Made by a program: the position numbers and the translations under genes
Shown here: piece by piece, positions 1-64,000 of the stretch
Numbering within the stretch: position 1 is the first letter of the stretch
Layout of the letters: each line of letters starts with the position of its first letter
Assembly (NCBI GenBank): GCA_013298695.1
Contig: JAAFIS010000006.1
Location: 1 to 64,000, forward strand
Length of the DNA: 64,000 nt
Direction: 5' to 3'
DNA from: Betaproteobacteria bacterium
Lineage (GTDB): Bacteria; Pseudomonadota; Gammaproteobacteria; Burkholderiales; Casimicrobiaceae
The notes under the pieces: generated by a model
The model's input: the letters and a program-made list of their open reading frames with translations, nothing else
What the model was told of the DNA's origin: nothing
The model's database searches: none

Positions 1-439
1 CTATTCAACGCAGATCACCGTTCCACCGATTCCAACAACTCAAACCTCAATTTGAATCATTCAACCCGCTTTCCCGTCAATCTTTCCGTCAACACGTTCG
101 TGCAGCGAAGAAGCGGAATTATGCAGTACTTTTTATTAACGCGCAACTGCAAAGGGAGTTTCACAAGCTGTTTTCGCGCGTTCATTTGTTCAGTTTTTAA
201 GCAAACACCGCGCTCGTATTGCCGCTTAATTTCCGTGCAATTCCCCTCTAAAAACCGCGTTCATTCAGGCGTTTCTAATCTTCTATATGTTTGTTGAGAG
301 CGCGATTGGAAGCACGCTAAAAAATAATTTTTGAGCGACTACTCAAAAGCGAAAAAAGTCGGGCTTCCAGAATCGTTTTTTAGCGCGTGGACGATACACC
401 AGCGACGATTTAGAGCTTGATACAGCTTTGTGCCCAGTC

Positions 440-523
440 GCCCAATTTGATTGGGCGATACGCTCGCGAATTATACTTATCGAACTAAAGACAAAAAATA
501 CTGATCGCCCAGCGAGATCGGGC
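440..523. repeat. 67-bp-spaced palindrome pair, copy A
   Basis: Palindrome 1 (440-456) is a perfect GCCCAAT-TTG-ATTGGGC, extended by one more pair on each side. Palindrome 2 (507-523) is GCCCAGC-GAG-ATCGGGC. The centres at 448 and 515 lie 67 bp apart. The 50-bp spacer is AT-rich. Palindrome 2 ends 15 bp from the phaZ stop codon. Confidence 0.85.
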
Positions 524-525
524 GA
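490..525 (-). terminator. Possible phaZ terminator
   Basis: Read on the minus strand just past the phaZ stop, the 505-525 hairpin (arms TCGCCC/GGGCGA) is followed about 8 nt later by a T-rich run (TATTTTTTGTCTTT). The gap between stem and T-run is longer than ideal. This hairpin is also palindrome 2 of repeat pair A, so a terminator role is an inference. Confidence 0.4.
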
Positions 526-537
526 CTATAGATAAAG

Positions 538-1824
538 CTATTTCTTTGCCTTACGCTTAACGGCAGCTGTTTTCTTCACGCTTTTCGCGGTCTTCGCAAC
601 CTTAACCGCCTCATTTGCCGCGATGAATTCACGAATTTTGGGGTAAATGATGTTGCGCCAGCGGCTGCCTGAGAAGATGCCGTAGTGACCGCAGCCGGGC
701 ACCAGCAAATGTTCGCGTTTTCCGCTCGGCACGTTCGCGCAAAGTCCGTGCGCGGCATAGGTTTGTCCGGGGCATGAAATGTCGTCCATCTCGCCTTCGA
801 CCGTCATCAATGCCACATCGCGAATCGCTTTGGGATCAACGCGTTCGCCAGACACCTCCATGACGCCGCGAGGCAAATGAAATTGCTGGAACACACGATC
901 CACAGTTTCCAAGTAATACGCTGCGTCGAGATCAAGCACCGCGTTGTATTCGTTGTAGAACTTGCGATGCGTTTGCGCGTCCTCTTCGTCGCCTTTGAGT
1001 AAATCGAGAAAGAATTCCCAGTGCGATTTCGCGTGATTGCCGGGATTCATGGCGATGAATCCGTAGTGCTGCAAAAAGCCAGGATACACGCGACGTCCGA
1101 AGCCGGGGTATTTTGCGGGAACACGGGAAATCACGTGTTTTTCAAACCAATCTTTGGTGTGCTTGGTGGCGTACGTGTTCACGCTCGACGGACTCACCCG
1201 CGTATCAATCGGCCCACCCATCATCACCATGCTTTTCGGGCGCATTGGATCTTTGTTCGCCGCCATCAAACTCACCGCGCACATCACTGGCACGGTGGGC
1301 TGACACACGGAAATCACGTGCACGTTCGGTCCGAGTTTTTGCAAAAACTCGATTACGTAGTGCACATAATCATCGAGGTGAAAGAGCCCTTCGCTCATCG
1401 GCACCGTGCGCGCGTCGCGCCAATCGGTGATGAACACTTCATGATCTTGCACCAGCGATTTCACGGTGTCGCGCAACAGCGTTGAATGATGCCCGGAAAG
1501 CGGCGCTACGAGCAAAACACGCGGTTCATTTTTGCTGCCCACTTTCGCAAAGCGGCGCAGTTCGCAAAACGCTTTTTCTTGCACGACGGTTTCTTCAATC
1601 GCATGCGTATGGCCGTCGATCACCAACGTGTGAAGGCCGAATGGTTGCTTCGGATAATCCTGCGTGAGCCGCAGCGTCATCTCGCTTGACGCCGCCAACC
1701 AATCGCCTTGCGGCATATCGCGCCACGGATTGCCAGACGATTGCGCCCAGTTCATTCCCATTTGCGCAGCAAAGCGCATCGGCGCACCAAGTGATTTTTG
1801 AATTTCGTGGAAGGCGTAGAGCAT
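538..1824 (-). CDS. phaZ: Intracellular polyhydroxybutyrate depolymerase
   Basis: Hydrolyses native intracellular PHB granules to hydroxybutyrate units, so stored carbon can be reused. The 428-aa protein has the length and whole-protein character of the intracellular PhaZ family (alpha/beta hydrolase). No signal peptide is present, consistent with a granule-associated cytoplasmic enzyme. The nucleophile motif is a cysteine in VISVCQPTVP (about Cys174), as in the Ralstonia PhaZ1 group, not the serine of extracellular depolymerases. A probable catalytic Asp lies in VEGEMDD and His in GCGHYG near the C-terminus. The last ~25 residues are a Lys/Ala-rich tail (KRKAKK), plausible for granule or nucleic-acid association. 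No phaC or phasin gene is in the window. Confidence 0.93.
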   Translation of the reverse strand: MLYAFHEIQKSLGAPMRFAAQMGMNWAQSSGNPWRDMPQGDWLAASSEMTLRLTQDYPKQPFGLHTLVIDGHTHAIEETVVQEKAFCELRRFAKVGSKNEPRVLLVAPLSGHHSTLLRDTVKSLVQDHEVFITDWRDARTVPMSEGLFHLDDYVHYVIEFLQKLGPNVHVISVCQPTVPVMCAVSLMAANKDPMRPKSMVMMGGPIDTRVSPSSVNTYATKHTKDWFEKHVISRVPAKYPGFGRRVYPGFLQHYGFIAMNPGNHAKSHWEFFLDLLKGDEEDAQTHRKFYNEYNAVLDLDAAYYLETVDRVFQQFHLPRGVMEVSGERVDPKAIRDVALMTVEGEMDDISCPGQTYAAHGLCANVPSGKREHLLVPGCGHYGIFSGSRWRNIIYPKIREFIAANEAVKVAKTAKSVKKTAAVKRKAKK

Positions 1825-1945
1825 TTAAAACCGTTGTATGTTGAGGAGCGGGTATTGAAAGATTATGAGCAAGATGTGTACGAGAGCAGAATCAAGCGAA
1901 TTGCGAGGGGGTCGAGTTGGAGGTGGTCGCGGTCGTTTATGCTTT

Positions 1946-2049
1946 GTAGGGTGCGTTTTCAACGCACGTAAATTGATACCAACCGCTATCAATTGGAGAT
2001 TCATGCTTTGCATCGGAATCTTACGAGGCGCGTCGAAAACGCACGCTAC
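1946..2049. repeat. REPIN-like inverted doublet, GTAGGGTGCG family
   Basis: Two 22-bp arms face each other at 1946-1967 (begins GTAGGGTGCGTTTTC) and 2028-2049 (ends AACGCACGCTAC). They match at 19 of 22 positions when one is reverse-complemented. A second perfect 8-bp inverted repeat (AATTGATA/TATCAATT, 1971-1978 and 1987-1994) is nested inside. The GTAG head and inverted pairing are typical of REP doublets. Confidence 0.7.
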
Positions 2050-2053
2050 TTCA

Positions 2054-2602
2054 CTATCGGTCAACTTTTGTTGTTCTCAAGAATATCGCATCGTATTTAG
2101 CAGCGATTGGTTCTGCTTTACCGAAGCCCTCAAAAAATACTGCGCCTAGATTTGGCCCGTCCGTGAGCCCATACTGCACATAGTGCTGAAGCTCTCCATT
2201 CACGACGAATTCTGTTGACATGGTGTAAAGCTTGAACTCAGGCTTATCCAAGATCTTCACAAATTGCCGAACAACTTTGCCATTCTCAGATGTCGCAAAA
2301 CTCTCCCAATTTCGCTTCAGTAAAGCTTCATTGTTCGCAAGTAATGTATCGCGCTCGGTTGCAATCTTGCGAAACTGGAACAACGATAGCGTGATTCGTG
2401 TTTCATTGTCCGCTGTAGTTAGTACCGAACTTCCGTTTTCCTGCGACACGCTGAAACTGCCAGCAATAGGAAACTCGAACGGTCCTAGCCCAAGGGATTT
2501 CAACTCTTTCATGACCTTTCCTTTACTCTGGCCGAACGCATCCTGCGTGGGCAATGTCAACGCAAACAAAACTATGGTTAACGCGCAAGCGAAGCGTTTC
2601 AC
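2054..2602 (-). CDS. Exported protein of unknown function
   Basis: I do not recognise this 182-aa protein. The first ~24 residues form a clear Sec signal peptide (basic MKR, hydrophobic core, cleavage near AFGQ), so the mature protein should be periplasmic or secreted. The mature part is soluble, mixed alpha/beta in composition, with no cysteine and no obvious metal-binding motif. Its start codon overlaps the purF stop by 4 bp (ATGA), so it is probably co-transcribed as the last gene of the folC-cvpA-purF run. Such a link may be only positional, because its product has no visible connection to purine synthesis. Confidence 0.75.
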   Translation of the reverse strand: MKRFACALTIVLFALTLPTQDAFGQSKGKVMKELKSLGLGPFEFPIAGSFSVSQENGSSVLTTADNETRITLSLFQFRKIATERDTLLANNEALLKRNWESFATSENGKVVRQFVKILDKPEFKLYTMSTEFVVNGELQHYVQYGLTDGPNLGAVFFEGFGKAEPIAAKYDAIFLRTTKVDR

Positions 2603-4089
2603 TGATCCGCCCCCACCAAATCCCCGCGCGATTCATCTCTTGCCGTCGCGAGTCCTTGCAAAAACTGCGGCGTAATGTCACCCGTTACATAGCAGCCATC
2701 AAAACACGACGCATCGAAATCTTTGATCGCGGGATTGCCTGCTTTGATCGCTTTTTTCATGCCGTCAATCGTTTGATAGATCACGCGATCAGCGCCGATT
2801 TCAGTCGCGATTTGTTCGGTGGTTTTGCCGACTGCGATGAGCTCAGACGGCGTGGGCATGTCGATGCCGTACACGTTGGGATACATCACTGGCGGTGCGG
2901 CGCTGGCGAAGATCACCTTCTTCGCGCCCGCTTCACGCGCCATTTGTACGATCTCGCGGCTGGTCGTGCCGCGCACTATGGAATCATCAACGAGGAGCAC
3001 CGTTTTTCCCGCGAATTCGCTGGCGATTGGATTTAATTTTTGACGCACACTTTTGCGCCGCATCGCGTGACCGGGCATGATGAAGGTGCGGCCGACGTAG
3101 CGATTTTTCACGAAGCCTTCGCGATACGGACGACCGATTTTGACCGATAGCGACAATGCTGCGGGGCGCGATGAATCGGGAATCGGAATCACCACGTCAA
3201 TGGTTTTCCAATCCGGCATCGCTTGCACCACGTTGGCCAACTCTTCGCCCAAGCGCACCCGCGCGTCGTACACGGAAACGCCGTCGATCACCGAATCGGG
3301 CCGCGCGAGATAGACGAATTCGAAGATGCAGGGATTTAACTTCGGATTCACCGCGCATTGCTCCGCATGCACATGACCCGCGAAATCAATGAACAACGCT
3401 TCACCGGGCGCAACATCGCGCTCGAATTTGAAACCGAGTACGTCGAGCGTCACCGTTTCGCTCGCGACCAGATATTCAGGGCCTGCCATCGTTTCCGAAC
3501 GACCGTACACCATCGGACGAATGCCAAAGGGGTCGCGAAACGCGAGCATGCCGTAGCCCGCGATCATGGCGACCACCGCATAGGCGCCGCGACAGCGTTT
3601 ATGGACGCCGCGCACTGCGGTGAAAATCATTTGCGGCGTGAGCGCGCGCGTTCCTTGCGCGGCGCGCTCAAGTTCGAGCGCGAGTACGTTAAGCAACACT
3701 TCACTATCGCTATTGGTGTTGATGTGTCGTGCATCGATTTTGAAGAGCTCGCGTTTGAGCTCTTCGCCGTTGGTTAAGTTGCCGTTGTGAACGAGCGTGA
3801 TGCCGAAGGGTGAGTTGACGTAGAACGGCTGCGCTTCGTGCTCACTCACCGCACTGCCTGCGGTGGGATAGCGCACGTGGCCGATGCCTGCGGCACCGAG
3901 CAAATCGCGCATGTTTCGCGTTCGGAAAATGTCGCGCGCCATGCCTTTGCCTTTGTGCATGTGAAAGACTGCGCCGTCAGCAGTCATGATCCCTGCTGCG
4001 TCTTGCCCACGATGTTGTAAGGTCATCAAGCCGTCGTAAATCAATTGATTGACAGGGCCGTGACTAACAATTCCGATTACGCCACACAT
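2599..4089 (-). CDS. purF: Amidophosphoribosyltransferase
   Basis: Catalyses the first committed step of purine synthesis, transferring glutamine-derived ammonia to PRPP to give phosphoribosylamine. The protein starts MCGVIGI, so the nucleophilic Cys of the N-terminal glutaminase is exposed once Met is removed. There is no propeptide, as in the E. coli class. The QHRGQDAAG motif follows at about residue 26. The C-terminal phosphoribosyltransferase domain shows the PRPP-binding loop VLLVDDSIVRGTT. The 496-aa length is normal. The gene begins inside the 3' end of cvpA (13-bp overlap), the classic cvpA-purF arrangement, and is probably translationally coupled. Confidence 0.97.
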   Translation of the reverse strand: MCGVIGIVSHGPVNQLIYDGLMTLQHRGQDAAGIMTADGAVFHMHKGKGMARDIFRTRNMRDLLGAAGIGHVRYPTAGSAVSEHEAQPFYVNSPFGITLVHNGNLTNGEELKRELFKIDARHINTNSDSEVLLNVLALELERAAQGTRALTPQMIFTAVRGVHKRCRGAYAVVAMIAGYGMLAFRDPFGIRPMVYGRSETMAGPEYLVASETVTLDVLGFKFERDVAPGEALFIDFAGHVHAEQCAVNPKLNPCIFEFVYLARPDSVIDGVSVYDARVRLGEELANVVQAMPDWKTIDVVIPIPDSSRPAALSLSVKIGRPYREGFVKNRYVGRTFIMPGHAMRRKSVRQKLNPIASEFAGKTVLLVDDSIVRGTTSREIVQMAREAGAKKVIFASAAPPVMYPNVYGIDMPTPSELIAVGKTTEQIATEIGADRVIYQTIDGMKKAIKAGNPAIKDFDASCFDGCYVTGDITPQFLQGLATARDESRGDLVGADQ

Positions 4090-4637
4090 AAAAACACCTC
4101 TGCAAATTCGTTTTTCGGGCGCGTCGCGCGCTCACCGGGAACCCACGCAGTCACCGATTTGAAATGCTTGGTTACCGAATCCGGTAAGCGATGCCGCAAG
4201 ATGCTGGCCATCACTTCAAAAGGTTTCGCGCTTGCGCTCTGCTGCCACCAATCGCTTTGTCGCAAGCCGCTGAAACCGGCGAGAAACACGAGCACGGTGA
4301 CGATCAAAACGCCGCGCACAATGCCAAACATCGCGCCAAGTCCACGATCAACCGGACTCAATCCGACCGCGCGAACAATCTTCGTGAACACGTAACCCGT
4401 GACGCTCACGGTAATAAACACCGCGATGAATACCAGTGCGTAAGCTGCGACCAGCTTGAGCCATTCATCGATATTGAAAGTCATCCATATGGCGACTTTT
4501 TGGCCGAATACAACGGCAGAGACAATAGCTGTGATCCATGCGCCAAGCGCGAAAATTTCGTAGATAAATCCGCGCCAAATCCCCAAACCCGCAGAGAGCA
4601 AAATTACGATGACTACGGCGTAGTCGAAGGCGGTCAT
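4077..4637 (-). CDS. cvpA: CvpA family inner-membrane protein
   Basis: A 186-aa CvpA-family protein. It opens with the family's N-terminal signature (AFDYAVVIVILLSAGLGIWRG) and has about four predicted membrane segments: roughly residues 5-20, 27-47, 63-86 and 103-122. CvpA was named from colicin V production in E. coli, and its exact biochemical role is unsettled. The C-terminal ~60 residues are more polar and probably cytoplasmic or periplasmic. It lies immediately upstream of purF with a 13-bp overlap, as in many proteobacteria. It is separated from the SPOR-domain gene upstream by the 433-bp repeat element at 4638-5070. Confidence 0.9.
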   Translation of the reverse strand: MTAFDYAVVIVILLSAGLGIWRGFIYEIFALGAWITAIVSAVVFGQKVAIWMTFNIDEWLKLVAAYALVFIAVFITVSVTGYVFTKIVRAVGLSPVDRGLGAMFGIVRGVLIVTVLVFLAGFSGLRQSDWWQQSASAKPFEVMASILRHRLPDSVTKHFKSVTAWVPGERATRPKNEFAEVFLCVA

Positions 4638-5070
4638 GGTTCGACTAGCTCACCACGAACGGGGAGAATGGGCTCTTCCCCAACGGGTTTAGCGAATCTG
4701 GCCACTCTTTTCGAGGTGATCCCGTGTCCTCGCCCCGGAGTAAACGTCATCCGCGCGTCCTGGGCTTGTCGACGGATCACTCCGTTCGTGGTGATCCCGC
4801 ATCTGCGCATCGGAGTAAAAGCCATCCGCTCGTCCTGAGCTTGTCGAAGGGTCACCTCGTTCGTGGTGATCCCGCATCTGCGCATCGGAGTAAACGTCAT
4901 CCGTGCATCCTGAGCTTGTCGAAGGATCACTCCGTTCGTGGTGATCCCGTGTCTTCGCACGGGAGTGAACGCTGCGCTCACACCCACTCCGTTCGTGGTG
5001 ATCCCGTGTCTTCGCACGGGAGTGAACGCTGCGCTCACACCCACTCCGTTCGTGGTGAGCTTGTCGAACC
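4638..5070. repeat. Composite repeat: terminal inverted repeats plus tandem units
   Basis: The ends (4638-4662 and 5046-5070) are 25-bp inverted repeats differing at one position, each containing CTCACCACGAACGG or its complement. Inside are three tandem 75-bp units (4710-4784, 4785-4859, 4860-4934) and two identical 57-bp units (4935-4991, 4992-5048). All begin TTCG(T/A)GGTGATCCCG. The 75-bp units carry the widespread CTGAGCTTGTCGAAGG-type core. Each 57-bp unit can fold as TCCCGTG-TCTTCG-CACGGGA. Unit lengths are multiples of 3, so several frames stay open across the block. I judge these frames non-coding. The element separates cvpA from the SPOR gene. Confidence 0.85.
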
Positions 5071-5076
5071 ATGAAG

Positions 5077-5778
5077 TCATGGCAGCGTCATCACCTTGGC
5101 TTCGAATCCGGCTTGCGCGAGTTTTGCGCGTGCGTTTTCGGCGGCTTGTTTGGTGTCGTACGGGCCAACGCGCACGCGGGTGACGACGCCGTTCGGGACG
5201 CTGATGCGCTCGGTGTAGGCGGAGAACTTCATCGACTTCGCCTTTTCGAATGATTGCCTCGCGGTTTCTGGGTCGCGAACGGCAATTATTTGGACAATGA
5301 GTTGACCACTTTTGACCTTCGGCGCAGACGTTTCTGGGGCAGGAGACGCTGGAGTCGAAGCGGATTTTTGCTTCGTGTCCGCAGCAGCGGGGGCTTTCGT
5401 GGGCGCTTTCTCTGCGCCTTTTTCAGCTGCTTTCTCGGGCACTTTTTCCGCAGCTTTCGGCGGTGCGACGGGTGCGGCAGGCACAACCGCAGGCGCGACC
5501 ACCGCGGCACCCGCGGCTAATCCGGTCGGTTCGGTAATCGCGGGCACTTCAGTAGGCGCGGCTTTGCGATCCGGTAATTTTGGATCGAACTTGGTGCCTT
5601 CGATCGGCGGAATTTTCACGTCGACGTTGTCGGGCAGCGGCGGCGGTTCGCGCTCCAAGAAAATCGGCACGAGAATGATCGCGATTAGGAGCAGGACCGA
5701 TGCGCCGAGCAAGCGGCGATTCGCGCGGCGGCGAAGTTGGTCTGCGTTTTCTGAGGCGGCGGAAACGTTGGCCATCAA
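5077..5778 (-). CDS. SPOR-domain membrane protein (DedD-like)
   Basis: A 233-aa bitopic protein. It has a short cytoplasmic N-terminus, one membrane helix at about residues 23-41 (LLGASVLLLIAIILVPIF), a long Pro/Ala/Lys-rich linker (about 75-150) and a C-terminal SPOR domain (about 155-231) containing the typical VRVGPY motif. SPOR domains bind denuded septal peptidoglycan glycan strands. The architecture and the folC-dedD-cvpA-purF context point to a DedD-type cell-division protein acting at the septum. The lysine and alanine-rich linker is low complexity and of no known function. It lies 45 bp after folC and probably belongs to the same transcript. Confidence 0.9.
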   Translation of the reverse strand: MMANVSAASENADQLRRRANRRLLGASVLLLIAIILVPIFLEREPPPLPDNVDVKIPPIEGTKFDPKLPDRKAAPTEVPAITEPTGLAAGAAVVAPAVVPAAPVAPPKAAEKVPEKAAEKGAEKAPTKAPAAADTKQKSASTPASPAPETSAPKVKSGQLIVQIIAVRDPETARQSFEKAKSMKFSAYTERISVPNGVVTRVRVGPYDTKQAAENARAKLAQAGFEAKVMTLP

Positions 5779-5823
5779 GCGATCAATTCATGAGCTGAAT
5801 CGCGCGCCGCGGCTGCCGCAACG

Positions 5824-7098
5824 CTATGACGATTCGCCGCACGCAGCGACCGTCAGGAACGATCCAAAGATCACAATTCTATCGGCTTCGCTAGCAGCGG
5901 ATTTCACGCTTGCGAAAGCTTCCGCCACCGAGGGAAACCGGCGAATCGCGGCGTCTTCCACGCCTGCTTGCAAGAGCGCGTGCTCTAGCGTTTCCAAGGT
6001 GATGCCGCGCGCGCCGGGCAGCGGCGCGATATACCAATGGTCGATGCGTTTTTTAACCGCCGAGACGACGGCTGCGATGTCTTTGTCTTTGAGCATCGAG
6101 AACACCGCAAACGTTTCCGGGAAATAGGCCATGTCGGAGAGCGCGGCTTCGAGCGCTTTCGCGGCGTGTTCGTTATGCGCAACATCGAGGACGATAGTTG
6201 GCCGACCGGGCAACACTTGAAAGCGTGCAGGCCACTCAACTTCGAGCAAGCCTTGGCGGATCGCACCTTGCGAGACGGGTAGCGTATCGCTCAACGAATG
6301 AAGCGCTGCGAGCGCAGCGGCCGCGTTGCCGAGTTGATAGTTCCCACGCAACGCGGGAATCGGCAACCCGTGACGACGTTGCGCGCCGATCCAAAATCCC
6401 CATTGCGTGGGCATCGCTTCGTAGCGCAGCCAACCGAAATCTTTGCCAACAAACAGCGCGTTTGCTTTTTTCTCTGTCACTGCGTCACGCAAACTTTGCG
6501 GCGGATCGGGCTCGGCAATGATGGCGGGTTTATTCGATCGCAAAACGCCTGCTTTTTCTCGTGCGATGAGCTCGCGCGTGGTGCCGAGAAATTCAGTGTG
6601 GTCTAAGCCAATCGAGGTGATGACGCTGCAATCGGGTTCGAGAATATTGGTGGCGTCGAGCCGCCCGCCCATGCCGACTTCGATGATCCACACGTTGAGT
6701 TGCGCTTTGGCGAACACGTGAAATGCGGCGAGCGTCGTGTATTCGAAAAAGGTGAGTGCAAGGTTTCCGGCGGCTGCGCGCGCGGTTTCGACGGCTTCAA
6801 ACGCAGCGACCAATTCCTCATCACTCGCATCCATGCCATTCACGCAAACGCGCTCGTTGAAACGATAAATATGCGGCGACGTATAGCGCGCGGTTTTGTA
6901 GCCTGCCGCGCGCAGCATTGAATCGAGATACGCGCACACCGAGCCTTTGCCGTTGGTGCCCGCCACAAGAAACACCGGGCACGCAGGCTTCACGTTCATC
7001 GCGTCGAACACGGGGCGAATGCGCTCAAGCCCCATTTCGATTTCGGGGCCGGAGCGGATCAAATAAATGCGGTCAAGCCAGTCTTGGAGTGCGCTCAT
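5824..7098 (-). CDS. folC: Dihydrofolate synthase / folylpolyglutamate synthase
   Basis: ATP-dependent ligase that adds glutamate to dihydropteroate to make dihydrofolate, then extends the polyglutamate tail of reduced folates. It belongs to the Mur-ligase superfamily: the ATP loop GTNGKGSV is at about residues 48-54. The central domain shows the conserved IIEVGMGGRLDATN and LDHTEFLG segments, and the C-terminal ligase domain has LDVAHN. The 424-aa length is normal. It follows accD in the usual betaproteobacterial order, although repeat pair B sits between the two. The SPOR gene follows 45 bp downstream. The cytoplasmic folate role links to folB at 51.3 kb. Confidence 0.96.
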   Translation of the reverse strand: MSALQDWLDRIYLIRSGPEIEMGLERIRPVFDAMNVKPACPVFLVAGTNGKGSVCAYLDSMLRAAGYKTARYTSPHIYRFNERVCVNGMDASDEELVAAFEAVETARAAAGNLALTFFEYTTLAAFHVFAKAQLNVWIIEVGMGGRLDATNILEPDCSVITSIGLDHTEFLGTTRELIAREKAGVLRSNKPAIIAEPDPPQSLRDAVTEKKANALFVGKDFGWLRYEAMPTQWGFWIGAQRRHGLPIPALRGNYQLGNAAAALAALHSLSDTLPVSQGAIRQGLLEVEWPARFQVLPGRPTIVLDVAHNEHAAKALEAALSDMAYFPETFAVFSMLKDKDIAAVVSAVKKRIDHWYIAPLPGARGITLETLEHALLQAGVEDAAIRRFPSVAEAFASVKSAASEADRIVIFGSFLTVAACGESS

Positions 7099-7158
7099 GG
7101 CTCGATGAAATTGCAGGTTTTATGTTGTTGCTGCAATGTGTCAGCTTCAATCTTGATC

Positions 7159-7242
7159 GCCCAATTGAATTGGGCGACGACTCGCGATAAATAAGTTTTC
7201 AACAAGTGAGCTTTTTTGCCTTGATACCCAACTATATTGGGC
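7159..7242. repeat. 67-bp-spaced palindrome pair, copy B
   Basis: Palindrome 1 (7159-7175) is perfect, GCCCAAT-TGA-ATTGGGC, extended by TC/GA on the outside. Palindrome 2 (7226-7242) is ACCCAAC-TAT-ATTGGGC. Centres 7167 and 7234 are 67 bp apart. The pair fills the gap between accD (stop 14 bp away) and folC. The spacer contains a run of six T. Confidence 0.9.
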
Positions 7243-7256
7243 GTTAAAGCACGAAG

Positions 7257-8102
7257 CTAAGATCGCATCGCGCTCAGTAATCGCGCAAGTGTCGCACGCA
7301 TCTCGCGGCGATCCACAATCATGTCAATCGCGCCTTTTTCCAGCAGAAATTCTGCGCGCTGAAATCCGTCTGGCAACTTCTCGCGCACCGTTTGCTCAAT
7401 CACGCGCGGCCCCGCAAAACCGACCAGCGCGCCAGGTTCGGCGATCACCACGTCGCCGACGAATGCGAAGCTCGCAGACACACCGCCCATCGTCGGATCG
7501 GTCAAGATACTGATGTAAGGCAATTTTTTCTCGGCAAGTTCCGCGAGTCGCGCATTGGTTTTCGCCATTTGCATGAGCGAAGCGAGCCCTTCTTGCATCC
7601 GCGCGCCGCCGCTCGCCGCGACCGACACGAATCCACACTTTGCTTTGATCGCTGCATCGACGCCGCGCGCGAAACGCTCGCCAACGACCGAGCCCATCGA
7701 GCCGCCCATGAATTCAAATTCGAAACACGCCACGACCGCGGGTACCTTCTCTATCGCGCCTTGCATCACAACGAGTGCATCGGTTTCGCCCGTCGCCTCG
7801 GTTGCTTGCTTCAAACGATCCGGATATTTTTTGCTGTCTTTGAATTTGAGTGAGTCGACGGGTGTGACTTCAGCGCCGATTTCTTTACGACCGCTCTCAT
7901 CGAGCAAACCGTTCAACCGAGTGCGTGCGCCGATCCGCATGTGATAGCTGCATTTCATGCACACATGCTGATTTTTCTCGACGTCTTCGGTGTAGAGCAC
8001 CGAATCGCAATTCGGGCATTTAAGCCAAAGCCCCTCAGGAACGCCGCGTTTGCCGACTGTATCGCCTTTGACGGCGGGAATGATTTTTTCTAACCAAGAC
8101 AT
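7257..8102 (-). CDS. accD: Acetyl-CoA carboxylase carboxyltransferase subunit beta
   Basis: Beta subunit of the carboxyltransferase half of acetyl-CoA carboxylase. With AccA it moves CO2 from biotin-BCCP to acetyl-CoA, giving malonyl-CoA for fatty acid synthesis. The N-terminal four-cysteine zinc ribbon is intact (Cys29, Cys32, Cys48, Cys51, in CPNC and CMKC). The crotonase-fold core follows with SGGARMQEG and the conserved [12 protein letters not shown] segment. The 281-aa length is slightly shorter at the C-terminus than many homologues. In related bacteria accD directly follows trpA, but here three accessory genes (8.3-12.7 kb) lie between them. Confidence 0.97.
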
Positions 8103-8340
8103 TCGTTAAGCGCCCCGTTGCCAGGGCGCGCTTCCTCGTGAGGGCGCAATTGTCGCGGATTTTCGTTTGACCGCGAATTCGTCGACGCAGCAGCCGCCTT
8201 TGCGATTACACACTTTCGCCGCAAGCGCCGCCGATACTAGATACTAGATTTCGGAAACTTCAAACGATCCTGCCTCGATCAAGATGGCGATGCCGCCGCA
8301 AACTAAACTTCACTGCGGTGATTGAGCGGTGAATCTTCGC

Positions 8341-9723
8341 TTAGCGATCCCTTACTTGGCTTCCGTTTTCCGTCAACGACGCATCGCGCGCGGCGCCGTG
8401 GCCCAGCGATGGCCGCGTGACCCGGGCAGCGAATGCACAAAGCGCGATGAACAATGCGGCGGCGACCAGTGCGAACGGGTGGTTCACAGGTACCGGAGTT
8501 GCAACTCTCGCCACTGGCGAGCCAACCCCCACGAACTCACACGCTCCAATGTCGGCAGGCGCGTTGACGACGCGTATGAATGGTGCGTTGGTCTGATCTG
8601 AAACCGGCAGCGCACCGCTCGTTGGGCCTGCGTTGATAGCGGGACTGCCCGCGAGTAGTGCGTAGGCTACCGTTGATCCTGAGCAGCTGCCAAGTGCGCC
8701 AAGCAATGGACTGATACCCGTCAAATCTCCTACAGCGGAGAACCCGCAGCTGTTGCCGCTATCGAGATTGTTACCAAGCGAGCTGACCGCATTTGCACCA
8801 GTGGTACCGATGCAGTTTGCGCCCACGGCGGGGTTTGCAATGATGTTGCCACGAAATGTTCTGCTTAATCCGGACGTGTTCGGCGTGGCCGCATAGACCT
8901 GCGCGTTGGCAGGTCCACCGGTGGCGGTGTTATCGGCGATCGTGGTGAATTGAATGTTCGCCGAGCCTTCGAGGATGGCGATACCCGCTCCGTTGCTGGC
9001 AGCGTTTTGGGCAATGGTCGAGTTGAGCGTCGCAACGCTGCCCCGGCTTGCGATGCCACCGCCGATTGTGTTGGTCTGGTTGAAAAATACCGTCGACGTA
9101 ATCAGATCGAGTAGTCCCGTGCCGCCAACGTAAATTCCGCCACCGCCGTTCGCAGCAGAATTGATGTCAATCAGCGAGTCGCGTACTGTGAGCGTGCCGC
9201 CGCTTGCGTAGATGCCGCCTCCCAGTTGCATTCCTGAGTTCGCTGCGTTCGTGTCGACCCGCACGCGCAGCAGCGTCACCGTACCGGCACCGATGCGGAT
9301 GCCCGCGCCATGATCGGCGCGTCCCTGGGTGATTTGGAGATCGGTAAAGCTGACAACCGCTCCGCCCGCGATGTTGAAGACACGGGTGGCGACGTTGCCG
9401 GAAACCGTGGTCATTGTGCGCCCGCTGCCAACGAGGTTGATGTCTGAAAATATCAACAACTCGGACGCCAGGATGAAGGTGCCGCCCGGCACGCTGATCT
9501 GGTCGGCGCCCGCGAGCGCGTTGGCCTCCTCAATGGCCGCGCGCAGCGTGCATACGGCTCCCGCAGTGGCGCACACGCCGTCACCGGGGTTTGCATCCGA
9601 CGTGTCGGCGGTGCTGTTCACGGAAAACGTGGCGGCGCTGGCAGCCGCGCAGAGCAGGGTTACTGCGAGCGTGCTCGTGGCTGAGCGCAACGCCCAAATC
9701 GTTCGAAGATATGCGATGGACAT
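8341..9723 (-). CDS. CSLREA-domain beta-helix surface/secreted protein
   Basis: A 460-aa exported protein. The start at 9723 is chosen because TTAGGA lies a few bases upstream and it yields a clean signal peptide ending in SAAT. Just after cleavage comes a CSLREA-type domain (FSVNSTADTSD ... CTLRAAIEEAN). Parallel beta-helix-like repeats follow, with many Gly/Asn/Thr turns (GGGIYASGG, GGGIYVGG, GGGIASRG), as in pectin-lyase-like choice-of-anchor Q proteins. Near the end a hydrophobic helix (FALVAAALFIALCAFAA) follows VPVNHP, reminiscent of IPTL-CTERM anchors. It is atypical, however: about 24 polar residues follow instead of a short Arg tail. The role is unknown; adhesion or envelope structure is a guess. 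Confidence 0.8.
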   Translation of the reverse strand: MSIAYLRTIWALRSATSTLAVTLLCAAASAATFSVNSTADTSDANPGDGVCATAGAVCTLRAAIEEANALAGADQISVPGGTFILASELLIFSDINLVGSGRTMTTVSGNVATRVFNIAGGAVVSFTDLQITQGRADHGAGIRIGAGTVTLLRVRVDTNAANSGMQLGGGIYASGGTLTVRDSLIDINSAANGGGGIYVGGTGLLDLITSTVFFNQTNTIGGGIASRGSVATLNSTIAQNAASNGAGIAILEGSANIQFTTIADNTATGGPANAQVYAATPNTSGLSRTFRGNIIANPAVGANCIGTTGANAVSSLGNNLDSGNSCGFSAVGDLTGISPLLGALGSCSGSTVAYALLAGSPAINAGPTSGALPVSDQTNAPFIRVVNAPADIGACEFVGVGSPVARVATPVPVNHPFALVAAALFIALCAFAARVTRPSLGHGAARDASLTENGSQVRDR

Positions 9724-9782
9724 GGGGGATCCTAAAAATTGGTAACAACACATAGAGGTGCGGCGCTGTGCGCTGCGTCTCG

Positions 9783-10241
9783 TTACTTGCCCGACGCAGG
9801 CACCGGAATTACCAGCTTTCCGTCCGATTCAGCAACGAAGATTTCGCTTTCGCCGCTGGACGATCCGTTAGCCGATTTCGTGCTAGTTTTGACCACCAGT
9901 TTCTTCACCGGCTTGAGTGTCATCTTCATCGGCTTGCCGTCTGACCCCGCAGCGGAAGCGAGCTTTTTCTGATCGACTGACGTGAGATCAACCAGTGCGA
10001 TGGCGTTGATCGTCGCACCCTGTTCGATGGAGAGAGTCATCGTGAACATGTCGAGCATCGCAGGATCGGCCCCTTTGGTGTAGAGCAGCGTCTGCAATGA
10101 TCTTCCGTCTTTTTTGCTGGCTGCGTTTTTGTACGCAGCGATGAAATCTTGCTCCTGCGCGCGCGTAACGGCGATGGCGCTGCCCCCGGACGTAATGAAA
10201 AAGAGGAGAGCGACCATTGAGGCGAGTACAAACTGTTTCAC
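9783..10241 (-). CDS. Small exported protein of unknown function
   Basis: I do not recognise this 152-aa protein. A strong signal peptide (MKQFVLASMVALLFFITSGGSAIA) predicts export. The mature part is Lys/Ser/Thr-rich. It includes an N-terminal helical segment (AQEQDFIAAYKNAASKKDGRSLQTLLY) resembling those of small periplasmic proteins in which a short helical motif precedes a beta domain. No cysteines remain after processing. It is upstream of the CSLREA gene on the same strand with a 59-bp gap and may be co-transcribed with it. A stress or envelope role cannot be supported from sequence alone. Confidence 0.7.
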   Translation of the reverse strand: MKQFVLASMVALLFFITSGGSAIAVTRAQEQDFIAAYKNAASKKDGRSLQTLLYTKGADPAMLDMFTMTLSIEQGATINAIALVDLTSVDQKKLASAAGSDGKPMKMTLKPVKKLVVKTSTKSANGSSSGESEIFVAESDGKLVIPVPASGK

Positions 10242-10467
10242 GATGAACTCCGGTAGCGAAATGGATGGTTAGTGGGCAGTGGCGCACGATAGCGCCCGTG
10301 ACCCTACAAAACGCCTACAGGCGAGCCGGTCGCCGTGAAATCGGATTGAATTGCGGCACGTAACTGAATCGCGGCTCAGCGAGACGTTGGTCAGCGCGAG
10401 CGGTGGGATTTCAACTCAGTCGACGTTGTTTCGGCGCTCCGAACGTATTGCGCGCGGATTGCTTGCG

Positions 10468-12669
10468 TCAGCCGCGCGCCAACGCAAGTACCTCGCTCAA
10501 TTCGCTGGCACGTCGCGACGTGTTGTCGCCCGACGCTGCGAGATCGGCGATGACCGAGCGCACCAGGCTCGTCGGTAAACCGTGCGCCACGCTTAACCGA
10601 ATGATTTCTTCCGCTGCGGTAGATTCGGATAACTGCACGGCAGAACGCAAAGCAATCTGGACCGCGCCGGCAACCTGCGAGCGAAAATGATCCGCGCGAT
10701 CGCGTGCAAACGCTTCGCGCGAATCAGGCAGTAACGGACCGCGATAGATTTCTAACAACGCCAACGCCGAGCGAGCTTGCGCACGCCAATGTGTGCTCTG
10801 CGCGGACACCGCGTGCTCTGTGTGCGCTGCGTTTGTGGCATCGGCGCTTGTGAGGTGAACGTGACTACGCGCGCGAATCTCTTCCACGACCGCAAGCGCC
10901 GCATCGCTGTCGCACCACACGCGGCGTCGATCAAAACCGATCTTGCCGTCGTGGCGAACGATCAACGTCGCGTCCGGTAGAGTCGGTCGCAGTCGCGTCA
11001 GGGCGACGTCGAGCGAGCGCATCGCGCGGTCTCCTTCCGCGTCCGGCCACAGAGCATCGGCAAGTCGCTGCGCAGAAACAGGGCTCGGTGAGTGCGCCGC
11101 GAGATACTGAATAATTTGCGTGGACTTCGATTCGCCTTTTTTTCCAAGATCCCGCGCGCTGCTGGCAAGCCCTTCGCACACGAAACCATCGAACAAACGA
11201 ATGCGTAAATGCCACGGCCAGGTAACCGGTCGCGCCTCCGGTGGCGCGAGCGATTGCGCCAGAACATCGCGCGCAAGAGTTTCATCGCCAATTGAACATT
11301 CAAACATCGCAGCGGCCACGCGAGCCGTGTGCACCGGGAATATTCGCAGCAATGGTTGCGACAAAGTCCCAGCGCAAAGCTCACTTAGCGCGGTCAGGTT
11401 CGCACCAAGTTTGAAGATTGATGCGCGTGTCGCCGCCGCGTCTGGATGCGCACTCAGCGTGCGGCAATCCTCCAATGCCTGGAGTGAGCGAGCTAACGCA
11501 TGTACCCGTTCGTAGCGCAATCGATGTCCGGGCAGAGCGTCTGACACGATCCGGTCATACATCGCGATGGCTTCGTCAAACCGATCAAGTCCCACGAGCG
11601 CTGCGGCGACGTTATCGTCGTAGAGCAAGGCGAAACCGCGCGGCATTTCCAGCGCCCGAGCCAGATCGACGCAAATCGTGGCGTTCGCTAAAGACTCGGC
11701 ATAGCGATGGTTCCGTAGAGCTAGCGAGGCGCGACGAAATCGAACCGACAGCACCTGCGAGGGGTCGGCGGGATCGAGCAACGCTTCCAATTCATCGAGC
11801 AAGGTAGCGGCTGATTCGCCTGTCGAAGAACGATTCGCGCGTTCAAAAATGGTGCGTTTTGTCAGAAAGCGCAACCACTGCAAGCCTGTCTGATCCGCTT
11901 CGTCCATGAGAGCAAGTGAATTGATCGCGTATTCCGGATGCGCAGGATCTACGGCGTACAGGAAAGCCGTCGCCAACGCATGTGCGCTCCGATAAGTCAC
12001 GCGAACGACCGGTGTGACGCTCGGTTTGTCTACAAGGGATGCAAACGCGCGATGCGTCTGGTTCAACCGATCTGTTGACGTCGAATGTTCAAACCACGGC
12101 ATTAGCAGCGTGGCTGCATGCAGGCGCATCGTATCGGGCAGGTCACCGTCGAGCGCCAGCGCCACCACACGCTCACCGATTTTCGCGACCTCGATGGCTG
12201 ACGTGCCAAACAACATACGCGCTGCGAGCAGACCAGGCAAGCAAGCAATGGCATCGCGCGGCGAAAGGCTCTCGCCATGCGTATCGAACAGGGTGCTGAT
12301 GCGGGCGTACTGGTGCTGCATTTCACGGAACCCGGTCCACAGCAGAAACCCCGTCGAGTACATCGCAGAGAGCGCATGGAACTCGGAAACCTCGTCACCC
12401 CGGGATTTCGCGAGTTGTGCCACCGCAAGAAATTCGCGCACAGCCGCAGAACCTCTTTGCTCCCGAACAACATGCGCCGCCGCGAGTGCCTTCGGTAAAT
12501 CGAGAAGCTCATCAAGCCCGAGTTGCTCGCACCACTGCGCCACCCGCGTAACACCCAAGTGCGAGACAAGGACGACGAGATGCGAACGCACGAGATCCGC
12601 AGCAGCACTCAAAGCGTTCGTTTGAATCAGCGCATCGATGGAGTACGCGGTGCTATCGATCGATTGCAT
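10468..12669 (-). CDS. SARP/BTAD-type transcriptional regulator with N-terminal helical repeats
   Basis: A 733-aa soluble protein. Residues ~1-470 are all-helical with TPR-like repeats and no P-loop. From about residue 483 the chain matches the winged-helix plus BTAD layout of AfsR/SARP regulators: LRIRLFDGFVCEG, a Lys-rich turn, LAAHSPSPVSAQRLADALWP, then the RAMRSLDVALTRLRPTL recognition-helix region. A helical domain with YRGPLLPDSREAFARDR, equivalent to the BTAD signature LYxGPLLPD, follows. SARP domains usually sit at the N-terminus; here the DNA-binding part is C-terminal. It probably regulates transcription in response to an unknown signal sensed by the helical repeats. An 8-bp inverted repeat just upstream (12685-12729) could be an operator. 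Confidence 0.75.
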   Translation of the reverse strand: MQSIDSTAYSIDALIQTNALSAAADLVRSHLVVLVSHLGVTRVAQWCEQLGLDELLDLPKALAAAHVVREQRGSAAVREFLAVAQLAKSRGDEVSEFHALSAMYSTGFLLWTGFREMQHQYARISTLFDTHGESLSPRDAIACLPGLLAARMLFGTSAIEVAKIGERVVALALDGDLPDTMRLHAATLLMPWFEHSTSTDRLNQTHRAFASLVDKPSVTPVVRVTYRSAHALATAFLYAVDPAHPEYAINSLALMDEADQTGLQWLRFLTKRTIFERANRSSTGESAATLLDELEALLDPADPSQVLSVRFRRASLALRNHRYAESLANATICVDLARALEMPRGFALLYDDNVAAALVGLDRFDEAIAMYDRIVSDALPGHRLRYERVHALARSLQALEDCRTLSAHPDAAATRASIFKLGANLTALSELCAGTLSQPLLRIFPVHTARVAAAMFECSIGDETLARDVLAQSLAPPEARPVTWPWHLRIRLFDGFVCEGLASSARDLGKKGESKSTQIIQYLAAHSPSPVSAQRLADALWPDAEGDRAMRSLDVALTRLRPTLPDATLIVRHDGKIGFDRRRVWCDSDAALAVVEEIRARSHVHLTSADATNAAHTEHAVSAQSTHWRAQARSALALLEIYRGPLLPDSREAFARDRADHFRSQVAGAVQIALRSAVQLSESTAAEEIIRLSVAHGLPTSLVRSVIADLAASGDNTSRRASELSEVLALARG

Positions 12670-12976
12670 GGGTCTCCGAAATCTCTTTGGGTCGCGAGTT
12701 ATAGAAACAACGAAGTCTCCAACCCAAAGTTTTTCTTGCCAAGCGTGATTGTCGTTGAATTATGGCTTGGGTTTCAACGGCGCATGTTTTTTGATTCGCG
12801 TGTCTCGCAAAGAAGCTATTGGTTGATGATAGAGATGCTCGCGCGACCTATCGGCGCTAGGATCGGTGCGCCAAGACACGAAGCGGCGATTTGCCTCCGG
12901 CGCTACCGGTCAGAGACTATGACCTACGCGTAGATCAGCGCGAAACAGGCGATGAGTTCGGCGAAGCTTTTGAGCT
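12670..12976. other. 307-bp intergenic region, regulator/trpA
   Basis: No gene is seen. A perfect 8-bp inverted repeat, CTTTGGGT at 12685-12692 and ACCCAAAG at 12722-12729, lies just upstream of the regulator start. A related GCTTGGGTTT occurs at 12765. These are candidate operator sites for the regulator. The remaining sequence up to the trpA stop is featureless, and I see no rho-independent terminator for trpA. Confidence 0.4.
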
Positions 12977-13783
12977 TCATCGATCAAGCGCAGCACGCAC
13001 TTTCGAGAGCCAATCTCCTGCAAACGTCGCTTCCGAGCCGCTCGATTTTTCACGCGCGTCGAACATGCCTTGCACAATAGCTGATCCTATGACGACCGCA
13101 TCTGCCGTTTCGCCAACGCGACGCGCCGTTTCCCCATCGCGAATACCGAAGCCGACGCCAACGGGCACCGGCACGATCGCTTTGATCGCTTTAACCTTTT
13201 CGGCGACTTCGACAGTGTCGAGATGCCCCGCGCCAGTGACGCCGCGCAGGCTCACGTAGTACACATAGCCGCGCGCGAGGCGGCCGACGGCTGCGATTCG
13301 CTCTCCGCTTGATGTGGGCGCGAGCAAGAAGATGGGCGCAAGATTGCGCTTGCCGAGCATCGCGGCGAAGTCGTCAGCTTCTTCGGGCGGATAGTCGACA
13401 ACGAGCACGCCATCAACGCCAGCGTCAGCTGCGGCGTTCACGAAGTGATCCCGCTGCATGGCCTCAATGGGGTTTGCGTAGCCCATCAAGACGACGGGCG
13501 TTGTTGAGTTCGTTGTGCGGAATTCAGCGACCACGGCGAGCACTTTTTTGAGCGACATTCCCTTCGCAAGCGCGCGCTCGGACGAACGCTGAATTACAGG
13601 GCCGTCAGCCATCGGGTCCGAAAACGGCACGCCGAGTTCGATCACGTCTGCGCCGGCGTTGGCGAGTGCATGCATCGTGGGCAGCGTTGATTCGATGGAC
13701 GGATCGCCTGCGGTGATGAAGGGGATCAGTGCGGTCCTATTGCTCGCTTTGAGCGAGTGGAAAGTTTGGTTGATTCGGTTCAT
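12977..13783 (-). CDS. trpA: Tryptophan synthase alpha chain
   Basis: Alpha subunit of tryptophan synthase: cleaves indole-3-glycerol phosphate to indole, which is channelled to TrpB, plus glyceraldehyde 3-phosphate. It is a TIM barrel. The catalytic Glu is in [16 protein letters not shown] (about residue 50) and Asp in [10 protein letters not shown]. The phosphate site GVTGAG and GFGIRDG are intact. I start at 13783 (MNRINQTF), giving 268 aa. An extension upstream to 13822 would read through the REP-like repeat at 13796-13898 and adds residues foreign to the family. trpB lies just upstream on the same strand. Confidence 0.96.
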
Positions 13784-13795
13784 ATTTTTCTTGTT

Positions 13796-13898
13796 GTCAT
13801 TCCCGCGAATACGAGAACCCACACTGCCGAAAATGAATCCGCGTCGGGATGCGAGAAACGTTGCGGTCGCAGTGGGTTCCCGCTTTCGCCGGGATGAC
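13796..13898. repeat. REP-like inverted doublet between trpB and trpA
   Basis: Arms GTCATTCCCGCGAAT... (from 13796) and ...TTTCGCCGGGATGAC (to 13898) are imperfect inverted copies of about 27 bp, ending in matching GAACCCAC/GTGGGTTC. This is the widespread GTCATTCCCGCG class of intergenic repeat. It leaves the trpB-trpA spacing at about 120 bp, so the two genes are not translationally coupled here. Confidence 0.8.
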
Positions 13899-13905
13899 GT
13901 CCTTT

Positions 13906-15186
13906 TTATTGTTTGATGAGCTGAACGATCTGTTCTTTATTCGGCGAAGCCGCTGCGTGTCGCCCAAGTTCGCACTCGGGATGACAATAAAACGACAGCC
14001 CCGATTTCATTGACACCGTGTGCATATCTTTATCGCCGCGCCCGGAGAGATTCACGAGCAATACTTTGTCTTTGCTCATGGTCGGCGCGAGCTTCGTTGC
14101 GTAGGCAATCGCGTGCGCCGATTCGAGCGCGGGAATGATACCTTCGATGAGACAACATTCGTGGAACGTTTTGAGCGCTTCCTCATCCGTGATGCCCACG
14201 TATTCGGCGCGACCGATGTCTTTCAAATACGCGTGTTCAGGCCCAACGCCGGGGTAATCAAGCCCCGCACTCACCGAATGCGTTTCGATGATTTGCCCGT
14301 TTTCGTCTTGCAACAAATACGTGCGATTGCCGTGAAGCACGCCGGGAACGCCCTTCGTGAGCGAGGCGGAATGCTTATCTGTATCGAGCCCTTCACCAGC
14401 GGCCTCGACACCGATCAAACGCACTTTTTCGTGATTGATGTAGGGATAGAAAATGCCCATCGCGTTGCTGCCGCCGCCGACGCAGGCGATCACCGCATCG
14501 GGCTGTCGCCCCGCAATTTCGGGCATTTGCGTGAGGCATTCTTCGCCAATGATGGATTGAAAATCGCGCACCATCATCGGGTACGGATGCGGCCCGGCGA
14601 CCGTGCCGATGATGTAGAACGTGTTGTCCACATTCGTCACCCAATCGCGCAGCGCTTCGTTTAACGCGTCTTTGAGCGTTTTCGAACCGCTCTCTACAGG
14701 CACGACGGTCGCGCCGAGCAGCTTCATGCGATACACGTTTTGTGCTTGACGTTTCACGTCCTCGCTGCCCATGTAGACGACACATTCAAGGCCGTAGCGC
14801 GCGGCGACGGTGGCGGTAGCAACGCCATGTTGTCCTGCGCCGGTTTCGGCGATCACGCGCGGTTTGCCTAAGCGTTTCGCGAGCAGCGCTTGGCCGATGC
14901 AGTTGTTGACTTTGTGTGCGCCGGTGTGATTCAGGTCTTCGCGTTTGAAGTAAATCTGCGCGCCGCCGAGCTGATCGCTCCAACGTTTCGCGTGATACAC
15001 GGGCGACGGGCGACCGACGAAGTGTTTCAGTTCGCTTTCGAATTCGCGACGGAATTCGGGATCGTGCTGATATTTTGCGTAGTGCGCTTTGAGTTCGTCG
15101 AGTGCTTGAATGAGCGTTTCAGCAACGAAGACGCCACCATATTGACCGAAGTGGCCACGAGCGTCGGGGAGATCATAGAGATTCAT
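13906..15186 (-). CDS. trpB: Tryptophan synthase beta chain
   Basis: PLP-dependent beta subunit that condenses indole with serine to form tryptophan. The Schiff-base lysine is in [10 protein letters not shown] (about residue 91), and the phosphate-binding GGGSNAMG and C-terminal GRGDKD loops are intact. I start at 15186 (MNLYDLPD), because GAGGA lies 8 nt upstream. A start five codons earlier (MKRIV) would place this ribosome-binding sequence inside the coding region. Length is 426 aa. The last ~25 residues ([19 protein letters not shown]...) extend a little past the common family end. trpF lies upstream, with repeat pair C between. Confidence 0.97.
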
Positions 15187-15308
15187 AACTATCCTCTTCA
15201 TCGTCCGTTTCTAATTCAACGCGATACGTCGTTGCGACTTCTCGCCGTGCATTCGCACTGTCTTCGTCGTCGCGCCTAGTCTCGCGCCGAATTAGAAACG
15301 GAAGAAAA

Positions 15309-15393
15309 GCCCATATTTTGTTGGGCGAATCAATAAAAAATGATGGGTAGTGAGACGGAACGTTTTCGGCGTTATCGCCCAATAAAATTGGGC
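15309..15393. repeat. 67-bp-spaced palindrome pair, copy C
   Basis: Palindrome 1 (15309-15326) reads GCCCATATTTTGTTGGGC. Palindrome 2 (15377-15393) is a perfect GCCCAAT-AAA-ATTGGGC. Centres 15318 and 15385 are 67 bp apart. Palindrome 2 overlaps the last codons of trpF (encoding PNFIGR), so it is partly coding. The pair otherwise fills the trpF-trpB gap. Confidence 0.88.
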
Positions 15394-16028
15394 ACTGCAG
15401 CGCAAAACTCGCGGATTAGCTTTGAGTCTTTCACACCGCGCGACGATTCGACGCCGCTGCTCACATCCACCGCAAACGGGTGAACGGCGTTAACCGCGTC
15501 GGCCACATTTGCAGCAGTCAAGCCACCAGACAAAACGAGCGCTGGCGCGGACGCGCTTGGCTTGTTTGTTGTGTTGTTGATGAGCTGCCACGAAACCAAA
15601 TTCCAATCGAATGTTTTTCCGCTGCCGCCGTAGCCTGCGCTCGGCGTGTCAAGCAAAAGCGCCGCAGCGCTCGAATACTGTTGCTCAGATTTTAATCGAT
15701 CAAACGACGCGTCCACCGCAATCGCTTTCATATACGGACGCCCGAACTGTTCGCAAAATTCGCGCGGCTCGTCGCCGTGAAATTGCAGCAGATCGATGCG
15801 GGCCGTTTCGAGCACGGCATTTACTTGCTCTTTCGTTGGGTTCACGACCAGCGCGACACAGGAAACAAACGCGGGCACGCGTTTGGTGAGCGTTGCCAGC
15901 AACGACAAATCTATCGCACGAACGCTCTGCGGCCAGAGCACGAAACCAATCGCATCCGCGCCCGCTTCGACGGCGACGTCGACATGTTCAAGCGTTTTAA
16001 GGCCGCAAATTTTTATTCGAGTGCGCAT
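15372..16028 (-). CDS. trpF: Phosphoribosylanthranilate isomerase
   Basis: Isomerises N-(5'-phosphoribosyl)anthranilate to the carboxyphenylamino-deoxyribulose phosphate in tryptophan synthesis. This is a TIM-barrel protein of 218 aa with the usual KICGLKT start region (catalytic Cys about residue 8), GFVLWPQSVR, the ALVLSGGLTAANV strand and the catalytic Asp in VDVSSGVESSRGVKD. The order truA-trpF-trpB-trpA is characteristic of betaproteobacteria. The C-terminal six residues are encoded within palindrome 2 of repeat pair C. trpC, trpD and trpE are not in the window. Confidence 0.96.
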   Translation of the reverse strand: MRTRIKICGLKTLEHVDVAVEAGADAIGFVLWPQSVRAIDLSLLATLTKRVPAFVSCVALVVNPTKEQVNAVLETARIDLLQFHGDEPREFCEQFGRPYMKAIAVDASFDRLKSEQQYSSAAALLLDTPSAGYGGSGKTFDWNLVSWQLINNTTNKPSASAPALVLSGGLTAANVADAVNAVHPFAVDVSSGVESSRGVKDSKLIREFCAAVPNFIGR

Positions 16029-16037
16029 ACTGCGATT

Positions 16038-16134
16038 GTAGGCGCGGGCTTGACCGCGCTTTTCGCCCTGCGAGCGACGTCAAGCTTCGCCCTGCGAGCG
16101 ACGTTGATCCCCGCCTTCGCGGGGAGTCGCCTAC
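16038..16134. repeat. Mosaic REP element, trpF/truA
   Basis: Left end GTAGGCGCGGGCTTGACCGC (from 16038) is the same arm as in the 26996-27062 doublet. It is followed by two direct copies of TTCGCCCTGCGAGCGACGT (16062-16080, 16086-16104; 24-bp pitch), then by CCCCGCCTTCGCGGGG of the GTCATCCCCGCG class, ending GCCTAC. It looks like one REP family interrupted or rearranged by another. Confidence 0.7.
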
Positions 16135-16934
16135 GACACGGGGTCGACAAACGATTCGGGCAATGCAAATTTTTCGTCGTATTCGATGCCCGCGAGATAC
16201 AAACCGTCCGGCGAAAACGTCGGCGCAGCTTGGGTGCGATCTTTGGCCGCGAGCAGCGGATCAATCCAATCCGTCGGTTGACGACCGCTGCCGATGTAGA
16301 CCATCGCGCCAACGATGTTGCGAATCATGTGATGCAAAAACGCGTCGGCGTGGAAATCAAAGCGCAGCAGACCATTGTGTTCGCGCACCGTCGCCGAATG
16401 AATTGTTTTGATTGGCGATTTTGCCTGGCACTCCGCTGCACGAAATGAAGTGAAATCGTGTTTACCGATGAGCGATTTGAGTGCTGTTTCAATGCGTGAA
16501 ACGTCTTGCGGCCAATGCGTCCAACCAACGCGTCCATTCATCAATCCCGGACGCTGCGATTGCACGGCAAGCAAGTACACATAACGCCGCGACGTTGCCG
16601 CAAACCGCGCGTGAAAATCTTCATTCACGCGTTTCGCCCAGCGCACAGAAACATCGCTCGGCAAGAATTGGTTGCCGCCGCGAATCCACGCCGTTTCCTC
16701 GCGCGCGAGATCGTGCGGAACGTCGAAATGAAGGATTTGCAGCGACGCGTGAACACCGGTGTCGGTGCGCCCTGCTGCGACCACGGAAACGGGCATCGCG
16801 GCTACGTTCGAAAGCGCCGTTTCAAGATGCTGTTGAACCGAGGGCTGGCTCAGTTGCCGCTGCCAGCCGCAATACGCAGCCCCAAAATAATCAAGCCCCA
16901 ACGCAAAGCGTTGAGGCTTGTGGTCTGTCACCAA
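16131..16934 (-). CDS. truA: tRNA pseudouridine(38-40) synthase
   Basis: Converts uridines 38, 39 and 40 in the anticodon arm of many tRNAs to pseudouridine. The catalytic Asp is in the invariant AAGRTDTGVHA motif (about residues 56-66), and the family C-terminal region LHHMIRNIVGAMVYIG is intact. The 267-aa length is typical. It starts 24 bp after fimV ends, in the conserved fimV-truA-trpF order, so it is probably expressed with fimV. Its stop is within 4 bp of the mosaic REP element, which separates it from trpF. Confidence 0.97.
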   Translation of the reverse strand: MVTDHKPQRFALGLDYFGAAYCGWQRQLSQPSVQQHLETALSNVAAMPVSVVAAGRTDTGVHASLQILHFDVPHDLAREETAWIRGGNQFLPSDVSVRWAKRVNEDFHARFAATSRRYVYLLAVQSQRPGLMNGRVGWTHWPQDVSRIETALKSLIGKHDFTSFRAAECQAKSPIKTIHSATVREHNGLLRFDFHADAFLHHMIRNIVGAMVYIGSGRQPTDWIDPLLAAKDRTQAAPTFSPDGLYLAGIEYDEKFALPESFVDPVS

Positions 16935-16958
16935 ACTTCTAAGGGCTAACCGCTGGGG

Positions 16959-19589
16959 CTAGCCGCCTAGTTTCGTGAGCAACGCGCGGGCTTCCGCCTT
17001 TTGCGTTTCGTCGCCATCATGGATCACTTCGCGGAGAATTTCACGGGCACCCTCTTGGTCGCCCATCTCTTCGTAAGCACGTGCGAGATCAAGCTTGGTT
17101 GCCGCGTCATGCCACTGGCCATCAAGAATCGAAGGCGTTGGCTCCATCGTGCCCGAGCGATTCGCATCAAACGAGAGATCGAGCATTTCAGGACGCATCG
17201 CCGGGCCAACCGTGCCCAGATTCGTAGGCGTTGCCGTCGAGAAATCGGTGAAGTCCATGCTCGACTCAGGCAGTTGCCCGGTCGATGTCGCTTTTTTCAG
17301 CGACGCTTCGAGATCGGCCAGATCGTCTTCCAGCGATTTCTTGCCCGATCCGCTCGATGGTTTGATCGTTGGGATCACCGTGGGCACCGGCTTATCGATG
17401 GTTTTGTCGATGCTGCTCGGTGCAGTCATCGTCATGCCTTCGAGTACGAAGTCCAGAGCTGGACTTTCTGCTGGTGGCGCAGGTTTAGCAGCACCCTTTA
17501 GGTTTGTAGGCGTAGGATCAACGAAGAAATCCTTAACTTCGTTGCTCGCGCTTGCGGCGCCTGCGGCAACAATGCCCGCACCCGCGGCTAAAGCCGCGCC
17601 TCCCGCTCCGAAGGCGCTAGAAGATGCGGCTTTCGCGTTACCTGCGGCTGCGCTTACTGATGCTGCCGCGTTCGACGCGAGCGCATGACCTGGCAAGTGC
17701 GCGGCGGCAATCTCAGAGAGACGCGCGGTGTACTCGCCGCCGCGCTCCATTTTTGCGACGTCGGCCGACCACTTGTCGAAGCCTTCCATGTTGCCTTGGG
17801 TAGCCGCCATTTCCGCGAGCTTTGTCGCGACGTCTGCGCGTTGCGGATCGCGTGCCAGTGCCTCGCGAAGAATTTCCTCGGCTTGCGCTTCGCGACCGTA
17901 GGCGATGTAGACCTCGGCTTCAGCGACCGGATCGACTTCACCTGCGTCGATGGTGCCCATGCCCGAGCGGCTAAATTGGCTTGCAATCGGCGCGTCGTTT
18001 GTTTTCACGACGCCGAGCCCTGACGTTCCAAAAACGGTATCAGGGTTCACCGTGTTTACGACCGGCTCGCTCATTTTCGAGTCAACACCCATCGAGCCGC
18101 TTGATTTGCGGCGGCGAGACCAAACCAGTCCACCGATGCCAAGCAATACTGCGCCGAGCGCACCCAGCGGAACTGCCGGGTTCTCCATCAGCGTGTCGAC
18201 GAAGCTGGGCTCCGCAGCCACTGGTGCTGTGGCCACTTTAGGTGCGACTGGAGGTGGAGGCGGCGGCGTAACCGGCGCTGGTGGTGGTGGTGGCGGCGCG
18301 ATTGGCGCAGGCGCGGGGGGTGGGGGTGGCGGAGAGATCGGCGCGGGGGCTGGCGGTGGCGGTGCGACCGGAGCCGGTGCTGGAGGCGGCGCGACAATCG
18401 GCGCAGGTGCCGGTGCTGCGGCCACCGCTACAGGCGGCGCTGAGGGCTTAGCTGATTCTTGCGCTTTCTTTTGCGCGTCCGCCATCGTTTGGCTCTTGAG
18501 CGCGAGCGCCTTCTCTAAATTTTCTTTCGTTTTCGCAAGCTCAGCGGCACGCGATTGCTCTTCTTTAAGCGCTTTTCCAGCGGCGACTGAGTTTTCGGCG
18601 GTCGCGTTTTTGGTGCGCTCGCCCTGCGAAAGCTTTAGCTTGTCAGACGCACTCGTGCCGGAGGCGGAGTCCGCTACGGCTCCGGAAACCTTGCCGCTGG
18701 CTCGAGCCTGAGCGCTGTCAGACGAAACGGTTGGAACATTTTCCGACACGCGCCCCACGTAGCTTCGCCAACTCGCCGTTTGAGCCTTAACTTCGCTCGT
18801 CGCGTCAGACTGCGCGACTGCGCCAGCTTCCGATGCCGTTGGCAAACTCAATGATGCTCCGGCGCGCAGGCGGTTAATGTTGCCGCCTATGAAAGCACCT
18901 GGATTCGCACGCTGAATGGCGATCATGAGTTGCTCGATGCTGACATCGGGCGCACGATTCCTAGAGGCGATGCTGAATAACGTGTCGCCGCCTTTAACGG
19001 TGTAGCTTCCGGCACTCGCACTCGACGACGAACTTGGGGCGCTGGCCATGGGCTTCGAAGGCGGAGCCGGCACCTGCCGCACAACTGGCGCAGGCGCTTG
19101 AGTCGACGACATACTTGGGGCCGGCGCGATAGGCGCAGTGACCGTGGCGCGTGAGGCATTATTCGCCTCAACCGATTGCGGCTGAGCGCTACCGGCCGGG
19201 TCGAGTAAGACGACGTATTCACGCACCAGACGCCCGGTGTTGGAATTTACCTCGACCAGCAGGTCAAGATAAGGATCATTCACGGCCTGATTCGACGTCA
19301 GCCGCAAGAAAGGCTGGCCGTTGGCACGGCGAAGCGTTTGCACCCGAATGGTTTGCAGAACGCCCTGGTATTCAACGTTTGCGGCGCGATACGCATTCGG
19401 ATTGGCAATACTTGCACGTATTGAATCGAAATCGTCCCCCGGCGCAATACTTAGATCAACCTCGGCGACGAACGGCTGCCCAAGCGCCGTTGTCACGTTT
19501 AATCGACCCAACCCCAGTGCGCTCGTGTCCGTCGTTGCGATCAATCCGGCCAGAGCAAGTGAAATAACTATTGGTTTTTGGCGAAGCAT
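16959..19589 (-). CDS. fimV: FimV/HubP family LysM membrane protein
   Basis: A polar-organiser and type IV pilus/twitching-associated protein family. I start at 19589 (MLRQKPIV), because GAGGG precedes it and a signal peptide follows directly. The in-frame upstream ATG adds 33 residues unlike the family. The 876-aa protein shows: an N-terminal FimV domain (about 24-135); a LysM peptidoglycan-binding domain (about 195-250, YTVKGGDTLFSIA); a short coiled-coil (about 345-385); a Pro/Ala repeat region (about 390-455); a membrane helix (about 478-496, VPLGALGAVLLGIGG); an acidic, Ala-rich cytoplasmic part; and the C-terminal FimV TPR-like motif (LDLARAYEEMGDQEGAREIL). In many relatives asd lies just upstream; it is not present here. 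Confidence 0.93.
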   Translation of the reverse strand: MLRQKPIVISLALAGLIATTDTSALGLGRLNVTTALGQPFVAEVDLSIAPGDDFDSIRASIANPNAYRAANVEYQGVLQTIRVQTLRRANGQPFLRLTSNQAVNDPYLDLLVEVNSNTGRLVREYVVLLDPAGSAQPQSVEANNASRATVTAPIAPAPSMSSTQAPAPVVRQVPAPPSKPMASAPSSSSSASAGSYTVKGGDTLFSIASRNRAPDVSIEQLMIAIQRANPGAFIGGNINRLRAGASLSLPTASEAGAVAQSDATSEVKAQTASWRSYVGRVSENVPTVSSDSAQARASGKVSGAVADSASGTSASDKLKLSQGERTKNATAENSVAAGKALKEEQSRAAELAKTKENLEKALALKSQTMADAQKKAQESAKPSAPPVAVAAAPAPAPIVAPPPAPAPVAPPPPAPAPISPPPPPPAPAPIAPPPPPPAPVTPPPPPPVAPKVATAPVAAEPSFVDTLMENPAVPLGALGAVLLGIGGLVWSRRRKSSGSMGVDSKMSEPVVNTVNPDTVFGTSGLGVVKTNDAPIASQFSRSGMGTIDAGEVDPVAEAEVYIAYGREAQAEEILREALARDPQRADVATKLAEMAATQGNMEGFDKWSADVAKMERGGEYTARLSEIAAAHLPGHALASNAAASVSAAAGNAKAASSSAFGAGGAALAAGAGIVAAGAASASNEVKDFFVDPTPTNLKGAAKPAPPAESPALDFVLEGMTMTAPSSIDKTIDKPVPTVIPTIKPSSGSGKKSLEDDLADLEASLKKATSTGQLPESSMDFTDFSTATPTNLGTVGPAMRPEMLDLSFDANRSGTMEPTPSILDGQWHDAATKLDLARAYEEMGDQEGAREILREVIHDGDETQKAEARALLTKLGG

Positions 19590-19722
19590 GCCGCCCTCGA
19601 ATGCGGAAATAACAGGAAGAAAAATAACATCATGGAGTTGCCGCTGCAAGCTAAGAATTAACTTTAAGTATTTTCGAAGCGAGTACACACTAACAAATCG
19701 ATCTGAAAGATCGCCAGCGCCC

Positions 19723-19803
19723 CCACATGTTGTGGTCGCTGGATGCTACTACCACCACATGTTGTAGCGCTAGCGCATGACGCACGCATGTAGGCGTCCT
19801 ACA
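19723..19803. repeat. Short direct repeats and palindrome upstream of fimV
   Basis: CCACATGTTGTGGTCGCT (19723-19740) is followed by a near copy CCACATGTTGTAGCGCT (19755-19771), a 32-bp pitch. A perfect TGTAGG-CGT-CCTACA palindrome lies at 19789-19803. The block is in the fimV-leuB gap, about 135 bp upstream of the fimV start. It could be regulatory or a degenerate GTAG-headed REP. Confidence 0.5.
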
Positions 19804-19859
19804 ACACATTTGTCTTAACCAAGCGAGTATCGAGCGCGCCCAACTCGCCAAAAATCGGC

Positions 19860-20924
19860 CTAAAGTGCGCCCACAATGGCGTCGCCCATCTCGATAGTTC
19901 CGATAATTGGCTCGCCGAATTGCGCGATATCGCCGGTGCGTTTGCCAGACGCGAGCACTTTGCGCACTGCGCCTTCAATGCGATCTGCGAGATCGTTTCG
20001 ATTGAACGTGTAGCGCATCATCATCGCGAGCGAGAGGATCGTTGCAATCGGATTGGCTTTGTTTTGTCCGGCGATGTCAGGCGCTGAACCGTGAATCGGT
20101 TCATACAAACCTTTTTTGTTGGCATCGAGCGAAGCCGAAGGCAGCATTCCAATCGAGCCCGCGAGCATCGAGGCTTCGTCAGAGAGGATATCGCCGAAGA
20201 TATTGCCCGTCACGATCACATCGAACTGCTTCGGTGCTCGCACCAGCTGCATCGCGGCGTTGTCAACATACATATGTGAGAGCTGCACTTCGGGATACAA
20301 CTTGCCCATTTCAGTGACGACTTCGCGCCACAAGATCGAGGTGTCGAGCACGTTGGCTTTGTCAACGCTGCATAATTTTTTATTGCGCTTCATCGCGGTT
20401 TCGAAGCCAACGCGTGCGATGCGCTCCACTTCGCTACGTGCGTAATGCATCGTGTCGAAGCCTTCGTCTTCGCCCGCTGCGTTAGTACGACGACCGCGCG
20501 GCTGACCGAAATAAATGTCACCGGTTAGTTCGCGAATGATCATGATGTCGAGACCGGCGACGACTTCCGGTTTCAGCGAAGATGACGCTGCGAGTTCGGG
20601 ATACAGAATCGCGGGACGCAAGTTAGCGAAAAGCGACAAATCTTTCCGAATCGCAAGCAATCCTTGCTCGGGGCGCACGGCACGCGGCAGCGTGTCGTAT
20701 TTCGGCCCGCCGACGCAGCCAAGCAGAATCGCATCAGCTTCGCGCGCTTGTTGTTGCGTTTCTGGCGGATACGGATGGCCATGCTTGTCGTACGCTGCGC
20801 CTCCTAGCACACCAAACGAAAGCGCAATTTCACCGGGCGAAGATTGTATTTTTTCTAATACTCGAACAGCTTGAGAAACGATCTCTGAGCCGATACCGTC
20901 GCCGGGAAGAATAAGTATTTTCAT
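19860..20924 (-). CDS. leuB: 3-Isopropylmalate dehydrogenase
   Basis: NAD-dependent oxidative decarboxylation of 3-isopropylmalate in leucine synthesis. The 354-aa protein has the family start [14 protein letters not shown], the [13 protein letters not shown] substrate loop, the DxxSMLAGS-type metal-binding segment ([21 protein letters not shown]) and the [18 protein letters not shown] nucleotide-binding region. It lies downstream of leuC, the entericidin-like gene and leuD. A 170-bp gap with a REP-like doublet separates it from leuD. The usual downstream neighbour asd is missing, and fimV follows directly. Confidence 0.97.
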
Positions 20925-20976
20925 TTTTTAACTCGATCAGGTCGTGCGTAGTTTTGGGTCGTAAATTGTTTACTGC

Positions 20977-21076
20977 GTCATCCCGGCAAAGGCCGGGACC
21001 CATGGCTGAAGTCGCTAACGCGCCAATCAAAGAATTCCTGTTCCGAGCAATGGATTCCGGCCTTCGCCCGGATGAC
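20977..21076. repeat. REP-like inverted doublet between leuD and leuB
   Basis: Left arm GTCATCCCGGCAAAGGCCGG and right arm ending CCTTCGCCCGGATGAC are imperfect inverted copies about 100 bp across. They belong to the same broad GTCATCCCxGC class as the elements at 13796 and 23359, but with a different stem sequence. Confidence 0.75.
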
Positions 21077-21094
21077 GCGGAAAGCAAACAATGC

Positions 21095-21733
21095 TTATTG
21101 CAGCCAAGGCTGCGCCGCGTGATGCTTGCTTTCGAACGCGTGAATTTGATCGGAATGTTTAAGTGTGAGCGAAATATCGTCCCACCCGTTGAGGATTCGT
21201 TCGCGACGACCCGCCGCGATCTCAAACCGAAACGCGTACGAATCATCAGCCGCACGCACCGCTTGTTGCTCAAGATCGACCGTGAGTTTGAATCCCGGAA
21301 ACGCAGCGCAATCAGCGAACAAGCGATCCATCTTCGCATCATCAAGGCGAATCACCACGAGACCGTTGTTCAGCGAATTGCTATAAAAAATATCGCCGAA
21401 TGACGGCGCAATTACCACGCGAAATCCGTTTTGTAGCAACGCCCATGGCGCATGTTCACGCGACGATCCGCAACCGAAATTTTGTCGCGCGAGCAAAATC
21501 GTCGCGCCCTGATAGCGCGGCTCGTTCAGTACGAACTGCGAATTGAGCGGACGCTTGGAATTGTCGATTCCAGGTTGACCGACGTCTAGATAGCGCCATT
21601 CATCGAAGCAATTCGGACCGTAGCCGGAGCGTTTGATCGATTTCAAAAACTGCTTCGGAATGATCGCGTCGGTATCGACATTCGCGCGATCCAGCGGCGC
21701 GACCAACCCCGTATGAACAACAAACTGATCCAT
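21095..21733 (-). CDS. leuD: 3-Isopropylmalate dehydratase small subunit
   Basis: Small (swivelling) subunit of isopropylmalate isomerase, which works with LeuC to convert 2- to 3-isopropylmalate. The family motifs are present: [16 protein letters not shown] near the N-terminus and [15 protein letters not shown] in the middle. At 212 aa the length is normal. The C-terminal ~15 residues after [10 protein letters not shown] ([15 protein letters not shown]) are usual for betaproteobacterial LeuD. The start codon directly abuts the stop of the entericidin-like gene (no gap), so translation coupling is likely. Confidence 0.97.
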
Positions 21734-21865
21734 TTATTTTTTCTTACTCGCGTCTTCGATTTTTTCACCGGCTTTCTGAACGTCTTTGCCGATGCCCTGC
21801 ATCGTGTTGCAACCAGCCGCCGTGATTGTGAACATCGCTAACAAAATGAGAGAAAGTTTTTTCAT
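21734..21865 (-). CDS. Entericidin A/B-like small lipoprotein
   Basis: A 43-aa protein starting MKKLSLILLAMFTITAAGCN. The hydrophobic signal ends in a lipobox TAAGC, predicting cleavage before Cys19 and lipidation. The mature peptide is short, glycine-containing and amphipathic (NTMQGIGKDVQKAGEKI) with a Lys-rich end, which matches the entericidin family. E. coli EcnA/EcnB act as an antidote/bacteriolytic pair, but most family members are of unknown role. A gene of this type between leuC and leuD is common in betaproteobacteria, and the placement supports the call. It ends exactly one base before the leuD start. Confidence 0.9.
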   Translation of the reverse strand: MKKLSLILLAMFTITAAGCNTMQGIGKDVQKAGEKIEDASKKK

Positions 21866-21904
21866 TGCATCACTCCAATTCAAACAAGTTTTCTTTGGCG
21901 CAGA

Positions 21905-23311
21905 TTACGCCATCCTACGAACGTCAACAAAATGCCCCGCAATACCCGCAGCAGCGGCCATCGCCGGGCTCACCAGATGCGTTCTTCCACCCGCGCCTTG
22001 TCGGCCTTCGAAGTTTCGATTCGAGGTGGAAGCACATCGTTCCCCGGGTTCGAGGCGATCATCGTTCATCGCAAGGCACATCGAGCAACCGGGTTCGCGC
22101 CATTCGAATCCTGCGGCCACAAAAATCTTGTCGAGCCCTTCGCGTTCGGCCTGCTCTTTAACGAGCCCCGAGCCCGGAACAACCATCGCGAGTTTTACGT
22201 TCTCCGCGCGACGACGCCCTTTCACCACTGCGGCCGCTGCGCGCAAATCTTCGATGCGCGAATTGGTGCACGAACCGATGAACACTTTATCGATTTTGAT
22301 TTGATCGAGTGGTGTATTCGGCGTTAAGCCCATGTACTGTAGTGCGCGCTCTATGCCTTCGCGTCGTGTCGAATCCTTTTCCTTTTCAGGATCGGGGACG
22401 CGACCATCCACTGGCAACACCATCTCGGGTGACGTGCCCCAGGTGACGTACGGAATCAATTCGTTGGCGTTCAACACGACGGTGTGATCAAACGTCGCGC
22501 CGTCATCGCTTTTTAGTGTGCGCCAGTGTTTCACTGCCGCGTCCCAGACGTCGCCTTTCGGTGCGAACGCGCGACCGTTGACATACGTCTCAGTCACTTC
22601 GTCATACGCAACCATGCCGGCGCGTGCACCCGCTTCAATCGCCATGTTGCAAATGGTCATGCGCCCTTCCATCGAGAGCGCCCGAATTGCCTCGCCACCG
22701 AATTCAATCGCGAAACCGGTGCCGCCCGCCGTGCCGATTTTTCCAATGATCGCAAGCACCAAATCTTTCGCAGTAACGCCGGTCGGTAAACGACCATCAC
22801 AGCGCACGAGCATCGATTTCGATTTCTTCTGCGGCAAACATTGCGTGGCCATCACATGCTCCACCTCGCTGGTGCCGATACCGAATGCAAGTGCGGCAAA
22901 TGCACCATGCGTCGACGTGTGCGAATCGCCGCACACGACGGTCATACCGGGCAGCGTCGCGCCCTGTTCTGGTCCAACAACATGCACGATACCGCGGCGC
23001 ATGTCGCCAATGCGGAAGTAGGTCAACGAATGTTCACGCGCATTGGCGTCGAGCGTTTCCACTTGCACGCGCGATACGGGATCGGTGATCGTGGTGAAGC
23101 CGGGTGTCGTTGGTGTGTTGTGATCGGGCATTGCGACCATCGATTGACGACGCCACGGCTGACGGTTGGCGAGTTTCAAACCTTCGAACGCCTGCGGGCT
23201 CGTGACTTCGTGCACCAGATGACGATCAATGTAGAGCAGCGCCGAGCCATCGTCCTCATGGCGAACCACGTGCGAATCGAAGAGTTTGTCGTAGAGGGTG
23301 CGAGCGGTCAT
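21905..23311 (-). CDS. leuC: 3-Isopropylmalate dehydratase large subunit
   Basis: Aconitase-family catalytic subunit of isopropylmalate isomerase carrying a [4Fe-4S] cluster. Cluster-ligand segments are visible: IGSCTNSR for the first Cys and GCSMCLAMN for the other two. The substrate-region motifs [16 protein letters not shown] and [14 protein letters not shown] are intact. At 468 aa the length matches the LeuC1-type enzyme. It is the first gene of the leuC-ecn-leuD-leuB group. I see no obvious leucine-rich leader peptide or attenuator between it and plsB; the gap is mostly a REP-like doublet. Confidence 0.97.
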
Positions 23312-23358
23312 ATTAGTTGTCGGTTTTCTTGGGCTTAACGTGTGGACTCATCAAGCCT

Positions 23359-23464
23359 GTCATCCCCGCGAAGGCGGGGACCCAGTCCCGGAAATTTTTA
23401 AAATTCAACCGCACAGCGTTCATTCAAGCGTCTCCGTCTGGGTCCCCGCCTTCGCGGGGATGAC
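23359..23464. repeat. Perfect REP-like inverted doublet, leuC/plsB
   Basis: The two 27-bp arms (23359-23385, beginning GTCATCCCCGCGAAGGCG, and 23438-23464) are perfect inverted copies separated by about 52 bp. This is the best-preserved member of the GTCATCCCCGCG class in the window and therefore probably the most recent insertion. Confidence 0.88.
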
Positions 23465-23495
23465 AAAAGCGGAATTTGAAATGCAACTCGCAATT

Positions 23496-26024
23496 TTAAT
23501 TGACGACCGTCGCAGGCGTCTCTCGCACCCGCGCGGCCCTCAACACCGCCGCCCTCGTATCCGGCGGCAGTAAAAACGATGCATCATTTGCGCGCATCAC
23601 CAACGCCTGCTCGTAATGCACGCTCTGCGCGGAATCAAGTTTCACGAGATCAGCATTTAGGAGTGCATCAAACGCACTCTTAAACTGCGATTTGTCGCTA
23701 AATTCCGGGGCGTTGAACACGTGCGTCATCGCAAGATGTTGCGCGGCTTGTTGTGAAAGCGATTCAATAGCCTCGCGCGAGCGGGTGCCAGCGGGTTCGC
23801 GCACGACGATCGCGAGCATCAGCGCGTGGCGCGTGAGCGTAGGGCGCATGATCGCGGCGAGGGTTTCGAGTTGCAGCGCGCCGTCGGTGCCTGCTGCCGA
23901 GGCGGAAATCACGCTTGCGTCGCCATGCTCAGCTTGCAGCCAATTGTCGTCGAGCATCGCGGCGAGCGTTGCGTCAAAGGGCGCGAATACGTCGCTTTCA
24001 GTCGACCAAGGCGGCAAAAAAAGTTCGAACGAGAGCAGCGCGTAGAGTTCGCGCGAGAGTGCCGCGAGCTTGCCGCGCCCGAGCGTGCCGTGTTGAACGA
24101 TCAAGCAGGCGATGAGCCCAGGCAGCGCAAAACAGTGCAACACGTTGTTGCGGAAATACGTAAGCGATACGGCTTCGACTTCTTTCGCGATTGCCACGTT
24201 TCCGAACGCGTGAGATCGTTTTTCGATGTAACCTAACTTTTCGCAATATTCAATCGCTTGCCCAGCGTTATTGGGCGTTAAATACAATTCTTGAATAATT
24301 TGCGTGCGTGGCACCAATCGTTTCAGGTGCTCAATCGTTGTTGCCAGCTGCGTGACGTCCGCAGCGTGCCGCGGCGTGGCGAGCAGCGCGGTGGAGACGA
24401 GCGACACTGGATTCACATGCGCCGCGCCGTTGATCCGCTCCGCGATGCGACGAGACAATTCGGTAAGCGTATTGCGGCGAAGCGATTTGTCTTCGAGCCA
24501 GCTCGCGAAAGTTGGGCTGCCCACTTCATCGAGCAGCTCATGCAATAGGATCGGACGCGCAAAAGTGACGCCGACGCGACCGTATTTTTGCTTGCGCATA
24601 TCGAGCGCCGCCATCGCGAGCCCCCAGAGCGATTCTTTTTTCTTCGCCGCACCGGAAAGCTCTTGCGTATAGCTGCCGCCTTCAATCAATTTTTCATAGC
24701 CAACATACACCGGAACAAAGGCGAGCGGTCGATCATGTTCACGCAAAAAACTCTGCACCGTCATCGAAATTAAGCCCGCTTTCGGCGGCAACATACGCCC
24801 CGTGCGCGAGCGACCACCTTCGACAAAGTACTCCACCGGAAAGCCGCGCTTCAACACTTCATGTACGTACGCGCTGAACACCTCCTGATACAGCTCATCA
24901 TCTTTGAACGAACGCCGCAAAAAGAATGCGCCGCCCCCGCGCAAAATCCGCCCGACAATCGGCAAATTCAAGTTGGCGCCCGCCGCAATATGCGGAATCG
25001 TGAGCCCCGCTTCTCGCACAACGTATGACAGCAACAAGTAATCGATGTGGCTTCGATGACACGGCACGTAAACGATCGTGTGATCTTTAGCGAGCGTATG
25101 CAATTGATCCGCGCCGCGCACTTCAACGCCGTCGTAAATCCGATTCCACACGCTTTTCAAGATTCGCGCAAACGTGCGCACTATCGGATATGAGTAGTCC
25201 GCAGCGATTTCCCGCACGATTTTTTCAGCGCGCGCTTCCACTTTGTATTCGCTCGTTTTCTTCGCGTTGACTTCAGCAGAGATCGCGTTCTTCACGCGCG
25301 GCTCGCGCAGAATCGCCTCCATCAAAATCCGGCGATGCGAGAGATCCGGGCCAATAGCAGCTTCGCGTTCGTTTCTGAAACGTGTGCGCAAGATGCGGGC
25401 AATCCGCCGCTCCACGCGATCGTTGGTGAGCCCTTCACTGTGCGCCGCAATGAGCGTTGCCTTCAAGGAAATGGCTTCGCCAAACTTAACGATCACATCG
25501 TTACGGAAAAAAATAATCGCGAGCAACTTGCGTAGCCGCGAACGACCGCCCCAGCCTTCCGCAGCCCAGATGCGCAGCCAGCGCATGCGCGTCGCCGAAT
25601 TGGTAGCGCTTTCTTCGCGCTCCGGAGTGCGCCCCCAGAACACACTCACCGGCACCAAGTGCACATCATCGAGTGTGTTTGCATTCACTCGATCAACGAT
25701 TCGACTCAAGCGCTCAGGCATTGCGCGCAGTTTGCCGCCGGGTCGCAGAAACATCGAATCGCGCAAGTAGAAATAGGCAATTCGATCCGTCGCCTCCATG
25801 CCCGGAATAGGCGCATGCGACAGCGGCAGCGCGAGCCGCCGCGTGAGCGAATCGAGCATCGCTCGGTCAGTAATTGAGGGCCGCGCAAGCACGTAGCACG
25901 TCGGTTTCGTCGCATCAATGGCAAGCGGCTGCGGAAACACCTGCGCGCGCACCCAACCATCAAACGCTTTGCGCACAAGCGTCGAAAACCACCGACTTGG
26001 CGAGAACAACACGGATTCGCTCAT
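23496..26024 (-). CDS. plsB: Glycerol-3-phosphate 1-O-acyltransferase
   Basis: Membrane-associated enzyme that acylates position 1 of sn-glycerol 3-phosphate, the first step of phospholipid synthesis. The acyltransferase blocks are present in order: HRSHIDYLLLSY (HX4D catalytic), GGGAFFLRRSF, YFVEGGRSRTGRMLPPKAG and FVPVYVGYEKLIEG. The 842-aa length is slightly longer than E. coli PlsB (about 807). The C-terminal region is poorly conserved, ending ARVRETPATVVN. The stop overlaps the miaA start region (ATGA, 4 bp), with miaA next upstream, so they are probably co-transcribed. A single GCCCAGC-GTT-ATTGGGC palindrome lies inside at 24260-24276. plsY at 50.5 kb belongs to the alternative acyl-phosphate route. 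Confidence 0.95.
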   Translation of the reverse strand: MSESVLFSPSRWFSTLVRKAFDGWVRAQVFPQPLAIDATKPTCYVLARPSITDRAMLDSLTRRLALPLSHAPIPGMEATDRIAYFYLRDSMFLRPGGKLRAMPERLSRIVDRVNANTLDDVHLVPVSVFWGRTPEREESATNSATRMRWLRIWAAEGWGGRSRLRKLLAIIFFRNDVIVKFGEAISLKATLIAAHSEGLTNDRVERRIARILRTRFRNEREAAIGPDLSHRRILMEAILREPRVKNAISAEVNAKKTSEYKVEARAEKIVREIAADYSYPIVRTFARILKSVWNRIYDGVEVRGADQLHTLAKDHTIVYVPCHRSHIDYLLLSYVVREAGLTIPHIAAGANLNLPIVGRILRGGGAFFLRRSFKDDELYQEVFSAYVHEVLKRGFPVEYFVEGGRSRTGRMLPPKAGLISMTVQSFLREHDRPLAFVPVYVGYEKLIEGGSYTQELSGAAKKKESLWGLAMAALDMRKQKYGRVGVTFARPILLHELLDEVGSPTFASWLEDKSLRRNTLTELSRRIAERINGAAHVNPVSLVSTALLATPRHAADVTQLATTIEHLKRLVPRTQIIQELYLTPNNAGQAIEYCEKLGYIEKRSHAFGNVAIAKEVEAVSLTYFRNNVLHCFALPGLIACLIVQHGTLGRGKLAALSRELYALLSFELFLPPWSTESDVFAPFDATLAAMLDDNWLQAEHGDASVISASAAGTDGALQLETLAAIMRPTLTRHALMLAIVVREPAGTRSREAIESLSQQAAQHLAMTHVFNAPEFSDKSQFKSAFDALLNADLVKLDSAQSVHYEQALVMRANDASFLLPPDTRAAVLRAARVRETPATVVN
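24260..24276. repeat. Single copy of the GCCCAAT palindrome in plsB
   Basis: GCCCAGC-GTT-ATTGGGC lies within plsB codons. No partner is recognisable 67 bp to either side (centres 24201 and 24335 checked). It is either an orphan half of the pair element or chance. Confidence 0.5.
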
Positions 26025-26968
26025 GTGTTTAATTTCGCAGCGGAAATCGCGCGTTCAATCAACCGTGATGCGTATTCGGTTGCGTCAGGCGCATCACAAC
26101 AAACGATATCGCCTGGCAAACTTTTCAGCCACGTGAGTTGCCGCTTTGCGAGCTGACGCGTCGCAAATAGTGCGCGATCAAACATTTCTTTTTCTGGCGC
26201 GCGACCTTCAAGCACATCGATCACTTGACGATATCCGACGCAGCGCATCGCAGGCATTTCAGCTTTGAGTTCATAGCGCATTCTGAGCGATTTCACTTCA
26301 TCGACAAAACCGCCGTCAAACATGTCGCGCAACCGCTGCTCACATCGCGCATGCAGCCAGGCGCGATCCTGCGGCAGCCACCGAATTACAAAGTGAACAA
26401 CGTTCTTTAACGCCCAATTTCTTTGGGATTGCATGCTCGAAATTGGTTTTCCCGTTTGTAGCCAAACTTCATAGGCACGCCCAATGCGCTGGGCATCTGT
26501 TGCTGGAAGCCGGGATGCCGTAGCCGGATCGACTCGCGCGAGCTCCGCGTGCAAAGCTTCGATGCCATCACGACGAATTCGCGCATTCACGTCCTCACGA
26601 ATCGCGTCATCCGTCGGCGGCACATCGCTCATACCAACCAGCAACGCGTTCGCGTAGAGCATCGTCCCGCCGACCAACAGCGGCATGCGCCCGCGCGATT
26701 GAATATCGCGAATCGCCAGCATCGCGTCGATTAAAAATTGCGCAACGGAATAGCGCTCGGTCGGCGCGATCAAGTCGATTAAATGATGCGGCACGCGTGC
26801 GCGTTCGGAGGCGCTCGGCTTCGCAGTGCCGATGTTCATGTCGCGATACACGAGCGCGGAATCGATGCTCACGATCTCGGCGTTGAAGCGTTCGGCGAGC
26901 GCGAGCGCAGCGCTGCTTTTGCCGCTGGCAGTGGGGCCGATCAACAAAACCACCGGAGAAGACGTCAT
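26021..26968 (-). CDS. miaA: tRNA dimethylallyltransferase
   Basis: Transfers the dimethylallyl group from DMAPP to N6 of A37 in tRNAs reading UNN codons. The P-loop LIGPTASGKSSAAL is at residues ~9-22, followed by DSALVYRDMNIGTAKPS, the R..PHHLIDL segment, LLVGGTMLY and DAQRIGRAYEV. The 315-aa length is normal. The order plsB-miaA, then a repeat and mutL, keeps the common mutL-miaA pairing. Residues about 158-186 are encoded by a stretch that also forms a 67-bp-spaced palindrome pair (26412-26495). The protein sequence there looks ordinary for the family. Confidence 0.96.
   Translation of the reverse strand: MTSSPVVLLIGPTASGKSSAALALAERFNAEIVSIDSALVYRDMNIGTAKPSASERARVPHHLIDLIAPTERYSVAQFLIDAMLAIRDIQSRGRMPLLVGGTMLYANALLVGMSDVPPTDDAIREDVNARIRRDGIEALHAELARVDPATASRLPATDAQRIGRAYEVWLQTGKPISSMQSQRNWALKNVVHFVIRWLPQDRAWLHARCEQRLRDMFDGGFVDEVKSLRMRYELKAEMPAMRCVGYRQVIDVLEGRAPEKEMFDRALFATRQLAKRQLTWLKSLPGDIVCCDAPDATEYASRLIERAISAAKLNT
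26412..26495. repeat. 67-bp-spaced palindrome pair inside miaA (copy J)
   Basis: Palindrome 1 (26412-26428) is GCCCAAT-TTC-TTTGGGA and palindrome 2 begins GCCCAAT-GCG-CTGGGC (26479-26494). Centres 26420 and 26487 are 67 bp apart, with a 50-bp spacer. The second palindrome encodes the conserved DAQRIGRA region of MiaA, so the site was not created by an insertion. Confidence 0.65.
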
Positions 26969-26995
26969 GCGAACCTAGATCGCACGCCGCCGATG

Positions 26996-27062
26996 TAGGC
27001 GCGGGCTTGACCGCGCTTATCGTCGCGCCTCCTGAGGCCGAGCGCGGTCAAGCCCGCGCCTA
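26996..27062. repeat. Perfect REPIN, GTAGGCGCGGGC family, miaA/mutL
   Basis: Perfect 22-bp inverted arms at 26996-27017 (TAGGCGCGGGCTTGACCGCG...) and 27041-27062, with a 23-bp loop. Each arm begins TAGG with a G just outside on the left (GTAG head). The left arm recurs in the mosaic at 16038. This is a REP doublet likely mobilised by a RAYT-type transposase elsewhere in the genome. Confidence 0.88.
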
Positions 27063-27080
27063 GAAAATTGCTCGAATCCA

Positions 27081-29057
27081 TCATCGACCCCGCATAAAAA
27101 GAGAGTCGAGTTCCTTCAACGTCAACTGATACCAAGTCGGTCGCCCGTGATTGCATTGCCCGGAGCGCTCGGTCGCTTCCATTTCGCGCAACAACGCGTT
27201 CATTTCGGCAACCGTCAATGATCGATTCGCACGCACGGCGGCGTGGCAGGCCATCGTGGATAGCAACTCGTCACGCGCCGATTCCACTGTACCGCTTAGA
27301 CCCAATTCATCAAACTCCGCGAGCACGCTGCGCACGAGCGCCTCGACGCCTGCGTCGGCAAGGAGCGTTGGCACCGAACGTATCGCGATCGTGTTGGTTC
27401 CCGTGATGCTCAAATCAAATCCGAGCGTTGCGAGCGCATCTCGATGTGTGTCGATCGCGCCGATTTCTTTCGCGCTTGCCGTCATCACGCTCGGAATCAA
27501 CAATCGCTGCGTGGTGACGCCTGCTGTTTCCCCCAAACTGCTGGCGCGTAATTTTTCGAACACGATGCGCTCGTGCGCCGCGTGCATGTCGATCAACACC
27601 AAGCCTTGCGCGTTTTGCGACAGGATGTAGATGCCGTGCAGTTGTGCGAGCGCGAAACCAAGCGGGAAATCGTTCGCGCTCGAATTCGCGATAGCAACGG
27701 TGAGCGCATTGTTTGCTGAGCTCGCGGGTGCGTTGACAATCGATTCATTGTCGGTCGCAAGATTCGAGGTGTTAACGCCCGCGCCAAACATGAACGGCGT
27801 GATGTGCTCGGCGACTTTGTGATTGAACGAAGGTGGACGCGGCGCATACACGAAACTGCTCTGCGAATGCGTCGGCGCTGGCGTTGAAAGTTCAACTTGA
27901 CCAAACAACTTAGGCGCGGCGGAGGCCGCCGTTTCACTCGACGCACTCGACGACAATGCATGTTCCACTGCGCGGCGAACAAACTGATGCACCGCTTGCG
28001 ATTCACGAAACCGAACTTCCGTTTTCGCCGGATGCACATTCACATCGACCCCGCGCGGATCAAGCGAAAGTGAGAGCACGAACGACGGCGCGCTCGCACC
28101 ATGCATCTGGTCGCGCAGCGCATCGCGAATCGCGTGCAGCACCACGCGATCACGCACCCAGCGACCGTTCACAAACAAATGTTGCGCGTCGCGCTGCGGC
28201 ACACTCGCGTTCGGCCGCAACACAAATCCAGTGAGCGAAATCGCGCCGCCGATCGCTTCGACGCGCGCCGACGCCGCAAACCACTCGCGCGAAAGCACTT
28301 CGGCCACGCGCGCCTCATGCGCCTGCGAAGGGACGCGCAAGACGACGCGATCATTGTGTTTCACCAAAAACGCAACGTCAGGTCGCGCAAGCGCCGCGCG
28401 CCGCGCAGCCTCTAAACAATGGGCGAATTCCGTGCTCTCAGATTTCAAAAAACGACGCCGCGCGGGTGTGTTGAAGAAAAGTTCTGCGACCGCAACCGTT
28501 GTGCCGTTGCGCGCTGAAACCGGTTCGATTGCATGCAACACGCCGCCCTCTGCGCGAATGCGCAGCGCACTATCGGAAGACGCCGTGCGGCTGGTGAGCG
28601 ATAGTCGAGACACCGAAGCAATCGAGGCCAGCGCTTCGCCGCGAAATCCGAAGGACGAAACTGATTCCAAATCATCCAGTGTTGCGATTTTTGAGGTCGC
28701 GTGTCGCGCGAGCGCAAGTTGCAAATCCTCGCGATCAATGCCGCTGCCGTCATCGCTGACTTGAAGCAACGTCGTGCCGCCTGCCTTCAATTCCACTTCG
28801 ACCGAGCGCGCACCAGCGTCCACTGCGTTTTCGATGAGTTCTTTTAGCGCTGCCGCCGGGCGCTCGATCACTTCGCCAGCGGCGATTTGGTTCACCAAAT
28901 GATCAGGAAGTGCCGAAATTCGTCTGCTCTGTCGCGCCGTGGCGACAGCAGGCACGCTGACAGCCAGCGCCGACGCGGCCTCTGGCAGAATCGCGAGGTT
29001 TTGCAAATCAGAGTCGCCAGTAGTGCGGTCGGTAGTTAAGGAGCGAGGCGCGTTCAC
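27081..29057 (-). CDS. mutL: DNA mismatch repair protein MutL
   Basis: Couples MutS mismatch recognition to strand removal. The N-terminal GHKL ATPase shows IAAGEVIERPAAALKELIEN, the DDGSGI motif and RGEALASIASV. The C-terminal dimerisation/endonuclease domain carries IDMHAAHERIVFE, matching the DQHAx2Ex4E metal site, and the late ACHAAVRAN and CNHGRPTW motifs. The protein is therefore probably an active nicking endonuclease, unlike E. coli MutL. The first ~45 residues before RRISALPDHL are a non-conserved extension. Total length is 658 aa, typical for betaproteobacteria. Its start is only 12 bp from the divergent S9 peptidase start. Confidence 0.96.
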   Translation of the reverse strand: MNAPRSLTTDRTTGDSDLQNLAILPEAASALAVSVPAVATARQSRRISALPDHLVNQIAAGEVIERPAAALKELIENAVDAGARSVEVELKAGGTTLLQVSDDGSGIDREDLQLALARHATSKIATLDDLESVSSFGFRGEALASIASVSRLSLTSRTASSDSALRIRAEGGVLHAIEPVSARNGTTVAVAELFFNTPARRRFLKSESTEFAHCLEAARRAALARPDVAFLVKHNDRVVLRVPSQAHEARVAEVLSREWFAASARVEAIGGAISLTGFVLRPNASVPQRDAQHLFVNGRWVRDRVVLHAIRDALRDQMHGASAPSFVLSLSLDPRGVDVNVHPAKTEVRFRESQAVHQFVRRAVEHALSSSASSETAASAAPKLFGQVELSTPAPTHSQSSFVYAPRPPSFNHKVAEHITPFMFGAGVNTSNLATDNESIVNAPASSANNALTVAIANSSANDFPLGFALAQLHGIYILSQNAQGLVLIDMHAAHERIVFEKLRASSLGETAGVTTQRLLIPSVMTASAKEIGAIDTHRDALATLGFDLSITGTNTIAIRSVPTLLADAGVEALVRSVLAEFDELGLSGTVESARDELLSTMACHAAVRANRSLTVAEMNALLREMEATERSGQCNHGRPTWYQLTLKELDSLFMRGR

Positions 29058-29069
29058 GCGTCAAATTGT

Positions 29070-31121
29070 ATGCGTCGGGGTCGAATGGGTCGTTTCATCT
29101 TGAGAGCTCTCGCGTGCACGTTCGCAGCGTTTACGCTGCTGTCTGCTGCCGCAGCGAATCATTCGTCAGCCCACGCGGCGCTCTCGGCAAAAGAATCTGC
29201 GCTGTTGCACGGTATTTCGATGTTGCCGCCGCCCGCGATGCACGTTGATGGCGCGCCGCCAATCTCACAGAATCTTGCCGATGACATCGAACCCTACGGC
29301 GAGTTCTACCCGACGCGGTTTATGGCTTGGCATCCCAACGAGCAAGACATGATCGTTGTTCGCCGCGCGGTCAACGTCGCGCAACTTTTTTTGCTGACCG
29401 ATCCTAAGGCAAAACCGATTCAGCTCACGCGAGGCAAAGAGCCGGTGCGTGATGCAGTTTTTGAGGCGAAACGCGGTGCCTACATTTTGTTTGCGCGCGA
29501 TTCGGGCGGCGATGAGGCTACGCAAATATTTCGTTTGGATCCGAAAACACAGGAAGAAAAGCAGATCACTCAGAACGGCGAGTTGCACAATTTGGGGCCT
29601 TGGAATTCCAATCGCGACAAGATCATCTTAACGGCGAGTCCACTGGACCGCACCGGGCGACGCGAGCAATCGTACTTAACGGTTTACGCGCTGAATCCAC
29701 TGCAGCCTGATGCACGATTCAAGCTGGCGACGCTGCCCGGCGCGGGGTGGAATGTCATTAAGTGGCTAGACCGCGAGAATCGTTTGATCCTAAGCGAAAC
29801 CACGATCGAAGGGCGGAGTACGGCGTGGTCGATGGAGCTCGCAACCGGAAAGCGCAAAAAACTAGACGATGGCTTTTCGTTCGACGACGAACAAGCGGGT
29901 GACCGCTGGGTGTATCGCCGCGCGGTTGACGAGGATTTTGTGAAGCTCTCGCGCACTGATATTCGAACCGGTGAACGCGAGTGGATCACCAAGAAATTTC
30001 CCCATGACATCGACACTTGGAGCGTTTCGAAATCAAACGGCCGCGTTGCCGTGCTCATCAACGTAAATGGGCTGGCGCAACTCAAACTTTTTAATGAGGA
30101 TTTGACCCAGATTGCAGTACCGGCGCTGCCTCCAGGGCTCATTACGTCGGTTGCTTGGCATCGAAACGGACGCGACCTCGCGCTAACGATTGAATCGGCA
30201 GATTCGCCGGGCGAGGTGTTTTCAGTGGACGTCGATGCGCAGCAAGTCTTGCGCTGGACGCAACACGCGAGCGTGCCGGACGTTGACCGCCCTTTTGCAG
30301 AAGCAGCACCGATCGCTTGGAAAAGCTTTGATGGCGCAACGATCACCGGGCTTATCCATCGTCCGCCGCGTTCGCTGCCGCGACCACCATCGGCGAAATT
30401 CCCGGTGATCATCAACGTTCATGGTGGGCCTGTCGCGCAATCGCGCCCCGGATTTCGCGGTCGGATGAATTTCTGGATTAACGAGCGCGGCATCGCCATG
30501 ATCTATCCGAACGTGCGCGGTTCGAGCGGATTTGGACGTAAATTTCGTGAAGCCGATAACGGGTTTAAGCGCGAAGATGCAGTGCGCGACATCGGCGCAC
30601 TTCTGGACTGGATCCAAACGCAACCTGATCTCGACGCGAGCCGCGTGGCCATCATGGGCGGGAGCTACGGCGGCTACGTCGCACTTGCCGCAGGCATCTC
30701 GTATGCGGACCGCATTTCGGCGGTTTACAACTCGGTCGGAATCTCACATTTCGTCAGCTTTCTAGAGAACACAGAAACCTATCGCCGAGATTTGCGACGC
30801 AGCGAATATGGCGATGAGCGCGATGCATCTACGCGTCGTTTTCTAGATCTCATTTCCCCCCTTACGCACGCCGAAAAGCTCCGCGCGCCGCTGCTTGTGA
30901 CGCATGGCAAGAATGATCCACGCGTACCGTTCACCGAGGCAGAACAACTGGTAAAAAAAGTGCGCGCAAGCGGAACGCCCGTTTGGTATTTACTTGCCGA
31001 TGACGAAGGTCATGGTTTTGCCAAGCGCAATAATCAGGATTACCAATTCGCCACGGCGACTGCGTTTTTTGATCGGTATTTATTAAGAAAGAATGGCGTT
31101 GCTTTGCAGACGGCGAAATAG
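29070..31121 (+). CDS. Exported S9-family serine peptidase (prolyl oligopeptidase-like)
   Basis: A 683-aa peptidase with an N-terminal signal peptide (FILRALACTFAAFTLLSAAAA), a beta-propeller of WD40/PD40-like blades (about 60-400) and a C-terminal alpha/beta-hydrolase domain. The catalytic Ser lies in MGGSYGGYVAL (about residue 530), Asp in GKNDPRVPF (about 614) and His in DEGHGF (about 645), all in normal order for S9. It probably trims peptides in the periplasm. An alternative start at 29085 (MGRFILR) follows GGGG and gives a more usual signal peptide, so the first five residues are uncertain. It is transcribed divergently from mutL with only 12 bp between start codons, so its promoter must lie within mutL. 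Confidence 0.9.
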   Translation: MRRGRMGRFILRALACTFAAFTLLSAAAANHSSAHAALSAKESALLHGISMLPPPAMHVDGAPPISQNLADDIEPYGEFYPTRFMAWHPNEQDMIVVRRAVNVAQLFLLTDPKAKPIQLTRGKEPVRDAVFEAKRGAYILFARDSGGDEATQIFRLDPKTQEEKQITQNGELHNLGPWNSNRDKIILTASPLDRTGRREQSYLTVYALNPLQPDARFKLATLPGAGWNVIKWLDRENRLILSETTIEGRSTAWSMELATGKRKKLDDGFSFDDEQAGDRWVYRRAVDEDFVKLSRTDIRTGEREWITKKFPHDIDTWSVSKSNGRVAVLINVNGLAQLKLFNEDLTQIAVPALPPGLITSVAWHRNGRDLALTIESADSPGEVFSVDVDAQQVLRWTQHASVPDVDRPFAEAAPIAWKSFDGATITGLIHRPPRSLPRPPSAKFPVIINVHGGPVAQSRPGFRGRMNFWINERGIAMIYPNVRGSSGFGRKFREADNGFKREDAVRDIGALLDWIQTQPDLDASRVAIMGGSYGGYVALAAGISYADRISAVYNSVGISHFVSFLENTETYRRDLRRSEYGDERDASTRRFLDLISPLTHAEKLRAPLLVTHGKNDPRVPFTEAEQLVKKVRASGTPVWYLLADDEGHGFAKRNNQDYQFATATAFFDRYLLRKNGVALQTAK

Positions 31122-31156
31122 TTTCGGCGCTGCGCCACTTAGGTTTTCACACTAAA

Positions 31157-31240
31157 GCCCGATTTACTTGGTCTCAAGGCTCGGTTTAGCAATTTATTGT
31201 TATTAGCAGAAAATTAAGTCTTTGCCCGATAAGATTGGGC
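31157..31240. repeat. 67-bp-spaced palindrome pair, copy D
   Basis: Palindrome 1 (31157-31173) is GCCCGAT-TTA-CTTGGTC and palindrome 2 (31224-31240) is GCCCGAT-AAG-ATTGGGC. Centres 31165 and 31232 are 67 bp apart. It occupies the gap between the convergent S9 peptidase and dxs genes, ending 17 bp from the dxs stop. The spacer is strongly AT-rich. Confidence 0.82.
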
Positions 31241-31257
31241 GTTTCGCTGAAAACTTG

Positions 31258-33090
31258 TTATTCGATTGCTTTTCGAATCGTTGCTTCCACACCCGCAGCG
31301 TCCAATCCCACTGAGGCGAGCATGATTGCAGGATCGCCTTGTTCGATAAACGTGTCGGGCAATCCGATTTGGATGAGTCTTTTGATGATGTTTTCCGCCG
31401 CGAAAAATTCAGCAACCGCGCTGCCCGCGCTGCCTTGAACGCTCGCTTCTTCGAGCGTGATGACGACGTCGTGCGCTGAGGCGAGTTCGCGAAGGAGCGC
31501 TTCGTCAAGCGGTTTCACGAACCGCATGTTGACAACTGTTGCATCGAATTTTTCCGCGACGCTGTTTGCAACGTGCACCATGGATCCCCAGGCGAGGATC
31601 GCGATCTTGCTGCCGCGTCGAATGACTTCGCCTTTGCCAATGGCAATCGGCGTGATCGCATCACTTGGAGCGCCGAAAGCGGCGCCGCGCGGATAACGCA
31701 CGGCGACAGGCGATTTCAGTTGGAGTGCGAACGTGAGCATCGCACGAGTTTCTGCAGCGCTCGTCGCCGAAAGGATCGTCATGTTGGGCAAGCAACGCAT
31801 GAACGCAACGTCAAATGATCCTGCATGGGTCGGGCCGTCAGCACCGACGAGACCCGCGCGATCAATTGCGAACACCACGGGCAGATTTTGCAGCACTACG
31901 TCGTGAACCAATTGATCGTACGCGCGCTGCAAAAACGTCGAATAAATCGCAACCACGGGCTTCATGCCTTCGCACGCGAGCCCCGCAGCAAAGGTAACGC
32001 TATGTTGCTCGGCGATACCAACATCGAAGCAACGCGACGGATATTCCTTCGCGAAGCGCTGCATGCCTGAGCCTTCGATCATCGCGGGCGTAATCGCAAC
32101 AAGCGCTGGATCGCTGGCAGCAACATCACAAAGCCAGTCACCGAACGTTTCTGAATACGTGGGTTTCGCCGTCTTCGGCGTGATGCCTTGAGAGTGATCA
32201 AATTTCGGCACGCCGTGATAGAGAATTGGATCATCCTCGGCGCGGTCATAGCCGGCGCCTTTGCGGGTGAGCACGTGCAGAAATTGCATGCCCGGCTTGT
32301 CTTTAATTTTGTTCAGCGTTTCAACCAGCAGATCGACGTCGTGGCCATCAATTGGCCCGATGTAGTTGAATCCAAACTCTTCCCACATCGTGCCTGGAAG
32401 AACCATGCCTTTCATGTGTTCTTCCCAGCGCCGCGCGAATCGTGCCACCGGCGGAATCGCGGACAGCACGCTCTTGCCCGCGCTCCTCACCGCGCCGTAC
32501 GTTTTGCTCACCAGCAAACGCGACAAGTATTTATTGAGTGCGCCTACAGGCTCACTGATCGACATTTCGTTGTCGTTCAAGATCACCAGCATGTTGGCGT
32601 CCGCCGCCCCGGCGTTGTTGAGCGCCTCAAACGCCATGCCCGCGCTCATCGAACCGTCGCCGATGATGGCGACGACGCGGCGTTCCTCGCCCTTCGTTTT
32701 TGCAGCGATGGCCATGCCGAGCGCAGCGGAAATACTGGTTGAAGAATGCGCAACTCCGAAGGTGTCGTATTCACTCTCATCGCGTTTTGGAAAGCCAGCG
32801 AGTCCTTGCCACTGCCGTAGCGTGCTCATGCGATCACGGCGGCCGGTCAAAATTTTGTGTGGATAACACTGATGGCCAACGTCCCACACCAGCCGATCAT
32901 GCGGCGTGTTGTAGCAATAGTGAAGCGCCGTCGTGAGTTCAACCACGCCCAAATTCGACGACAAATGGCCGCCGGTTTTTGACACGGAATCGAGCACGAA
33001 GGCGCGCAATTCATCGCAAAGCGATTTCAAGCTCGACGGCGGCAATTCGCGAAGTTGCGCGGGGAAATTGATGGTGTCAAGAACGCTCAT
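31258..33090 (-). CDS. dxs: 1-Deoxy-D-xylulose-5-phosphate synthase
   Basis: Thiamine-diphosphate enzyme condensing pyruvate with glyceraldehyde 3-phosphate, the entry step of the MEP isoprenoid pathway. It shows [18 protein letters not shown], the ThDP/Mg-binding [18 protein letters not shown], the transketolase central domain with [16 protein letters not shown] and the C-terminal transketolase domain. I start at 33090 (MSVLDTIN), giving 610 aa. A start 12 codons upstream adds residues not found in the family. ispA and xseB lie upstream on the same strand, so isoprenoid precursor supply and chain elongation are grouped. A REPIN at 33129-33210 separates dxs from ispA. Confidence 0.96.
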
Positions 33091-33128
33091 TGCACGGTAT
33101 CCAAATCTATTTCGTATTCGCAACACGC

Positions 33129-33210
33129 TGTAGCAGCGGCTCGCCGCGACCTCGGCTCATCATTAGCGTCGCGATGTTCAATACGTCGGTCGCGGTAAAC
33201 CGCTCCTACA
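33129..33210. repeat. REPIN, GTAGGAGCGG family, dxs/ispA
   Basis: Inverted arms at 33129-33151 (TGTAGCAGCGGCTCGCCGCG) and 33188-33210 (GGTCGCGGTAAACCGCTCCT) match the widely dispersed TGTAGGAGCGG...CCGCGACC repeat, with a few mismatches in the left arm. It has a GTAG head and inverted orientation. Confidence 0.8.
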
Positions 33211-33223
33211 GTCAGGGCGCTCA

Positions 33224-34123
33224 TCACGACTTTCTCTCTGCCATCGCAAAGGCAACTTCGATCAAGCGTTGCGATTTCGGGTCATTGCTATCAATCGCTG
33301 CAATTGCGGTTCGCGTGAGCGCGCGGGCATAGGCGTTTGCGGCGTCGATCCCCATTAACGACACAAAGGTAGGTTTATCGCTTGCCGCGTCTTTGCCGGC
33401 CGTTTTGCCGAGTGTTTCGCTGTCGGCCGTGGCATCGAGCACGTCGTCAACCACCTGAAATGCGAGCCCAATGTTTGCTGCGAAACGCTCGAGCGCCTCA
33501 CAACGATCAACGTCGCAATCAATCATCAACGCAGGCAACACAACGGCCGCCTTGAACATCGCACCCGTTTTAAGCGCGTGCATTTCCTCAAGCGCGGCTT
33601 GCGTCATTGGCTTGCCAACGTTGGCTAAATCAATGGCTTGTCCGCCGGCCATTCCAAACGCGCCGGAGGCATCAGCCAACAGACGACACGCCGCAAGCGC
33701 TGCGTTGGCATTCGCGCCGTCAACCGTGCTTGCGTCAAGCAACACCCGAAACGCGAGCGGCTGCAACGCATCGCCCGCAAGCATCGCAGTCGCATCGCCA
33801 AATTTCACATGATTGGTCGGCTTGCCGCGCCGCATAGCGTCGTTGTCCATGCAGGGCATGTCGTCATGAATCAACGAATAGGCATGAATCATTTCCACCG
33901 CAGCCGCAGCACGATCGGCGAGCGCCGCGCTTGCGCCGACGGCTTCCGCAGATGCGTAGGCAAGCAGCGCACGCAGGCGCTTGCCGCCACCGAGTGCGCT
34001 ATAGCGCATAGCCTCAAGTAAGCGCCCGGACGTAAGCTCGGCTTTCGGCATGAAGCCCGCTAGCGCCGATTCCGCGCGGGCGCGGTGCGCAGTTGCCCAC
34101 GATTCAAACGAAGATGGAGCCAC
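33224..34123 (-). CDS. ispA: Farnesyl diphosphate synthase / short-chain polyprenyl synthase
   Basis: Condenses IPP with DMAPP and GPP to make farnesyl diphosphate, feeding quinone, undecaprenyl and tRNA modification pathways. Both aspartate-rich motifs are present: LIHDDMPCMDND (first, about residue 86) and FQVVDDVLDATAD (second, about 222). GGKRLRALL lies near the N-terminus. The 299-aa length is normal. xseB ends 5 bp upstream and dxs follows downstream, the standard xseB-ispA-dxs cluster. Product length (C15) is inferred from the family and context. Confidence 0.96.
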   Translation of the reverse strand: MAPSSFESWATAHRARAESALAGFMPKAELTSGRLLEAMRYSALGGGKRLRALLAYASAEAVGASAALADRAAAAVEMIHAYSLIHDDMPCMDNDAMRRGKPTNHVKFGDATAMLAGDALQPLAFRVLLDASTVDGANANAALAACRLLADASGAFGMAGGQAIDLANVGKPMTQAALEEMHALKTGAMFKAAVVLPALMIDCDVDRCEALERFAANIGLAFQVVDDVLDATADSETLGKTAGKDAASDKPTFVSLMGIDAANAYARALTRTAIAAIDSNDPKSQRLIEVAFAMAERKS

Positions 34124-34128
34124 GATCT

Positions 34129-34350
34129 CTAAATTTCGGGCGTGAAGGTCTTTAGCACGTCGCCCTCAAGAATCTTGACCTGTTGTTCAACCTGTGCGAG
34201 CTCGCCCTGTGCATATTTCAAAAGTTCTGCACCGCGCTTGTAGGCGGCTAACGAATCAGCTAATGGCATTTCACCGCGCTCTAGCGCGTCGACGAGTTTT
34301 TCAAGCTCCTCAACGGCAGATTCAAATGATTTCGGAGCGGCTTTTGCCAT
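34129..34350 (-). CDS. xseB: Exodeoxyribonuclease VII small subunit
   Basis: A 73-aa, all-helical XseB protein (FESAVEELEKLVDALERGEMPL...SLAAYKRGAELLKYAQGEL). It binds the large subunit XseA to form the single-strand-specific exonuclease VII. Length and charge pattern match the family throughout. It is the first gene of the xseB-ispA-dxs set on the minus strand, with 5 bp to ispA. xseA is not in the window, as is usual, since it is unlinked in many genomes. Confidence 0.95.
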   Translation of the reverse strand: MAKAAPKSFESAVEELEKLVDALERGEMPLADSLAAYKRGAELLKYAQGELAQVEQQVKILEGDVLKTFTPEI

Positions 34351-34437
34351 GATCGGGCTAAATGAAGAGAGCGCTTGATTTTACGGGGCTTAGGCGTGGG
34401 TGGACGATTTGTAACATCGCGATTGACACGCCCGAGC

Positions 34438-34935
34438 TCAGTTCCAAGGCCGAAACGGTTTGTCGCCCTGCGAGCACTGTTTGATGCGGCCATCAGAGGC
34501 TTTTACCGGCACACCGCGAATCGGGATGGTCGCCTGCAACCCGCCTGAAAGCAGGGTCAAAATCTCGAAACTCTCGTCTGCATTGAGTTTCACGGTGATT
34601 CGGTGCTCTACTTCAATCACCCGCCCAACCCAGGGCTGATTGCATTTGCCAACCCAACTCGCTTGCTTTTTGCTTTCGCGAACATCGTGCAGCGAACACA
34701 GCGGACCTTGCGCGGCAAGTACGCCTTGCCAGTCGCGAGCCGACATATCGTCGTTGGTGAAGAAGTCAACGCAAAGCTCCCGCACTTGGCGATTCCAGTC
34801 GACGCGGTACACGCCTTCTTGAAGTCTGAGCTTGGCGAAGCTGGGCGAACACACCGCGATCAATGCAGCCGCCAGCAGCCATTGACGAGCATGTGGCGCA
34901 GGTTTTGCGGGGCGGGACACTTTGAAGAATTTCAA
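34438..34935 (-). CDS. Exported protein, possibly DUF3617-like
   Basis: A 165-aa protein with a signal peptide (a basic stretch ending in HARQ, then LLAAALIAVCSPSFA) and a mature domain beginning KLRLQEGVYRVDW. Four cysteines occur (in RELCVDF, GPLCSLH, VGKCNQP and KQCSQGD) and could form two disulfides in the periplasm. The opening LxxGxYxV strand, spaced cysteines and a central VEHRITVKLNADE strand resemble DUF3617-type periplasmic proteins, but I am not certain. It lies 87 bp upstream of xseB on the same strand. No function can be inferred. Confidence 0.7.
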   Translation of the reverse strand: MKFFKVSRPAKPAPHARQWLLAAALIAVCSPSFAKLRLQEGVYRVDWNRQVRELCVDFFTNDDMSARDWQGVLAAQGPLCSLHDVRESKKQASWVGKCNQPWVGRVIEVEHRITVKLNADESFEILTLLSGGLQATIPIRGVPVKASDGRIKQCSQGDKPFRPWN

Positions 34936-35195
34936 TTAGAGCAAGCCGTCGGGATTTTTCGGGGGGACGTGAAATAATAAACATGTTTGACGACGCAGCC
35001 TCCCGCCAGCGGCGTCCGGTTCTGAACCTTTCGCAAATCTACAAAGATTCCCGCGAAACGGTAATTAACCGGGTGCTAAACCACGGGCAGAGGTTGACTT
35101 AGCAACGGTTGGGTGCAACCCGTAATTGCACCTCGATTGTGTTGGGTTAATCCGAGTTTGTAAGAGCTCTCCTCTGTCCGAAAAGGGTGGTCGCC

Positions 35196-36350
35196 ATGAC
35201 GCGTCTATTCTCGGCCGCAGAATTATCTGCGCCGGTTTCACAACTTCCGCCGTCCGCGTATTTCGACGAAGCTTTGCTTGCGCGCGAACGCGAACTGCTG
35301 TTCGCAACGAATGCCTCTGGCGCTGTCGGCGGGCCTGGCTATGTCGGTCACCAATTAATGGTGCCCAACCTCGGCGATTTCGCTGCGCTCGAATCGCGCA
35401 AAAACGCGAAGGCGCTCACTCGAACCGAGCGCGGTGTGAATTTGATTTCCAACGTCTGTCGGCATCGTCAGGCGATCATGCTTGACGGTCGCGGTTCTTT
35501 AAAAAGCAACGGCGGCAACGTCGTCTGTCCGCTGCATCGCTGGACCTATTCGCCGGAAGGTGCGCTAATCGGCGCGCCGCATTTCCCATGCAACCCGACG
35601 CTGTCGCTTGAAAACCGTGGTTTGAGAACGTGGAACGGCATGCTGTTTGATGGCGCAAACGATCCCGTTGTTGATCTCGCGGCGCTCTCCGCGCAAACGC
35701 GCAACGCGCTGGATTTCGATGGCTACGTGTTCAACAAAACCGTCGTGCACGAATGCGATTACAACTGGAAGACTTTCGTCGAGGTTTACCTTGAGGATTA
35801 TCACGTCGGGCCGTTTCATCCGGGTCTCGGCAACTTTGTCACCTGCGACGACCTCGCTTGGGAGTTCGGCAAAGAATTCTCGGTGCAAACCGTGGGCCTC
35901 TCGCGCGGTTTCGACAAGCCCGGCTCGCCCACGTACAAACGCTGGCACGACGCAGTGATGAAATTCCGCGATGGCGTGCCGCCGCCGCACGGCGCGATTT
36001 GGCTCACCTATTACCCGAACATCACGGTCGAGTGGTATCCGCACACGCTCGTCGTATCGTCGCTGTGGCCGGTATCGCCCACTAAAACACGTAACGTCGT
36101 TGAGTTTTATTACGCCGAAGAAGTCGCACTGTTCGAGCCCGAATTCATCGAAGCACAACAAGCGGCGTACATGGAAACCTGCGTGGAAGACGACGAAATT
36201 GCTGAGCGCATGGACGCAGGCCGCCGCGCATTGTTTGAGCAAGGCAAAGTGGAAGTCGGCCCGTATCAATCGCCGATGGAAGACGGCATGCAGCATTTCC
36301 ACGAGTGGTATCGAGCGAAACTCGGCGCGAACATCGGCGATCTAAAGTAG
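35196..36350 (+). CDS. Rieske [2Fe-2S] ring-hydroxylating oxygenase alpha subunit-like protein
   Basis: A 384-aa Rieske non-heme iron oxygenase. The Rieske cluster ligands are visible as Cys88-x-His90 (VCRHRQ) and Cys111-x2-His114 (CPLHRW). The C-terminal catalytic domain has NWKTFVEVYLEDYHVGPFHPGL, with two His and nearby acids for mononuclear iron. I start at ATG 35196, because AAAAGGG lies 9 nt upstream; a GTG nine bases earlier is possible. A gene of this type stands divergent from xseB-ispA-dxs in many Burkholderiales, which supports a conserved though undefined substrate. No ferredoxin or reductase partner is adjacent, so electrons must come from elsewhere. Confidence 0.92.
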   Translation: MTRLFSAAELSAPVSQLPPSAYFDEALLARERELLFATNASGAVGGPGYVGHQLMVPNLGDFAALESRKNAKALTRTERGVNLISNVCRHRQAIMLDGRGSLKSNGGNVVCPLHRWTYSPEGALIGAPHFPCNPTLSLENRGLRTWNGMLFDGANDPVVDLAALSAQTRNALDFDGYVFNKTVVHECDYNWKTFVEVYLEDYHVGPFHPGLGNFVTCDDLAWEFGKEFSVQTVGLSRGFDKPGSPTYKRWHDAVMKFRDGVPPPHGAIWLTYYPNITVEWYPHTLVVSSLWPVSPTKTRNVVEFYYAEEVALFEPEFIEAQQAAYMETCVEDDEIAERMDAGRRALFEQGKVEVGPYQSPMEDGMQHFHEWYRAKLGANIGDLK

Positions 36351-36370
36351 GCTCAGCATATTGCACAGCC

Positions 36371-36454
36371 GCCCATATTAATTGGGCGGCGATGTTGTTT
36401 TAACTAGTTCGCGAAAACAATAAGTTTATTTCTCTATGCCCAATTGAATTGGGC
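36371..36454. repeat. 67-bp-spaced palindrome pair, copy E
   Basis: Palindrome 1 (36371-36387) is GCCCATA-TTA-ATTGGGC, with its stem extended by GCC/GGC to 36368-36390. Palindrome 2 (36438-36454) is a perfect GCCCAAT-TGA-ATTGGGC. Centres 36379 and 36446 are 67 bp apart. It lies between the convergent Rieske and efflux genes. Confidence 0.9.
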
Positions 36455-36518
36455 GTTAGCTTGTAATACTGAGCACTTCATTTCGGAATCACGCACCAAC
36501 GCTACAGTCGCTTTACCT

Positions 36519-37919
36519 TCACTGAGACTGCGCAATCCATCCACCGCCCAACGCTTTGTAAACGCCGATTAACGACGTCGCGCTCGCGGTTTGTGATTGC
36601 GCGAGCGCGTTTTGATCGGTGATAAGTTGGCGCTCTGCGTCGAGTACGGCGAGGAAATCGGTATAGCCCGCGTCGAAGCGCAAACGTGCGAGCTTCGCGG
36701 CTTGTTCGGAATTGCGCGCGGCGTTAACGAGTTCTTCCGCCTGCTTCGTGGTGCGGGAGTATTGCAACAGCGCGTTTTCGGTTTCTTCAAGCGCAGTTAA
36801 TACCGTTTTTTCGTATGTCAGCAATGCGGCTTCCGCTCGCGCGTCCGCCGCTTCGATGCGTTTGCGCACGAGACCGAAATCAAACAAGTTGTAAACAATC
36901 GATGCGCCAAGGCTATAGCGAAACGCTGCGCCTTCGACGAGCCCGCTCACCGTTGCGGCGTTTAAGCCGAGCAAGCCGCTGATGTTGACCTTAGGAAACA
37001 TGTCGGTATGCGTGAGGCCAACCCGCGCGATGGCCGCTGCGATTTGTCGCTCTGCGATACGAATGTCTGGGCGACGACGCAACAGCGTTTCCGGCGTGCC
37101 GATGCCGTTGACAGGTGCGAGTGCAGGTAACGCTTGCGGCGACGCAATCAGCGACTGCATCGCTTGCGGTTGCTTGCCCGAAAGCACTGCGATGCGGTAC
37201 GCCGCGCGACCAATCGCCGCTTCGAGCGCGGGCACACTCGCACGCGTGCTCGCGAGCAACGCTGCGGCGCGCGCGGTATCGAGCGCGGTGCCGCGCCCCG
37301 CGTCAAGTCTCGCTTCAACGATCTTTACCGTTTCTTCTTGATTGCGAATCGCCGACTGCAAGAGCGAGAGTTGATTTTGCAAACCACGAAGCTCGAAATA
37401 GTTTCGCGCGAGCTCGCCAGTCACAATCACTTGCGCGGCGCTAACGCCTGCGCTCGCGGCATCCACAAACGCCGCAGCCTCATCACGCGCACGATCTACG
37501 CGACCGAAAAAATTCAATTCCCAATTCGCGTCAACGCCAGCGTTCAGGCTATTGCCCGTTCGATCGCTGCGTGAACCTGGCGCTTGCGTCTGCGGATTTA
37601 CGCTGCGCGTTGCCGACGCCGAAGCGCCGATGCCGGGCAACGCAGCCACATCAATGGTTTCACGATTGACGCGCGCCTCGCGCAGATTCGTAATGGCGAT
37701 GCGAACATCGTAGTTCGCTTTTAATGCGTCGTCGATGAGCTGATTGAGCGTTGCGTCGTTGAACGCTTTCCAGAACGCTGTGGGCGGTTCTTGCGAAGTT
37801 GCGATTGGGTTCGCAAAATTCGTGGCGCTTGTGGTCGTTGGTGCAACGTACTTTGGACCGACGGCTGCACAGCCCGCGAACAAAAGCACGAGCGCGGAGG
37901 CGAGCAATCGCTTAGTCAT
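36519..37919 (-). CDS. RND efflux outer-membrane lipoprotein (NodT/OprM family)
   Basis: Outer-membrane channel of a tripartite efflux pump. The signal peptide ends in the lipobox FAGCA (Cys17), so the protein is probably lipid-anchored. The rest is the TolC-like fold with long helices and two repeated OEP domains; the family segment NELNFFGRVDRARDEAAA-type (here WELNFFGRVDRARDEA) and RRRPDIRIAERQIAAA are clear. The 466-aa length is typical. Its start overlaps the RND permease stop by 8 bp, making it the third gene of an adaptor-permease-channel operon read on the minus strand. Confidence 0.94.
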   Translation of the reverse strand: MTKRLLASALVLLFAGCAAVGPKYVAPTTTSATNFANPIATSQEPPTAFWKAFNDATLNQLIDDALKANYDVRIAITNLREARVNRETIDVAALPGIGASASATRSVNPQTQAPGSRSDRTGNSLNAGVDANWELNFFGRVDRARDEAAAFVDAASAGVSAAQVIVTGELARNYFELRGLQNQLSLLQSAIRNQEETVKIVEARLDAGRGTALDTARAAALLASTRASVPALEAAIGRAAYRIAVLSGKQPQAMQSLIASPQALPALAPVNGIGTPETLLRRRPDIRIAERQIAAAIARVGLTHTDMFPKVNISGLLGLNAATVSGLVEGAAFRYSLGASIVYNLFDFGLVRKRIEAADARAEAALLTYEKTVLTALEETENALLQYSRTTKQAEELVNAARNSEQAAKLARLRFDAGYTDFLAVLDAERQLITDQNALAQSQTASATSLIGVYKALGGGWIAQSQ

Positions 37920-40900
37920 GTCCGCTCTCCTTAGTCACTGGTGCGACAGGCGTGGGCAGCACAGCACGCTTCTTCTCACGTCTCGCGCGCAACAACACAT
38001 AAAACACAGGCGTCATGAAAATACCGAAGATGGTGACGCCCACCATCCCGCTAAACACCGCGATCCCCATGGCGCGGCGCATTTCAGCGCCCGCGCCCGT
38101 ACCAATGATGAGCGGAATCACACCCGCGCAAAACGCAATGGAGGTCATCAAGATCGGTCGCAACCGCATGCGGCAGGCGTGGATCACAGCATCGTATAAA
38201 CCTTCGCCGCGTTCCTGCAACTCTTTCGCGAATTCAACAATCAGAATCGCGTTTTTACAAGCAAGCCCGACCAGTACGACGAGCGCGACTTGCGTAAATA
38301 TATTTAAATCCCCCGGCTGCATGAACGGCGGAAAACTCGAGAGCCACACGCCAAAGAGCGCAGAAAAAATACACATCGGCACAATCAAAATGATCGCGAG
38401 CGGCAAGCTCCAGCTCTCATATTGCGCAGCAAGCACCAAAATTACCAAGATCACAGAAATGAGCAACACCGCGAGCAGCGTGGGCACTTCAATGCCTGTT
38501 CCTGGAATTGACACCGAGCGCGTTAATCGATCCTGATACGAAAGCTCTGTCCACTGATAGCTCATACCCAGCGGCAAACTTTTTTGCAGAATGCTCTCGA
38601 TTTCGCCTTCCGCTTGGCCCGATGAAAAACCTGGATTTGGCGCGCCATTAATGTCTGCAGACGGATAGCCGTTGTATCGCGTCACGCGTGTTGGTCCAAA
38701 CGTTGGCTCGACCTTCATGACTGCGCCAAGTGGCACCATTTCGCCGCGCGAGTTGCGCGCTTTGAGTTGCGTGATGGCTTCAGCATTTGCGCGATACGGT
38801 GCATCAGCTTGCACAATCACTTGATAGGTTTTCCCGAAGCGCGTGAAATCGTTCACGTAGAGCGAGCCGAGATAGACCTGCATCGTGTCATAAATTTCAT
38901 TCAGCGGAATGCCCATTTGCTTCGCGCGCGTGCGGTCAACGTTTGCGAATAGCTGCGGCACGTTAATGTCGTACGTTGAAAACGGCGTGCCGACGGATGA
39001 TTTCGGATTACCGTAAATTTGCCCAAGCGCGCCCCACGCCGCACCGAACAGCGCTTGTTCACCCAACCCGGCTTTATCAAGCACCTGCAGTTTGAATCCA
39101 CCCGCATTGCCCAACCCATCAACAGCGGGCGGTGGCACGACGAACATGCGCGCGCCTTGAATTTGCTGAATCGCGCCGTTCACCGCGCCAAGAATCGCGA
39201 ACTTAGATTTGTCAGGCGATTCGCGTTTTTCAAACGGCTCCAACCCAAAAAACACAATCCCCTCGTTGGGCGCGGCTGAGAACCCGGCAATCGAGAGCCC
39301 CGGAAAAGCTACCGAATCAACGATGCCCGGCACTTTGAGCGCGATGTCGCTCATCTCTCGAATTACTGCGTCCGTGCGATCAAGCGACGCGCCTGCGGGC
39401 AACTGCGCGATGCCGATCAAATATTGCTTGTCAGGCGCGGGCACAAAACCGGGCGGAACGCGAGTGAATAACACCGCGGTCAGCGCAAGCAAAGCGCCGT
39501 AAATCACAAGGGACACCGTTTTGTGTGTGATGACGTTTGATACGCCGCGACCGTACGCATTCGAACCGCGTTTGAACACACGATCAAACCACCTGAAGAA
39601 GCGACCAAACACCGCATCCATCATTTTTGTCAAACGATCTTTCGGCGCGTCGTGCGGGCGTAGCAAAATTGCAGAAAGCGCAGGTGAAAGAGTGAGCGAA
39701 TTGAACGCAGAGATAACGGTGGAAATTGCAATCGTGACCGCAAATTGTTTGTAGAACTGCCCCGATAATCCGGGCACGAACGCAAGTGGAATAAACACCG
39801 CGCAGAGCACGAGCGCAATCGCAATGATCGGCCCCGACACTTCTTGCATCGCTTTCACCGTTGCATCATGAGGTGACAAACCACTTTCGATATTTCGTTC
39901 AACATTTTCTACCACCACAATCGCATCATCAACGACGATGCCAATCGCTAGCACGAGGCCAAACAAGGTCAAGGTGTTGATCGAATAGCCGAGCAAACTT
40001 AAGAACGCAAAAGTGCCCACAATTGACACCGGCACTGCGAGCAACGGAATGATCGAGGCGCGCCAAGTCTGCAAGAAGATGATGACCACAAGCACCACCA
40101 GCAACACCGCTTCAAACAAAGTCACGATCACTTTGTTGATCGAGGTTTGCACAAAACGAGTTGGGTCGTACACGATGCTGTACGACACACCTTGCGGGAA
40201 GCTCGGTTTGAGCCGCTCCATGGCCGCTCGAACATTGTCGGAGAGTGCCAGCGCGTTGGATTGCGGCGCCTGAAAAATTGCGATGGCAGCCGCTTCCTTG
40301 TTGTTGAGCAAACTGCGAAGCGCGTATGCGTTGCCGCTTAACTCGACGCGACCCAGATCGCTCACGCGCAAGAATCCGCCGGTTGAAGGATCAGTGCGCA
40401 CGATGATGTTTGCGAATTCTTCTTCCGTCGCTAACCGCCCTTGCGTGTTGATGGAGAGCTGAAAGTCCGTGCCTTTGGGTGCGGGCGGTGCGCCCACGGT
40501 TCCGGCAGCCACTTGCGCGTTTTGCTCGCGGATCGCTGCGATCACTTCACCGGCAGAAATTCCGCGCGCCGAGAGCTTTGCCGGATCCAACCAAATGCGC
40601 ATCGCGTAATCGCCAGCGCCAAACATGAGCACTGAGCCCGCGCCCGGAATACGCAACAATTCATCGCGGATATTGAGCTGACCATAATTGCGCAAATACA
40701 GCGCATCGCGGCTGTTATCTGGGCTCACCAGGTGCACCACCATCGTCAAGTTCGAACTCGATTTTTCGGTGGTCACGCCGATCTGGCGCACGATGTCGGG
40801 CAACCGTGGCAGCGCACGGTTGATGCGATTCTGTACAGCCGTTTCAGCGGCTTCGGGGTTGGTGCCGATTTTGAACGTTACGGTGAGCGTCATGCCACCG

Positions 40901-41160
40901 TCAGACGTTGCTTGCGAATCGAAATAAAGCAGATTTTCGATGCCGTTGATTTGTTCTTCTAGCGGCGTTGCAACCGTTTCAGAAATCACGCGCGGATTCG
41001 CACCCGGAAATTGCGCTCGAACCACAATCTGTGGCGGTGCGACTTCGGGATACTCAGAAATGGGTAAGCGAAATATCGCGAGCGCACCAATCAGAAATAC
41101 AAAAATCGACAGCACTGCCGCGAACCGCGGGCGGTCGATGAAAAAGCGTGAAATGTCCAT
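37912..41160 (-). CDS. RND multidrug efflux permease (HAE1 family, AcrB/MexF-like)
   Basis: Inner-membrane proton-driven drug pump subunit of 1082 aa. It has the RND layout: one N-terminal helix (ISRFFIDRPRFAAVLSIFVFLIGALAIF), a large porter loop, six helices including the proton-relay GIVVDDAIVVVENVERN (paired Asp), a second porter loop and five final helices. The sequence type resembles the MexF/OqxB branch, with FLQTWRASIIPLLAVPVSIVG. Substrates cannot be told from sequence. It sits between the adaptor (3-bp gap) and the outer-membrane channel (8-bp overlap). No local regulator gene is adjacent. Confidence 0.96.
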   Translation of the reverse strand: MDISRFFIDRPRFAAVLSIFVFLIGALAIFRLPISEYPEVAPPQIVVRAQFPGANPRVISETVATPLEEQINGIENLLYFDSQATSDGGMTLTVTFKIGTNPEAAETAVQNRINRALPRLPDIVRQIGVTTEKSSSNLTMVVHLVSPDNSRDALYLRNYGQLNIRDELLRIPGAGSVLMFGAGDYAMRIWLDPAKLSARGISAGEVIAAIREQNAQVAAGTVGAPPAPKGTDFQLSINTQGRLATEEEFANIIVRTDPSTGGFLRVSDLGRVELSGNAYALRSLLNNKEAAAIAIFQAPQSNALALSDNVRAAMERLKPSFPQGVSYSIVYDPTRFVQTSINKVIVTLFEAVLLVVLVVIIFLQTWRASIIPLLAVPVSIVGTFAFLSLLGYSINTLTLFGLVLAIGIVVDDAIVVVENVERNIESGLSPHDATVKAMQEVSGPIIAIALVLCAVFIPLAFVPGLSGQFYKQFAVTIAISTVISAFNSLTLSPALSAILLRPHDAPKDRLTKMMDAVFGRFFRWFDRVFKRGSNAYGRGVSNVITHKTVSLVIYGALLALTAVLFTRVPPGFVPAPDKQYLIGIAQLPAGASLDRTDAVIREMSDIALKVPGIVDSVAFPGLSIAGFSAAPNEGIVFFGLEPFEKRESPDKSKFAILGAVNGAIQQIQGARMFVVPPPAVDGLGNAGGFKLQVLDKAGLGEQALFGAAWGALGQIYGNPKSSVGTPFSTYDINVPQLFANVDRTRAKQMGIPLNEIYDTMQVYLGSLYVNDFTRFGKTYQVIVQADAPYRANAEAITQLKARNSRGEMVPLGAVMKVEPTFGPTRVTRYNGYPSADINGAPNPGFSSGQAEGEIESILQKSLPLGMSYQWTELSYQDRLTRSVSIPGTGIEVPTLLAVLLISVILVILVLAAQYESWSLPLAIILIVPMCIFSALFGVWLSSFPPFMQPGDLNIFTQVALVVLVGLACKNAILIVEFAKELQERGEGLYDAVIHACRMRLRPILMTSIAFCAGVIPLIIGTGAGAEMRRAMGIAVFSGMVGVTIFGIFMTPVFYVLLRARREKKRAVLPTPVAPVTKESGHD

Positions 41161-41163
41161 GGA

Positions 41164-42444
41164 CTACGCTTTCTTCTCTTCTTTTTTTGCCGCTGGCGCT
41201 TGCTTTTCTTTACCGTCCTCTTTCGGCGGCGCTCCGGGCGGTGCCGATGGTTTCTCAACCGGCATGCCGTTGCCGTCAATGTCGACTTTTTGCGGGGCGA
41301 CCGGCATGCCAGGACGCACACGCTGCAACCCGTCGACGATAACCATCTCACCCGCCTTCAATCCTTCGGTGACGACGCGCATTCCGCCGTCAAGCGACCC
41401 TAATTTGACCTCGCGAAAATTCGCTACGTTGTCCGCGCCAACGACCAATACGTACTTCTTCGTTTGATCGGTGCCGATCGCACGGTCAGGCGTGAGCACG
41501 GCGTTCGTTGCGCCGCTGCCGAGCAAGCGAACACGCGCAAAAAGCCCCGGCGTGAATTCACCCTTGCTGTTGTCGAACGCAGCGCGTACGCGAATCGCAC
41601 CGGTCTGCGCATTGAGTCGATTGTCAACAAAATCGATCACGCCTTTGTGTGGGTAGCCAGCGTCGTTTGCCAGCCCCATCATCACCGTATTGCCGGTCGT
41701 GGCATCACCTGATTTCGAGCTTGCGGCAGTGCGCGCTTGCTTTGCGTATCGCAAGTAAACCTGCTCGCTAGCGTCAAAGTATGCATAAACCTTGCCCTGA
41801 GAAACGATCGAAGTGAGCACAGGCTCGGCGTTGCCGACCAGATTCCCCGCGGTGACATTCGCCCGCGACACGCGTCCTGCAATCGGCGCTCGAATCGTTG
41901 CGTATTCCACGTTGAGCCGCGCCGCTTGAACCGCCGCCTGCGCTGCGCGAATGCTCGCATCGCTTGAGCGCGTTCCCGATTGCAGTTGATCGAATTCTTG
42001 TTTCGAAATCGCTTTCACGTCGAGTAACTTTTGCGCGCGTGCGAACTCCGTTTTTGAAAGTTCCGACTGAGTTTGCGCAGACGCGAGTTGCGCCTCCGCC
42101 CGAGCCAGCTCCGCTCGGAATGGTCGCGCATCGACTGTAAACAGCAGATCGCCTTTCTTCACGAGCTGCCCTTCGCGAAAATGCACGCGATCAATCGTGC
42201 CGCTCACGCGCGGGCGCACATCGACGCTCTCAGTTGCTTCAAGTCGCCCGGTGAACTCATCGGATTCCTGGATTTGTCGCTGCACTGCGGGTGCGACGCT
42301 GACCTGAGCTGCTGGTGGCGCGCCGCCCGCTTGCGATGCCCCGTCCTTCGACTGACCGCAACCTGTGATGAGAAAAACGGTAGAAACGCAGGCGAGCGCG
42401 GCGAAAACGGATCGGCCGCGCGAAATAAAGTGCGCAAAGTGCAT
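41164..42444 (-). CDS. RND efflux periplasmic adaptor lipoprotein
   Basis: Membrane-fusion subunit joining the RND pump to the outer-membrane channel. It has a lipobox LITGC (Cys29), so the N-terminus is probably acylated to the inner membrane. A biotinyl/lipoyl-like domain follows (VRPRVSGTIDRVHFREGQLVKKGDLLF), then an alpha-hairpin (about 110-165), the second lipoyl half (IRAPIAGRVSRANVTAGNLV) and a beta-barrel. The C-terminal ~25 residues are a Lys/Glu/Pro-rich low-complexity tail (KKEEKKA), longer than usual. At 426 aa it is the first gene of the operon and diverges from the DUF748 gene. The 269-bp gap should hold both promoters. Confidence 0.94.
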   Translation of the reverse strand: MHFAHFISRGRSVFAALACVSTVFLITGCGQSKDGASQAGGAPPAAQVSVAPAVQRQIQESDEFTGRLEATESVDVRPRVSGTIDRVHFREGQLVKKGDLLFTVDARPFRAELARAEAQLASAQTQSELSKTEFARAQKLLDVKAISKQEFDQLQSGTRSSDASIRAAQAAVQAARLNVEYATIRAPIAGRVSRANVTAGNLVGNAEPVLTSIVSQGKVYAYFDASEQVYLRYAKQARTAASSKSGDATTGNTVMMGLANDAGYPHKGVIDFVDNRLNAQTGAIRVRAAFDNSKGEFTPGLFARVRLLGSGATNAVLTPDRAIGTDQTKKYVLVVGADNVANFREVKLGSLDGGMRVVTEGLKAGEMVIVDGLQRVRPGMPVAPQKVDIDGNGMPVEKPSAPPGAPPKEDGKEKQAPAAKKEEKKA

Positions 42445-42713
42445 GCTATGGGCTCAGAGTTAGGGTGACGCGCGACCAGAATAAACCGCGCGTTTGCTGC
42501 CGCGACGCTCCTCGTACGCGGCAACATCAACATCTAATAAGTAGCGATAGTTTTAGCTCAACCAGCGCGAGCTCGCAACTGACAGCGCACACAGTGATGA
42601 TTCATGACAGCGCCAACAATGCGGCATGAAGCTGCGAATAACTCCCTGTCGCGGGACAACGACGCACATTTGGGCTTACGATTGCGTATGAGCTGTATTT
42701 CACCTTCATTAAC

Positions 42714-45700
42714 ATGACCGCCACGACTGAATCCTTGGCGCCTCGCCAGCCCACACCCAAGACACAGGCCCGCAGCCGCGTTCGTGGTTGGCGTCTATTT
42801 TTTCTGGTCATCGCCGCGATTTGTGTTTTCGGGCTCCTCACGCTGTCGAGCCTCGCGTTGATCGTTCCTTACGTGATCAAACATTCAGCGCCAACTTGGG
42901 TCAAGGAGAAGACGGGGCGCACATTAACCGTCGCTAACGCTTCGTTTAATCCTTTCACGCTGCGCCTGAACGTTGAGAAATTTGCACTGAATGATCGCTC
43001 GCAGGTCGGCGCGGGCCGCACGCTTGCATCGTTGGATGCGCTCGACATCGAAGGCAGTTGGTCGAGTATTACAAACGCTGCCTGGACCGTTAACGAAATC
43101 AAGCTCACGCAACCTACGATCAACGCTCATATCGCTGCCGACGGTTCGCTGGATTGGACGCGTTTTCTCGATGCGTTTCCGAAGCCCGAAAAAGAGCCAC
43201 CTGCAAGTGATTCCATTCCGCGCATCCTTCTTAATAACGTAAGCATCGCGGGCGGCGCACTGCGCCTGACCGACGAACGTGTTGGCGTGAGCGCGCCCGC
43301 GCAGCGGCGTATCGAGCTCTCTCCGCTGACCTTCAAACTCGACAAACTCTCTACGCTGCCTCGCGATCGCGGCGAATATGCACTTGACGCATTGCTCAAC
43401 GACCAAACTCGTGTGCAGTGGAAAGGACGCGTTGGCGGTAATCCGATTGAGAGTTCGGGCGATTTGACGATCTCTAATCTGCCGCTCGCTAAGTTTTCAA
43501 CACTTGCCAACTTACCGCTACCGGTGGAGCTCGCTGGAACGGCAACGCTCAGCGCAAATTACACCGCTGCAGCGGGCACCGATTTCGTAGCGGCCGGTAT
43601 CGGCGGCGGCACGTTGCAAATCAACGGTTTGAGCGTCACCCAAAACGGTGACGCGGCCGCTTTGAAATCACTCACCGTTAATCCCGTGAGCTTGTCGTAC
43701 GCAAGGACGCAGGCCGATGCGAAAAGCGCGCCGCAAACGATCTTCGCGATCGAGCCGTTAAAGCTCGCGATCGACGAACTCAGCGTGAAAGCTCGAGGCG
43801 ACAAGTCATCACTAATTTCTGTAAAGCAACTATCTACGCCTTCGCCCGTCGTAATTGGGCGATCTGACCAAAAAATAGTAGTTCCGTTAATAGTAGTTAA
43901 CGAGCTTTTAGCCCAATTAAATAGGTCACGAAATGGCGAAGTTGTTTTACCATTTTCGCAGTTCAACGCAAACACCACTACGCCCCCTGCACCTGCTGCA
44001 GCGCGCGATGCGACTGCGAAATCGCCCAGTAGCAGCGAGCTGCCATGGCAATTCTCGATTGGCGAACTTAGCACCGAACGCGCCAAGATTAGCTTCAGCG
44101 ACGCGAGTTTCACGACGCCGCAATTCACATCGGCAACGGCAGATCTGTCACTCGGCGCAACTGCGGTGATCGGCGCTACACCGCGCTTTGAACTCGTCAC
44201 CACGAAATCGAAAATTAGCGAATTTAGTATCCGCGACGAAACGGCAAAAGCACCCTGGCTCAGCGTGAAAGAAATTCGTGCGCAGCCGTTTTCATTCACG
44301 AACAACGCTGCCACTGTTCAAATTCCAAAGATTGAAATTGCCGGCGTTGATCTCGCTGCAACGCTTTCCAACGACGGCGTGGATCTCGCAAAAAAGCTAA
44401 GCCCCGCGATCAACGCGGCAGGCGCGGCGAACGCGACTAGCAAAAAGGGACAAACCGCAAATGTGTCGCTGGCGGGTGTTTTACTGACTGGCGGGCGCGT
44501 CGTGTTAACAGACGCAACGCTTGCCGCGCCCCTGACGCACACTTTGCAAGACGTTCGCATTGCCTTCGATCGATATGCGATCGACGGTGCTTCGCCGCTC
44601 GCGGCAAACGTTAGTGCGAATCTAGCGAGCGGCGGTGCGTTGAAGGGCTCGCTCAGCTATGACGTGCGGAAAGGTGGCGGTGAAGCGCGCCTTTCGCTTG
44701 AGCAACTCGCGCTCGCATCGTTTTCGCCTTACATCAACCGCAACACGAAGCTCAAAATCGATAAAGGCAGCGCGGCGTTAAATGGCGCGCTCAAGATTGC
44801 GGCGAGCAATAGTGCAGAACAATCAATTCGATTCGACGGTAGCGCTGCGCTGCGCGACGTGAACTTGGTCGACGAAACGAGCAACACGTCGTTCGCACAA
44901 TGGACTGAACTATCGACGACCGATGCAAAGCTCAGCATGGGCGCGAAAGGCACGCAAATTAATCTCGCCGATTTGTTGCTTGATCAGCCACGCGGAAAAA
45001 TCATCATCGGCGAGGATCGCGTCGTGAACTTAACGCAGATCGGGAAAGTGAAGGCAAGCGGAGAACCGGTACAGCCGGTTGAGCGGTCGGCACAAGCCGC
45101 GCCAAAACCGGCCGAAGAATCGAAGAGCATTCGCGCCGTTGTTTCTCGAATTCAAGTGACCGGCGGCGACATTGAATTTGCCGATCTGTCCCTGCGCCCT
45201 CAGTTCGGAACCCGCGTGTCCGACCTTTCAGGCCTGATCGTTGGTCTCTCCACCCAATCGGCTTCGCGCGCAGAAGTGTCGATGGAAGGCAAAGTGGATC
45301 AATTTGGTTTAGCGCGGCTCACGGGAACGATCGCCCCTTTCGGTGCGGCTGAATTTACCGATCTTAAAGCCGTGTTTCGCAATTTAGAGTTGGCGAATCT
45401 CACCCCATACTCGGGCAAATTTGCGGGTCGGAAGATCGAATCCGGCAAGCTCTCGCTCGATCTTGATTACAAGATCGAGGCGCGAAAATTGAAAGGTGAG
45501 AATCAAGTCATCATCGACAACATCAAACTGGGTGAACGTGTCGATTCTCCGGATGCAACGAACTTGCCGCTCGATTTAGCGATCGCCGTGATGCGCGATA
45601 GCAATGGCGTGATTGATCTTGGCATTCCGATACAAGGCTCGCTTGACGATCCGCAATTTAGCTACGGCTCGCTGATCTGGAAAGCAATTGTTAACGTGCT

Positions 45701-46397
45701 CACCAAAATCGCGACCGCACCATTTCGTGCGCTCGGTGCACTTCTTGGTGGCAGCGGAGAAGAGTTTGAAGCGGTGATTTTCGAGCCGGGGGAAGCACGC
45801 TTGTTGCCGCCCGAGCGCGAGAAGCTTGCAAAGCTCGCTGCTGCGCTCGAAAAGCGTCCGCAACTGAAGCTCGTGGTCGAGCCTCGCTTCGACAAAGCGG
45901 CAGATCGCGACGCACTGGTCGACAACATTGTGAAACTCGAAATCGGCAAGCGTGCGGGCTTAAAACCGCCGGGGCCGAACGAGCCGCTGATCATTTCGTT
46001 CACCGACACCAAAGTGCAAAACGCGTTGGACGAACTCGCGGCAGGCGCTGGCGAAGACGCGGTGAAGCTTCGCGCAAAGTATCTGCCGCCCGCCGCAAAC
46101 GCGATTACCGGGCTATTTCAAAACGCACGCGAACGCGTAACGGAAAAAGGTCGCAACGAGGCAGCCGAGGCGCGATTAAAGTATTACCCGGAACTCTTCG
46201 CGCTGCTGAAGTCAAAGCAGAGCGTGCCTGATTTTGCGTATGAGGCGTTGGCTACGTTGCGCGGTCAGGCCATCGCCAATACGATCACCGGGGTCAACAA
46301 GTTCGACGCCGCGCGCGTTAGTGTCGCCGCGCCAAGCGCCGCAAAAAATGTCAAAGTTGGACAAGTGCCGACGCAGCTGGCGTTGTCGACGAAGTAG
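42714..46397 (+). CDS. DUF748 / AsmA-like large envelope protein
   Basis: A 1227-aa protein with one N-terminal membrane helix (about residues 27-52, LFFLVIAAICVFGLLTLSSLALIV). It has a very long, mostly beta-strand periplasmic body with AsmA-like and DUF748 features (e.g. LRLNVEKFALND, IPIQGSLDDPQFSYGSLIWKAI). AsmA-like giants form bridge-like lipid-transfer structures between the membranes, so a role in outer-membrane lipid homeostasis is a fair inference. The C-terminus (LLPPEREKLAKLAAALEKRPQLKLVVEPRFD) resembles the conserved DUF748 end. Codons ~377-405 fall inside a 67-bp palindrome pair and use AT-rich codons (ATA, GTA, TTA) unlike the rest of the gene. The DUF1232 gene follows after 11 bp. 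Confidence 0.85.
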   Translation: MTATTESLAPRQPTPKTQARSRVRGWRLFFLVIAAICVFGLLTLSSLALIVPYVIKHSAPTWVKEKTGRTLTVANASFNPFTLRLNVEKFALNDRSQVGAGRTLASLDALDIEGSWSSITNAAWTVNEIKLTQPTINAHIAADGSLDWTRFLDAFPKPEKEPPASDSIPRILLNNVSIAGGALRLTDERVGVSAPAQRRIELSPLTFKLDKLSTLPRDRGEYALDALLNDQTRVQWKGRVGGNPIESSGDLTISNLPLAKFSTLANLPLPVELAGTATLSANYTAAAGTDFVAAGIGGGTLQINGLSVTQNGDAAALKSLTVNPVSLSYARTQADAKSAPQTIFAIEPLKLAIDELSVKARGDKSSLISVKQLSTPSPVVIGRSDQKIVVPLIVVNELLAQLNRSRNGEVVLPFSQFNANTTTPPAPAAARDATAKSPSSSELPWQFSIGELSTERAKISFSDASFTTPQFTSATADLSLGATAVIGATPRFELVTTKSKISEFSIRDETAKAPWLSVKEIRAQPFSFTNNAATVQIPKIEIAGVDLAATLSNDGVDLAKKLSPAINAAGAANATSKKGQTANVSLAGVLLTGGRVVLTDATLAAPLTHTLQDVRIAFDRYAIDGASPLAANVSANLASGGALKGSLSYDVRKGGGEARLSLEQLALASFSPYINRNTKLKIDKGSAALNGALKIAASNSAEQSIRFDGSAALRDVNLVDETSNTSFAQWTELSTTDAKLSMGAKGTQINLADLLLDQPRGKIIIGEDRVVNLTQIGKVKASGEPVQPVERSAQAAPKPAEESKSIRAVVSRIQVTGGDIEFADLSLRPQFGTRVSDLSGLIVGLSTQSASRAEVSMEGKVDQFGLARLTGTIAPFGAAEFTDLKAVFRNLELANLTPYSGKFAGRKIESGKLSLDLDYKIEARKLKGENQVIIDNIKLGERVDSPDATNLPLDLAIAVMRDSNGVIDLGIPIQGSLDDPQFSYGSLIWKAIVNVLTKIATAPFRALGALLGGSGEEFEAVIFEPGEARLLPPEREKLAKLAAALEKRPQLKLVVEPRFDKAADRDALVDNIVKLEIGKRAGLKPPGPNEPLIISFTDTKVQNALDELAAGAGEDAVKLRAKYLPPAANAITGLFQNARERVTEKGRNEAAEARLKYYPELFALLKSKQSVPDFAYEALATLRGQAIANTITGVNKFDAARVSVAAPSAAKNVKVGQVPTQLALSTK
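43844..43927. repeat. 67-bp-spaced palindrome pair inside the DUF748 gene (copy I)
   Basis: Palindrome 1 (43844-43860) is GCCCGTC-GTA-ATTGGGC and palindrome 2 (43911-43927) is GCCCAAT-TAA-ATAGGTC. Both inner arms are perfect. Centres 43852 and 43919 are 67 bp apart, with a 50-bp AT-rich spacer. The reading frame runs through without a stop. Confidence 0.78.
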
Positions 46398-46408
46398 AAA
46401 GGCCGTTC

Positions 46409-46711
46409 ATGAATTCCCGCGAACCGATCATCATTGACGCTGTGCCGGAGCGTATGTCGCGCGATGACGCGACCGAAACGCGGGCTGGCGCAGGCGCTCA
46501 ACGTGAGCGCGGCCACATTGGCGCGCAGCAGGATTCAGCGGCCGCGGCGAAACCGCGCGCGACGTGGAAGCGCGTGTTACTGGGCGTGCTTGCCTTGCTC
46601 TACGTGCTCTCGCCGTTGGATCTGATCCCCGATTGGATCCCGTTTGTGGGTTGGCTAGACGATATCGGCGTGCTTGCGTGGGCGGCGCGACAGGTATTTT
46701 TCAAGAAATAG
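46409..46711 (+). CDS. DUF1232 (YkvA-like) small membrane protein
   Basis: A 100-aa protein. The N-terminal half is polar and Ala/Arg-rich. The C-terminal half holds the DUF1232 signature: a hydrophobic stretch LLGVLALLYVLSPLDLIPDWIPFVGWLDD, with the invariant SPxDLIPD core. It is probably an inner-membrane protein; no biochemical role is established for the family. It follows the DUF748 gene by 11 bp on the same strand and is likely co-transcribed. It ends convergent to the VOC-family gene. Confidence 0.85.
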   Translation: MNSREPIIIDAVPERMSRDDATETRAGAGAQRERGHIGAQQDSAAAAKPRATWKRVLLGVLALLYVLSPLDLIPDWIPFVGWLDDIGVLAWAARQVFFKK

Positions 46712-46744
46712 CTGCGCCGCGAGACGCTAACGCCGATGGCGCTG

Positions 46745-47122
46745 CTAGTACGCTGGAGGAAGCGCTTTCGTTTGGCGCAAGCCGATCGAGTTGCCGAAGG
46801 GGTCAATCAACATACACACGCGTTCGCCAAAGTCGGTAACGCGCGGACCGCGATGTAGCGTTGCTCCCTTCACGATCATAGATTCGAGCACGCTGTCGAG
46901 ATCATCCACCGACCAGTAGCTTGTCGTGCCGCCAATCCCGCCCGGGCTTTTTGCATCTGCGGGATGGAAGCCGATCAGCAATTCCGGCACGCGAATGAAC
47001 GCATATCTAGGGTTTTCGTATTCGATGTTGGCGTGCACGATGTTGAACAGATCGGCATACCAGCGCGCAGCGGCGTCGATGTCGCCGACGAAGAAAACTA
47101 CGGATTCAATCGATCTGATCAT
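46745..47122 (-). CDS. VOC-superfamily (glyoxalase-like) protein
   Basis: A 125-aa vicinal-oxygen-chelate protein with two babbab modules: MIRSIESVVFFVGDIDAAARWYADLF at the start and DPFGNSIGLRQ at the end, both standard for glyoxalase/bleomycin-resistance-like domains. I use ATG 47122; an upstream TTG at 47149 is possible but unlikely. The residues at the usual metal positions are not all clear, so the catalytic activity is unknown. It stands alone between the DUF1232 gene (convergent) and repeat pair F. Confidence 0.82.
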   Translation of the reverse strand: MIRSIESVVFFVGDIDAAARWYADLFNIVHANIEYENPRYAFIRVPELLIGFHPADAKSPGGIGGTTSYWSVDDLDSVLESMIVKGATLHRGPRVTDFGERVCMLIDPFGNSIGLRQTKALPPAY

Positions 47123-47169
47123 TGCGCGTTCTTTTAAGGCGCCAACCAAGTTACAACTTTTTTGTAAAC

Positions 47170-47252
47170 CCGCTGTTTTGTTGGGCGATTATCCGTAAGA
47201 ATTATCTATACAACGTCCCAATTAAATCCACTATAGCCCAATAAATCAGGCT
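47170..47252. repeat. Palindrome pair, degenerate copy F
   Basis: Only the inner arms are well kept: GTTGGGC at 47180-47186 and GCCCAAT at 47236-47242. The centres are 66 bp apart instead of 67. The element lies between the VOC gene start and the MBL-fold hydrolase stop (20 bp away). An extra GTCCCAATT occurs in the spacer at about 47215. Confidence 0.6.
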
Positions 47253-47271
47253 TTTTTACGGCATTTTTTGT

Positions 47272-48390
47272 TTAAAGCTTACGTGTCTCGCCGTTGTGAA
47301 AAACCACGAATTTCGATGGATCAACGCCATATTTCTTGAGCGCGATCGCAAGGTCTTTAGGCGGCAAATCAAGCGCTTCATCAGTCAACATCCAAGTGCC
47401 CCAGTGCACGCCAAGCGCTTGCCGAGCGCCAAGGTCTTGCATGATCTGTACGCTCTCGTCAGGATTGCAATGTTGCGCTTTCATGAACCAGCGCGGTTCA
47501 TACGCGCCAATCGGAATCGCGGCCCAATCGAAGCCGCCGGGAAATTTCGCGCCGATGTCTTTGAAGTCTTGGCTGTAGCCCGTGTCGCCGGTGTAGATGA
47601 AGCGCCATGGTTCGACAAGCGCCGCTCCTGAGCTTGTCGAAGGATCACCACGAGAATCGAGCGACGCCTCCACCACAAAACCACCCCAGAGCGAGCGATT
47701 GGTGTCAGTCAAACTGCGTTTGCTCCAGTGCTGCGCGGGCACGAAGGTGTAGGTGATGGCACCCACACGGGCCACGTCCCACCAGTCGAGTTCACGCACG
47801 TTATCAACGCCCAACTCATCAAACCACAGCTTCAATCCGAGCGGCACAAAATACTGCGCTTTCGGGAAGCGCTGCTTGAAAACTTTGATCGTGCCGAGAT
47901 CTAGATGGTCGTAATGGTTGTGCGAAATCAGCACAACATCAATCTCAGGCAACTCGTCCGGCGTCATCATGAACGGCACGGCACGCTTCGGCCCCGCGAA
48001 TTGCACCGGTGCTGTGCGCTCTGAAAACACTGGGTCAGTAATGACGTTGACGCCATTGGTTTGCAGCAAAACAGTGGCATGACCGAGCCAGGTGATGGTG
48101 CGTTCGCTGCGATTGTTTTTGAGAAACGCCACATCAGGTTTCACACTCGGCAACAGCGTTTGCCAGCCGCCCTCTGGCGCTTTCGCGACCGTGTTTTCTG
48201 TGAGCCGCTCCCACTGCCATTTCCAGAAACTTTGATTGGTTTCATGCGGATAGTTGTTGCGGAAACCTTCAGGCGTGTGATGCGGTTTGGCGGCGTTGTA
48301 ATTGGCGTTCACACTTTGGCTCAGATTAAACGCGGCAGCACCGATACTCACGATGCTGACTAACGCAACGGTTTTAGCGAAAAACTTCAT
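47272..48390 (-). CDS. MBL-fold metallohydrolase (UlaG / NAPE-PLD-like), exported
   Basis: A 372-aa metallo-beta-lactamase-fold hydrolase. I start at 48390 (MKFFAKTVALVS), which gives a signal or anchor helix (about 1-22). Metal ligands are present as H157-x-H159-x-D161-H162 (SHNHYDHLD), with TGDTGY and the family C-terminal PIGAYEPRWFM...HCNPDE and LGVHWGTW motifs. This subgroup is related to N-acyl-phosphatidylethanolamine phospholipase D. Residues ~243-262 (SLDSRGDPSTSSGAALVEPW) have no place in the family and are encoded by a dispersed palindromic repeat (47598-47665) inserted in frame before the FIYTGDTGY strand. The insertion lies in a surface loop, so activity may survive. Confidence 0.88.
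   Translation of the reverse strand: MKFFAKTVALVSIVSIGAAAFNLSQSVNANYNAAKPHHTPEGFRNNYPHETNQSFWKWQWERLTENTVAKAPEGGWQTLLPSVKPDVAFLKNNRSERTITWLGHATVLLQTNGVNVITDPVFSERTAPVQFAGPKRAVPFMMTPDELPEIDVVLISHNHYDHLDLGTIKVFKQRFPKAQYFVPLGLKLWFDELGVDNVRELDWWDVARVGAITYTFVPAQHWSKRSLTDTNRSLWGGFVVEASLDSRGDPSTSSGAALVEPWRFIYTGDTGYSQDFKDIGAKFPGGFDWAAIPIGAYEPRWFMKAQHCNPDESVQIMQDLGARQALGVHWGTWMLTDEALDLPPKDLAIALKKYGVDPSKFVVFHNGETRKL
47598..47665. repeat. Palindromic repeat inserted in frame in the MBL-fold gene
   Basis: Perfect 10-bp inverted arms TTCGACAAGC (47611-47620) and GCTTGTCGAA (47632-47641), followed by GGATCACCACGA, match the repeat family of the 4638-5070 element (CTGAGCTTGTCGAAGGATCA at about 4910). On the coding strand it reads STSSG, as commonly seen when this repeat is translated. 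The outer boundaries are estimated from where the protein rejoins the family. Confidence 0.8.
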
Positions 48391-48456
48391 TGACGAAACA
48401 TAGCATCGAATCATTGCGATTCAATGCGGGACTGCGGTCACCTTCGGGCGATTTTG

Positions 48457-48909
48457 CTAGGCCAATTTTGCTTTGACTTTCGCCGATACCGCTTGCATGT
48501 CTGCTTTACCTGCAAGTTTCGGTTTGATGATCGCCATGATTTTGCCCATTGCGGCGTTGCCAGTCACGCCGGTTGCGGCAACTTCGGCCACGGCTGCGCT
48601 GAGCACCGCGTCAACTTCGGCATCACTCATTTGCGCAGGCATGTACGCCGCGAGCACCTTGAGTTCCGATTCTTCTTTTTCGACGAGATCGGGGCGATTG
48701 CCAGTCGTGAACTGCGCAATCGACTCGCGGCGTTGTTTTATCGATTTCTCGACGATGGCGACGATATCGGCATCGGTGAGCACGATGCGCTCATCGACTT
48801 CGCGTTGCTTTAGTGCTGCGAGGAGCATACGAATAGTGCCCAGCTTGCCGCTGTCGCCCGCTTTCATCGCGGTTTTCATATCGTTGGTGATGGTGTCTTT
48901 TAAGCTCAT
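48457..48909 (-). CDS. YqeY / GatB-tail domain protein
   Basis: A 150-aa, all-helical YqeY protein related to the tail domain of the GatB subunit of tRNA amidotransferase. It starts MSLKDTITNDMKTAMKAGD and contains TIRMLLAALKQREVDERI and the family end MGKIMAIIKPKLAGKADMQAVSAKVKAKL. It may bind tRNA, but the family function is unproven. It lies downstream of rpsU on the same strand, a pairing seen across proteobacteria (rpsU-yqeY-dnaG-rpoD). Here dnaG and rpoD do not follow, and a different gene does. Confidence 0.93.
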   Translation of the reverse strand: MSLKDTITNDMKTAMKAGDSGKLGTIRMLLAALKQREVDERIVLTDADIVAIVEKSIKQRRESIAQFTTGNRPDLVEKEESELKVLAAYMPAQMSDAEVDAVLSAAVAEVAATGVTGNAAMGKIMAIIKPKLAGKADMQAVSAKVKAKLA

Positions 48910-48946
48910 TTTTTAGCCTCGTTACGCAAACGTTTCTTTAGCGGAC

Positions 48947-49042
48947 TTCAGCCCGGTAAACGCCGGGGCGATGTGTCTATTCTGCGGCGCTTTCCCATGC
49001 ATTGATGTTTGCATGAACGGGTTCCGGCCTCCGCTCGGATGA
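48947..49042. repeat. Degenerate REP-like doublet, rpsU/yqeY
   Basis: Right arm GGTTCCGGCCTCCGCTCGGA, ending GATGAC at about 49042, and a decayed left arm (CTTCAGCCCGGTAAACGCCG, from 48947) resemble the GTCATCCCGGC class seen at 20977. The mismatches make this the most worn copy. Confidence 0.55.
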
Positions 49043-49046
49043 CGCC

Positions 49047-49075
49047 ACAAACAAAAACGGCTCCCAGAGGAGCCG
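49047..49075 (-). terminator. Rho-independent terminator after rpsU
   Basis: Read on the minus strand, a 7-bp GC-rich stem CGGCTCC-TCTG-GGAGCCG (49058-49075) is followed by TTTTTGTTTG. It begins about 50 bp past the rpsU stop, so yqeY may be transcribed separately or by readthrough. Confidence 0.85.
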
Positions 49076-49125
49076 CATCGTTTCTACCCAACAAAACTAA
49101 TCCTTAGCTTCGGTGGCCAAGCTTT

Positions 49126-49335
49126 CTAGTAAAGCTTCGGTGGAAGTTGCATGCTGCGAATACGCTTGTAGTGGCGTTTGCAGGCTGCAGCGTGTTTACG
49201 CTTGCGCTCGGTGGTTGGCTTTTCATAAGCCTCACGCGCACGGAGTTCGGTCAAAAGACCTGTTTTTTCGATGGTGCGCTTAAAGCGACGCATCGCTGCT
49301 TCAAAGGGTTCGTTTTCGCGGACTTTGATAATCAT
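49126..49335 (-). CDS. rpsU: 30S ribosomal protein S21
   Basis: A 69-aa, very basic protein of the 30S subunit that aids translation initiation near the anti-Shine-Dalgarno end of 16S rRNA. The sequence [20 protein letters not shown] and the end [17 protein letters not shown] match S21 of betaproteobacteria over the whole length. The start at 49335 is set by family length; longer in-frame reading upstream is not coding. It diverges from tsaD with about 90 bp between starts and is followed by a strong terminator. Confidence 0.97.
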
Positions 49336-49424
49336 GGGTGTTCGTGCTTTGCCTAGGATCGTATGTGAGCGCCACAGCTCAATTGCATACATATTTGCTG
49401 AGTAGCCCGATAATATAGCCCGAA

Positions 49425-50531
49425 ATGAAAGACTTTTCAACCACCCGCTCGGGATTAGTGCTCGGCATCGAGTCATCCTGCGATGAGACCGGTATCGCCC
49501 TGTTTAATGGGCGAATAGGGGTAATAGTTGCGGAATCCCTTCACTCACAAATATTACTCCACGCCCCATTCGGTGGGGTTGTGCCCGAATTAGCCGGTCG
49601 GGATCACATTAAATATGGCCTGCGTTTGATCGATTCGACGCTCAAAAGCGCTGGAATCTCGGGCAATGAAATCGAAGCGGTCGCTTACACCCAAGGCCCC
49701 GGCCTTGCTGGCGCGCTGCTCGTGGGCGCACAGCTCGCAGCAGCGCTCGCCTACGCGTGGGGAAAGCCAACGATTCCCGTGCATCACATGGAGGGGCATT
49801 TGCTATCGCCCATGCTCGCTGATCCTGCGCCTGCGTTTCCATTCATTGCACTGCTGGTGTCAGGCGGCCATACGCAGCTCATGCGCGTTGACGGCGTTGG
49901 GCGTTATGGGTTGCTCGGCGACACGATCGATGACGCCGCAGGCGAGGCCTTCGATAAATCCGCGAAATTGATTGGGCTTCCGTATCCGGGCGGCGCGTTG
50001 CTGTCGCGCCTCGCGGCAAACGGCGAGGAAACATCGTTTGCAATTCCTCGCCCCCTATTGCACTCCGGCGATTTGAATTTCAGCTTCGCGGGGCTCAAAA
50101 CTGCAGTGGCCAACGAAGTGCGTCATCTCACCGGCACCGCACTTCCCGCACGCGGCGCGATTTCAGCGCCGCAACCCATTCTGCCCGACGATCATCCGCG
50201 GCGCGCCGACCTGGCTGCAAGTATTCAAGCGGCGATTGTTGATTGCCTCGTCGCGAAATCAGTCGCCGCGCTCAAGCGAACGGGGTTGCAGCGGATCGTC
50301 GTCGCCGGCGGTGTGGGTGCCAATCAAAAGTTGCGCGAATCGCTCAATCGCGCCGCAGAAAAAGTCGGTGCGACGGTGTTTTATCCACCTGTCGCGTTGT
50401 GCACTGACAACGGCGCAATGATCGCGCACGTGGGCGCGCTGCGTTTTGCAGAAGCTAAGCTCGATTACTCAGTCAACGTCAAGCCGCGTTGGGATCTAGC
50501 GGAGTTACGCGCGCCTACGCCCTGCGCTTGA
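49425..50531 (+). CDS. tsaD: tRNA N6-threonylcarbamoyladenosine transferase
   Basis: Catalytic subunit (with TsaB/TsaE) that transfers the threonylcarbamoyl group to A37 of ANN-decoding tRNAs. It shows the ASKHA-fold motifs [44 protein letters not shown] (metal His pair), [11 protein letters not shown] and [10 protein letters not shown]. The 368-aa length is normal. No clear Shine-Dalgarno precedes ATG 49425; a GTG at 49458 would also keep the conserved start, so the first ~11 residues are uncertain. The 3' end overlaps the convergent plsY gene by 17 bp. Codons 24-52 carry a weak palindrome pair (copy K) and use AT-rich codons. Confidence 0.96.
49496..49579. repeat. Possible palindrome pair inside tsaD (copy K)
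   Basis: GCCC-TGTTTAAT-GGGC (49497-49512) and CCCCA-TTCGG-TGGGG (49564-49578) have centres about 67 bp apart with a 50-bp AT-rich spacer. Both depart from the GCCCAAT consensus and encode conserved TsaD residues, so this could be chance. Confidence 0.35.
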
Positions 50532-51129
50532 ACGCGGCCTCTTCGCCGGAAATCAATCGCTGCAGATTCGCTTTGTGTCGCCAAACGAGCAACGCCATCA
50601 TCGCAACGGTTGCCCAAAAAATTGGCGTAACGCCAAAGAAAAAATAACCTGCAATCGGCGCTGCCGCACTAGCGACCAGTGCAGACAGCGATGAGACACG
50701 ACTCACCGCAAACACCATCGCCCACACGATTGAAAGAACAAGGCCGATGCGCCAATCGAGCGCCCAAAGCACGCCCGCTGCGGTGGCCACACCCTTGCCA
50801 CCCTTGAATCCGAAAAACAGCGGAAACAAATGCCCGAGGAACACAGCGATGGCAACGCACGCGATACCGATCACTGTGATGCCCACGCTCGCCGCGAAAT
50901 GTTTTGCGAGAAGCACGGCGATCACGCCTTTGAGAATGTCACCGAGCAGCGTGAAGATCGCTGCTTTTTTGCTGCCGCTGCGCAACACGTTTGTTGCGCC
51001 GGGATTGCCGCTGCCGTAGCTTTTTGGATCGGCAAGTCCCATTGCTTTGCTCACGATGATCGCAAACGAGAGCGAGCCGAGCAGATAGGCGAGGACGGTG
51101 GCGACGATGTCAGCGGCTGTCATAACCAC
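50515..51129 (-). CDS. plsY: Glycerol-3-phosphate acyltransferase PlsY (acyl-phosphate dependent)
   Basis: Integral membrane enzyme that acylates glycerol 3-phosphate with acyl-phosphate, an alternative first step of phospholipid synthesis to PlsB (at 23.5 kb). The three conserved motifs are present: [34 protein letters not shown] and a C-terminal [17 protein letters not shown]. About five membrane segments are expected in 204 aa. The gene lies next to tsaD (convergent, 17-bp overlap) and diverges from folB, an arrangement common in betaproteobacteria. Having both PlsB and PlsY is usual in proteobacteria. Confidence 0.96.
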
Positions 51130-51298
51130 GATTGGAAATCATCTGAGCTCAAATGGGAAGTCTGATTCAACGCGGAGGCAAGCGCAGGACGTTTAGCGCT
51201 AGATTCCGTCGTCGCGGCGCAACACAAAACTGTGTTGAAATGCCGCTCTCCGACGCGCACCCGCGTTGCCTTTCGCTTGCCGCCTGACGCTCAAAACC

Positions 51299-51655
51299 AT
51301 GGACCTCGTCTTTATTAAAGCCCTCAAATGCCAAACCATCCTTGGCGTCTATGACTGGGAGCGGGTGGCGCTGCGGCCCGTTTTGATTGACTTGGAAATC
51401 GGTGCCGACCAAGAGGCTGCGTTCGTGCAGGACAACGCCGTGGGTTTGATGAATTACGACAGCATTTCGAAGCGGTTGAGTGAGCTTTTGCCAGCGCTCA
51501 CTTACAAAACCGTGGAGCGGCTGGCAGCACACGTTGCGGACGTTGTGTTGAACGAATTTCACGCACCGTACGTGAAAGTCACGATCGGCAAACCCGGTGC
51601 GATTGCGAACGCGGCGATGGTCGGCGTGACCATTGAGCGCCGCGCCGCAAAGTAA
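51299..51655 (+). CDS. folB: Dihydroneopterin aldolase
   Basis: Cleaves 7,8-dihydroneopterin to 6-hydroxymethyl-dihydropterin and glycolaldehyde in folate synthesis. The 118-aa protein starts MDLVFIKALKCQTILGVYDWER, the normal family start, so ATG 51299 is preferred over an in-frame start 33 bp upstream. The conserved LMNYDSISKRLSELL segment and the K in VKVTIGKPGAI fit the T-fold active site. It diverges from plsY and ends 10 bp from the convergent TerC gene. Together with folC (5.8 kb) it gives two of the folate pathway genes in this window. Confidence 0.94.
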   Translation: MDLVFIKALKCQTILGVYDWERVALRPVLIDLEIGADQEAAFVQDNAVGLMNYDSISKRLSELLPALTYKTVERLAAHVADVVLNEFHAPYVKVTIGKPGAIANAAMVGVTIERRAAK

Positions 51656-51665
51656 ATCTTCGCCG

Positions 51666-52355
51666 CTAAGCCCTTTTTTTCTTGATTCGCGAGCGCTGAA
51701 ACAAGCCAAGCGCAACCACTGTGGCCGCGCCGAGTAGCCCCGCCCATACGTGCGAGTCGGTCAACTTGTCGAAAAAGTCTTTGTCGATCGGGTCGGTCAC
51801 GAACATCTCGCCCGCTAAAAATCCCAGCAGCGCCGCGCCAAAAGCGATGATGATTGGGAAGCGATCCATAACCTTCATCAGCAACGTGGAGCCGAAAATG
51901 ATCAGCGGAATGCTGATAGCAAGTCCGGCGATCAAAAGAATGTTGTTGTCTTTCGCCGCTGCGGCGACCGCGATCACGTTATCGAGGCTCATCACCAAAT
52001 CCGCGATCAGGATCGTACGGATTGCCGCGCTCAATCCGTCTTTCACATCTTTGTGATCGCCATCTTCATCGTCGCCCTCAGCCATCAGCTGCACGCCGAT
52101 ATAGACCAGTAAGAACGCGCCGACGATTTTTAGATACGGCAATTGCAACAACTGCACGGCGATGAGCGTCAAAATAATCCGCATCACAATCGCGGCGGCC
52201 GATCCCCAGAACACCGCTTTTTGACGTTGAGAGTCGGGGAGTTTCCGCGCTGCCATCGCGATTACGACGGCGTTGTCGCCCGAGAGCACAATGTTTGCGA
52301 GAATGATTGAGCCGAGTGCCGCCCACCAAGCGCCTGAAAAAAGTACGAGTTCCAT
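51666..52355 (-). CDS. TerC family integral membrane protein
   Basis: A 229-aa polytopic protein with about seven membrane helices. The paired acidic motifs of the TerC family are present in the first half (ILANIVLSGDNAVVIAMAARKLP) and the second (LIADLVMSLDNVIAVAAAA). An acidic loop (EGDDEDGDHKD) lies between the halves. TerC/YjbE-type proteins are linked to metal (often Mn) export or loading of secreted metalloproteins. The specific substrate is not evident. I looked for a yybP-ykoY type manganese riboswitch upstream and saw no convincing match. Confidence 0.9.
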   Translation of the reverse strand: MELVLFSGAWWAALGSIILANIVLSGDNAVVIAMAARKLPDSQRQKAVFWGSAAAIVMRIILTLIAVQLLQLPYLKIVGAFLLVYIGVQLMAEGDDEDGDHKDVKDGLSAAIRTILIADLVMSLDNVIAVAAAAKDNNILLIAGLAISIPLIIFGSTLLMKVMDRFPIIIAFGAALLGFLAGEMFVTDPIDKDFFDKLTDSHVWAGLLGAATVVALGLFQRSRIKKKRA

Positions 52356-52497
52356 CGATTTCCTATATGTCCGCGATGCTGTATGAAGCTCGCGGACCGT
52401 AAATCACGCGACCTAGAGCGCCACGAAAGCGCCATCACAAAAACATTCTAGGGAGGCAGTCTGTCAGATCGATAGAATCACATACTTTTGCGCTACC

Positions 52498-52581
52498 GCC
52501 GCATTTAAAAAAGGCGATACGACGATTTTCGCGTTACTAGACAACGGCTGAATTAATCTGTATCGCCCATTACATTCGGGA
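52498..52581. repeat. Palindrome pair, degenerate copy H
   Basis: Palindrome 2 (52565-52581) reads GCCCATT-ACA-TTCGGGA. Exactly 67 bp to the left the sequence GCC-N12-GGC (52498-52515) is a decayed version. It lies between the TerC gene start and the ugpE stop (23 bp away). The call rests largely on spacing and position. Confidence 0.4.
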
Positions 52582-52603
52582 AGAACCGTCGATTGCTGCT
52601 GCC

Positions 52604-53461
52604 TTATTTCTCGGTATCGGTGAGCCCCTTAACGAAGCTCTTCTGCATCGCGATGATCACGAGCACCGGCGGAATGAGCGCGAGAATCGTTGTTGACATT
52701 ACGATGTGCCAATCGGTCGGCTCTGCGCCTGTGCCGATCATTTTCTTGATCGCGACGACGATTACGTCCAGCGAATTCGACGTCGTAATTAACAGCGGCC
52801 AGAGATATTGATTCCAGCCGTAGATAAACAAAATTACGAACAGCGCTGCAATGTTGGTACGCGACAGCGGCACGACGACGTCTTTGAAAAAGCGCAGCGG
52901 CCCTGCGCCATCGATCTTCGCGGCTTCAACGAGTTCATCCGGAATCGTCATGAAAAATTGTCTGAACAAGAGCGTCGCAGTCGCAGAGGCAATCAACGGC
53001 AGTGTGAGCCCGGCGTAGCTATTGATGAGCTTTAAGTCAGTGACGACCTGGTAAGTCGGCAAGATGCGCACTTCAACCGGCAACATGAGTGTGATGAAAA
53101 TCATCCAGAAAAAAATCATGCGACCTGGGAAGCGAAAAAATACAACCGCGTATGCCGAGATCAAACTCACCGCAATTTTTCCGAAGGTTACGACGAGCGC
53201 TACGATCAGCGAATTCAACAACAACGTCATCGCGGGCGGCGATAAATAGGTGCCCGCTGAGCCCTTGGAAAAAGCGGTTGAATAGTTGTCAAGAAAATGC
53301 GAGCCCGGATACATCTGCATCGGAAGTTGCGCGATGTCTTGCGGCTGTAAGGTGCTCGCGACGAACGTAATGTAGAGCGGAAACGCAGTGATAAACACGC
53401 CGATCAAGAGCACTGCGTGGGGGAGCCACTGCGTACGGCCGCCTAAGGTTTGTGCGTTCAT
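52604..53461 (-). CDS. ugpE: sn-Glycerol-3-phosphate ABC transporter permease UgpE
   Basis: Inner-membrane permease of the glycerol-3-phosphate / glycerophosphodiester importer. The 285-aa protein matches UgpE closely across its length (MIFITLMLPVEVRILPTYQV, SYAGLTLPLIASATATLLFRQFF). The EAA loop for contact with the ATPase UgpC is ELVEAAKIDGAGPLRFF. Six membrane helices are expected. It ends the ugpB-ugpA-ugpE run on the minus strand. Its start is 136 bp from the ugpA stop, a larger gap than usual, which contains a strong hairpin (53520-53559). Confidence 0.94.
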   Translation of the reverse strand: MNAQTLGGRTQWLPHAVLLIGVFITAFPLYITFVASTLQPQDIAQLPMQMYPGSHFLDNYSTAFSKGSAGTYLSPPAMTLLLNSLIVALVVTFGKIAVSLISAYAVVFFRFPGRMIFFWMIFITLMLPVEVRILPTYQVVTDLKLINSYAGLTLPLIASATATLLFRQFFMTIPDELVEAAKIDGAGPLRFFKDVVVPLSRTNIAALFVILFIYGWNQYLWPLLITTSNSLDVIVVAIKKMIGTGAEPTDWHIVMSTTILALIPPVLVIIAMQKSFVKGLTDTEK

Positions 53462-53519
53462 CTTTCCACCGCCAGCGGCGTAGCGAGCGATTCGCAGGCG
53501 AGGCGCTTGGTGCGCGCGG

Positions 53520-53559
53520 GCGCGCAGACAGCGCTTGAGTGCGGCAAGCGTCTGCGCGC
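53520..53559. other. Strong hairpin between ugpA and ugpE
   Basis: Perfect 10-bp arms GCGCGCAGAC (53520-53529) and GTCTGCGCGC (53550-53559), with further GCTT/AAGC pairing inside after a 3-nt bulge. No T-run follows on the minus strand, so it is more likely an mRNA-stability or attenuating structure than a terminator. The surrounding 136 bp are GC-rich and hold no gene. Confidence 0.6.
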
Positions 53560-53597
53560 ATCAAGCAACGAAGCATCCGAGTCGCGCAGTAGTCGCA

Positions 53598-54479
53598 TTA
53601 GTAATGAACCTTTTTCTCGACGTAGCGAAACTGAATCGCCGTCAATAGAATCACAATCGCCATCAAGATCACGCTTTGCGCCGAAGAGGTGCCGAGATTA
53701 AGCGCCACCACGCCGTCGTAATACACCTTGTAGACAAGCACTTCGGTGGCTTTTGCGGGGCCGCCACTGGTTACGGCGTCAATGATGCCGAAGGTATCGA
53801 AAAACGCGTAAACAATGTTCACCACGAGCAAGAAGAACGTGGTCGGCGAGAGCAGTGGAAAAACAATCGTACGGAATTTGCGCCACTCGCCCGCGCCATC
53901 AATCGATGCCGCCTCTAACAACGCTTTTGGAATGGATTGCAAACCCGCGAGGAAGAACAAAAAGTTATAGCTAATCTGCTTCCACGCGGCGGCCATCACC
54001 ACCAAAATCATCGCGTCGTTGCCATCGAGTTTCGGATTCCAATCAATGCCCATTTTTTTGAGCCAATATGCAACGATGCCCACCGATGGATTAAACATGA
54101 AAAGCCACAACACACCAGCAACCGCGGGCGCGATCGCGTAAGGAAGCACCAGCACTGTGCGATAGAAGGTGGCACCTCGCACGATCCTCTCAGCCATCAC
54201 CGCAAACAACAGCGCAGGCACCAGTGCGCAAAACGCAACTGCGCCCGAAAAAATCAAGGTGCGCCAAAAGGTTTTCAGGTATTCAGCGTCAGCAAAGAGT
54301 TCTTTGAAATTGGCGAGTCCGACGAAGGTTTTAGACAAACCAAACGCATCCTGCTCCATCACCGACATTTGAATCGCCTGACCCGCGGGCCAAAAGAAAA
54401 AAACGAGCGTTACTGCGAGCTGCGGTGCAAGCAACAAATACGGCAGCAGTTTGTTATTGAAGGTAACGCGGCGATCCAT
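53598..54479 (-). CDS. ugpA: sn-Glycerol-3-phosphate ABC transporter permease UgpA
   Basis: Second permease of the Ugp importer. I start at 54479 ([16 protein letters not shown]), giving 293 aa as in the family; upstream in-frame starts add 32 residues encoded by repeat-like sequence. Typical features: [23 protein letters not shown] near the start, [21 protein letters not shown] in the middle and an EAA loop [15 protein letters not shown]. The end [12 protein letters not shown] is usual for UgpA. Around the start codon I see no good ribosome-binding sequence. It is preceded by ugpB after about 214 bp, which include a terminator-like hairpin. Confidence 0.94.
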
Positions 54480-54641
54480 AAATTCAAGGACAAATGACCA
54501 ATGACGTGCGATGTATGACGTATTCCGAAATGGCGCGTTTTCCGGCTGCCGTTCGTGGTGAACTGGTCGAGCCACGAATAGCGTGCTGAAAATTAAGCGC
54601 TAGGTTTAGTGTAGCCATTGAAAGCTGCGGCGTCACTACAT

Positions 54642-54673
54642 CGCAAAAGAAAAAGGGCGCATCAAGCGCCCTT
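54642..54673 (-). terminator. Terminator-like hairpin after ugpB
   Basis: On the minus strand the stem AAGGGCGC-TTGAT-GCGCCCTT (54653-54673) is followed by TTTTCTTTTGC. It lies about 20 bp past the ugpB stop. In binding-protein transporters this kind of hairpin often reduces permease expression relative to the binding protein. Confidence 0.85.
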
Positions 54674-54693
54674 TGTTTCTTCGCACACCAGAG

Positions 54694-56052
54694 TTAGTTG
54701 GCGGCGACGGCTGTTTTCTCGAACTGTCGTAACGCCGCGTTGCCGCGTTTCTGCGCGTTCTCCAGCGCTTCTTTTGCGGTTTGTTTGCCCTGCAGCGCCT
54801 TTTCAACTTCCTCGTGATAAAAGTCGCGGATTTCGGTCCAGCGACCAAAGCGATAGCCACCTGTGTGCTCGCCTTGTTTGCCGTTGGCGAGCGTGCCGAT
54901 AGCGACACCTGCGCGTGGGTTTTGCGCATAGAAGCCTTCGTCAGTTAAGTACTTGAAGGCAGCGTTGGTTGCCGGCAGGAAGCCCGTGGTTTTCGCCCAA
55001 TCGCTCATCACTGCAGTCGATTTCAAATAGTCGAGGAATTTGGCAACGCCTTTGAACTCAGCTGCACTACGGTTCGGGGCGTTGAACACCCAAAGCGATG
55101 CACCACCCACGGTGGTTGCGTAGGGTCCACCTTTTGCATCAGGCCAGTAAGGCAGTGGCGCAACGCCCCAATCAAATTTCGCGTCGCGGATGTAGCCGCC
55201 GTACGCGCCCGAGCTTTGCGTGATCATTGCGCATTCGCCGTTTTGGAACGACGCGGAGGCATCATTGCTACGGCCTTTGTAATCGAAGCTCTTGTCTTTT
55301 TGCATGTCGACAAGCGTTTCAACTTGCTTCACGAAGGCGGGGTTGCTAGCGAAGTTAAGCTCCGCATTTAAGCCTGCGCGACCGTTCGCTTGCGTGCCCA
55401 AGCCAATGTTGTGGCGCGCGCCAAATTGTTCGAGCTGAATCCAGGCGAGCCACGTTGTCGTGAAGCCACAATTTGCCGCGTTCGTAGCGCGAACTTTCTT
55501 TGCCGCAGCGATTAGCTCTGGCCAGGTTGCGGGTGGTTTGTTAGCGTCAAGCCCGGCTTTTTTGAATGCGTCCTTGTTGTAGAAAAGCACCGCGGTTGAC
55601 ACGTTAAAAGGCATCGAAAGCAAACTGCCGTCTTTGGTGCCGTAATAGCCGCGAGCAGGCGCGATGAAATCACCCGCGTTAAATTGCATACCGGCTTTTT
55701 TGAACACTTCGCTCACGGGAACGATGGCGTTTTTAGCGCCCATCATGTCGCCCGAACCCGCATCAAACATTTGCATGATGTGCGGTGGATTACCTGCGCG
55801 AAACGCTGCAACTGCAGCCGCCCGTTGTTCTGGATACTGGCCCTTGAACGAAACAGTTACTTTGTATTCGTTCTGCATTTTGTTGAATTCTTCGCCGTAT
55901 TTGGTCAGCGTCTCGCCGCCCAACCCAGTCAAGCCCATCCACATTTGAATTTCAATGGGTTTGTTTTGGGCGGAGGCAGTTGGCAGCATCGCGGTCGCGA
56001 CGAGCGCACTGCCGACGGCTGTCGCCACCAGCATCTTTTTGAAAAGTTTCAT
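54694..56052 (-). CDS. ugpB: sn-Glycerol-3-phosphate binding protein UgpB
   Basis: Periplasmic substrate-binding protein of the Ugp importer. I start at 56052 (MKLFKKMLVATAVG), because CAGGAG lies 5-10 nt upstream and a signal peptide (about 1-25, ending TASAQ) follows. The mature protein is a family 1 extracellular solute-binding fold with QMWMGLTGLGGETLTKYGEEFN and LLSMPFNVSTAVLFYNKDAFKKAGLD typical of UgpB. Length is 452 aa. It is the first gene of ugpB-ugpA-ugpE and diverges from ugpC across a 147-bp region that should hold both promoters. A terminator-like hairpin follows it. Confidence 0.95.
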   Translation of the reverse strand: MKLFKKMLVATAVGSALVATAMLPTASAQNKPIEIQMWMGLTGLGGETLTKYGEEFNKMQNEYKVTVSFKGQYPEQRAAAVAAFRAGNPPHIMQMFDAGSGDMMGAKNAIVPVSEVFKKAGMQFNAGDFIAPARGYYGTKDGSLLSMPFNVSTAVLFYNKDAFKKAGLDANKPPATWPELIAAAKKVRATNAANCGFTTTWLAWIQLEQFGARHNIGLGTQANGRAGLNAELNFASNPAFVKQVETLVDMQKDKSFDYKGRSNDASASFQNGECAMITQSSGAYGGYIRDAKFDWGVAPLPYWPDAKGGPYATTVGGASLWVFNAPNRSAAEFKGVAKFLDYLKSTAVMSDWAKTTGFLPATNAAFKYLTDEGFYAQNPRAGVAIGTLANGKQGEHTGGYRFGRWTEIRDFYHEEVEKALQGKQTAKEALENAQKRGNAALRQFEKTAVAAN

Positions 56053-56199
56053 GGTCTCTCCTGAGATTGTGTTTTTGTGCATGTGCAGCAAGTTTTGCTA
56101 TGAGCAATACCCGCTATCGTAAATCGGAAATGTGACACTTTTTAGAAAAACGCGCAAACGCGGGTTTCCCTATTCGCCTGCGCTTGATATAGTCGTCGC

Positions 56200-57276
56200 A
56201 TGGCACAAGTTGAATTCAAACAAGTCAAAAAATCATACGGTAATGTCGATGTCATTCATGGCGTCGATCTGGCCATCGCCGACGGCGAGTTTGTGGTGAT
56301 TGTCGGTCCCTCGGGCTGCGGCAAATCAACGCTTTTGCGCATGGTCGCGGGGCTAGAGGCGATCACCAGCGGCGAAATCTGGATCGACGGCAAAGTCGTG
56401 AATACGCTGGAGCCGAAGGATCGCGACATCGCGATGGTGTTCCAAAACTACGCCCTCTACCCGCACATGAACGTGCGTGAAAACATGAGCTACGGCCTGC
56501 GCATTCGCAAGATGGCACAAAGCGAAATTGACGCGCGCATCGCAAAGGCAGCCGAAATTCTGGAGCTTTCGCATTTGCTTGACCGTAAACCGAAGCAGTT
56601 ATCCGGTGGCCAGCGCCAGCGCGTGGCGATGGGGCGCGCCATTGTGCGCAATCCGAAAGTGTTTTTATTTGATGAGCCGCTTTCAAACTTGGACGCGAAA
56701 TTACGCGTTGAAATGCGGCTTGAGATTCAAAAGTTGCACCAGGAATTGCGAGTGACGAGTCTCTACGTCACTCACGATCAGATTGAAGCGATGACGCTCT
56801 CTGATCGCATGCTCGTCATGAATTCTGGCGTGATCGAGCAAGTCGGCACGCCGAAAGACGTCTACGAGCGACCAGCGTCGCTCTTTGTTGCGAATTTCAT
56901 CGGCACACCTGCGATGAACCAGCTCTGGGGCGAGCGCGCCGGACAGTCGCTAAAACTCACCGAGCATGGCGACATGTTTCACGTTGGCGAGTTTCCCAAC
57001 GTGGTTGACAATAATCGACGCGTCGCACTGGGCATTCGCCCCGAGCATTTGCAGGTTGTGCCGACCGCGCAGGCGCGCTTTACGATCGCAGTACAAATGG
57101 TGGAGTGGGTCGGCGCGGATGCTTACGCTTACGGGCAGTTCGGCAACTACCGCATCATTTGCCGCCTGCCGAGTGAGGGCGTTGGCGCAAACGCGCGTGT
57201 CGGCGATAAGCTGCCGCTGTCGTTCGATCCGGCTCGTGTGCATTGGTTTAACGCAGATACCGGTAAAAGAATGTAG
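56200..57276 (+). CDS. ugpC: sn-Glycerol-3-phosphate ABC transporter ATPase UgpC
   Basis: ATP-binding subunit that powers the UgpA/UgpE permease. It has Walker [10 protein letters not shown] (about residue 36), the Q-loop in [11 protein letters not shown], the signature LSGGQRQR, Walker [15 protein letters not shown] and the H-loop VTHDQ. The C-terminal ~120 residues form the MalK/UgpC-type regulatory OB-fold domain ([10 protein letters not shown]). The 358-aa length matches UgpC. Unlike E. coli, where ugpC follows ugpE in one operon, it is here on the opposite strand next to ugpB. No ugpQ gene follows. Repeat pair G lies after its stop. Confidence 0.95.
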
Positions 57277-57296
57277 TACTGACTATACCCCTTAAA

Positions 57297-57380
57297 TGCT
57301 TATTTTGCTGGGCGTAGCGTTACATTTTAGCTTTTTTCAATAATTACATTAATCGAGCTTGTAACCCAATATAATTGGGC
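57297..57380. repeat. 67-bp-spaced palindrome pair, copy G
   Basis: Palindrome 1 keeps only its right (inner) arm GCTGGGC (57307-57313). Palindrome 2 (57364-57380) is ACCCAAT-ATA-ATTGGGC. Centres 57305 and 57372 are 67 bp apart, with an AT-rich 50-bp spacer. It lies between ugpC and the glycosyltransferase gene, ending 26 bp before the latter's start codon. Confidence 0.78.
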
Positions 57381-57405
57381 TTAGCGATAGATAGCTAGCG
57401 AAGCC

Positions 57406-58245
57406 ATGAATACTTCCGAAGTGGTAATCGCCGTCCCAGTGTTCAACGGGCGAGAAGCTACGCAGCGCTGCTTGGAAGGGTTAGTGGCCGCGCAGGTCGT
57501 CGCGAAACATCGCGTATTGATCATCAACGACGCCTCGACCGATCTTTCGGTCGCGCCGATGCTCAACGAGTGTTCACGATCACAACGTTCACGCGCGTTT
57601 GAAGTGCGACACAACGCCGTCAATCGCGGATTCACTTGGAACGTCAACCAAGCGATTCGCTCACTGCGCGGCGATGAACATTTGCTGCTACTTAACTCCG
57701 ACACTATCGTGACCGACGGTTGGTTAGACGAAATTCTTGACACGGCGCGCACTGAGCGAAAAATCGGCACGGTCACGCCTTTTTCCAACAACGCGACAAT
57801 TTGCTCGTTCCCCGATTTCTCGCGGGAGTGGCCAATGCCGAGCACCCGCGAGCTGCAACAGCTTGCGAAAACGCTGGCCGCGCATCGCACGCCAGCGATC
57901 GATTTGCCGACCGGCGTCGGATTCTGCATGCTGATCACTCGCGAATGCCTGAATCGAGTCGGTGCGTTTGATCTGGAAAATTTTCCGCGTGGATACGGCG
58001 AGGAAAATGATTTTTGTCGTCGTGCAGCCGAGGCCGGATTTCGCAACGTGTTGTGTGCGAACGCATTCGTCGCTCACCAGGGTGGGCAATCGTTTAACGC
58101 AGAAAAACAAGCGCTGATGGAACAAGGCGGCGAGCGACTGCTTGCAAAGCATCCAAACTACAACGCGCTGGTTACCGACTGGATTGCTCGCGACCCGGTG
58201 AAGGCGCGACGAGAGCAGATTAAAGCGAAATTGCTGAACGCGTAA
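57406..58245 (+). CDS. Glycosyltransferase family 2
   Basis: A 279-aa GT-A fold transferase with an N-terminal nucleotide-sugar domain: VVIAVPVFNGREATQRCLEGL, IINDASTD, and the DxD-like metal site in LLLNSDTIVTDGWLDE. Later motifs GFCMLITRECLNRVGAFD and GYGEENDFCRRAAEAGF are typical of rhamnosyl- and other O-antigen/exopolysaccharide GT2 enzymes. No membrane segment is seen, so it is likely a peripheral cytoplasmic enzyme. Its closeness to rfbBACD suggests it uses dTDP-rhamnose, but that is inference. It ends convergent to waaA. Confidence 0.87.
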   Translation: MNTSEVVIAVPVFNGREATQRCLEGLVAAQVVAKHRVLIINDASTDLSVAPMLNECSRSQRSRAFEVRHNAVNRGFTWNVNQAIRSLRGDEHLLLLNSDTIVTDGWLDEILDTARTERKIGTVTPFSNNATICSFPDFSREWPMPSTRELQQLAKTLAAHRTPAIDLPTGVGFCMLITRECLNRVGAFDLENFPRGYGEENDFCRRAAEAGFRNVLCANAFVAHQGGQSFNAEKQALMEQGGERLLAKHPNYNALVTDWIARDPVKARREQIKAKLLNA

Positions 58246-58305
58246 CGCTCGAGTGGATGCTCGCTTTGATACTCAGCATCGTCGCGGCTCAGACGATGGC
58301 GTCGG

Positions 58306-59562
58306 TCACAAAAGCCCGATCAGCTTCAAAGTCCGCTCCGTTGCGCCGCGATGCGCGGCGACGAATTCGCGCGCGCGCGCGCCAACGCGCTTGCGATGAA
58401 ATTCGTCGTCTAAAAATTCGAGCACAACGGTTAGCGCTTCTTTGGAATCGCGTGCGGTTTTCGCTGCACCTGCGGCAAGCGCCTCTACAGCGGCCTGCTT
58501 AAAGTTGTACACCGAAGGACCGAGCACGACCGGCACGCCAACCGCACATGGCTCAATCAAGTTTTGACTTCCCGTGCCACCGAGCGAGCCGCCCATCACA
58601 ACCACTTTTGCGTTCGCGTAGTAAGTCAACATTTCGCCCATGCTGTCGCCAACGATCACCTCGCAACCCGGTGCGATGATGCCGTCAGTTCGCCGCGCCA
58701 CATTAAAACCAAGCTTTCGGGCGGTTTCGAAAGTTGCCTGCCAACGCTCTTTATGTCGCGGCACAATGACCGCCATCGCGCGCTCGCGCAACGGATGTTT
58801 TGCCAGTGCATTGAGCAACGCGCCGTCTTCGCCCTCGCGCGTGGACCCGGCGACCCAATACGGCATCGAGGCTACGCCACCGGTGATGTGTTCGGTTAAA
58901 GCGTCTGCACGTTGCTGCAAAAAAGCTGGGATTTGCAAATCAAATTTCAGGTTTCCGAGCACGTGAACGTTGTGTGCGCCTAGCGCGGCAAATCGCTCGG
59001 CGTGTTCGGGGCTTTGCGCGGCGACTCCGTAGAGGCAGCCAAACATCGCCTGTGTGAGTCCGCGCCCGCGCGCGTAGCCGCGTGCCGATTTCTCAGACAT
59101 CCGCGCGTTGATCAACCAAAGCGGTATGTTGCGTCGAAACGCCGCGTCACAGAGGCCAGGCCAGAGCTCGGTTTCCATCAGCAAACCGATTTTTGGCTGG
59201 GTTGAGCGAAGGAAAAGTGCAACCAAAAAAGGGGCGTCGAACGGCAAGTAACGCACGCTCACTTTGTTGCCGAACAGCTCGCGCAGCGTGGCGCGGCCGG
59301 TCGGCGTGGTGCAGGTGATCAGCAGTCGTTTGTTGTTCGCAATCAGCACATTGGCGATTTGTGCGCATGCGCGGGCTTCGCCAACCGACACCGCGTGAAT
59401 CCATACGTCCGGGGCGAGTCGGGTTCCGCGCAGTCCCAAACGCTCTCCCCAGTGACTTCGATAGGCTGGGTTGATGCGTGATCGCCAGGCGAGCCGAGCA
59501 AACGCGAAGGGTAGCGCGAGCATCCAAACAACGGCGTAGGCGAGGCGAAACCAAAACGGCAT
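58306..59562 (-). CDS. waaA: 3-Deoxy-D-manno-octulosonic acid transferase
   Basis: Membrane-anchored transferase that adds Kdo to lipid IVA, beginning the LPS core. The 418-aa protein has an N-terminal membrane helix (about 1-25), NPAYRSHWGERLG, the catalytic-region VWIHAVSVGEARAC, METELWPGL, NARMSEKSARGY and the GT-B C-terminal segment GGSLGGTGSQNLIEPCAVGVPVVLGP. I start at 59562 (MPFWFRLAYAVV); an upstream in-frame start adds 24 residues outside the family. It lies between the GT2 gene (convergent) and the divergent rfb cluster, all envelope polysaccharide genes. Confidence 0.95.
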   Translation of the reverse strand: MPFWFRLAYAVVWMLALPFAFARLAWRSRINPAYRSHWGERLGLRGTRLAPDVWIHAVSVGEARACAQIANVLIANNKRLLITCTTPTGRATLRELFGNKVSVRYLPFDAPFLVALFLRSTQPKIGLLMETELWPGLCDAAFRRNIPLWLINARMSEKSARGYARGRGLTQAMFGCLYGVAAQSPEHAERFAALGAHNVHVLGNLKFDLQIPAFLQQRADALTEHITGGVASMPYWVAGSTREGEDGALLNALAKHPLRERAMAVIVPRHKERWQATFETARKLGFNVARRTDGIIAPGCEVIVGDSMGEMLTYYANAKVVVMGGSLGGTGSQNLIEPCAVGVPVVLGPSVYNFKQAAVEALAAGAAKTARDSKEALTVVLEFLDDEFHRKRVGARAREFVAAHRGATERTLKLIGLL

Positions 59563-59726
59563 AAAAGAATTATTTTTCGACAGGACGCAGCGCTTGAGAC
59601 GCGCTACTTGCGTTTTACAACGGAAAAGTGTCACCTAGCGGCGACACAATGTTACCGACCTAGAATGCTAGGAAGTAAAACGTCTCGCGGTTGTCTATGC
59701 AACAACCGCGTACCGAAAGTCATCGC

Positions 59727-60779
59727 ATGATTCTTGTTACTGGCGGCTGCGGCTTCATCGGCAGCAATTTTGTATTGGACTGGTTGGCGGCACACGATGA
59801 AGCAGTGGTCAACGTCGATTTGCTCACTTACGCCGCAAATCCAGACACCCTCGCGTCCGTGGCGAACGATCCGCGCTACGCGTTCGAGCGCGCGGATGTG
59901 TGCGATCTCGATGCAATGCGAGCACTATTGAAGAAATACGCACCGCGCGCGGTTGTGCATTTTGCTGCAGAAAGCCACGTTGATCGATCGATCCACGGGC
60001 CGCTTGATTTTGTTCGCACGAACGTATTGGGCACCGGGACGCTGCTGGAGGCCGCGCGCGGTTATTGGAAATCACTTTCCGCGCAAGCAGCTGGCGAATT
60101 TCGGTTTGTACATGTTTCAACCGATGAAGTGTTTGGCACGCTCGGCCCCACTGATCCCAAGTTTGACGAACATTCGCAATACCAGCCGAATTCGCCTTAC
60201 AGCGCATCAAAAGCGGGTTCGGATCATCTGGCGCGCGCGTACTTTCACACCTACGGCATGCCGGTAATGGTGACTAACTGTTCTAACAATTACGGACCGC
60301 GCCAGTTTCCGGAAAAATTGATCCCGCTCATGATCGTGAACGCGATTGCAGGCAAACCGCTGCCCATTTACGGCGATGGCATGCAGATTCGCGACTGGTT
60401 ATACGTCTCCGATCATTGCAGCGCAATCCGTCGCGTCTTGGAGGGCGGCAACCCCGGTGAGCTCTACCTTGTGGGTGGAGACGCCGAAATGCCCAACCGC
60501 GACGTCGTGCACACCATTTGCTCGTTGCTCGCAAAGCATCGGCCGGGCCGCGACTACACACAACAGATTACCCATGTCACCGATCGTCCGGGGCACGATC
60601 GTCGATACGCGATTGACTTCAGCAAACTGCAGCGCGAGCTCGCGTGGAAGCCGGCCGAAAATTTTGCGTCTGGCATCGAAAAAACCGTACTTTGGTATCT
60701 ACAAAATGAGCAATGGGTAGCGTCAGTGCAGTCGGGCGACTATCGAAAATGGGTCGAAACTAATTATCAGCAACGCTGA
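59727..60779 (+). CDS. rfbB: dTDP-glucose 4,6-dehydratase
   Basis: Second enzyme of dTDP-L-rhamnose synthesis, making dTDP-4-keto-6-deoxyglucose. It is an extended SDR: the NAD-binding [12 protein letters not shown] is at the start and the catalytic YxxxK is in [12 protein letters not shown], with HVSTDEVFG and [14 protein letters not shown] typical of RfbB. I start at 59727 (MILVTGG), giving 350 aa. Upstream TTG and ATG starts (59691, 59697) add 10-12 residues before the Rossmann fold and cannot be excluded. It heads the rfbB-rfbA-rfbC-rfbD operon, divergent from waaA. Confidence 0.96.
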
Positions 60780-60802
60780 TACAACCTCGGTTTAATTGGG
60801 CA

Positions 60803-61684
60803 ATGAAAAGAAAAGGCATTATTCTCGCGGGTGGTTCTGGAACGCGTCTACATCCCGTTACTCAGGCGATTTCGAAGCAATTGCTGCCGATCTATGACAA
60901 GCCGATGATTTACTACCCGCTGTCAGCGCTCATGCTCGCGGGTCTGCAAGATATTTTGATCATTTCCACGCCGCAAGACACGCCGCGTTTTAGTGACCTG
61001 CTGGGCGACGGTTCGCAGTGGGGATTGAATCTTCAATACGTCGTTCAGCCTTCGCCAGACGGTCTCGCCCAGGCCTTCATTTTGGGTCGCGACTTTATTG
61101 GCAATGACCCCGCAGCATTGGTGCTGGGTGACAACGTGTTCTACGGTCATGAACTACAAGTACTGCTCACGCATGCACATGAACGCAAAGACGGCGCAAC
61201 GGTGTTCGCGTATCCAGTGAGCGATCCCGAGCGATATGGTGTTGTGGAATTTGATGCGTCGGGGCGCGCAATCAGTTTGGAAGAAAAGCCAAAGCAACCG
61301 CGCTCTCGCTACGCGGTCGTGGGTTTGTATTTTTACGATAACAAAGTGCTCGATATCGCGGCTAATTTAAAGCCCTCGCCGCGCGGTGAACTCGAAATTA
61401 CCGACGTCAATAAGGCCTACCTCGCCGATGGAAAACTCTCCGTAGAAATTATGGGGCGCGGCATGGCCTGGCTCGATACTGGCACCCACGACTCCTTGCT
61501 CGAAGCCTCGCATTTCGTGCAAACCATCGAGCGTCGACAAGGCCTTAAAGTTTGCTGCCCCGAAGAGATTGCGTTTCGCATGGGCTTCATTGATGCCGAT
61601 CAGCTCGCTCGCCTTGCCGCGCCACTGGCAAAAAGCGGGTATGGCAAATACCTGCAAGACGTGATGAAAGAACGAGTTTTTTGA
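60803..61684 (+). CDS. rfbA: Glucose-1-phosphate thymidylyltransferase
   Basis: First enzyme of the pathway, forming dTDP-glucose from dTTP and glucose 1-phosphate. It is a nucleotidyltransferase with [17 protein letters not shown] at the N-terminus (GxGTRxxPxT signature), [16 protein letters not shown] and [10 protein letters not shown]. The 293-aa length is typical. ATTGGGC, a half-site of the palindrome family, lies just before the start (60796-60802), and no good ribosome-binding sequence is visible. Its stop codon shares one base with the rfbC start. Confidence 0.96.
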
Positions 61685-62235
61685 TGAAGGTGATTGCTAC
61701 TACGCTGCAGGGCTGCGTGATCATCGAACCGAAGGTGTTCGGCGACGCGCGCGGATCGTTCATGGAATCGTTTAACGCGAAGCAATTTGCTGAATCGGTC
61801 GCCGCCGATGTCACCTTCGTGCAAGACAATCAAAGCGTTTCTCAGCGCGGCGTGCTGCGCGGTTTGCATTATCAAATTCAAAACGCGCAAGGCAAATTAG
61901 TGCGCGTAATCGACGGCGAAGTGTTTGACGTAGCGGTGGACTTGCGCCGCTCCTCACCTACATTTAAGCAATGGTTTGGCGTGATGCTTTCTGCACAAAA
62001 TCATCGTCAGCTATGGATTCCGCCCGGCTTCGCACACGGCTTTTTAGTCACCAGCGAACGTGCAACGTTTCTCTACAAAACGACCGACTATTACGCGCCG
62101 GCCTTTGATCGCACGCTTGCCTGGAACGATCCGACACTCGCGATTGATTGGCCGCTGACCGACATCAGCGCGCCGCAGGTGAGCGAGAAAGACAAGATGG
62201 GCAAATCGCTCGCGGACGCTGAAACCCATGCTTAA
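61684..62235 (+). CDS. rfbC: dTDP-4-dehydrorhamnose 3,5-epimerase
   Basis: Third enzyme of dTDP-L-rhamnose synthesis, epimerising C3 and C5 of the 4-keto sugar. This cupin-fold protein (183 aa) shows the family motifs GDARGSFMESFN, FVQDNQSVSQRGVLRGLHYQ (catalytic His) and LWIPPGFAHGFLV. The ATG overlaps the rfbA stop by one base (TGATG), so translation is coupled. The end of the protein (after PLTDISAPQVSEKD) is normal for the family. Confidence 0.96.
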   Translation: MKVIATTLQGCVIIEPKVFGDARGSFMESFNAKQFAESVAADVTFVQDNQSVSQRGVLRGLHYQIQNAQGKLVRVIDGEVFDVAVDLRRSSPTFKQWFGVMLSAQNHRQLWIPPGFAHGFLVTSERATFLYKTTDYYAPAFDRTLAWNDPTLAIDWPLTDISAPQVSEKDKMGKSLADAETHA

Positions 62236-62244
62236 CGCGAATCG

Positions 62245-63135
62245 ATGAAGGTGCTCGTCACGGGTGCAGGCGGCCAGCTCGGCTTGGCGCTTAGCCGAAA
62301 GCTCGGCAATGTGCACGAAGTCATTCGCGCTAATCGCGCAATGCTCGACATCACCGATTCGGCCTCGTGCGAGCGGGAGATTTCGTCAACCGCCCCAGAC
62401 GTTGTAATCAATTGCGCTGCGTACACCGCCGTCGACAAAGCCGAGAATGATCGCGACGCGGCGTTCGCAAGCAACGCAACTGCAGCGGGCAATTTGGCGC
62501 GCGCAGCCCGCGAATGCGGCGCATTGTTGATCCACTTTTCAACCGATTACGTGTTCAACGGTGTCGCACCGCAGACGAGCAACGGCGCACGCCCGTGCCT
62601 TGAAACGGACGCGACCGACCCGCTAGGTGTATACGGCCAGAGCAAGCGCGAGGGCGAGCTTGCGGTGATGCACGCGGGTGGCGAACACCTGATTTTTCGG
62701 CTGAGTTGGGTGTATTCCAACGACGGCGCGAATTTCTACAAAACCATGCTGCGTCTGGCTAGCGAACGCGATCAGCTTCGTGTGGTGGCCGATCAATTCG
62801 GGACACCGAACTTCACGGGTGATTTAGCCGACGCAGTGGCGCATGTACTCAGCTTTTCGCGTGAGGCGCTCGCCGCGCGAGTTGGGCTGTACCATCTGAG
62901 CGCGAGCGGTGTCACTTCATGGCACGCATTCGCTGAGAAAATCATTGCAGGCGCGCAACTGACGCGGATGCCTAGGGTCGAACCGATTACAACCGCACAG
63001 TTTCCTACACCGGCCGTGCGCCCCGCCTACAGCGCACTCGACGCAAGTCGCTTTGAGACGACATTCGCATGGACTCTTCCTAATTGGGAAGCGGGGCTCG
63101 CGCGATGTCTTGCAGAGCGTCGCGTGTCAGCGTAA
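62245..63135 (+). CDS. rfbD: dTDP-4-dehydrorhamnose reductase
   Basis: Last enzyme of the pathway, reducing the 4-keto group with NAD(P)H to give dTDP-L-rhamnose. It is an SDR-type protein of 296 aa with the nucleotide loop VTGAGGQLGLAL at the start, DVVINCAAYTAVDKAE, HFSTDYVFNG and YGQSKREGE (catalytic YxxxK equivalent). It lies 9 bp after rfbC and completes the rfbBACD set. With all four enzymes present, the organism should make dTDP-L-rhamnose for its O-antigen or other glycans. Confidence 0.95.
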   Translation: MKVLVTGAGGQLGLALSRKLGNVHEVIRANRAMLDITDSASCEREISSTAPDVVINCAAYTAVDKAENDRDAAFASNATAAGNLARAARECGALLIHFSTDYVFNGVAPQTSNGARPCLETDATDPLGVYGQSKREGELAVMHAGGEHLIFRLSWVYSNDGANFYKTMLRLASERDQLRVVADQFGTPNFTGDLADAVAHVLSFSREALAARVGLYHLSASGVTSWHAFAEKIIAGAQLTRMPRVEPITTAQFPTPAVRPAYSALDASRFETTFAWTLPNWEAGLARCLAERRVSA

Positions 63136-63214
63136 ATTCGACGTGTTGCGTTGAATCCAGGATTAAGTCGAAAAACGCACACGCTTCATTCCAGATTTTG
63201 AGAGGACAACTACG

Positions 63215-64000
63215 ATGAAACATCAATGGCTCGCTTGGGTCGGCGCATTAAGTGCCGCCATCAGCATGAATTCGTCGGTGTACGCAGTCACCGAAAACTT
63301 ATCGAGTGGCGCCCCCTCCTCGGTGCCCGGTGAGAAGCGAAGCGTTCCTCAGGCAGTGCTAGACGGCGAAAAATCACTGTCTGTTGAGCGTTTTTTAACC
63401 AACGCAGCGCCCAGCCGCACGCTCACAATAGATGCATACTCGGCGGATCAACTTCAAAAGAAGATGGCAGAAACTGCGGCGACAGGTAAGAACAAAGTGC
63501 CGTTGGTCGCAGGCGTGGGGCGCGACGTTCCCATCAGCTCCCAGTTAGTTCGATTAGCTGATTTATCTTGGTCAACACTTGCGAACGGTTCACGGGTTGC
63601 GAAGATGGCGGTGCGGCTCACCGATGGCGTTGGCATGCGTTTGGGCTATCGCATCGACGGACCGGTCGATGGTCTCACGCTTCGTTTCGGCACTGCTACA
63701 CAAGACACGGCGTACATCGGCGCGCCGATTGAAAGTGGCGCGCGCAGCTGGTCGCCGACGATCGACAGTGCTGAAGGTATCGTTGAATTCGCATTGCGCG
63801 CTGACGCAAATCCTGCGACCTTTGAAATGCGACTCGAAAAAATTTCGCAGCTCGCTAAGGTTGGCGGCGATCTCAAAGGTGCGAGCCCACGTGCACCCAG
63901 TGTCTGCAGCAGCAGCCCAAATAGCATCGGCTGCCGGGATGCATGCAACATTGACCTCGCGTGCATCCAAAATCCATCGCAAGCGCTGCGCGATGTAGGC
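63215..64000 (+). CDS. Exported protein, probably trypsin-like/lysyl endopeptidase precursor (cut by window end)
   Basis: An open frame runs from ATG 63215, with GAGAGGA about 8 nt upstream, to the window edge without a stop (262 codons visible). The signal peptide is MKHQWLAWVGALSAAISMNS, with cleavage near VYA. A ~210-residue region with beta-rich character follows (a possible pro-region). Next comes a Ser/Cys-rich stretch with SVCSSSP, IGCRDACNIDLACIQNP and ALRDVG. A CNIDxxC segment just before the catalytic domain is common in secreted lysyl endopeptidase/trypsin-like proteases. The protease domain itself would lie outside the window, so this is inference. It follows rfbD by 79 bp. Confidence 0.7.
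   Translation, partial: MKHQWLAWVGALSAAISMNSSVYAVTENLSSGAPSSVPGEKRSVPQAVLDGEKSLSVERFLTNAAPSRTLTIDAYSADQLQKKMAETAATGKNKVPLVAGVGRDVPISSQLVRLADLSWSTLANGSRVAKMAVRLTDGVGMRLGYRIDGPVDGLTLRFGTATQDTAYIGAPIESGARSWSPTIDSAEGIVEFALRADANPATFEMRLEKISQLAKVGGDLKGASPRAPSVCSSSPNSIGCRDACNIDLACIQNPSQALRDVG

Follow-up and report, generated by a model that had tools for sequence, protein, structure and literature searches.

The folding of bacterial chromosomes is known mostly from proteins that are only weakly sequence-selective or from a few dedicated sites. The matS sites of MatP and the parS sites of ParB are single short palindromes that lie dispersed along the chromosome and are recognised by dimers. Sites for Lrp/AsnC octamers consist of palindromes about three turns apart on wrapped DNA, and in RIP/BIME-1 two REPs are placed around an IHF site. 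For DNA gyrase, PMC6379681 describes an E. coli motif of 130 bp whose halves mirror each other around a 4-bp cut and whose flanks are GC-phased every 10.75 bp, and it reports an enrichment of the sites behind operons with high transcription; a period of 10–11 bp is given for other gyrases in PMC12324340.

The element described here was found in a 64-kb stretch of betaproteobacterial DNA (the window) and followed through its host genome and related ones. Like matS and parS it is a palindromic duplex site scattered on the chromosome, but it has five phased parts over ~120 bp and a much higher copy number. With Lrp/AsnC octamer sites it has in common palindromes about three turns apart and, putatively, wrapped DNA, but its spacings are 33.5 and 22.5 bp and its hundreds of sites lie in many cases behind genes. 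As in RIP/BIME-1, two palindromes surround a conserved centre, which here is TCGA and not the IHF consensus: the latter was present between the palindromes in 0 of 139 elements (background 1/3000), which speaks against RIP/BIME-1.

Palindrome pairs and the 67-bp distance

Allowing up to two mismatches, the palindrome GCCCAATN3ATTGGGC was detected at 405 sites in the host genome (G000), compared with 3 for the reversed pattern. The window contains 17 matches at up to three mismatches, while 100 shuffles gave 3.58 (sd 1.70) and 0/100 reached 17. The sharp distance of 67 bp reported in a preliminary description of this DNA was observed in an 800-kb portion of contig C1 (20% of the host genome; 864 kb together with the window). 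There, 27 pairs (up to three mismatches) lie 17–300 bp apart, 19 of them at 67 bp, three at 66 bp and one at each of five other distances; three Markov controls were without a peak. All ten pairs listed previously are present at their positions. Some of the listed palindromes are poor copies, for example the left palindrome of the pair 57305/57372. The recurrence of palindrome pairs is therefore confirmed, and the pairs belong to a larger structure.

Anatomy of the element

Alignment of 44 pairs from C1 and the window, picked solely by their palindromes 67 bp apart, revealed a single dyad-symmetric element of ~120 bp with five parts. TCGA occupies the dyad and is framed by two palindromes, at −33.5 and +33.5, with CAGCTT further out at −56 and AAGCTG at +56. 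Each base of the central TCGA is conserved at 74–76%, and T/A tracts ~13 and ~3.5 bp away from this centre as well as the CAGCTT/AAGCTG flanks outside the pair are common to the 44 pairs. The spacers had been thought not to resemble one another, which this shared dyad and the phased tracts show to be wrong. The two sites suggested as a target are only two of five parts, and the five-part form had been missed. Dyad-symmetric conservation reaches about ±61 bp, which matches the ~130-bp length of the gyrase motif. A/T and G/C within the element are phased about every 10 bp, with a best-fit period of 9.75–10.25 bp in six species. The 10-bp wave accounts for just 21–32% of the profile variance, and within the 5–65 bp range a 7.5-bp period was strongest in two species (G005 and G015). 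A symmetric weight matrix was built from the aligned elements, which were counted at a score of at least 20. It backs both worn pairs and both intragenic pairs of the window, and adds the last four elements of Table 1.

Table 1. Elements in the window, with window coordinates and matrix scores; no strand is assigned.
Feature	Dyad	Coordinates	Score	Location or remark
Element	481.5	423..540	65.4	At stop of PHA depolymerase gene (538-1824, -); R1 54.9 bits
Element	7200.5	7142..7259	68.0	Between accD and folC
Perfect copy of one palindromic arm (example)		7159..7175		Palindrome scan
Element	15351.5	15293..15410	50.7	Between trpF and trpB, overlaps trpF 3' end
Element	31198.5	31140..31257	66.1	Between convergent genes 29070-31121 (peptidase-like) and dxs
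Element	36412.5	36354..36471	65.2	Between convergent genes
Element	43885.5	43827..43944	65.8	Within DUF748 gene 42714-46397
Element	57338.5	57280..57397	68.6	Behind ABC transporter ATPase gene 56200-57276
Worn element	52539.5	52481..52598	38.4	Behind permease gene 52604-53461 (-)
Worn element	47211.5	47153..47270	35.2	Behind gene 47272-48414 (-)
Element	26453.5	26395..26512	33.4	Within IPP transferase (miaA-like) gene 26021-26968, Pfam IPPT
Weaker element	20863.5	20805..20922	30.8	Within ORF 19860-20924; absent from earlier list
Weaker element	24234.5	24176..24293	32.2	Within glycerol-3-phosphate acyltransferase gene 23496-26024
Weaker element	49537.5	49479..49596	33.6	Between divergent genes 48457-48909 and 49581-50531 (own gene calls)
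Weakest counted element	60826.5	60768..60885	27.6	Overlaps start of gene 60803-61684

Number, placement and spacing

At this threshold, 150 elements were identified in 864 kb (136 in C1 and 14 in the window), or one per ~5.8 kb. By our crude gene calls, 101 of the 136 C1 elements are intergenic, often directly behind a stop codon, and 35 are intragenic; by the same calls, C1 intervals of 100–250 bp are occupied in 17/26 cases between convergent genes vs 1/28 between divergent ones. From 0 to 575 kb of C1, a range picked after the gaps had been seen, the spacing of the 84 intergenic elements has a CV of 0.63 against an expected 0.91, and 0/20000 draws were as even. When all 800 kb are included, element-free stretches, up to 55 kb long, bring the CV to 0.95, which is not below chance (expected 0.93). 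Nine large ORFs from three such element-free stretches included four without a Pfam match, the rest being PhoD, TonB receptor, LRR, M61 peptidase and PilY1. Short-range exclusion holds over the whole 800 kb, the fraction of distances below 3 kb being 0.14 vs 0.29 expected (1/20000 draws), and the 29 genic elements at 0–575 kb lie a median of 3.8 kb from the nearest intergenic one vs 2.0 kb expected (3/5000 draws). Distances below 2 kb make up 14–25% in G005, G010, G007 and G015, and 0/6 in G012 (6–45 distances per species).

Conservation and range

Fifteen of the 17 genomes in the genus are element-rich and two are element-poor. The folC-accD element has a counterpart at the same place in 11/11 genus mates whose folC-accD interval is roomy, and G002 and G009 both carry the trpF-trpB element in the same position. 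Orthologous places are kept although the letters have diverged widely: arm spelling differs by species, with the arms changing as palindromes, and neither the centre nor the ±33.5 geometry changes. The model used for G013 is that of its first refinement (42 matches), since the second drifted into codon periodicity (304 matches) and was dropped.

No excess of the element pattern was found in 47 family genomes outside the genus. The GC/AT profile likewise gave no excess when applied to the accD 3' interval at 52 loci of Burkholderiales beyond the genus (2/52 at p <0.05), and the letter models of six species scored 1 to 8 of these loci at p <0.05, the highest being G015 (8) and G007 (7). Some other families of the order have the bare palindrome somewhat more often than its control (34 vs 5 in G039, 45 vs 11 in G051 and 36 vs 5 in G056); the element model found nothing in these other Burkholderiales families. 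An exact double-palindrome scan gave 0 matches in a contig collection that may omit the window's own genome and very near ones. In the searches made, the element is confined to this betaproteobacterial genus. Literature searches by sequence strings and phrases returned no such element among the titles and abstracts of the matches listed, and we found no described element of this form.

A possible docking site for a DNA-wrapping protein

In the reading we favour, which in our judgement could equally prove right or wrong, the element is a docking site for a putative dimeric, DNA-wrapping, chromosome-organising protein. Each element would be a double-stranded, dyad-symmetric site of ~120 bp, in which a sequence-specific dimer would recognise the central palindrome as well as the two palindromic arms. 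The intervening and flanking DNA would be bent or wrapped round the resulting particle, turning an A/T tract inwards roughly every 10 bp. Such particles, a few kb from one another, would usually sit behind genes and rarely in short promoter intervals; by anchoring loops or handling supercoils, for example, they may organise the nucleoid. The preliminary description had suggested, as one of two options, a DNA target for a protein with conserved geometry rather than a copied mobile repeat, and a duplex target of this kind is supported by the AGCT/TCGA symmetry, the rarity of close neighbours and the keeping of orthologous place without sequence. Because there is little pairing covariation within a genome, it is the letters in duplex DNA that seem to be read. 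We infer protein binding, wrapping and a chromosome-organising function from these features, and a putative dedicated nucleoid protein other than gyrase seems somewhat more likely as the reader than gyrase itself.

DNA gyrase is nonetheless the leading named candidate reader, and the evidence for it is mixed. The elements would then be built-in strong gyrase sites, with a 4-bp-stagger cut (TCGA) on the dyad, phased arms wrapped on the GyrA C-terminal domains and positive supercoils removed behind genes, a possibility that we consider less likely than not. The likeness to the E. coli motif as outlined in PMC6379681 extends to a length near 130 bp, dyad symmetry and a location downstream of genes, and less clearly to ~10-bp GC phasing. 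The elements differ from strong gyrase sites in their sparse close neighbours, their species-specific spelling and their letter-specific palindromic arms, each with its own local dyad, which a single wrapping domain should not need. Their period of 9.75–10.25 bp is also nearer 10.0 than the 10.75 bp given for E. coli (PMC6379681; 10–11 bp for other gyrases in PMC12324340).

Comparison with the strong gyrase site of phage Mu was similarly divided. Scored 1–2 bp off the annotated cut with the G000 half-site GC/AT profile, the Mu right arm ranked 15 of 73292 (at +1), and with three shorter stretches it ranked 6, 54 and 4 of about 73400. Placed exactly on the annotated centre, these four profiles gave the arm ranks of only 822–2166 (half site 1457). 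The left arm was a poor match, and the central 36 bp alone ranked 15189 of 36574. The full symmetric test at the exact cut gave rank 411 of 36574 with GC/AT letters and 1324 with the full matrix. With the profiles of other species, the best ranks of the right arm were 233 (G005), 54 (G015), 55 (G013), 2978 (G012) and 5666 (G007). Nothing clear was obtained with pSC101, where the top matches were scattered, with a recurring cluster near 4717–4737. Also against gyrase, arm spelling varies between species whose GyrA is 90–95% identical to that of G000 (10 full-length matches), the arm centre is not AT-rich in G012 and G007, and the element was seen in one genus only, whereas gyrase is, to our knowledge, universal.

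It is quite improbable that the elements are REP/BIME-like or MITE-like repeats spread by a RAYT or another transposase. REPs as described in PMC2817692 are resembled in the intergenic 3' placement of palindromes in inverted pairs, the hundreds of copies and the species-specific spelling, and Y1_Tnp genes are found in the 15 element-rich genomes of the genus and in neither of the two element-poor ones. However, 28 of the 47 genomes from the rest of the family carry such genes too, and the element pattern is not in excess there. The lone RAYT-like gene of G000 (L065, the only gene examined) is adjoined by another palindrome pair, of the inverted GGTGGGCAC type, with no scored element within its 3.4-kb locus; the nearest ones start at C1 98350 and 105623. 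The conserved GTAG/GTGG-type head beside the palindrome, as PMC2817692 defines it, is absent from the alignment, whose centre and flanks are instead duplex-symmetric. Close neighbours are few, and position is kept between species over large divergence. A MITE or other copied mobile repeat was rejected because the copies have only phased positions in common and keep their orthologous place.

It is very improbable that the elements act at 3' ends as paired RNA hairpins or as bidirectional terminators: elements do lie behind genes and each palindrome could form a 7-bp hairpin, but the central TCGA and outer AGCT are 4-bp duplex palindromes too short for hairpins, about a quarter of the C1 elements (the 35 noted above) are inside genes, and only 1 of 32 terminators predicted at 30000-48000 of the window coincides with an arm, shuffles giving 30 predictions. 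No Rfam model matched the window at gathering thresholds. The alternative raised earlier, a structure of two hairpins in RNA or ssDNA, is not supported either, as compensatory changes within the palindromes of G000 are not clearly above chance (left arm 55 vs 47.8, sd 6, with 138/1000 draws as high; right arm 65 vs 57.3, sd 7, 136/1000). Covariation across the dyad in G000 was 201 vs 175 (17/1000 draws), and the arm covariation z in five relatives was 2.09 (G005), 1.09 (G015), 0.55 (G013), −0.54 (G012) and 2.33 (G007), weakly positive in G005 (p 0.018) and G007 (p 0.014). The arm values of these two species and the cross-dyad value of G000 leave some room for a structural role, and uneven site strength could be their cause. 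REP/RAYT repeats, IHF-type BIMEs, mobile elements, hairpin RNA and terminators all fit worse than a docking site.

Implications

Taken further, and more tentatively than the docking site as such, the elements might form a lattice of nucleosome-like positions, hundreds of 120-bp dyad sites a few kb apart that keep their orthologous places and are read by a fast-evolving, sequence-specific protein. With such a reader, the sites of one genome would be respelled together between species while the particle geometry stays fixed. Complex sites that occur throughout the genus and are kept apart along the chromosome would make loop or supercoil domains accessible through sequence, as single sites can be deleted, moved or respelled with contacts and supercoiling as the readout. 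That related species differ in a coordinated way in the spelling of many sites poses an evolutionary puzzle in its own right. If gyrase is the reader, the genome would be writing its gyrase stations into sequence; if it is not, the elements may point to a new class of chromosome-organising protein.

Anatomy of the element

The preliminary description had reported the palindrome GCCCAATN3ATTGGGC in pairs, 67 bp from centre to centre, within the window. That the palindrome is a recurrent family was borne out by the whole host genome, G000 (4.08 Mb, 22 contigs; the window is bases 1-64000 of its contig C19), where 405 copies with up to two mismatches were found versus 3 for the reversed pattern; the window itself held 17 with up to three mismatches versus 3.58 in shuffles. 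A distance histogram of sites (up to three mismatches) lying 17–300 bp apart in 800 kb of contig C1 likewise upheld the fixed distance: 19 of the 27 pairs fell at 67 bp, three at 66 bp, and one at each of five further distances. With the distance limited to 65–69 bp and weaker partners admitted, C1 and the window gave 53 pairs (44 at 67 bp, seven at 66 bp, and one each at 65 and 69 bp). The pairs are therefore real, but the picture of just two sites had to be widened, because alignment of 44 pairs at 67 bp, picked by their palindromes alone, revealed further conserved and symmetric parts. The dyad carries TCGA (G000 consensus TTTATCGATAAA), followed on either side by T/A tracts at 3.5 and about 13 bp, the arms centred at 33.5 bp, and CAGCTT/AAGCTG centred at 56 bp, with conservation dying away past about 61–68 bp.

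A symmetric weight matrix was refined on 864 kb, using a threshold reached by about 5 positions in a 2-Mb Markov control, and produced 175 raw matches in C1, with another 21 in the window. After overlapping side hits and scores below 20 were dropped, 136 elements remained in the 800 kb of C1 and 14 in the window. The density is one element per 5.8 kb; extrapolation from the fifth of the genome covered puts the total at roughly 700. No Rfam match was found in the window.

Coordinates of individual features
Feature	Location	Observation
Strong element	G000 C18:241075-241194	Starts a few bases past the gyrA stop codon
Element-free stretch	G000 C1:574400-629300	55 kb; includes very long ORFs, of 5.5 and 4.6 kb
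Y1_Tnp gene	L065:1384-2052	Sole copy in G000, ORF of 173 aa; presumably RAYT-like
ORF	L065:2317-3348	Looks IS110-like
pSC101 segment	L180:4717-4737	In-phase high scores with profiles of four of six species; possibly near the gyrase-binding par locus (approximate position)

Placement and spacing

By crude gene calls, on which all placement counts rest, 101 of 136 C1 elements were intergenic. Genes contained the other 35 of 136 at a score cut-off of 20, a share that dropped to 12 of 98 when the cut-off was raised to 40. Among intervals of 100–250 bp, 17 of 26 convergent, 22 of 122 tandem, and 1 of 28 divergent ones were occupied, and divergent intervals of at least 250 bp held 13 elements in 34. 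Dyads lay a median of 83.5 bp from a flanking gene's stop codon (10th and 25th percentiles 58 and 66 bp), which indicates that the element often starts directly at the stop codon. Predicted terminators were not enriched in the 18 kb scanned, and a simple consensus detected no sigma-70-like promoter in window positions 30000-48000 versus 7.7 in shuffles.

Spacing was analyzed on C1, other species having given 6–45 distances each. Within 0–575 kb, a range picked after gaps had been seen, 113 elements were spaced 5.1 kb apart on average, with a coefficient of variation (CV) of 0.55. For the 84 intergenic elements the CV was 0.63 versus 0.91 when candidate intergenic sites were drawn with weights for class and length, and none of 20000 draws was as low. 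The 29 genic elements lay a median of 3.8 kb from the nearest intergenic one, versus 2.0 kb for random coding positions, a distance reached in 3 of 5000 draws. On the full 800 kb, the CV was unremarkable (0.95 versus 0.93 expected), an effect of element-free stretches as long as 55 kb; neighbors less than 3 kb apart made up 14% there versus 29% expected (1 of 20000 draws). Pfam searches on four ORFs of the 55-kb stretch gave no match for three, including the 4.6-kb ORF.

Conserved position and changing spelling within the genus

Judged by accD, the closest named relatives are genomes from metagenomes, labelled Betaproteobacteria or Burkholderiales (96, 88, and 87% identity). The accD region was obtained for 15 genus mates; in the sixteenth, G003, accD was not found. 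In 11 of them folC adjoins accD and over 140 bp separate the aligned parts; all of these carried an element in that interval (scores 12.5–54.9 with the G000 matrix, G012 being weakest). The gap is about 60–66 bp in G008 and G016 and holds no element, and folC was not beside accD on the stretch examined in G010 and G014. An element between trpB and trpF was found at the same place in G002 and G009.

Refitting the matrix per species identified, on the stretches used, 48 elements in G005, 35 in G015, 42 in G013, and 15 each in G012 and G007, where controls predict 0.4–1.7, and 66 in G010 versus 2.1. TCGA on the dyad was kept in all six species, GTCGAC-like in five and TTCGAA-like in G010. So were the CAGCTT-like flanks, seen only as cTTT in G013 and 1 bp closer to the dyad in G015. 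Arm spelling varies by species (about GCCCAATTnAATTGGGC in G000, GCCtTATnAAATAaGGC in G010, GCnCATTnnnAATGGGC in G005, and CGACnGCCnGGCGGTCG in G007 and G012), while the arms kept their local dyad 33.5 bp from the centre in each of five species examined for this.

A sequence model built from 36 G000 elements, on both strands, matched 14 of 60 genomes including G000, every one in this genus; it overlooks species whose elements are spelled differently, G003 and G012 among them. Most of the 17 genus genomes showed more copies of the pattern CAGCTT-TCGA-AAGCTG than the control did (as many as 216 versus 2). The excess was weak in G002 (7 versus 2), G004 (11 versus 5), and G015 (8 versus 2), and poorest in G008 (2 versus 0) and G016 (0); 47 genomes from six other genera of the family showed no excess (0–2 versus 0–3). 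Among 349 sampled genomes of the order, six of them of this genus, the GTCGAC-centred form occurred 114 times in G005 and at most 5 times elsewhere, in line with its control. The element thus appears confined to this genus, as judged by searches bound to spelling, which versions spelled differently in other genera would escape. The bare palindrome exceeded its control in three genomes from other families of the order (G039, 34 versus 5; G051, 45 versus 11; G056, 36 versus 5), and the element model had no matches in them despite this excess.

Candidate readers and relation to known repeats

A/T tracts recur about every 10 bp (best period 9.75–10.25 in six species, 21–32% of variance), and no clear pairing covariation was detected within the palindromes. 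Together with the five phased duplex palindromes, this suggests that the element is read as double-stranded DNA by a symmetric protein, around which it would be bent.

DNA gyrase is the named candidate examined for this protein. Its published motif is 130 bp long, symmetric, and phased (PMC6379681). On the right arm of the phage Mu strong gyrase site, 1–2 bp off the annotated cut, the half site ranked 15 of 73292, and three shorter stretches ranked 6, 54, and 4. At the exact centre, however, the ranks were only 822–2166, the central 36 bp of the element did not match the Mu site, the G012 and G007 profiles agreed weakly with it, and a profile scan of pSC101 gave no clear result. Moreover, arm spelling shifts among species whose GyrA is 90–95% identical to that of G000 (10 full-length matches; four more matched in pieces, those of G013 at 87 and 74%). 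Weighing these points, we regard gyrase as a less likely though plausible reader, and give a dedicated protein about an even chance.

Known repeat families fit poorly. A RIP/BIME-1-type centre was rejected, the IHF consensus being at the centre in 0 of 139 elements. A REP/RAYT relationship is also disfavoured: just upstream of the Y1_Tnp gene lies a different inverted palindrome pair, of the GGTGGGCAC type (about five in 800 kb), and its locus has no scored element. Y1_Tnp genes occur in the 15 element-rich genus genomes and are absent from the two poor ones, G008 and G016, the smallest of the 17. In literature coverage that left out most subscription journals, no paper describing such an element was found.

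The location of the elements mostly behind genes and the scarcity of close neighbors point to a probable role in chromosome organisation.
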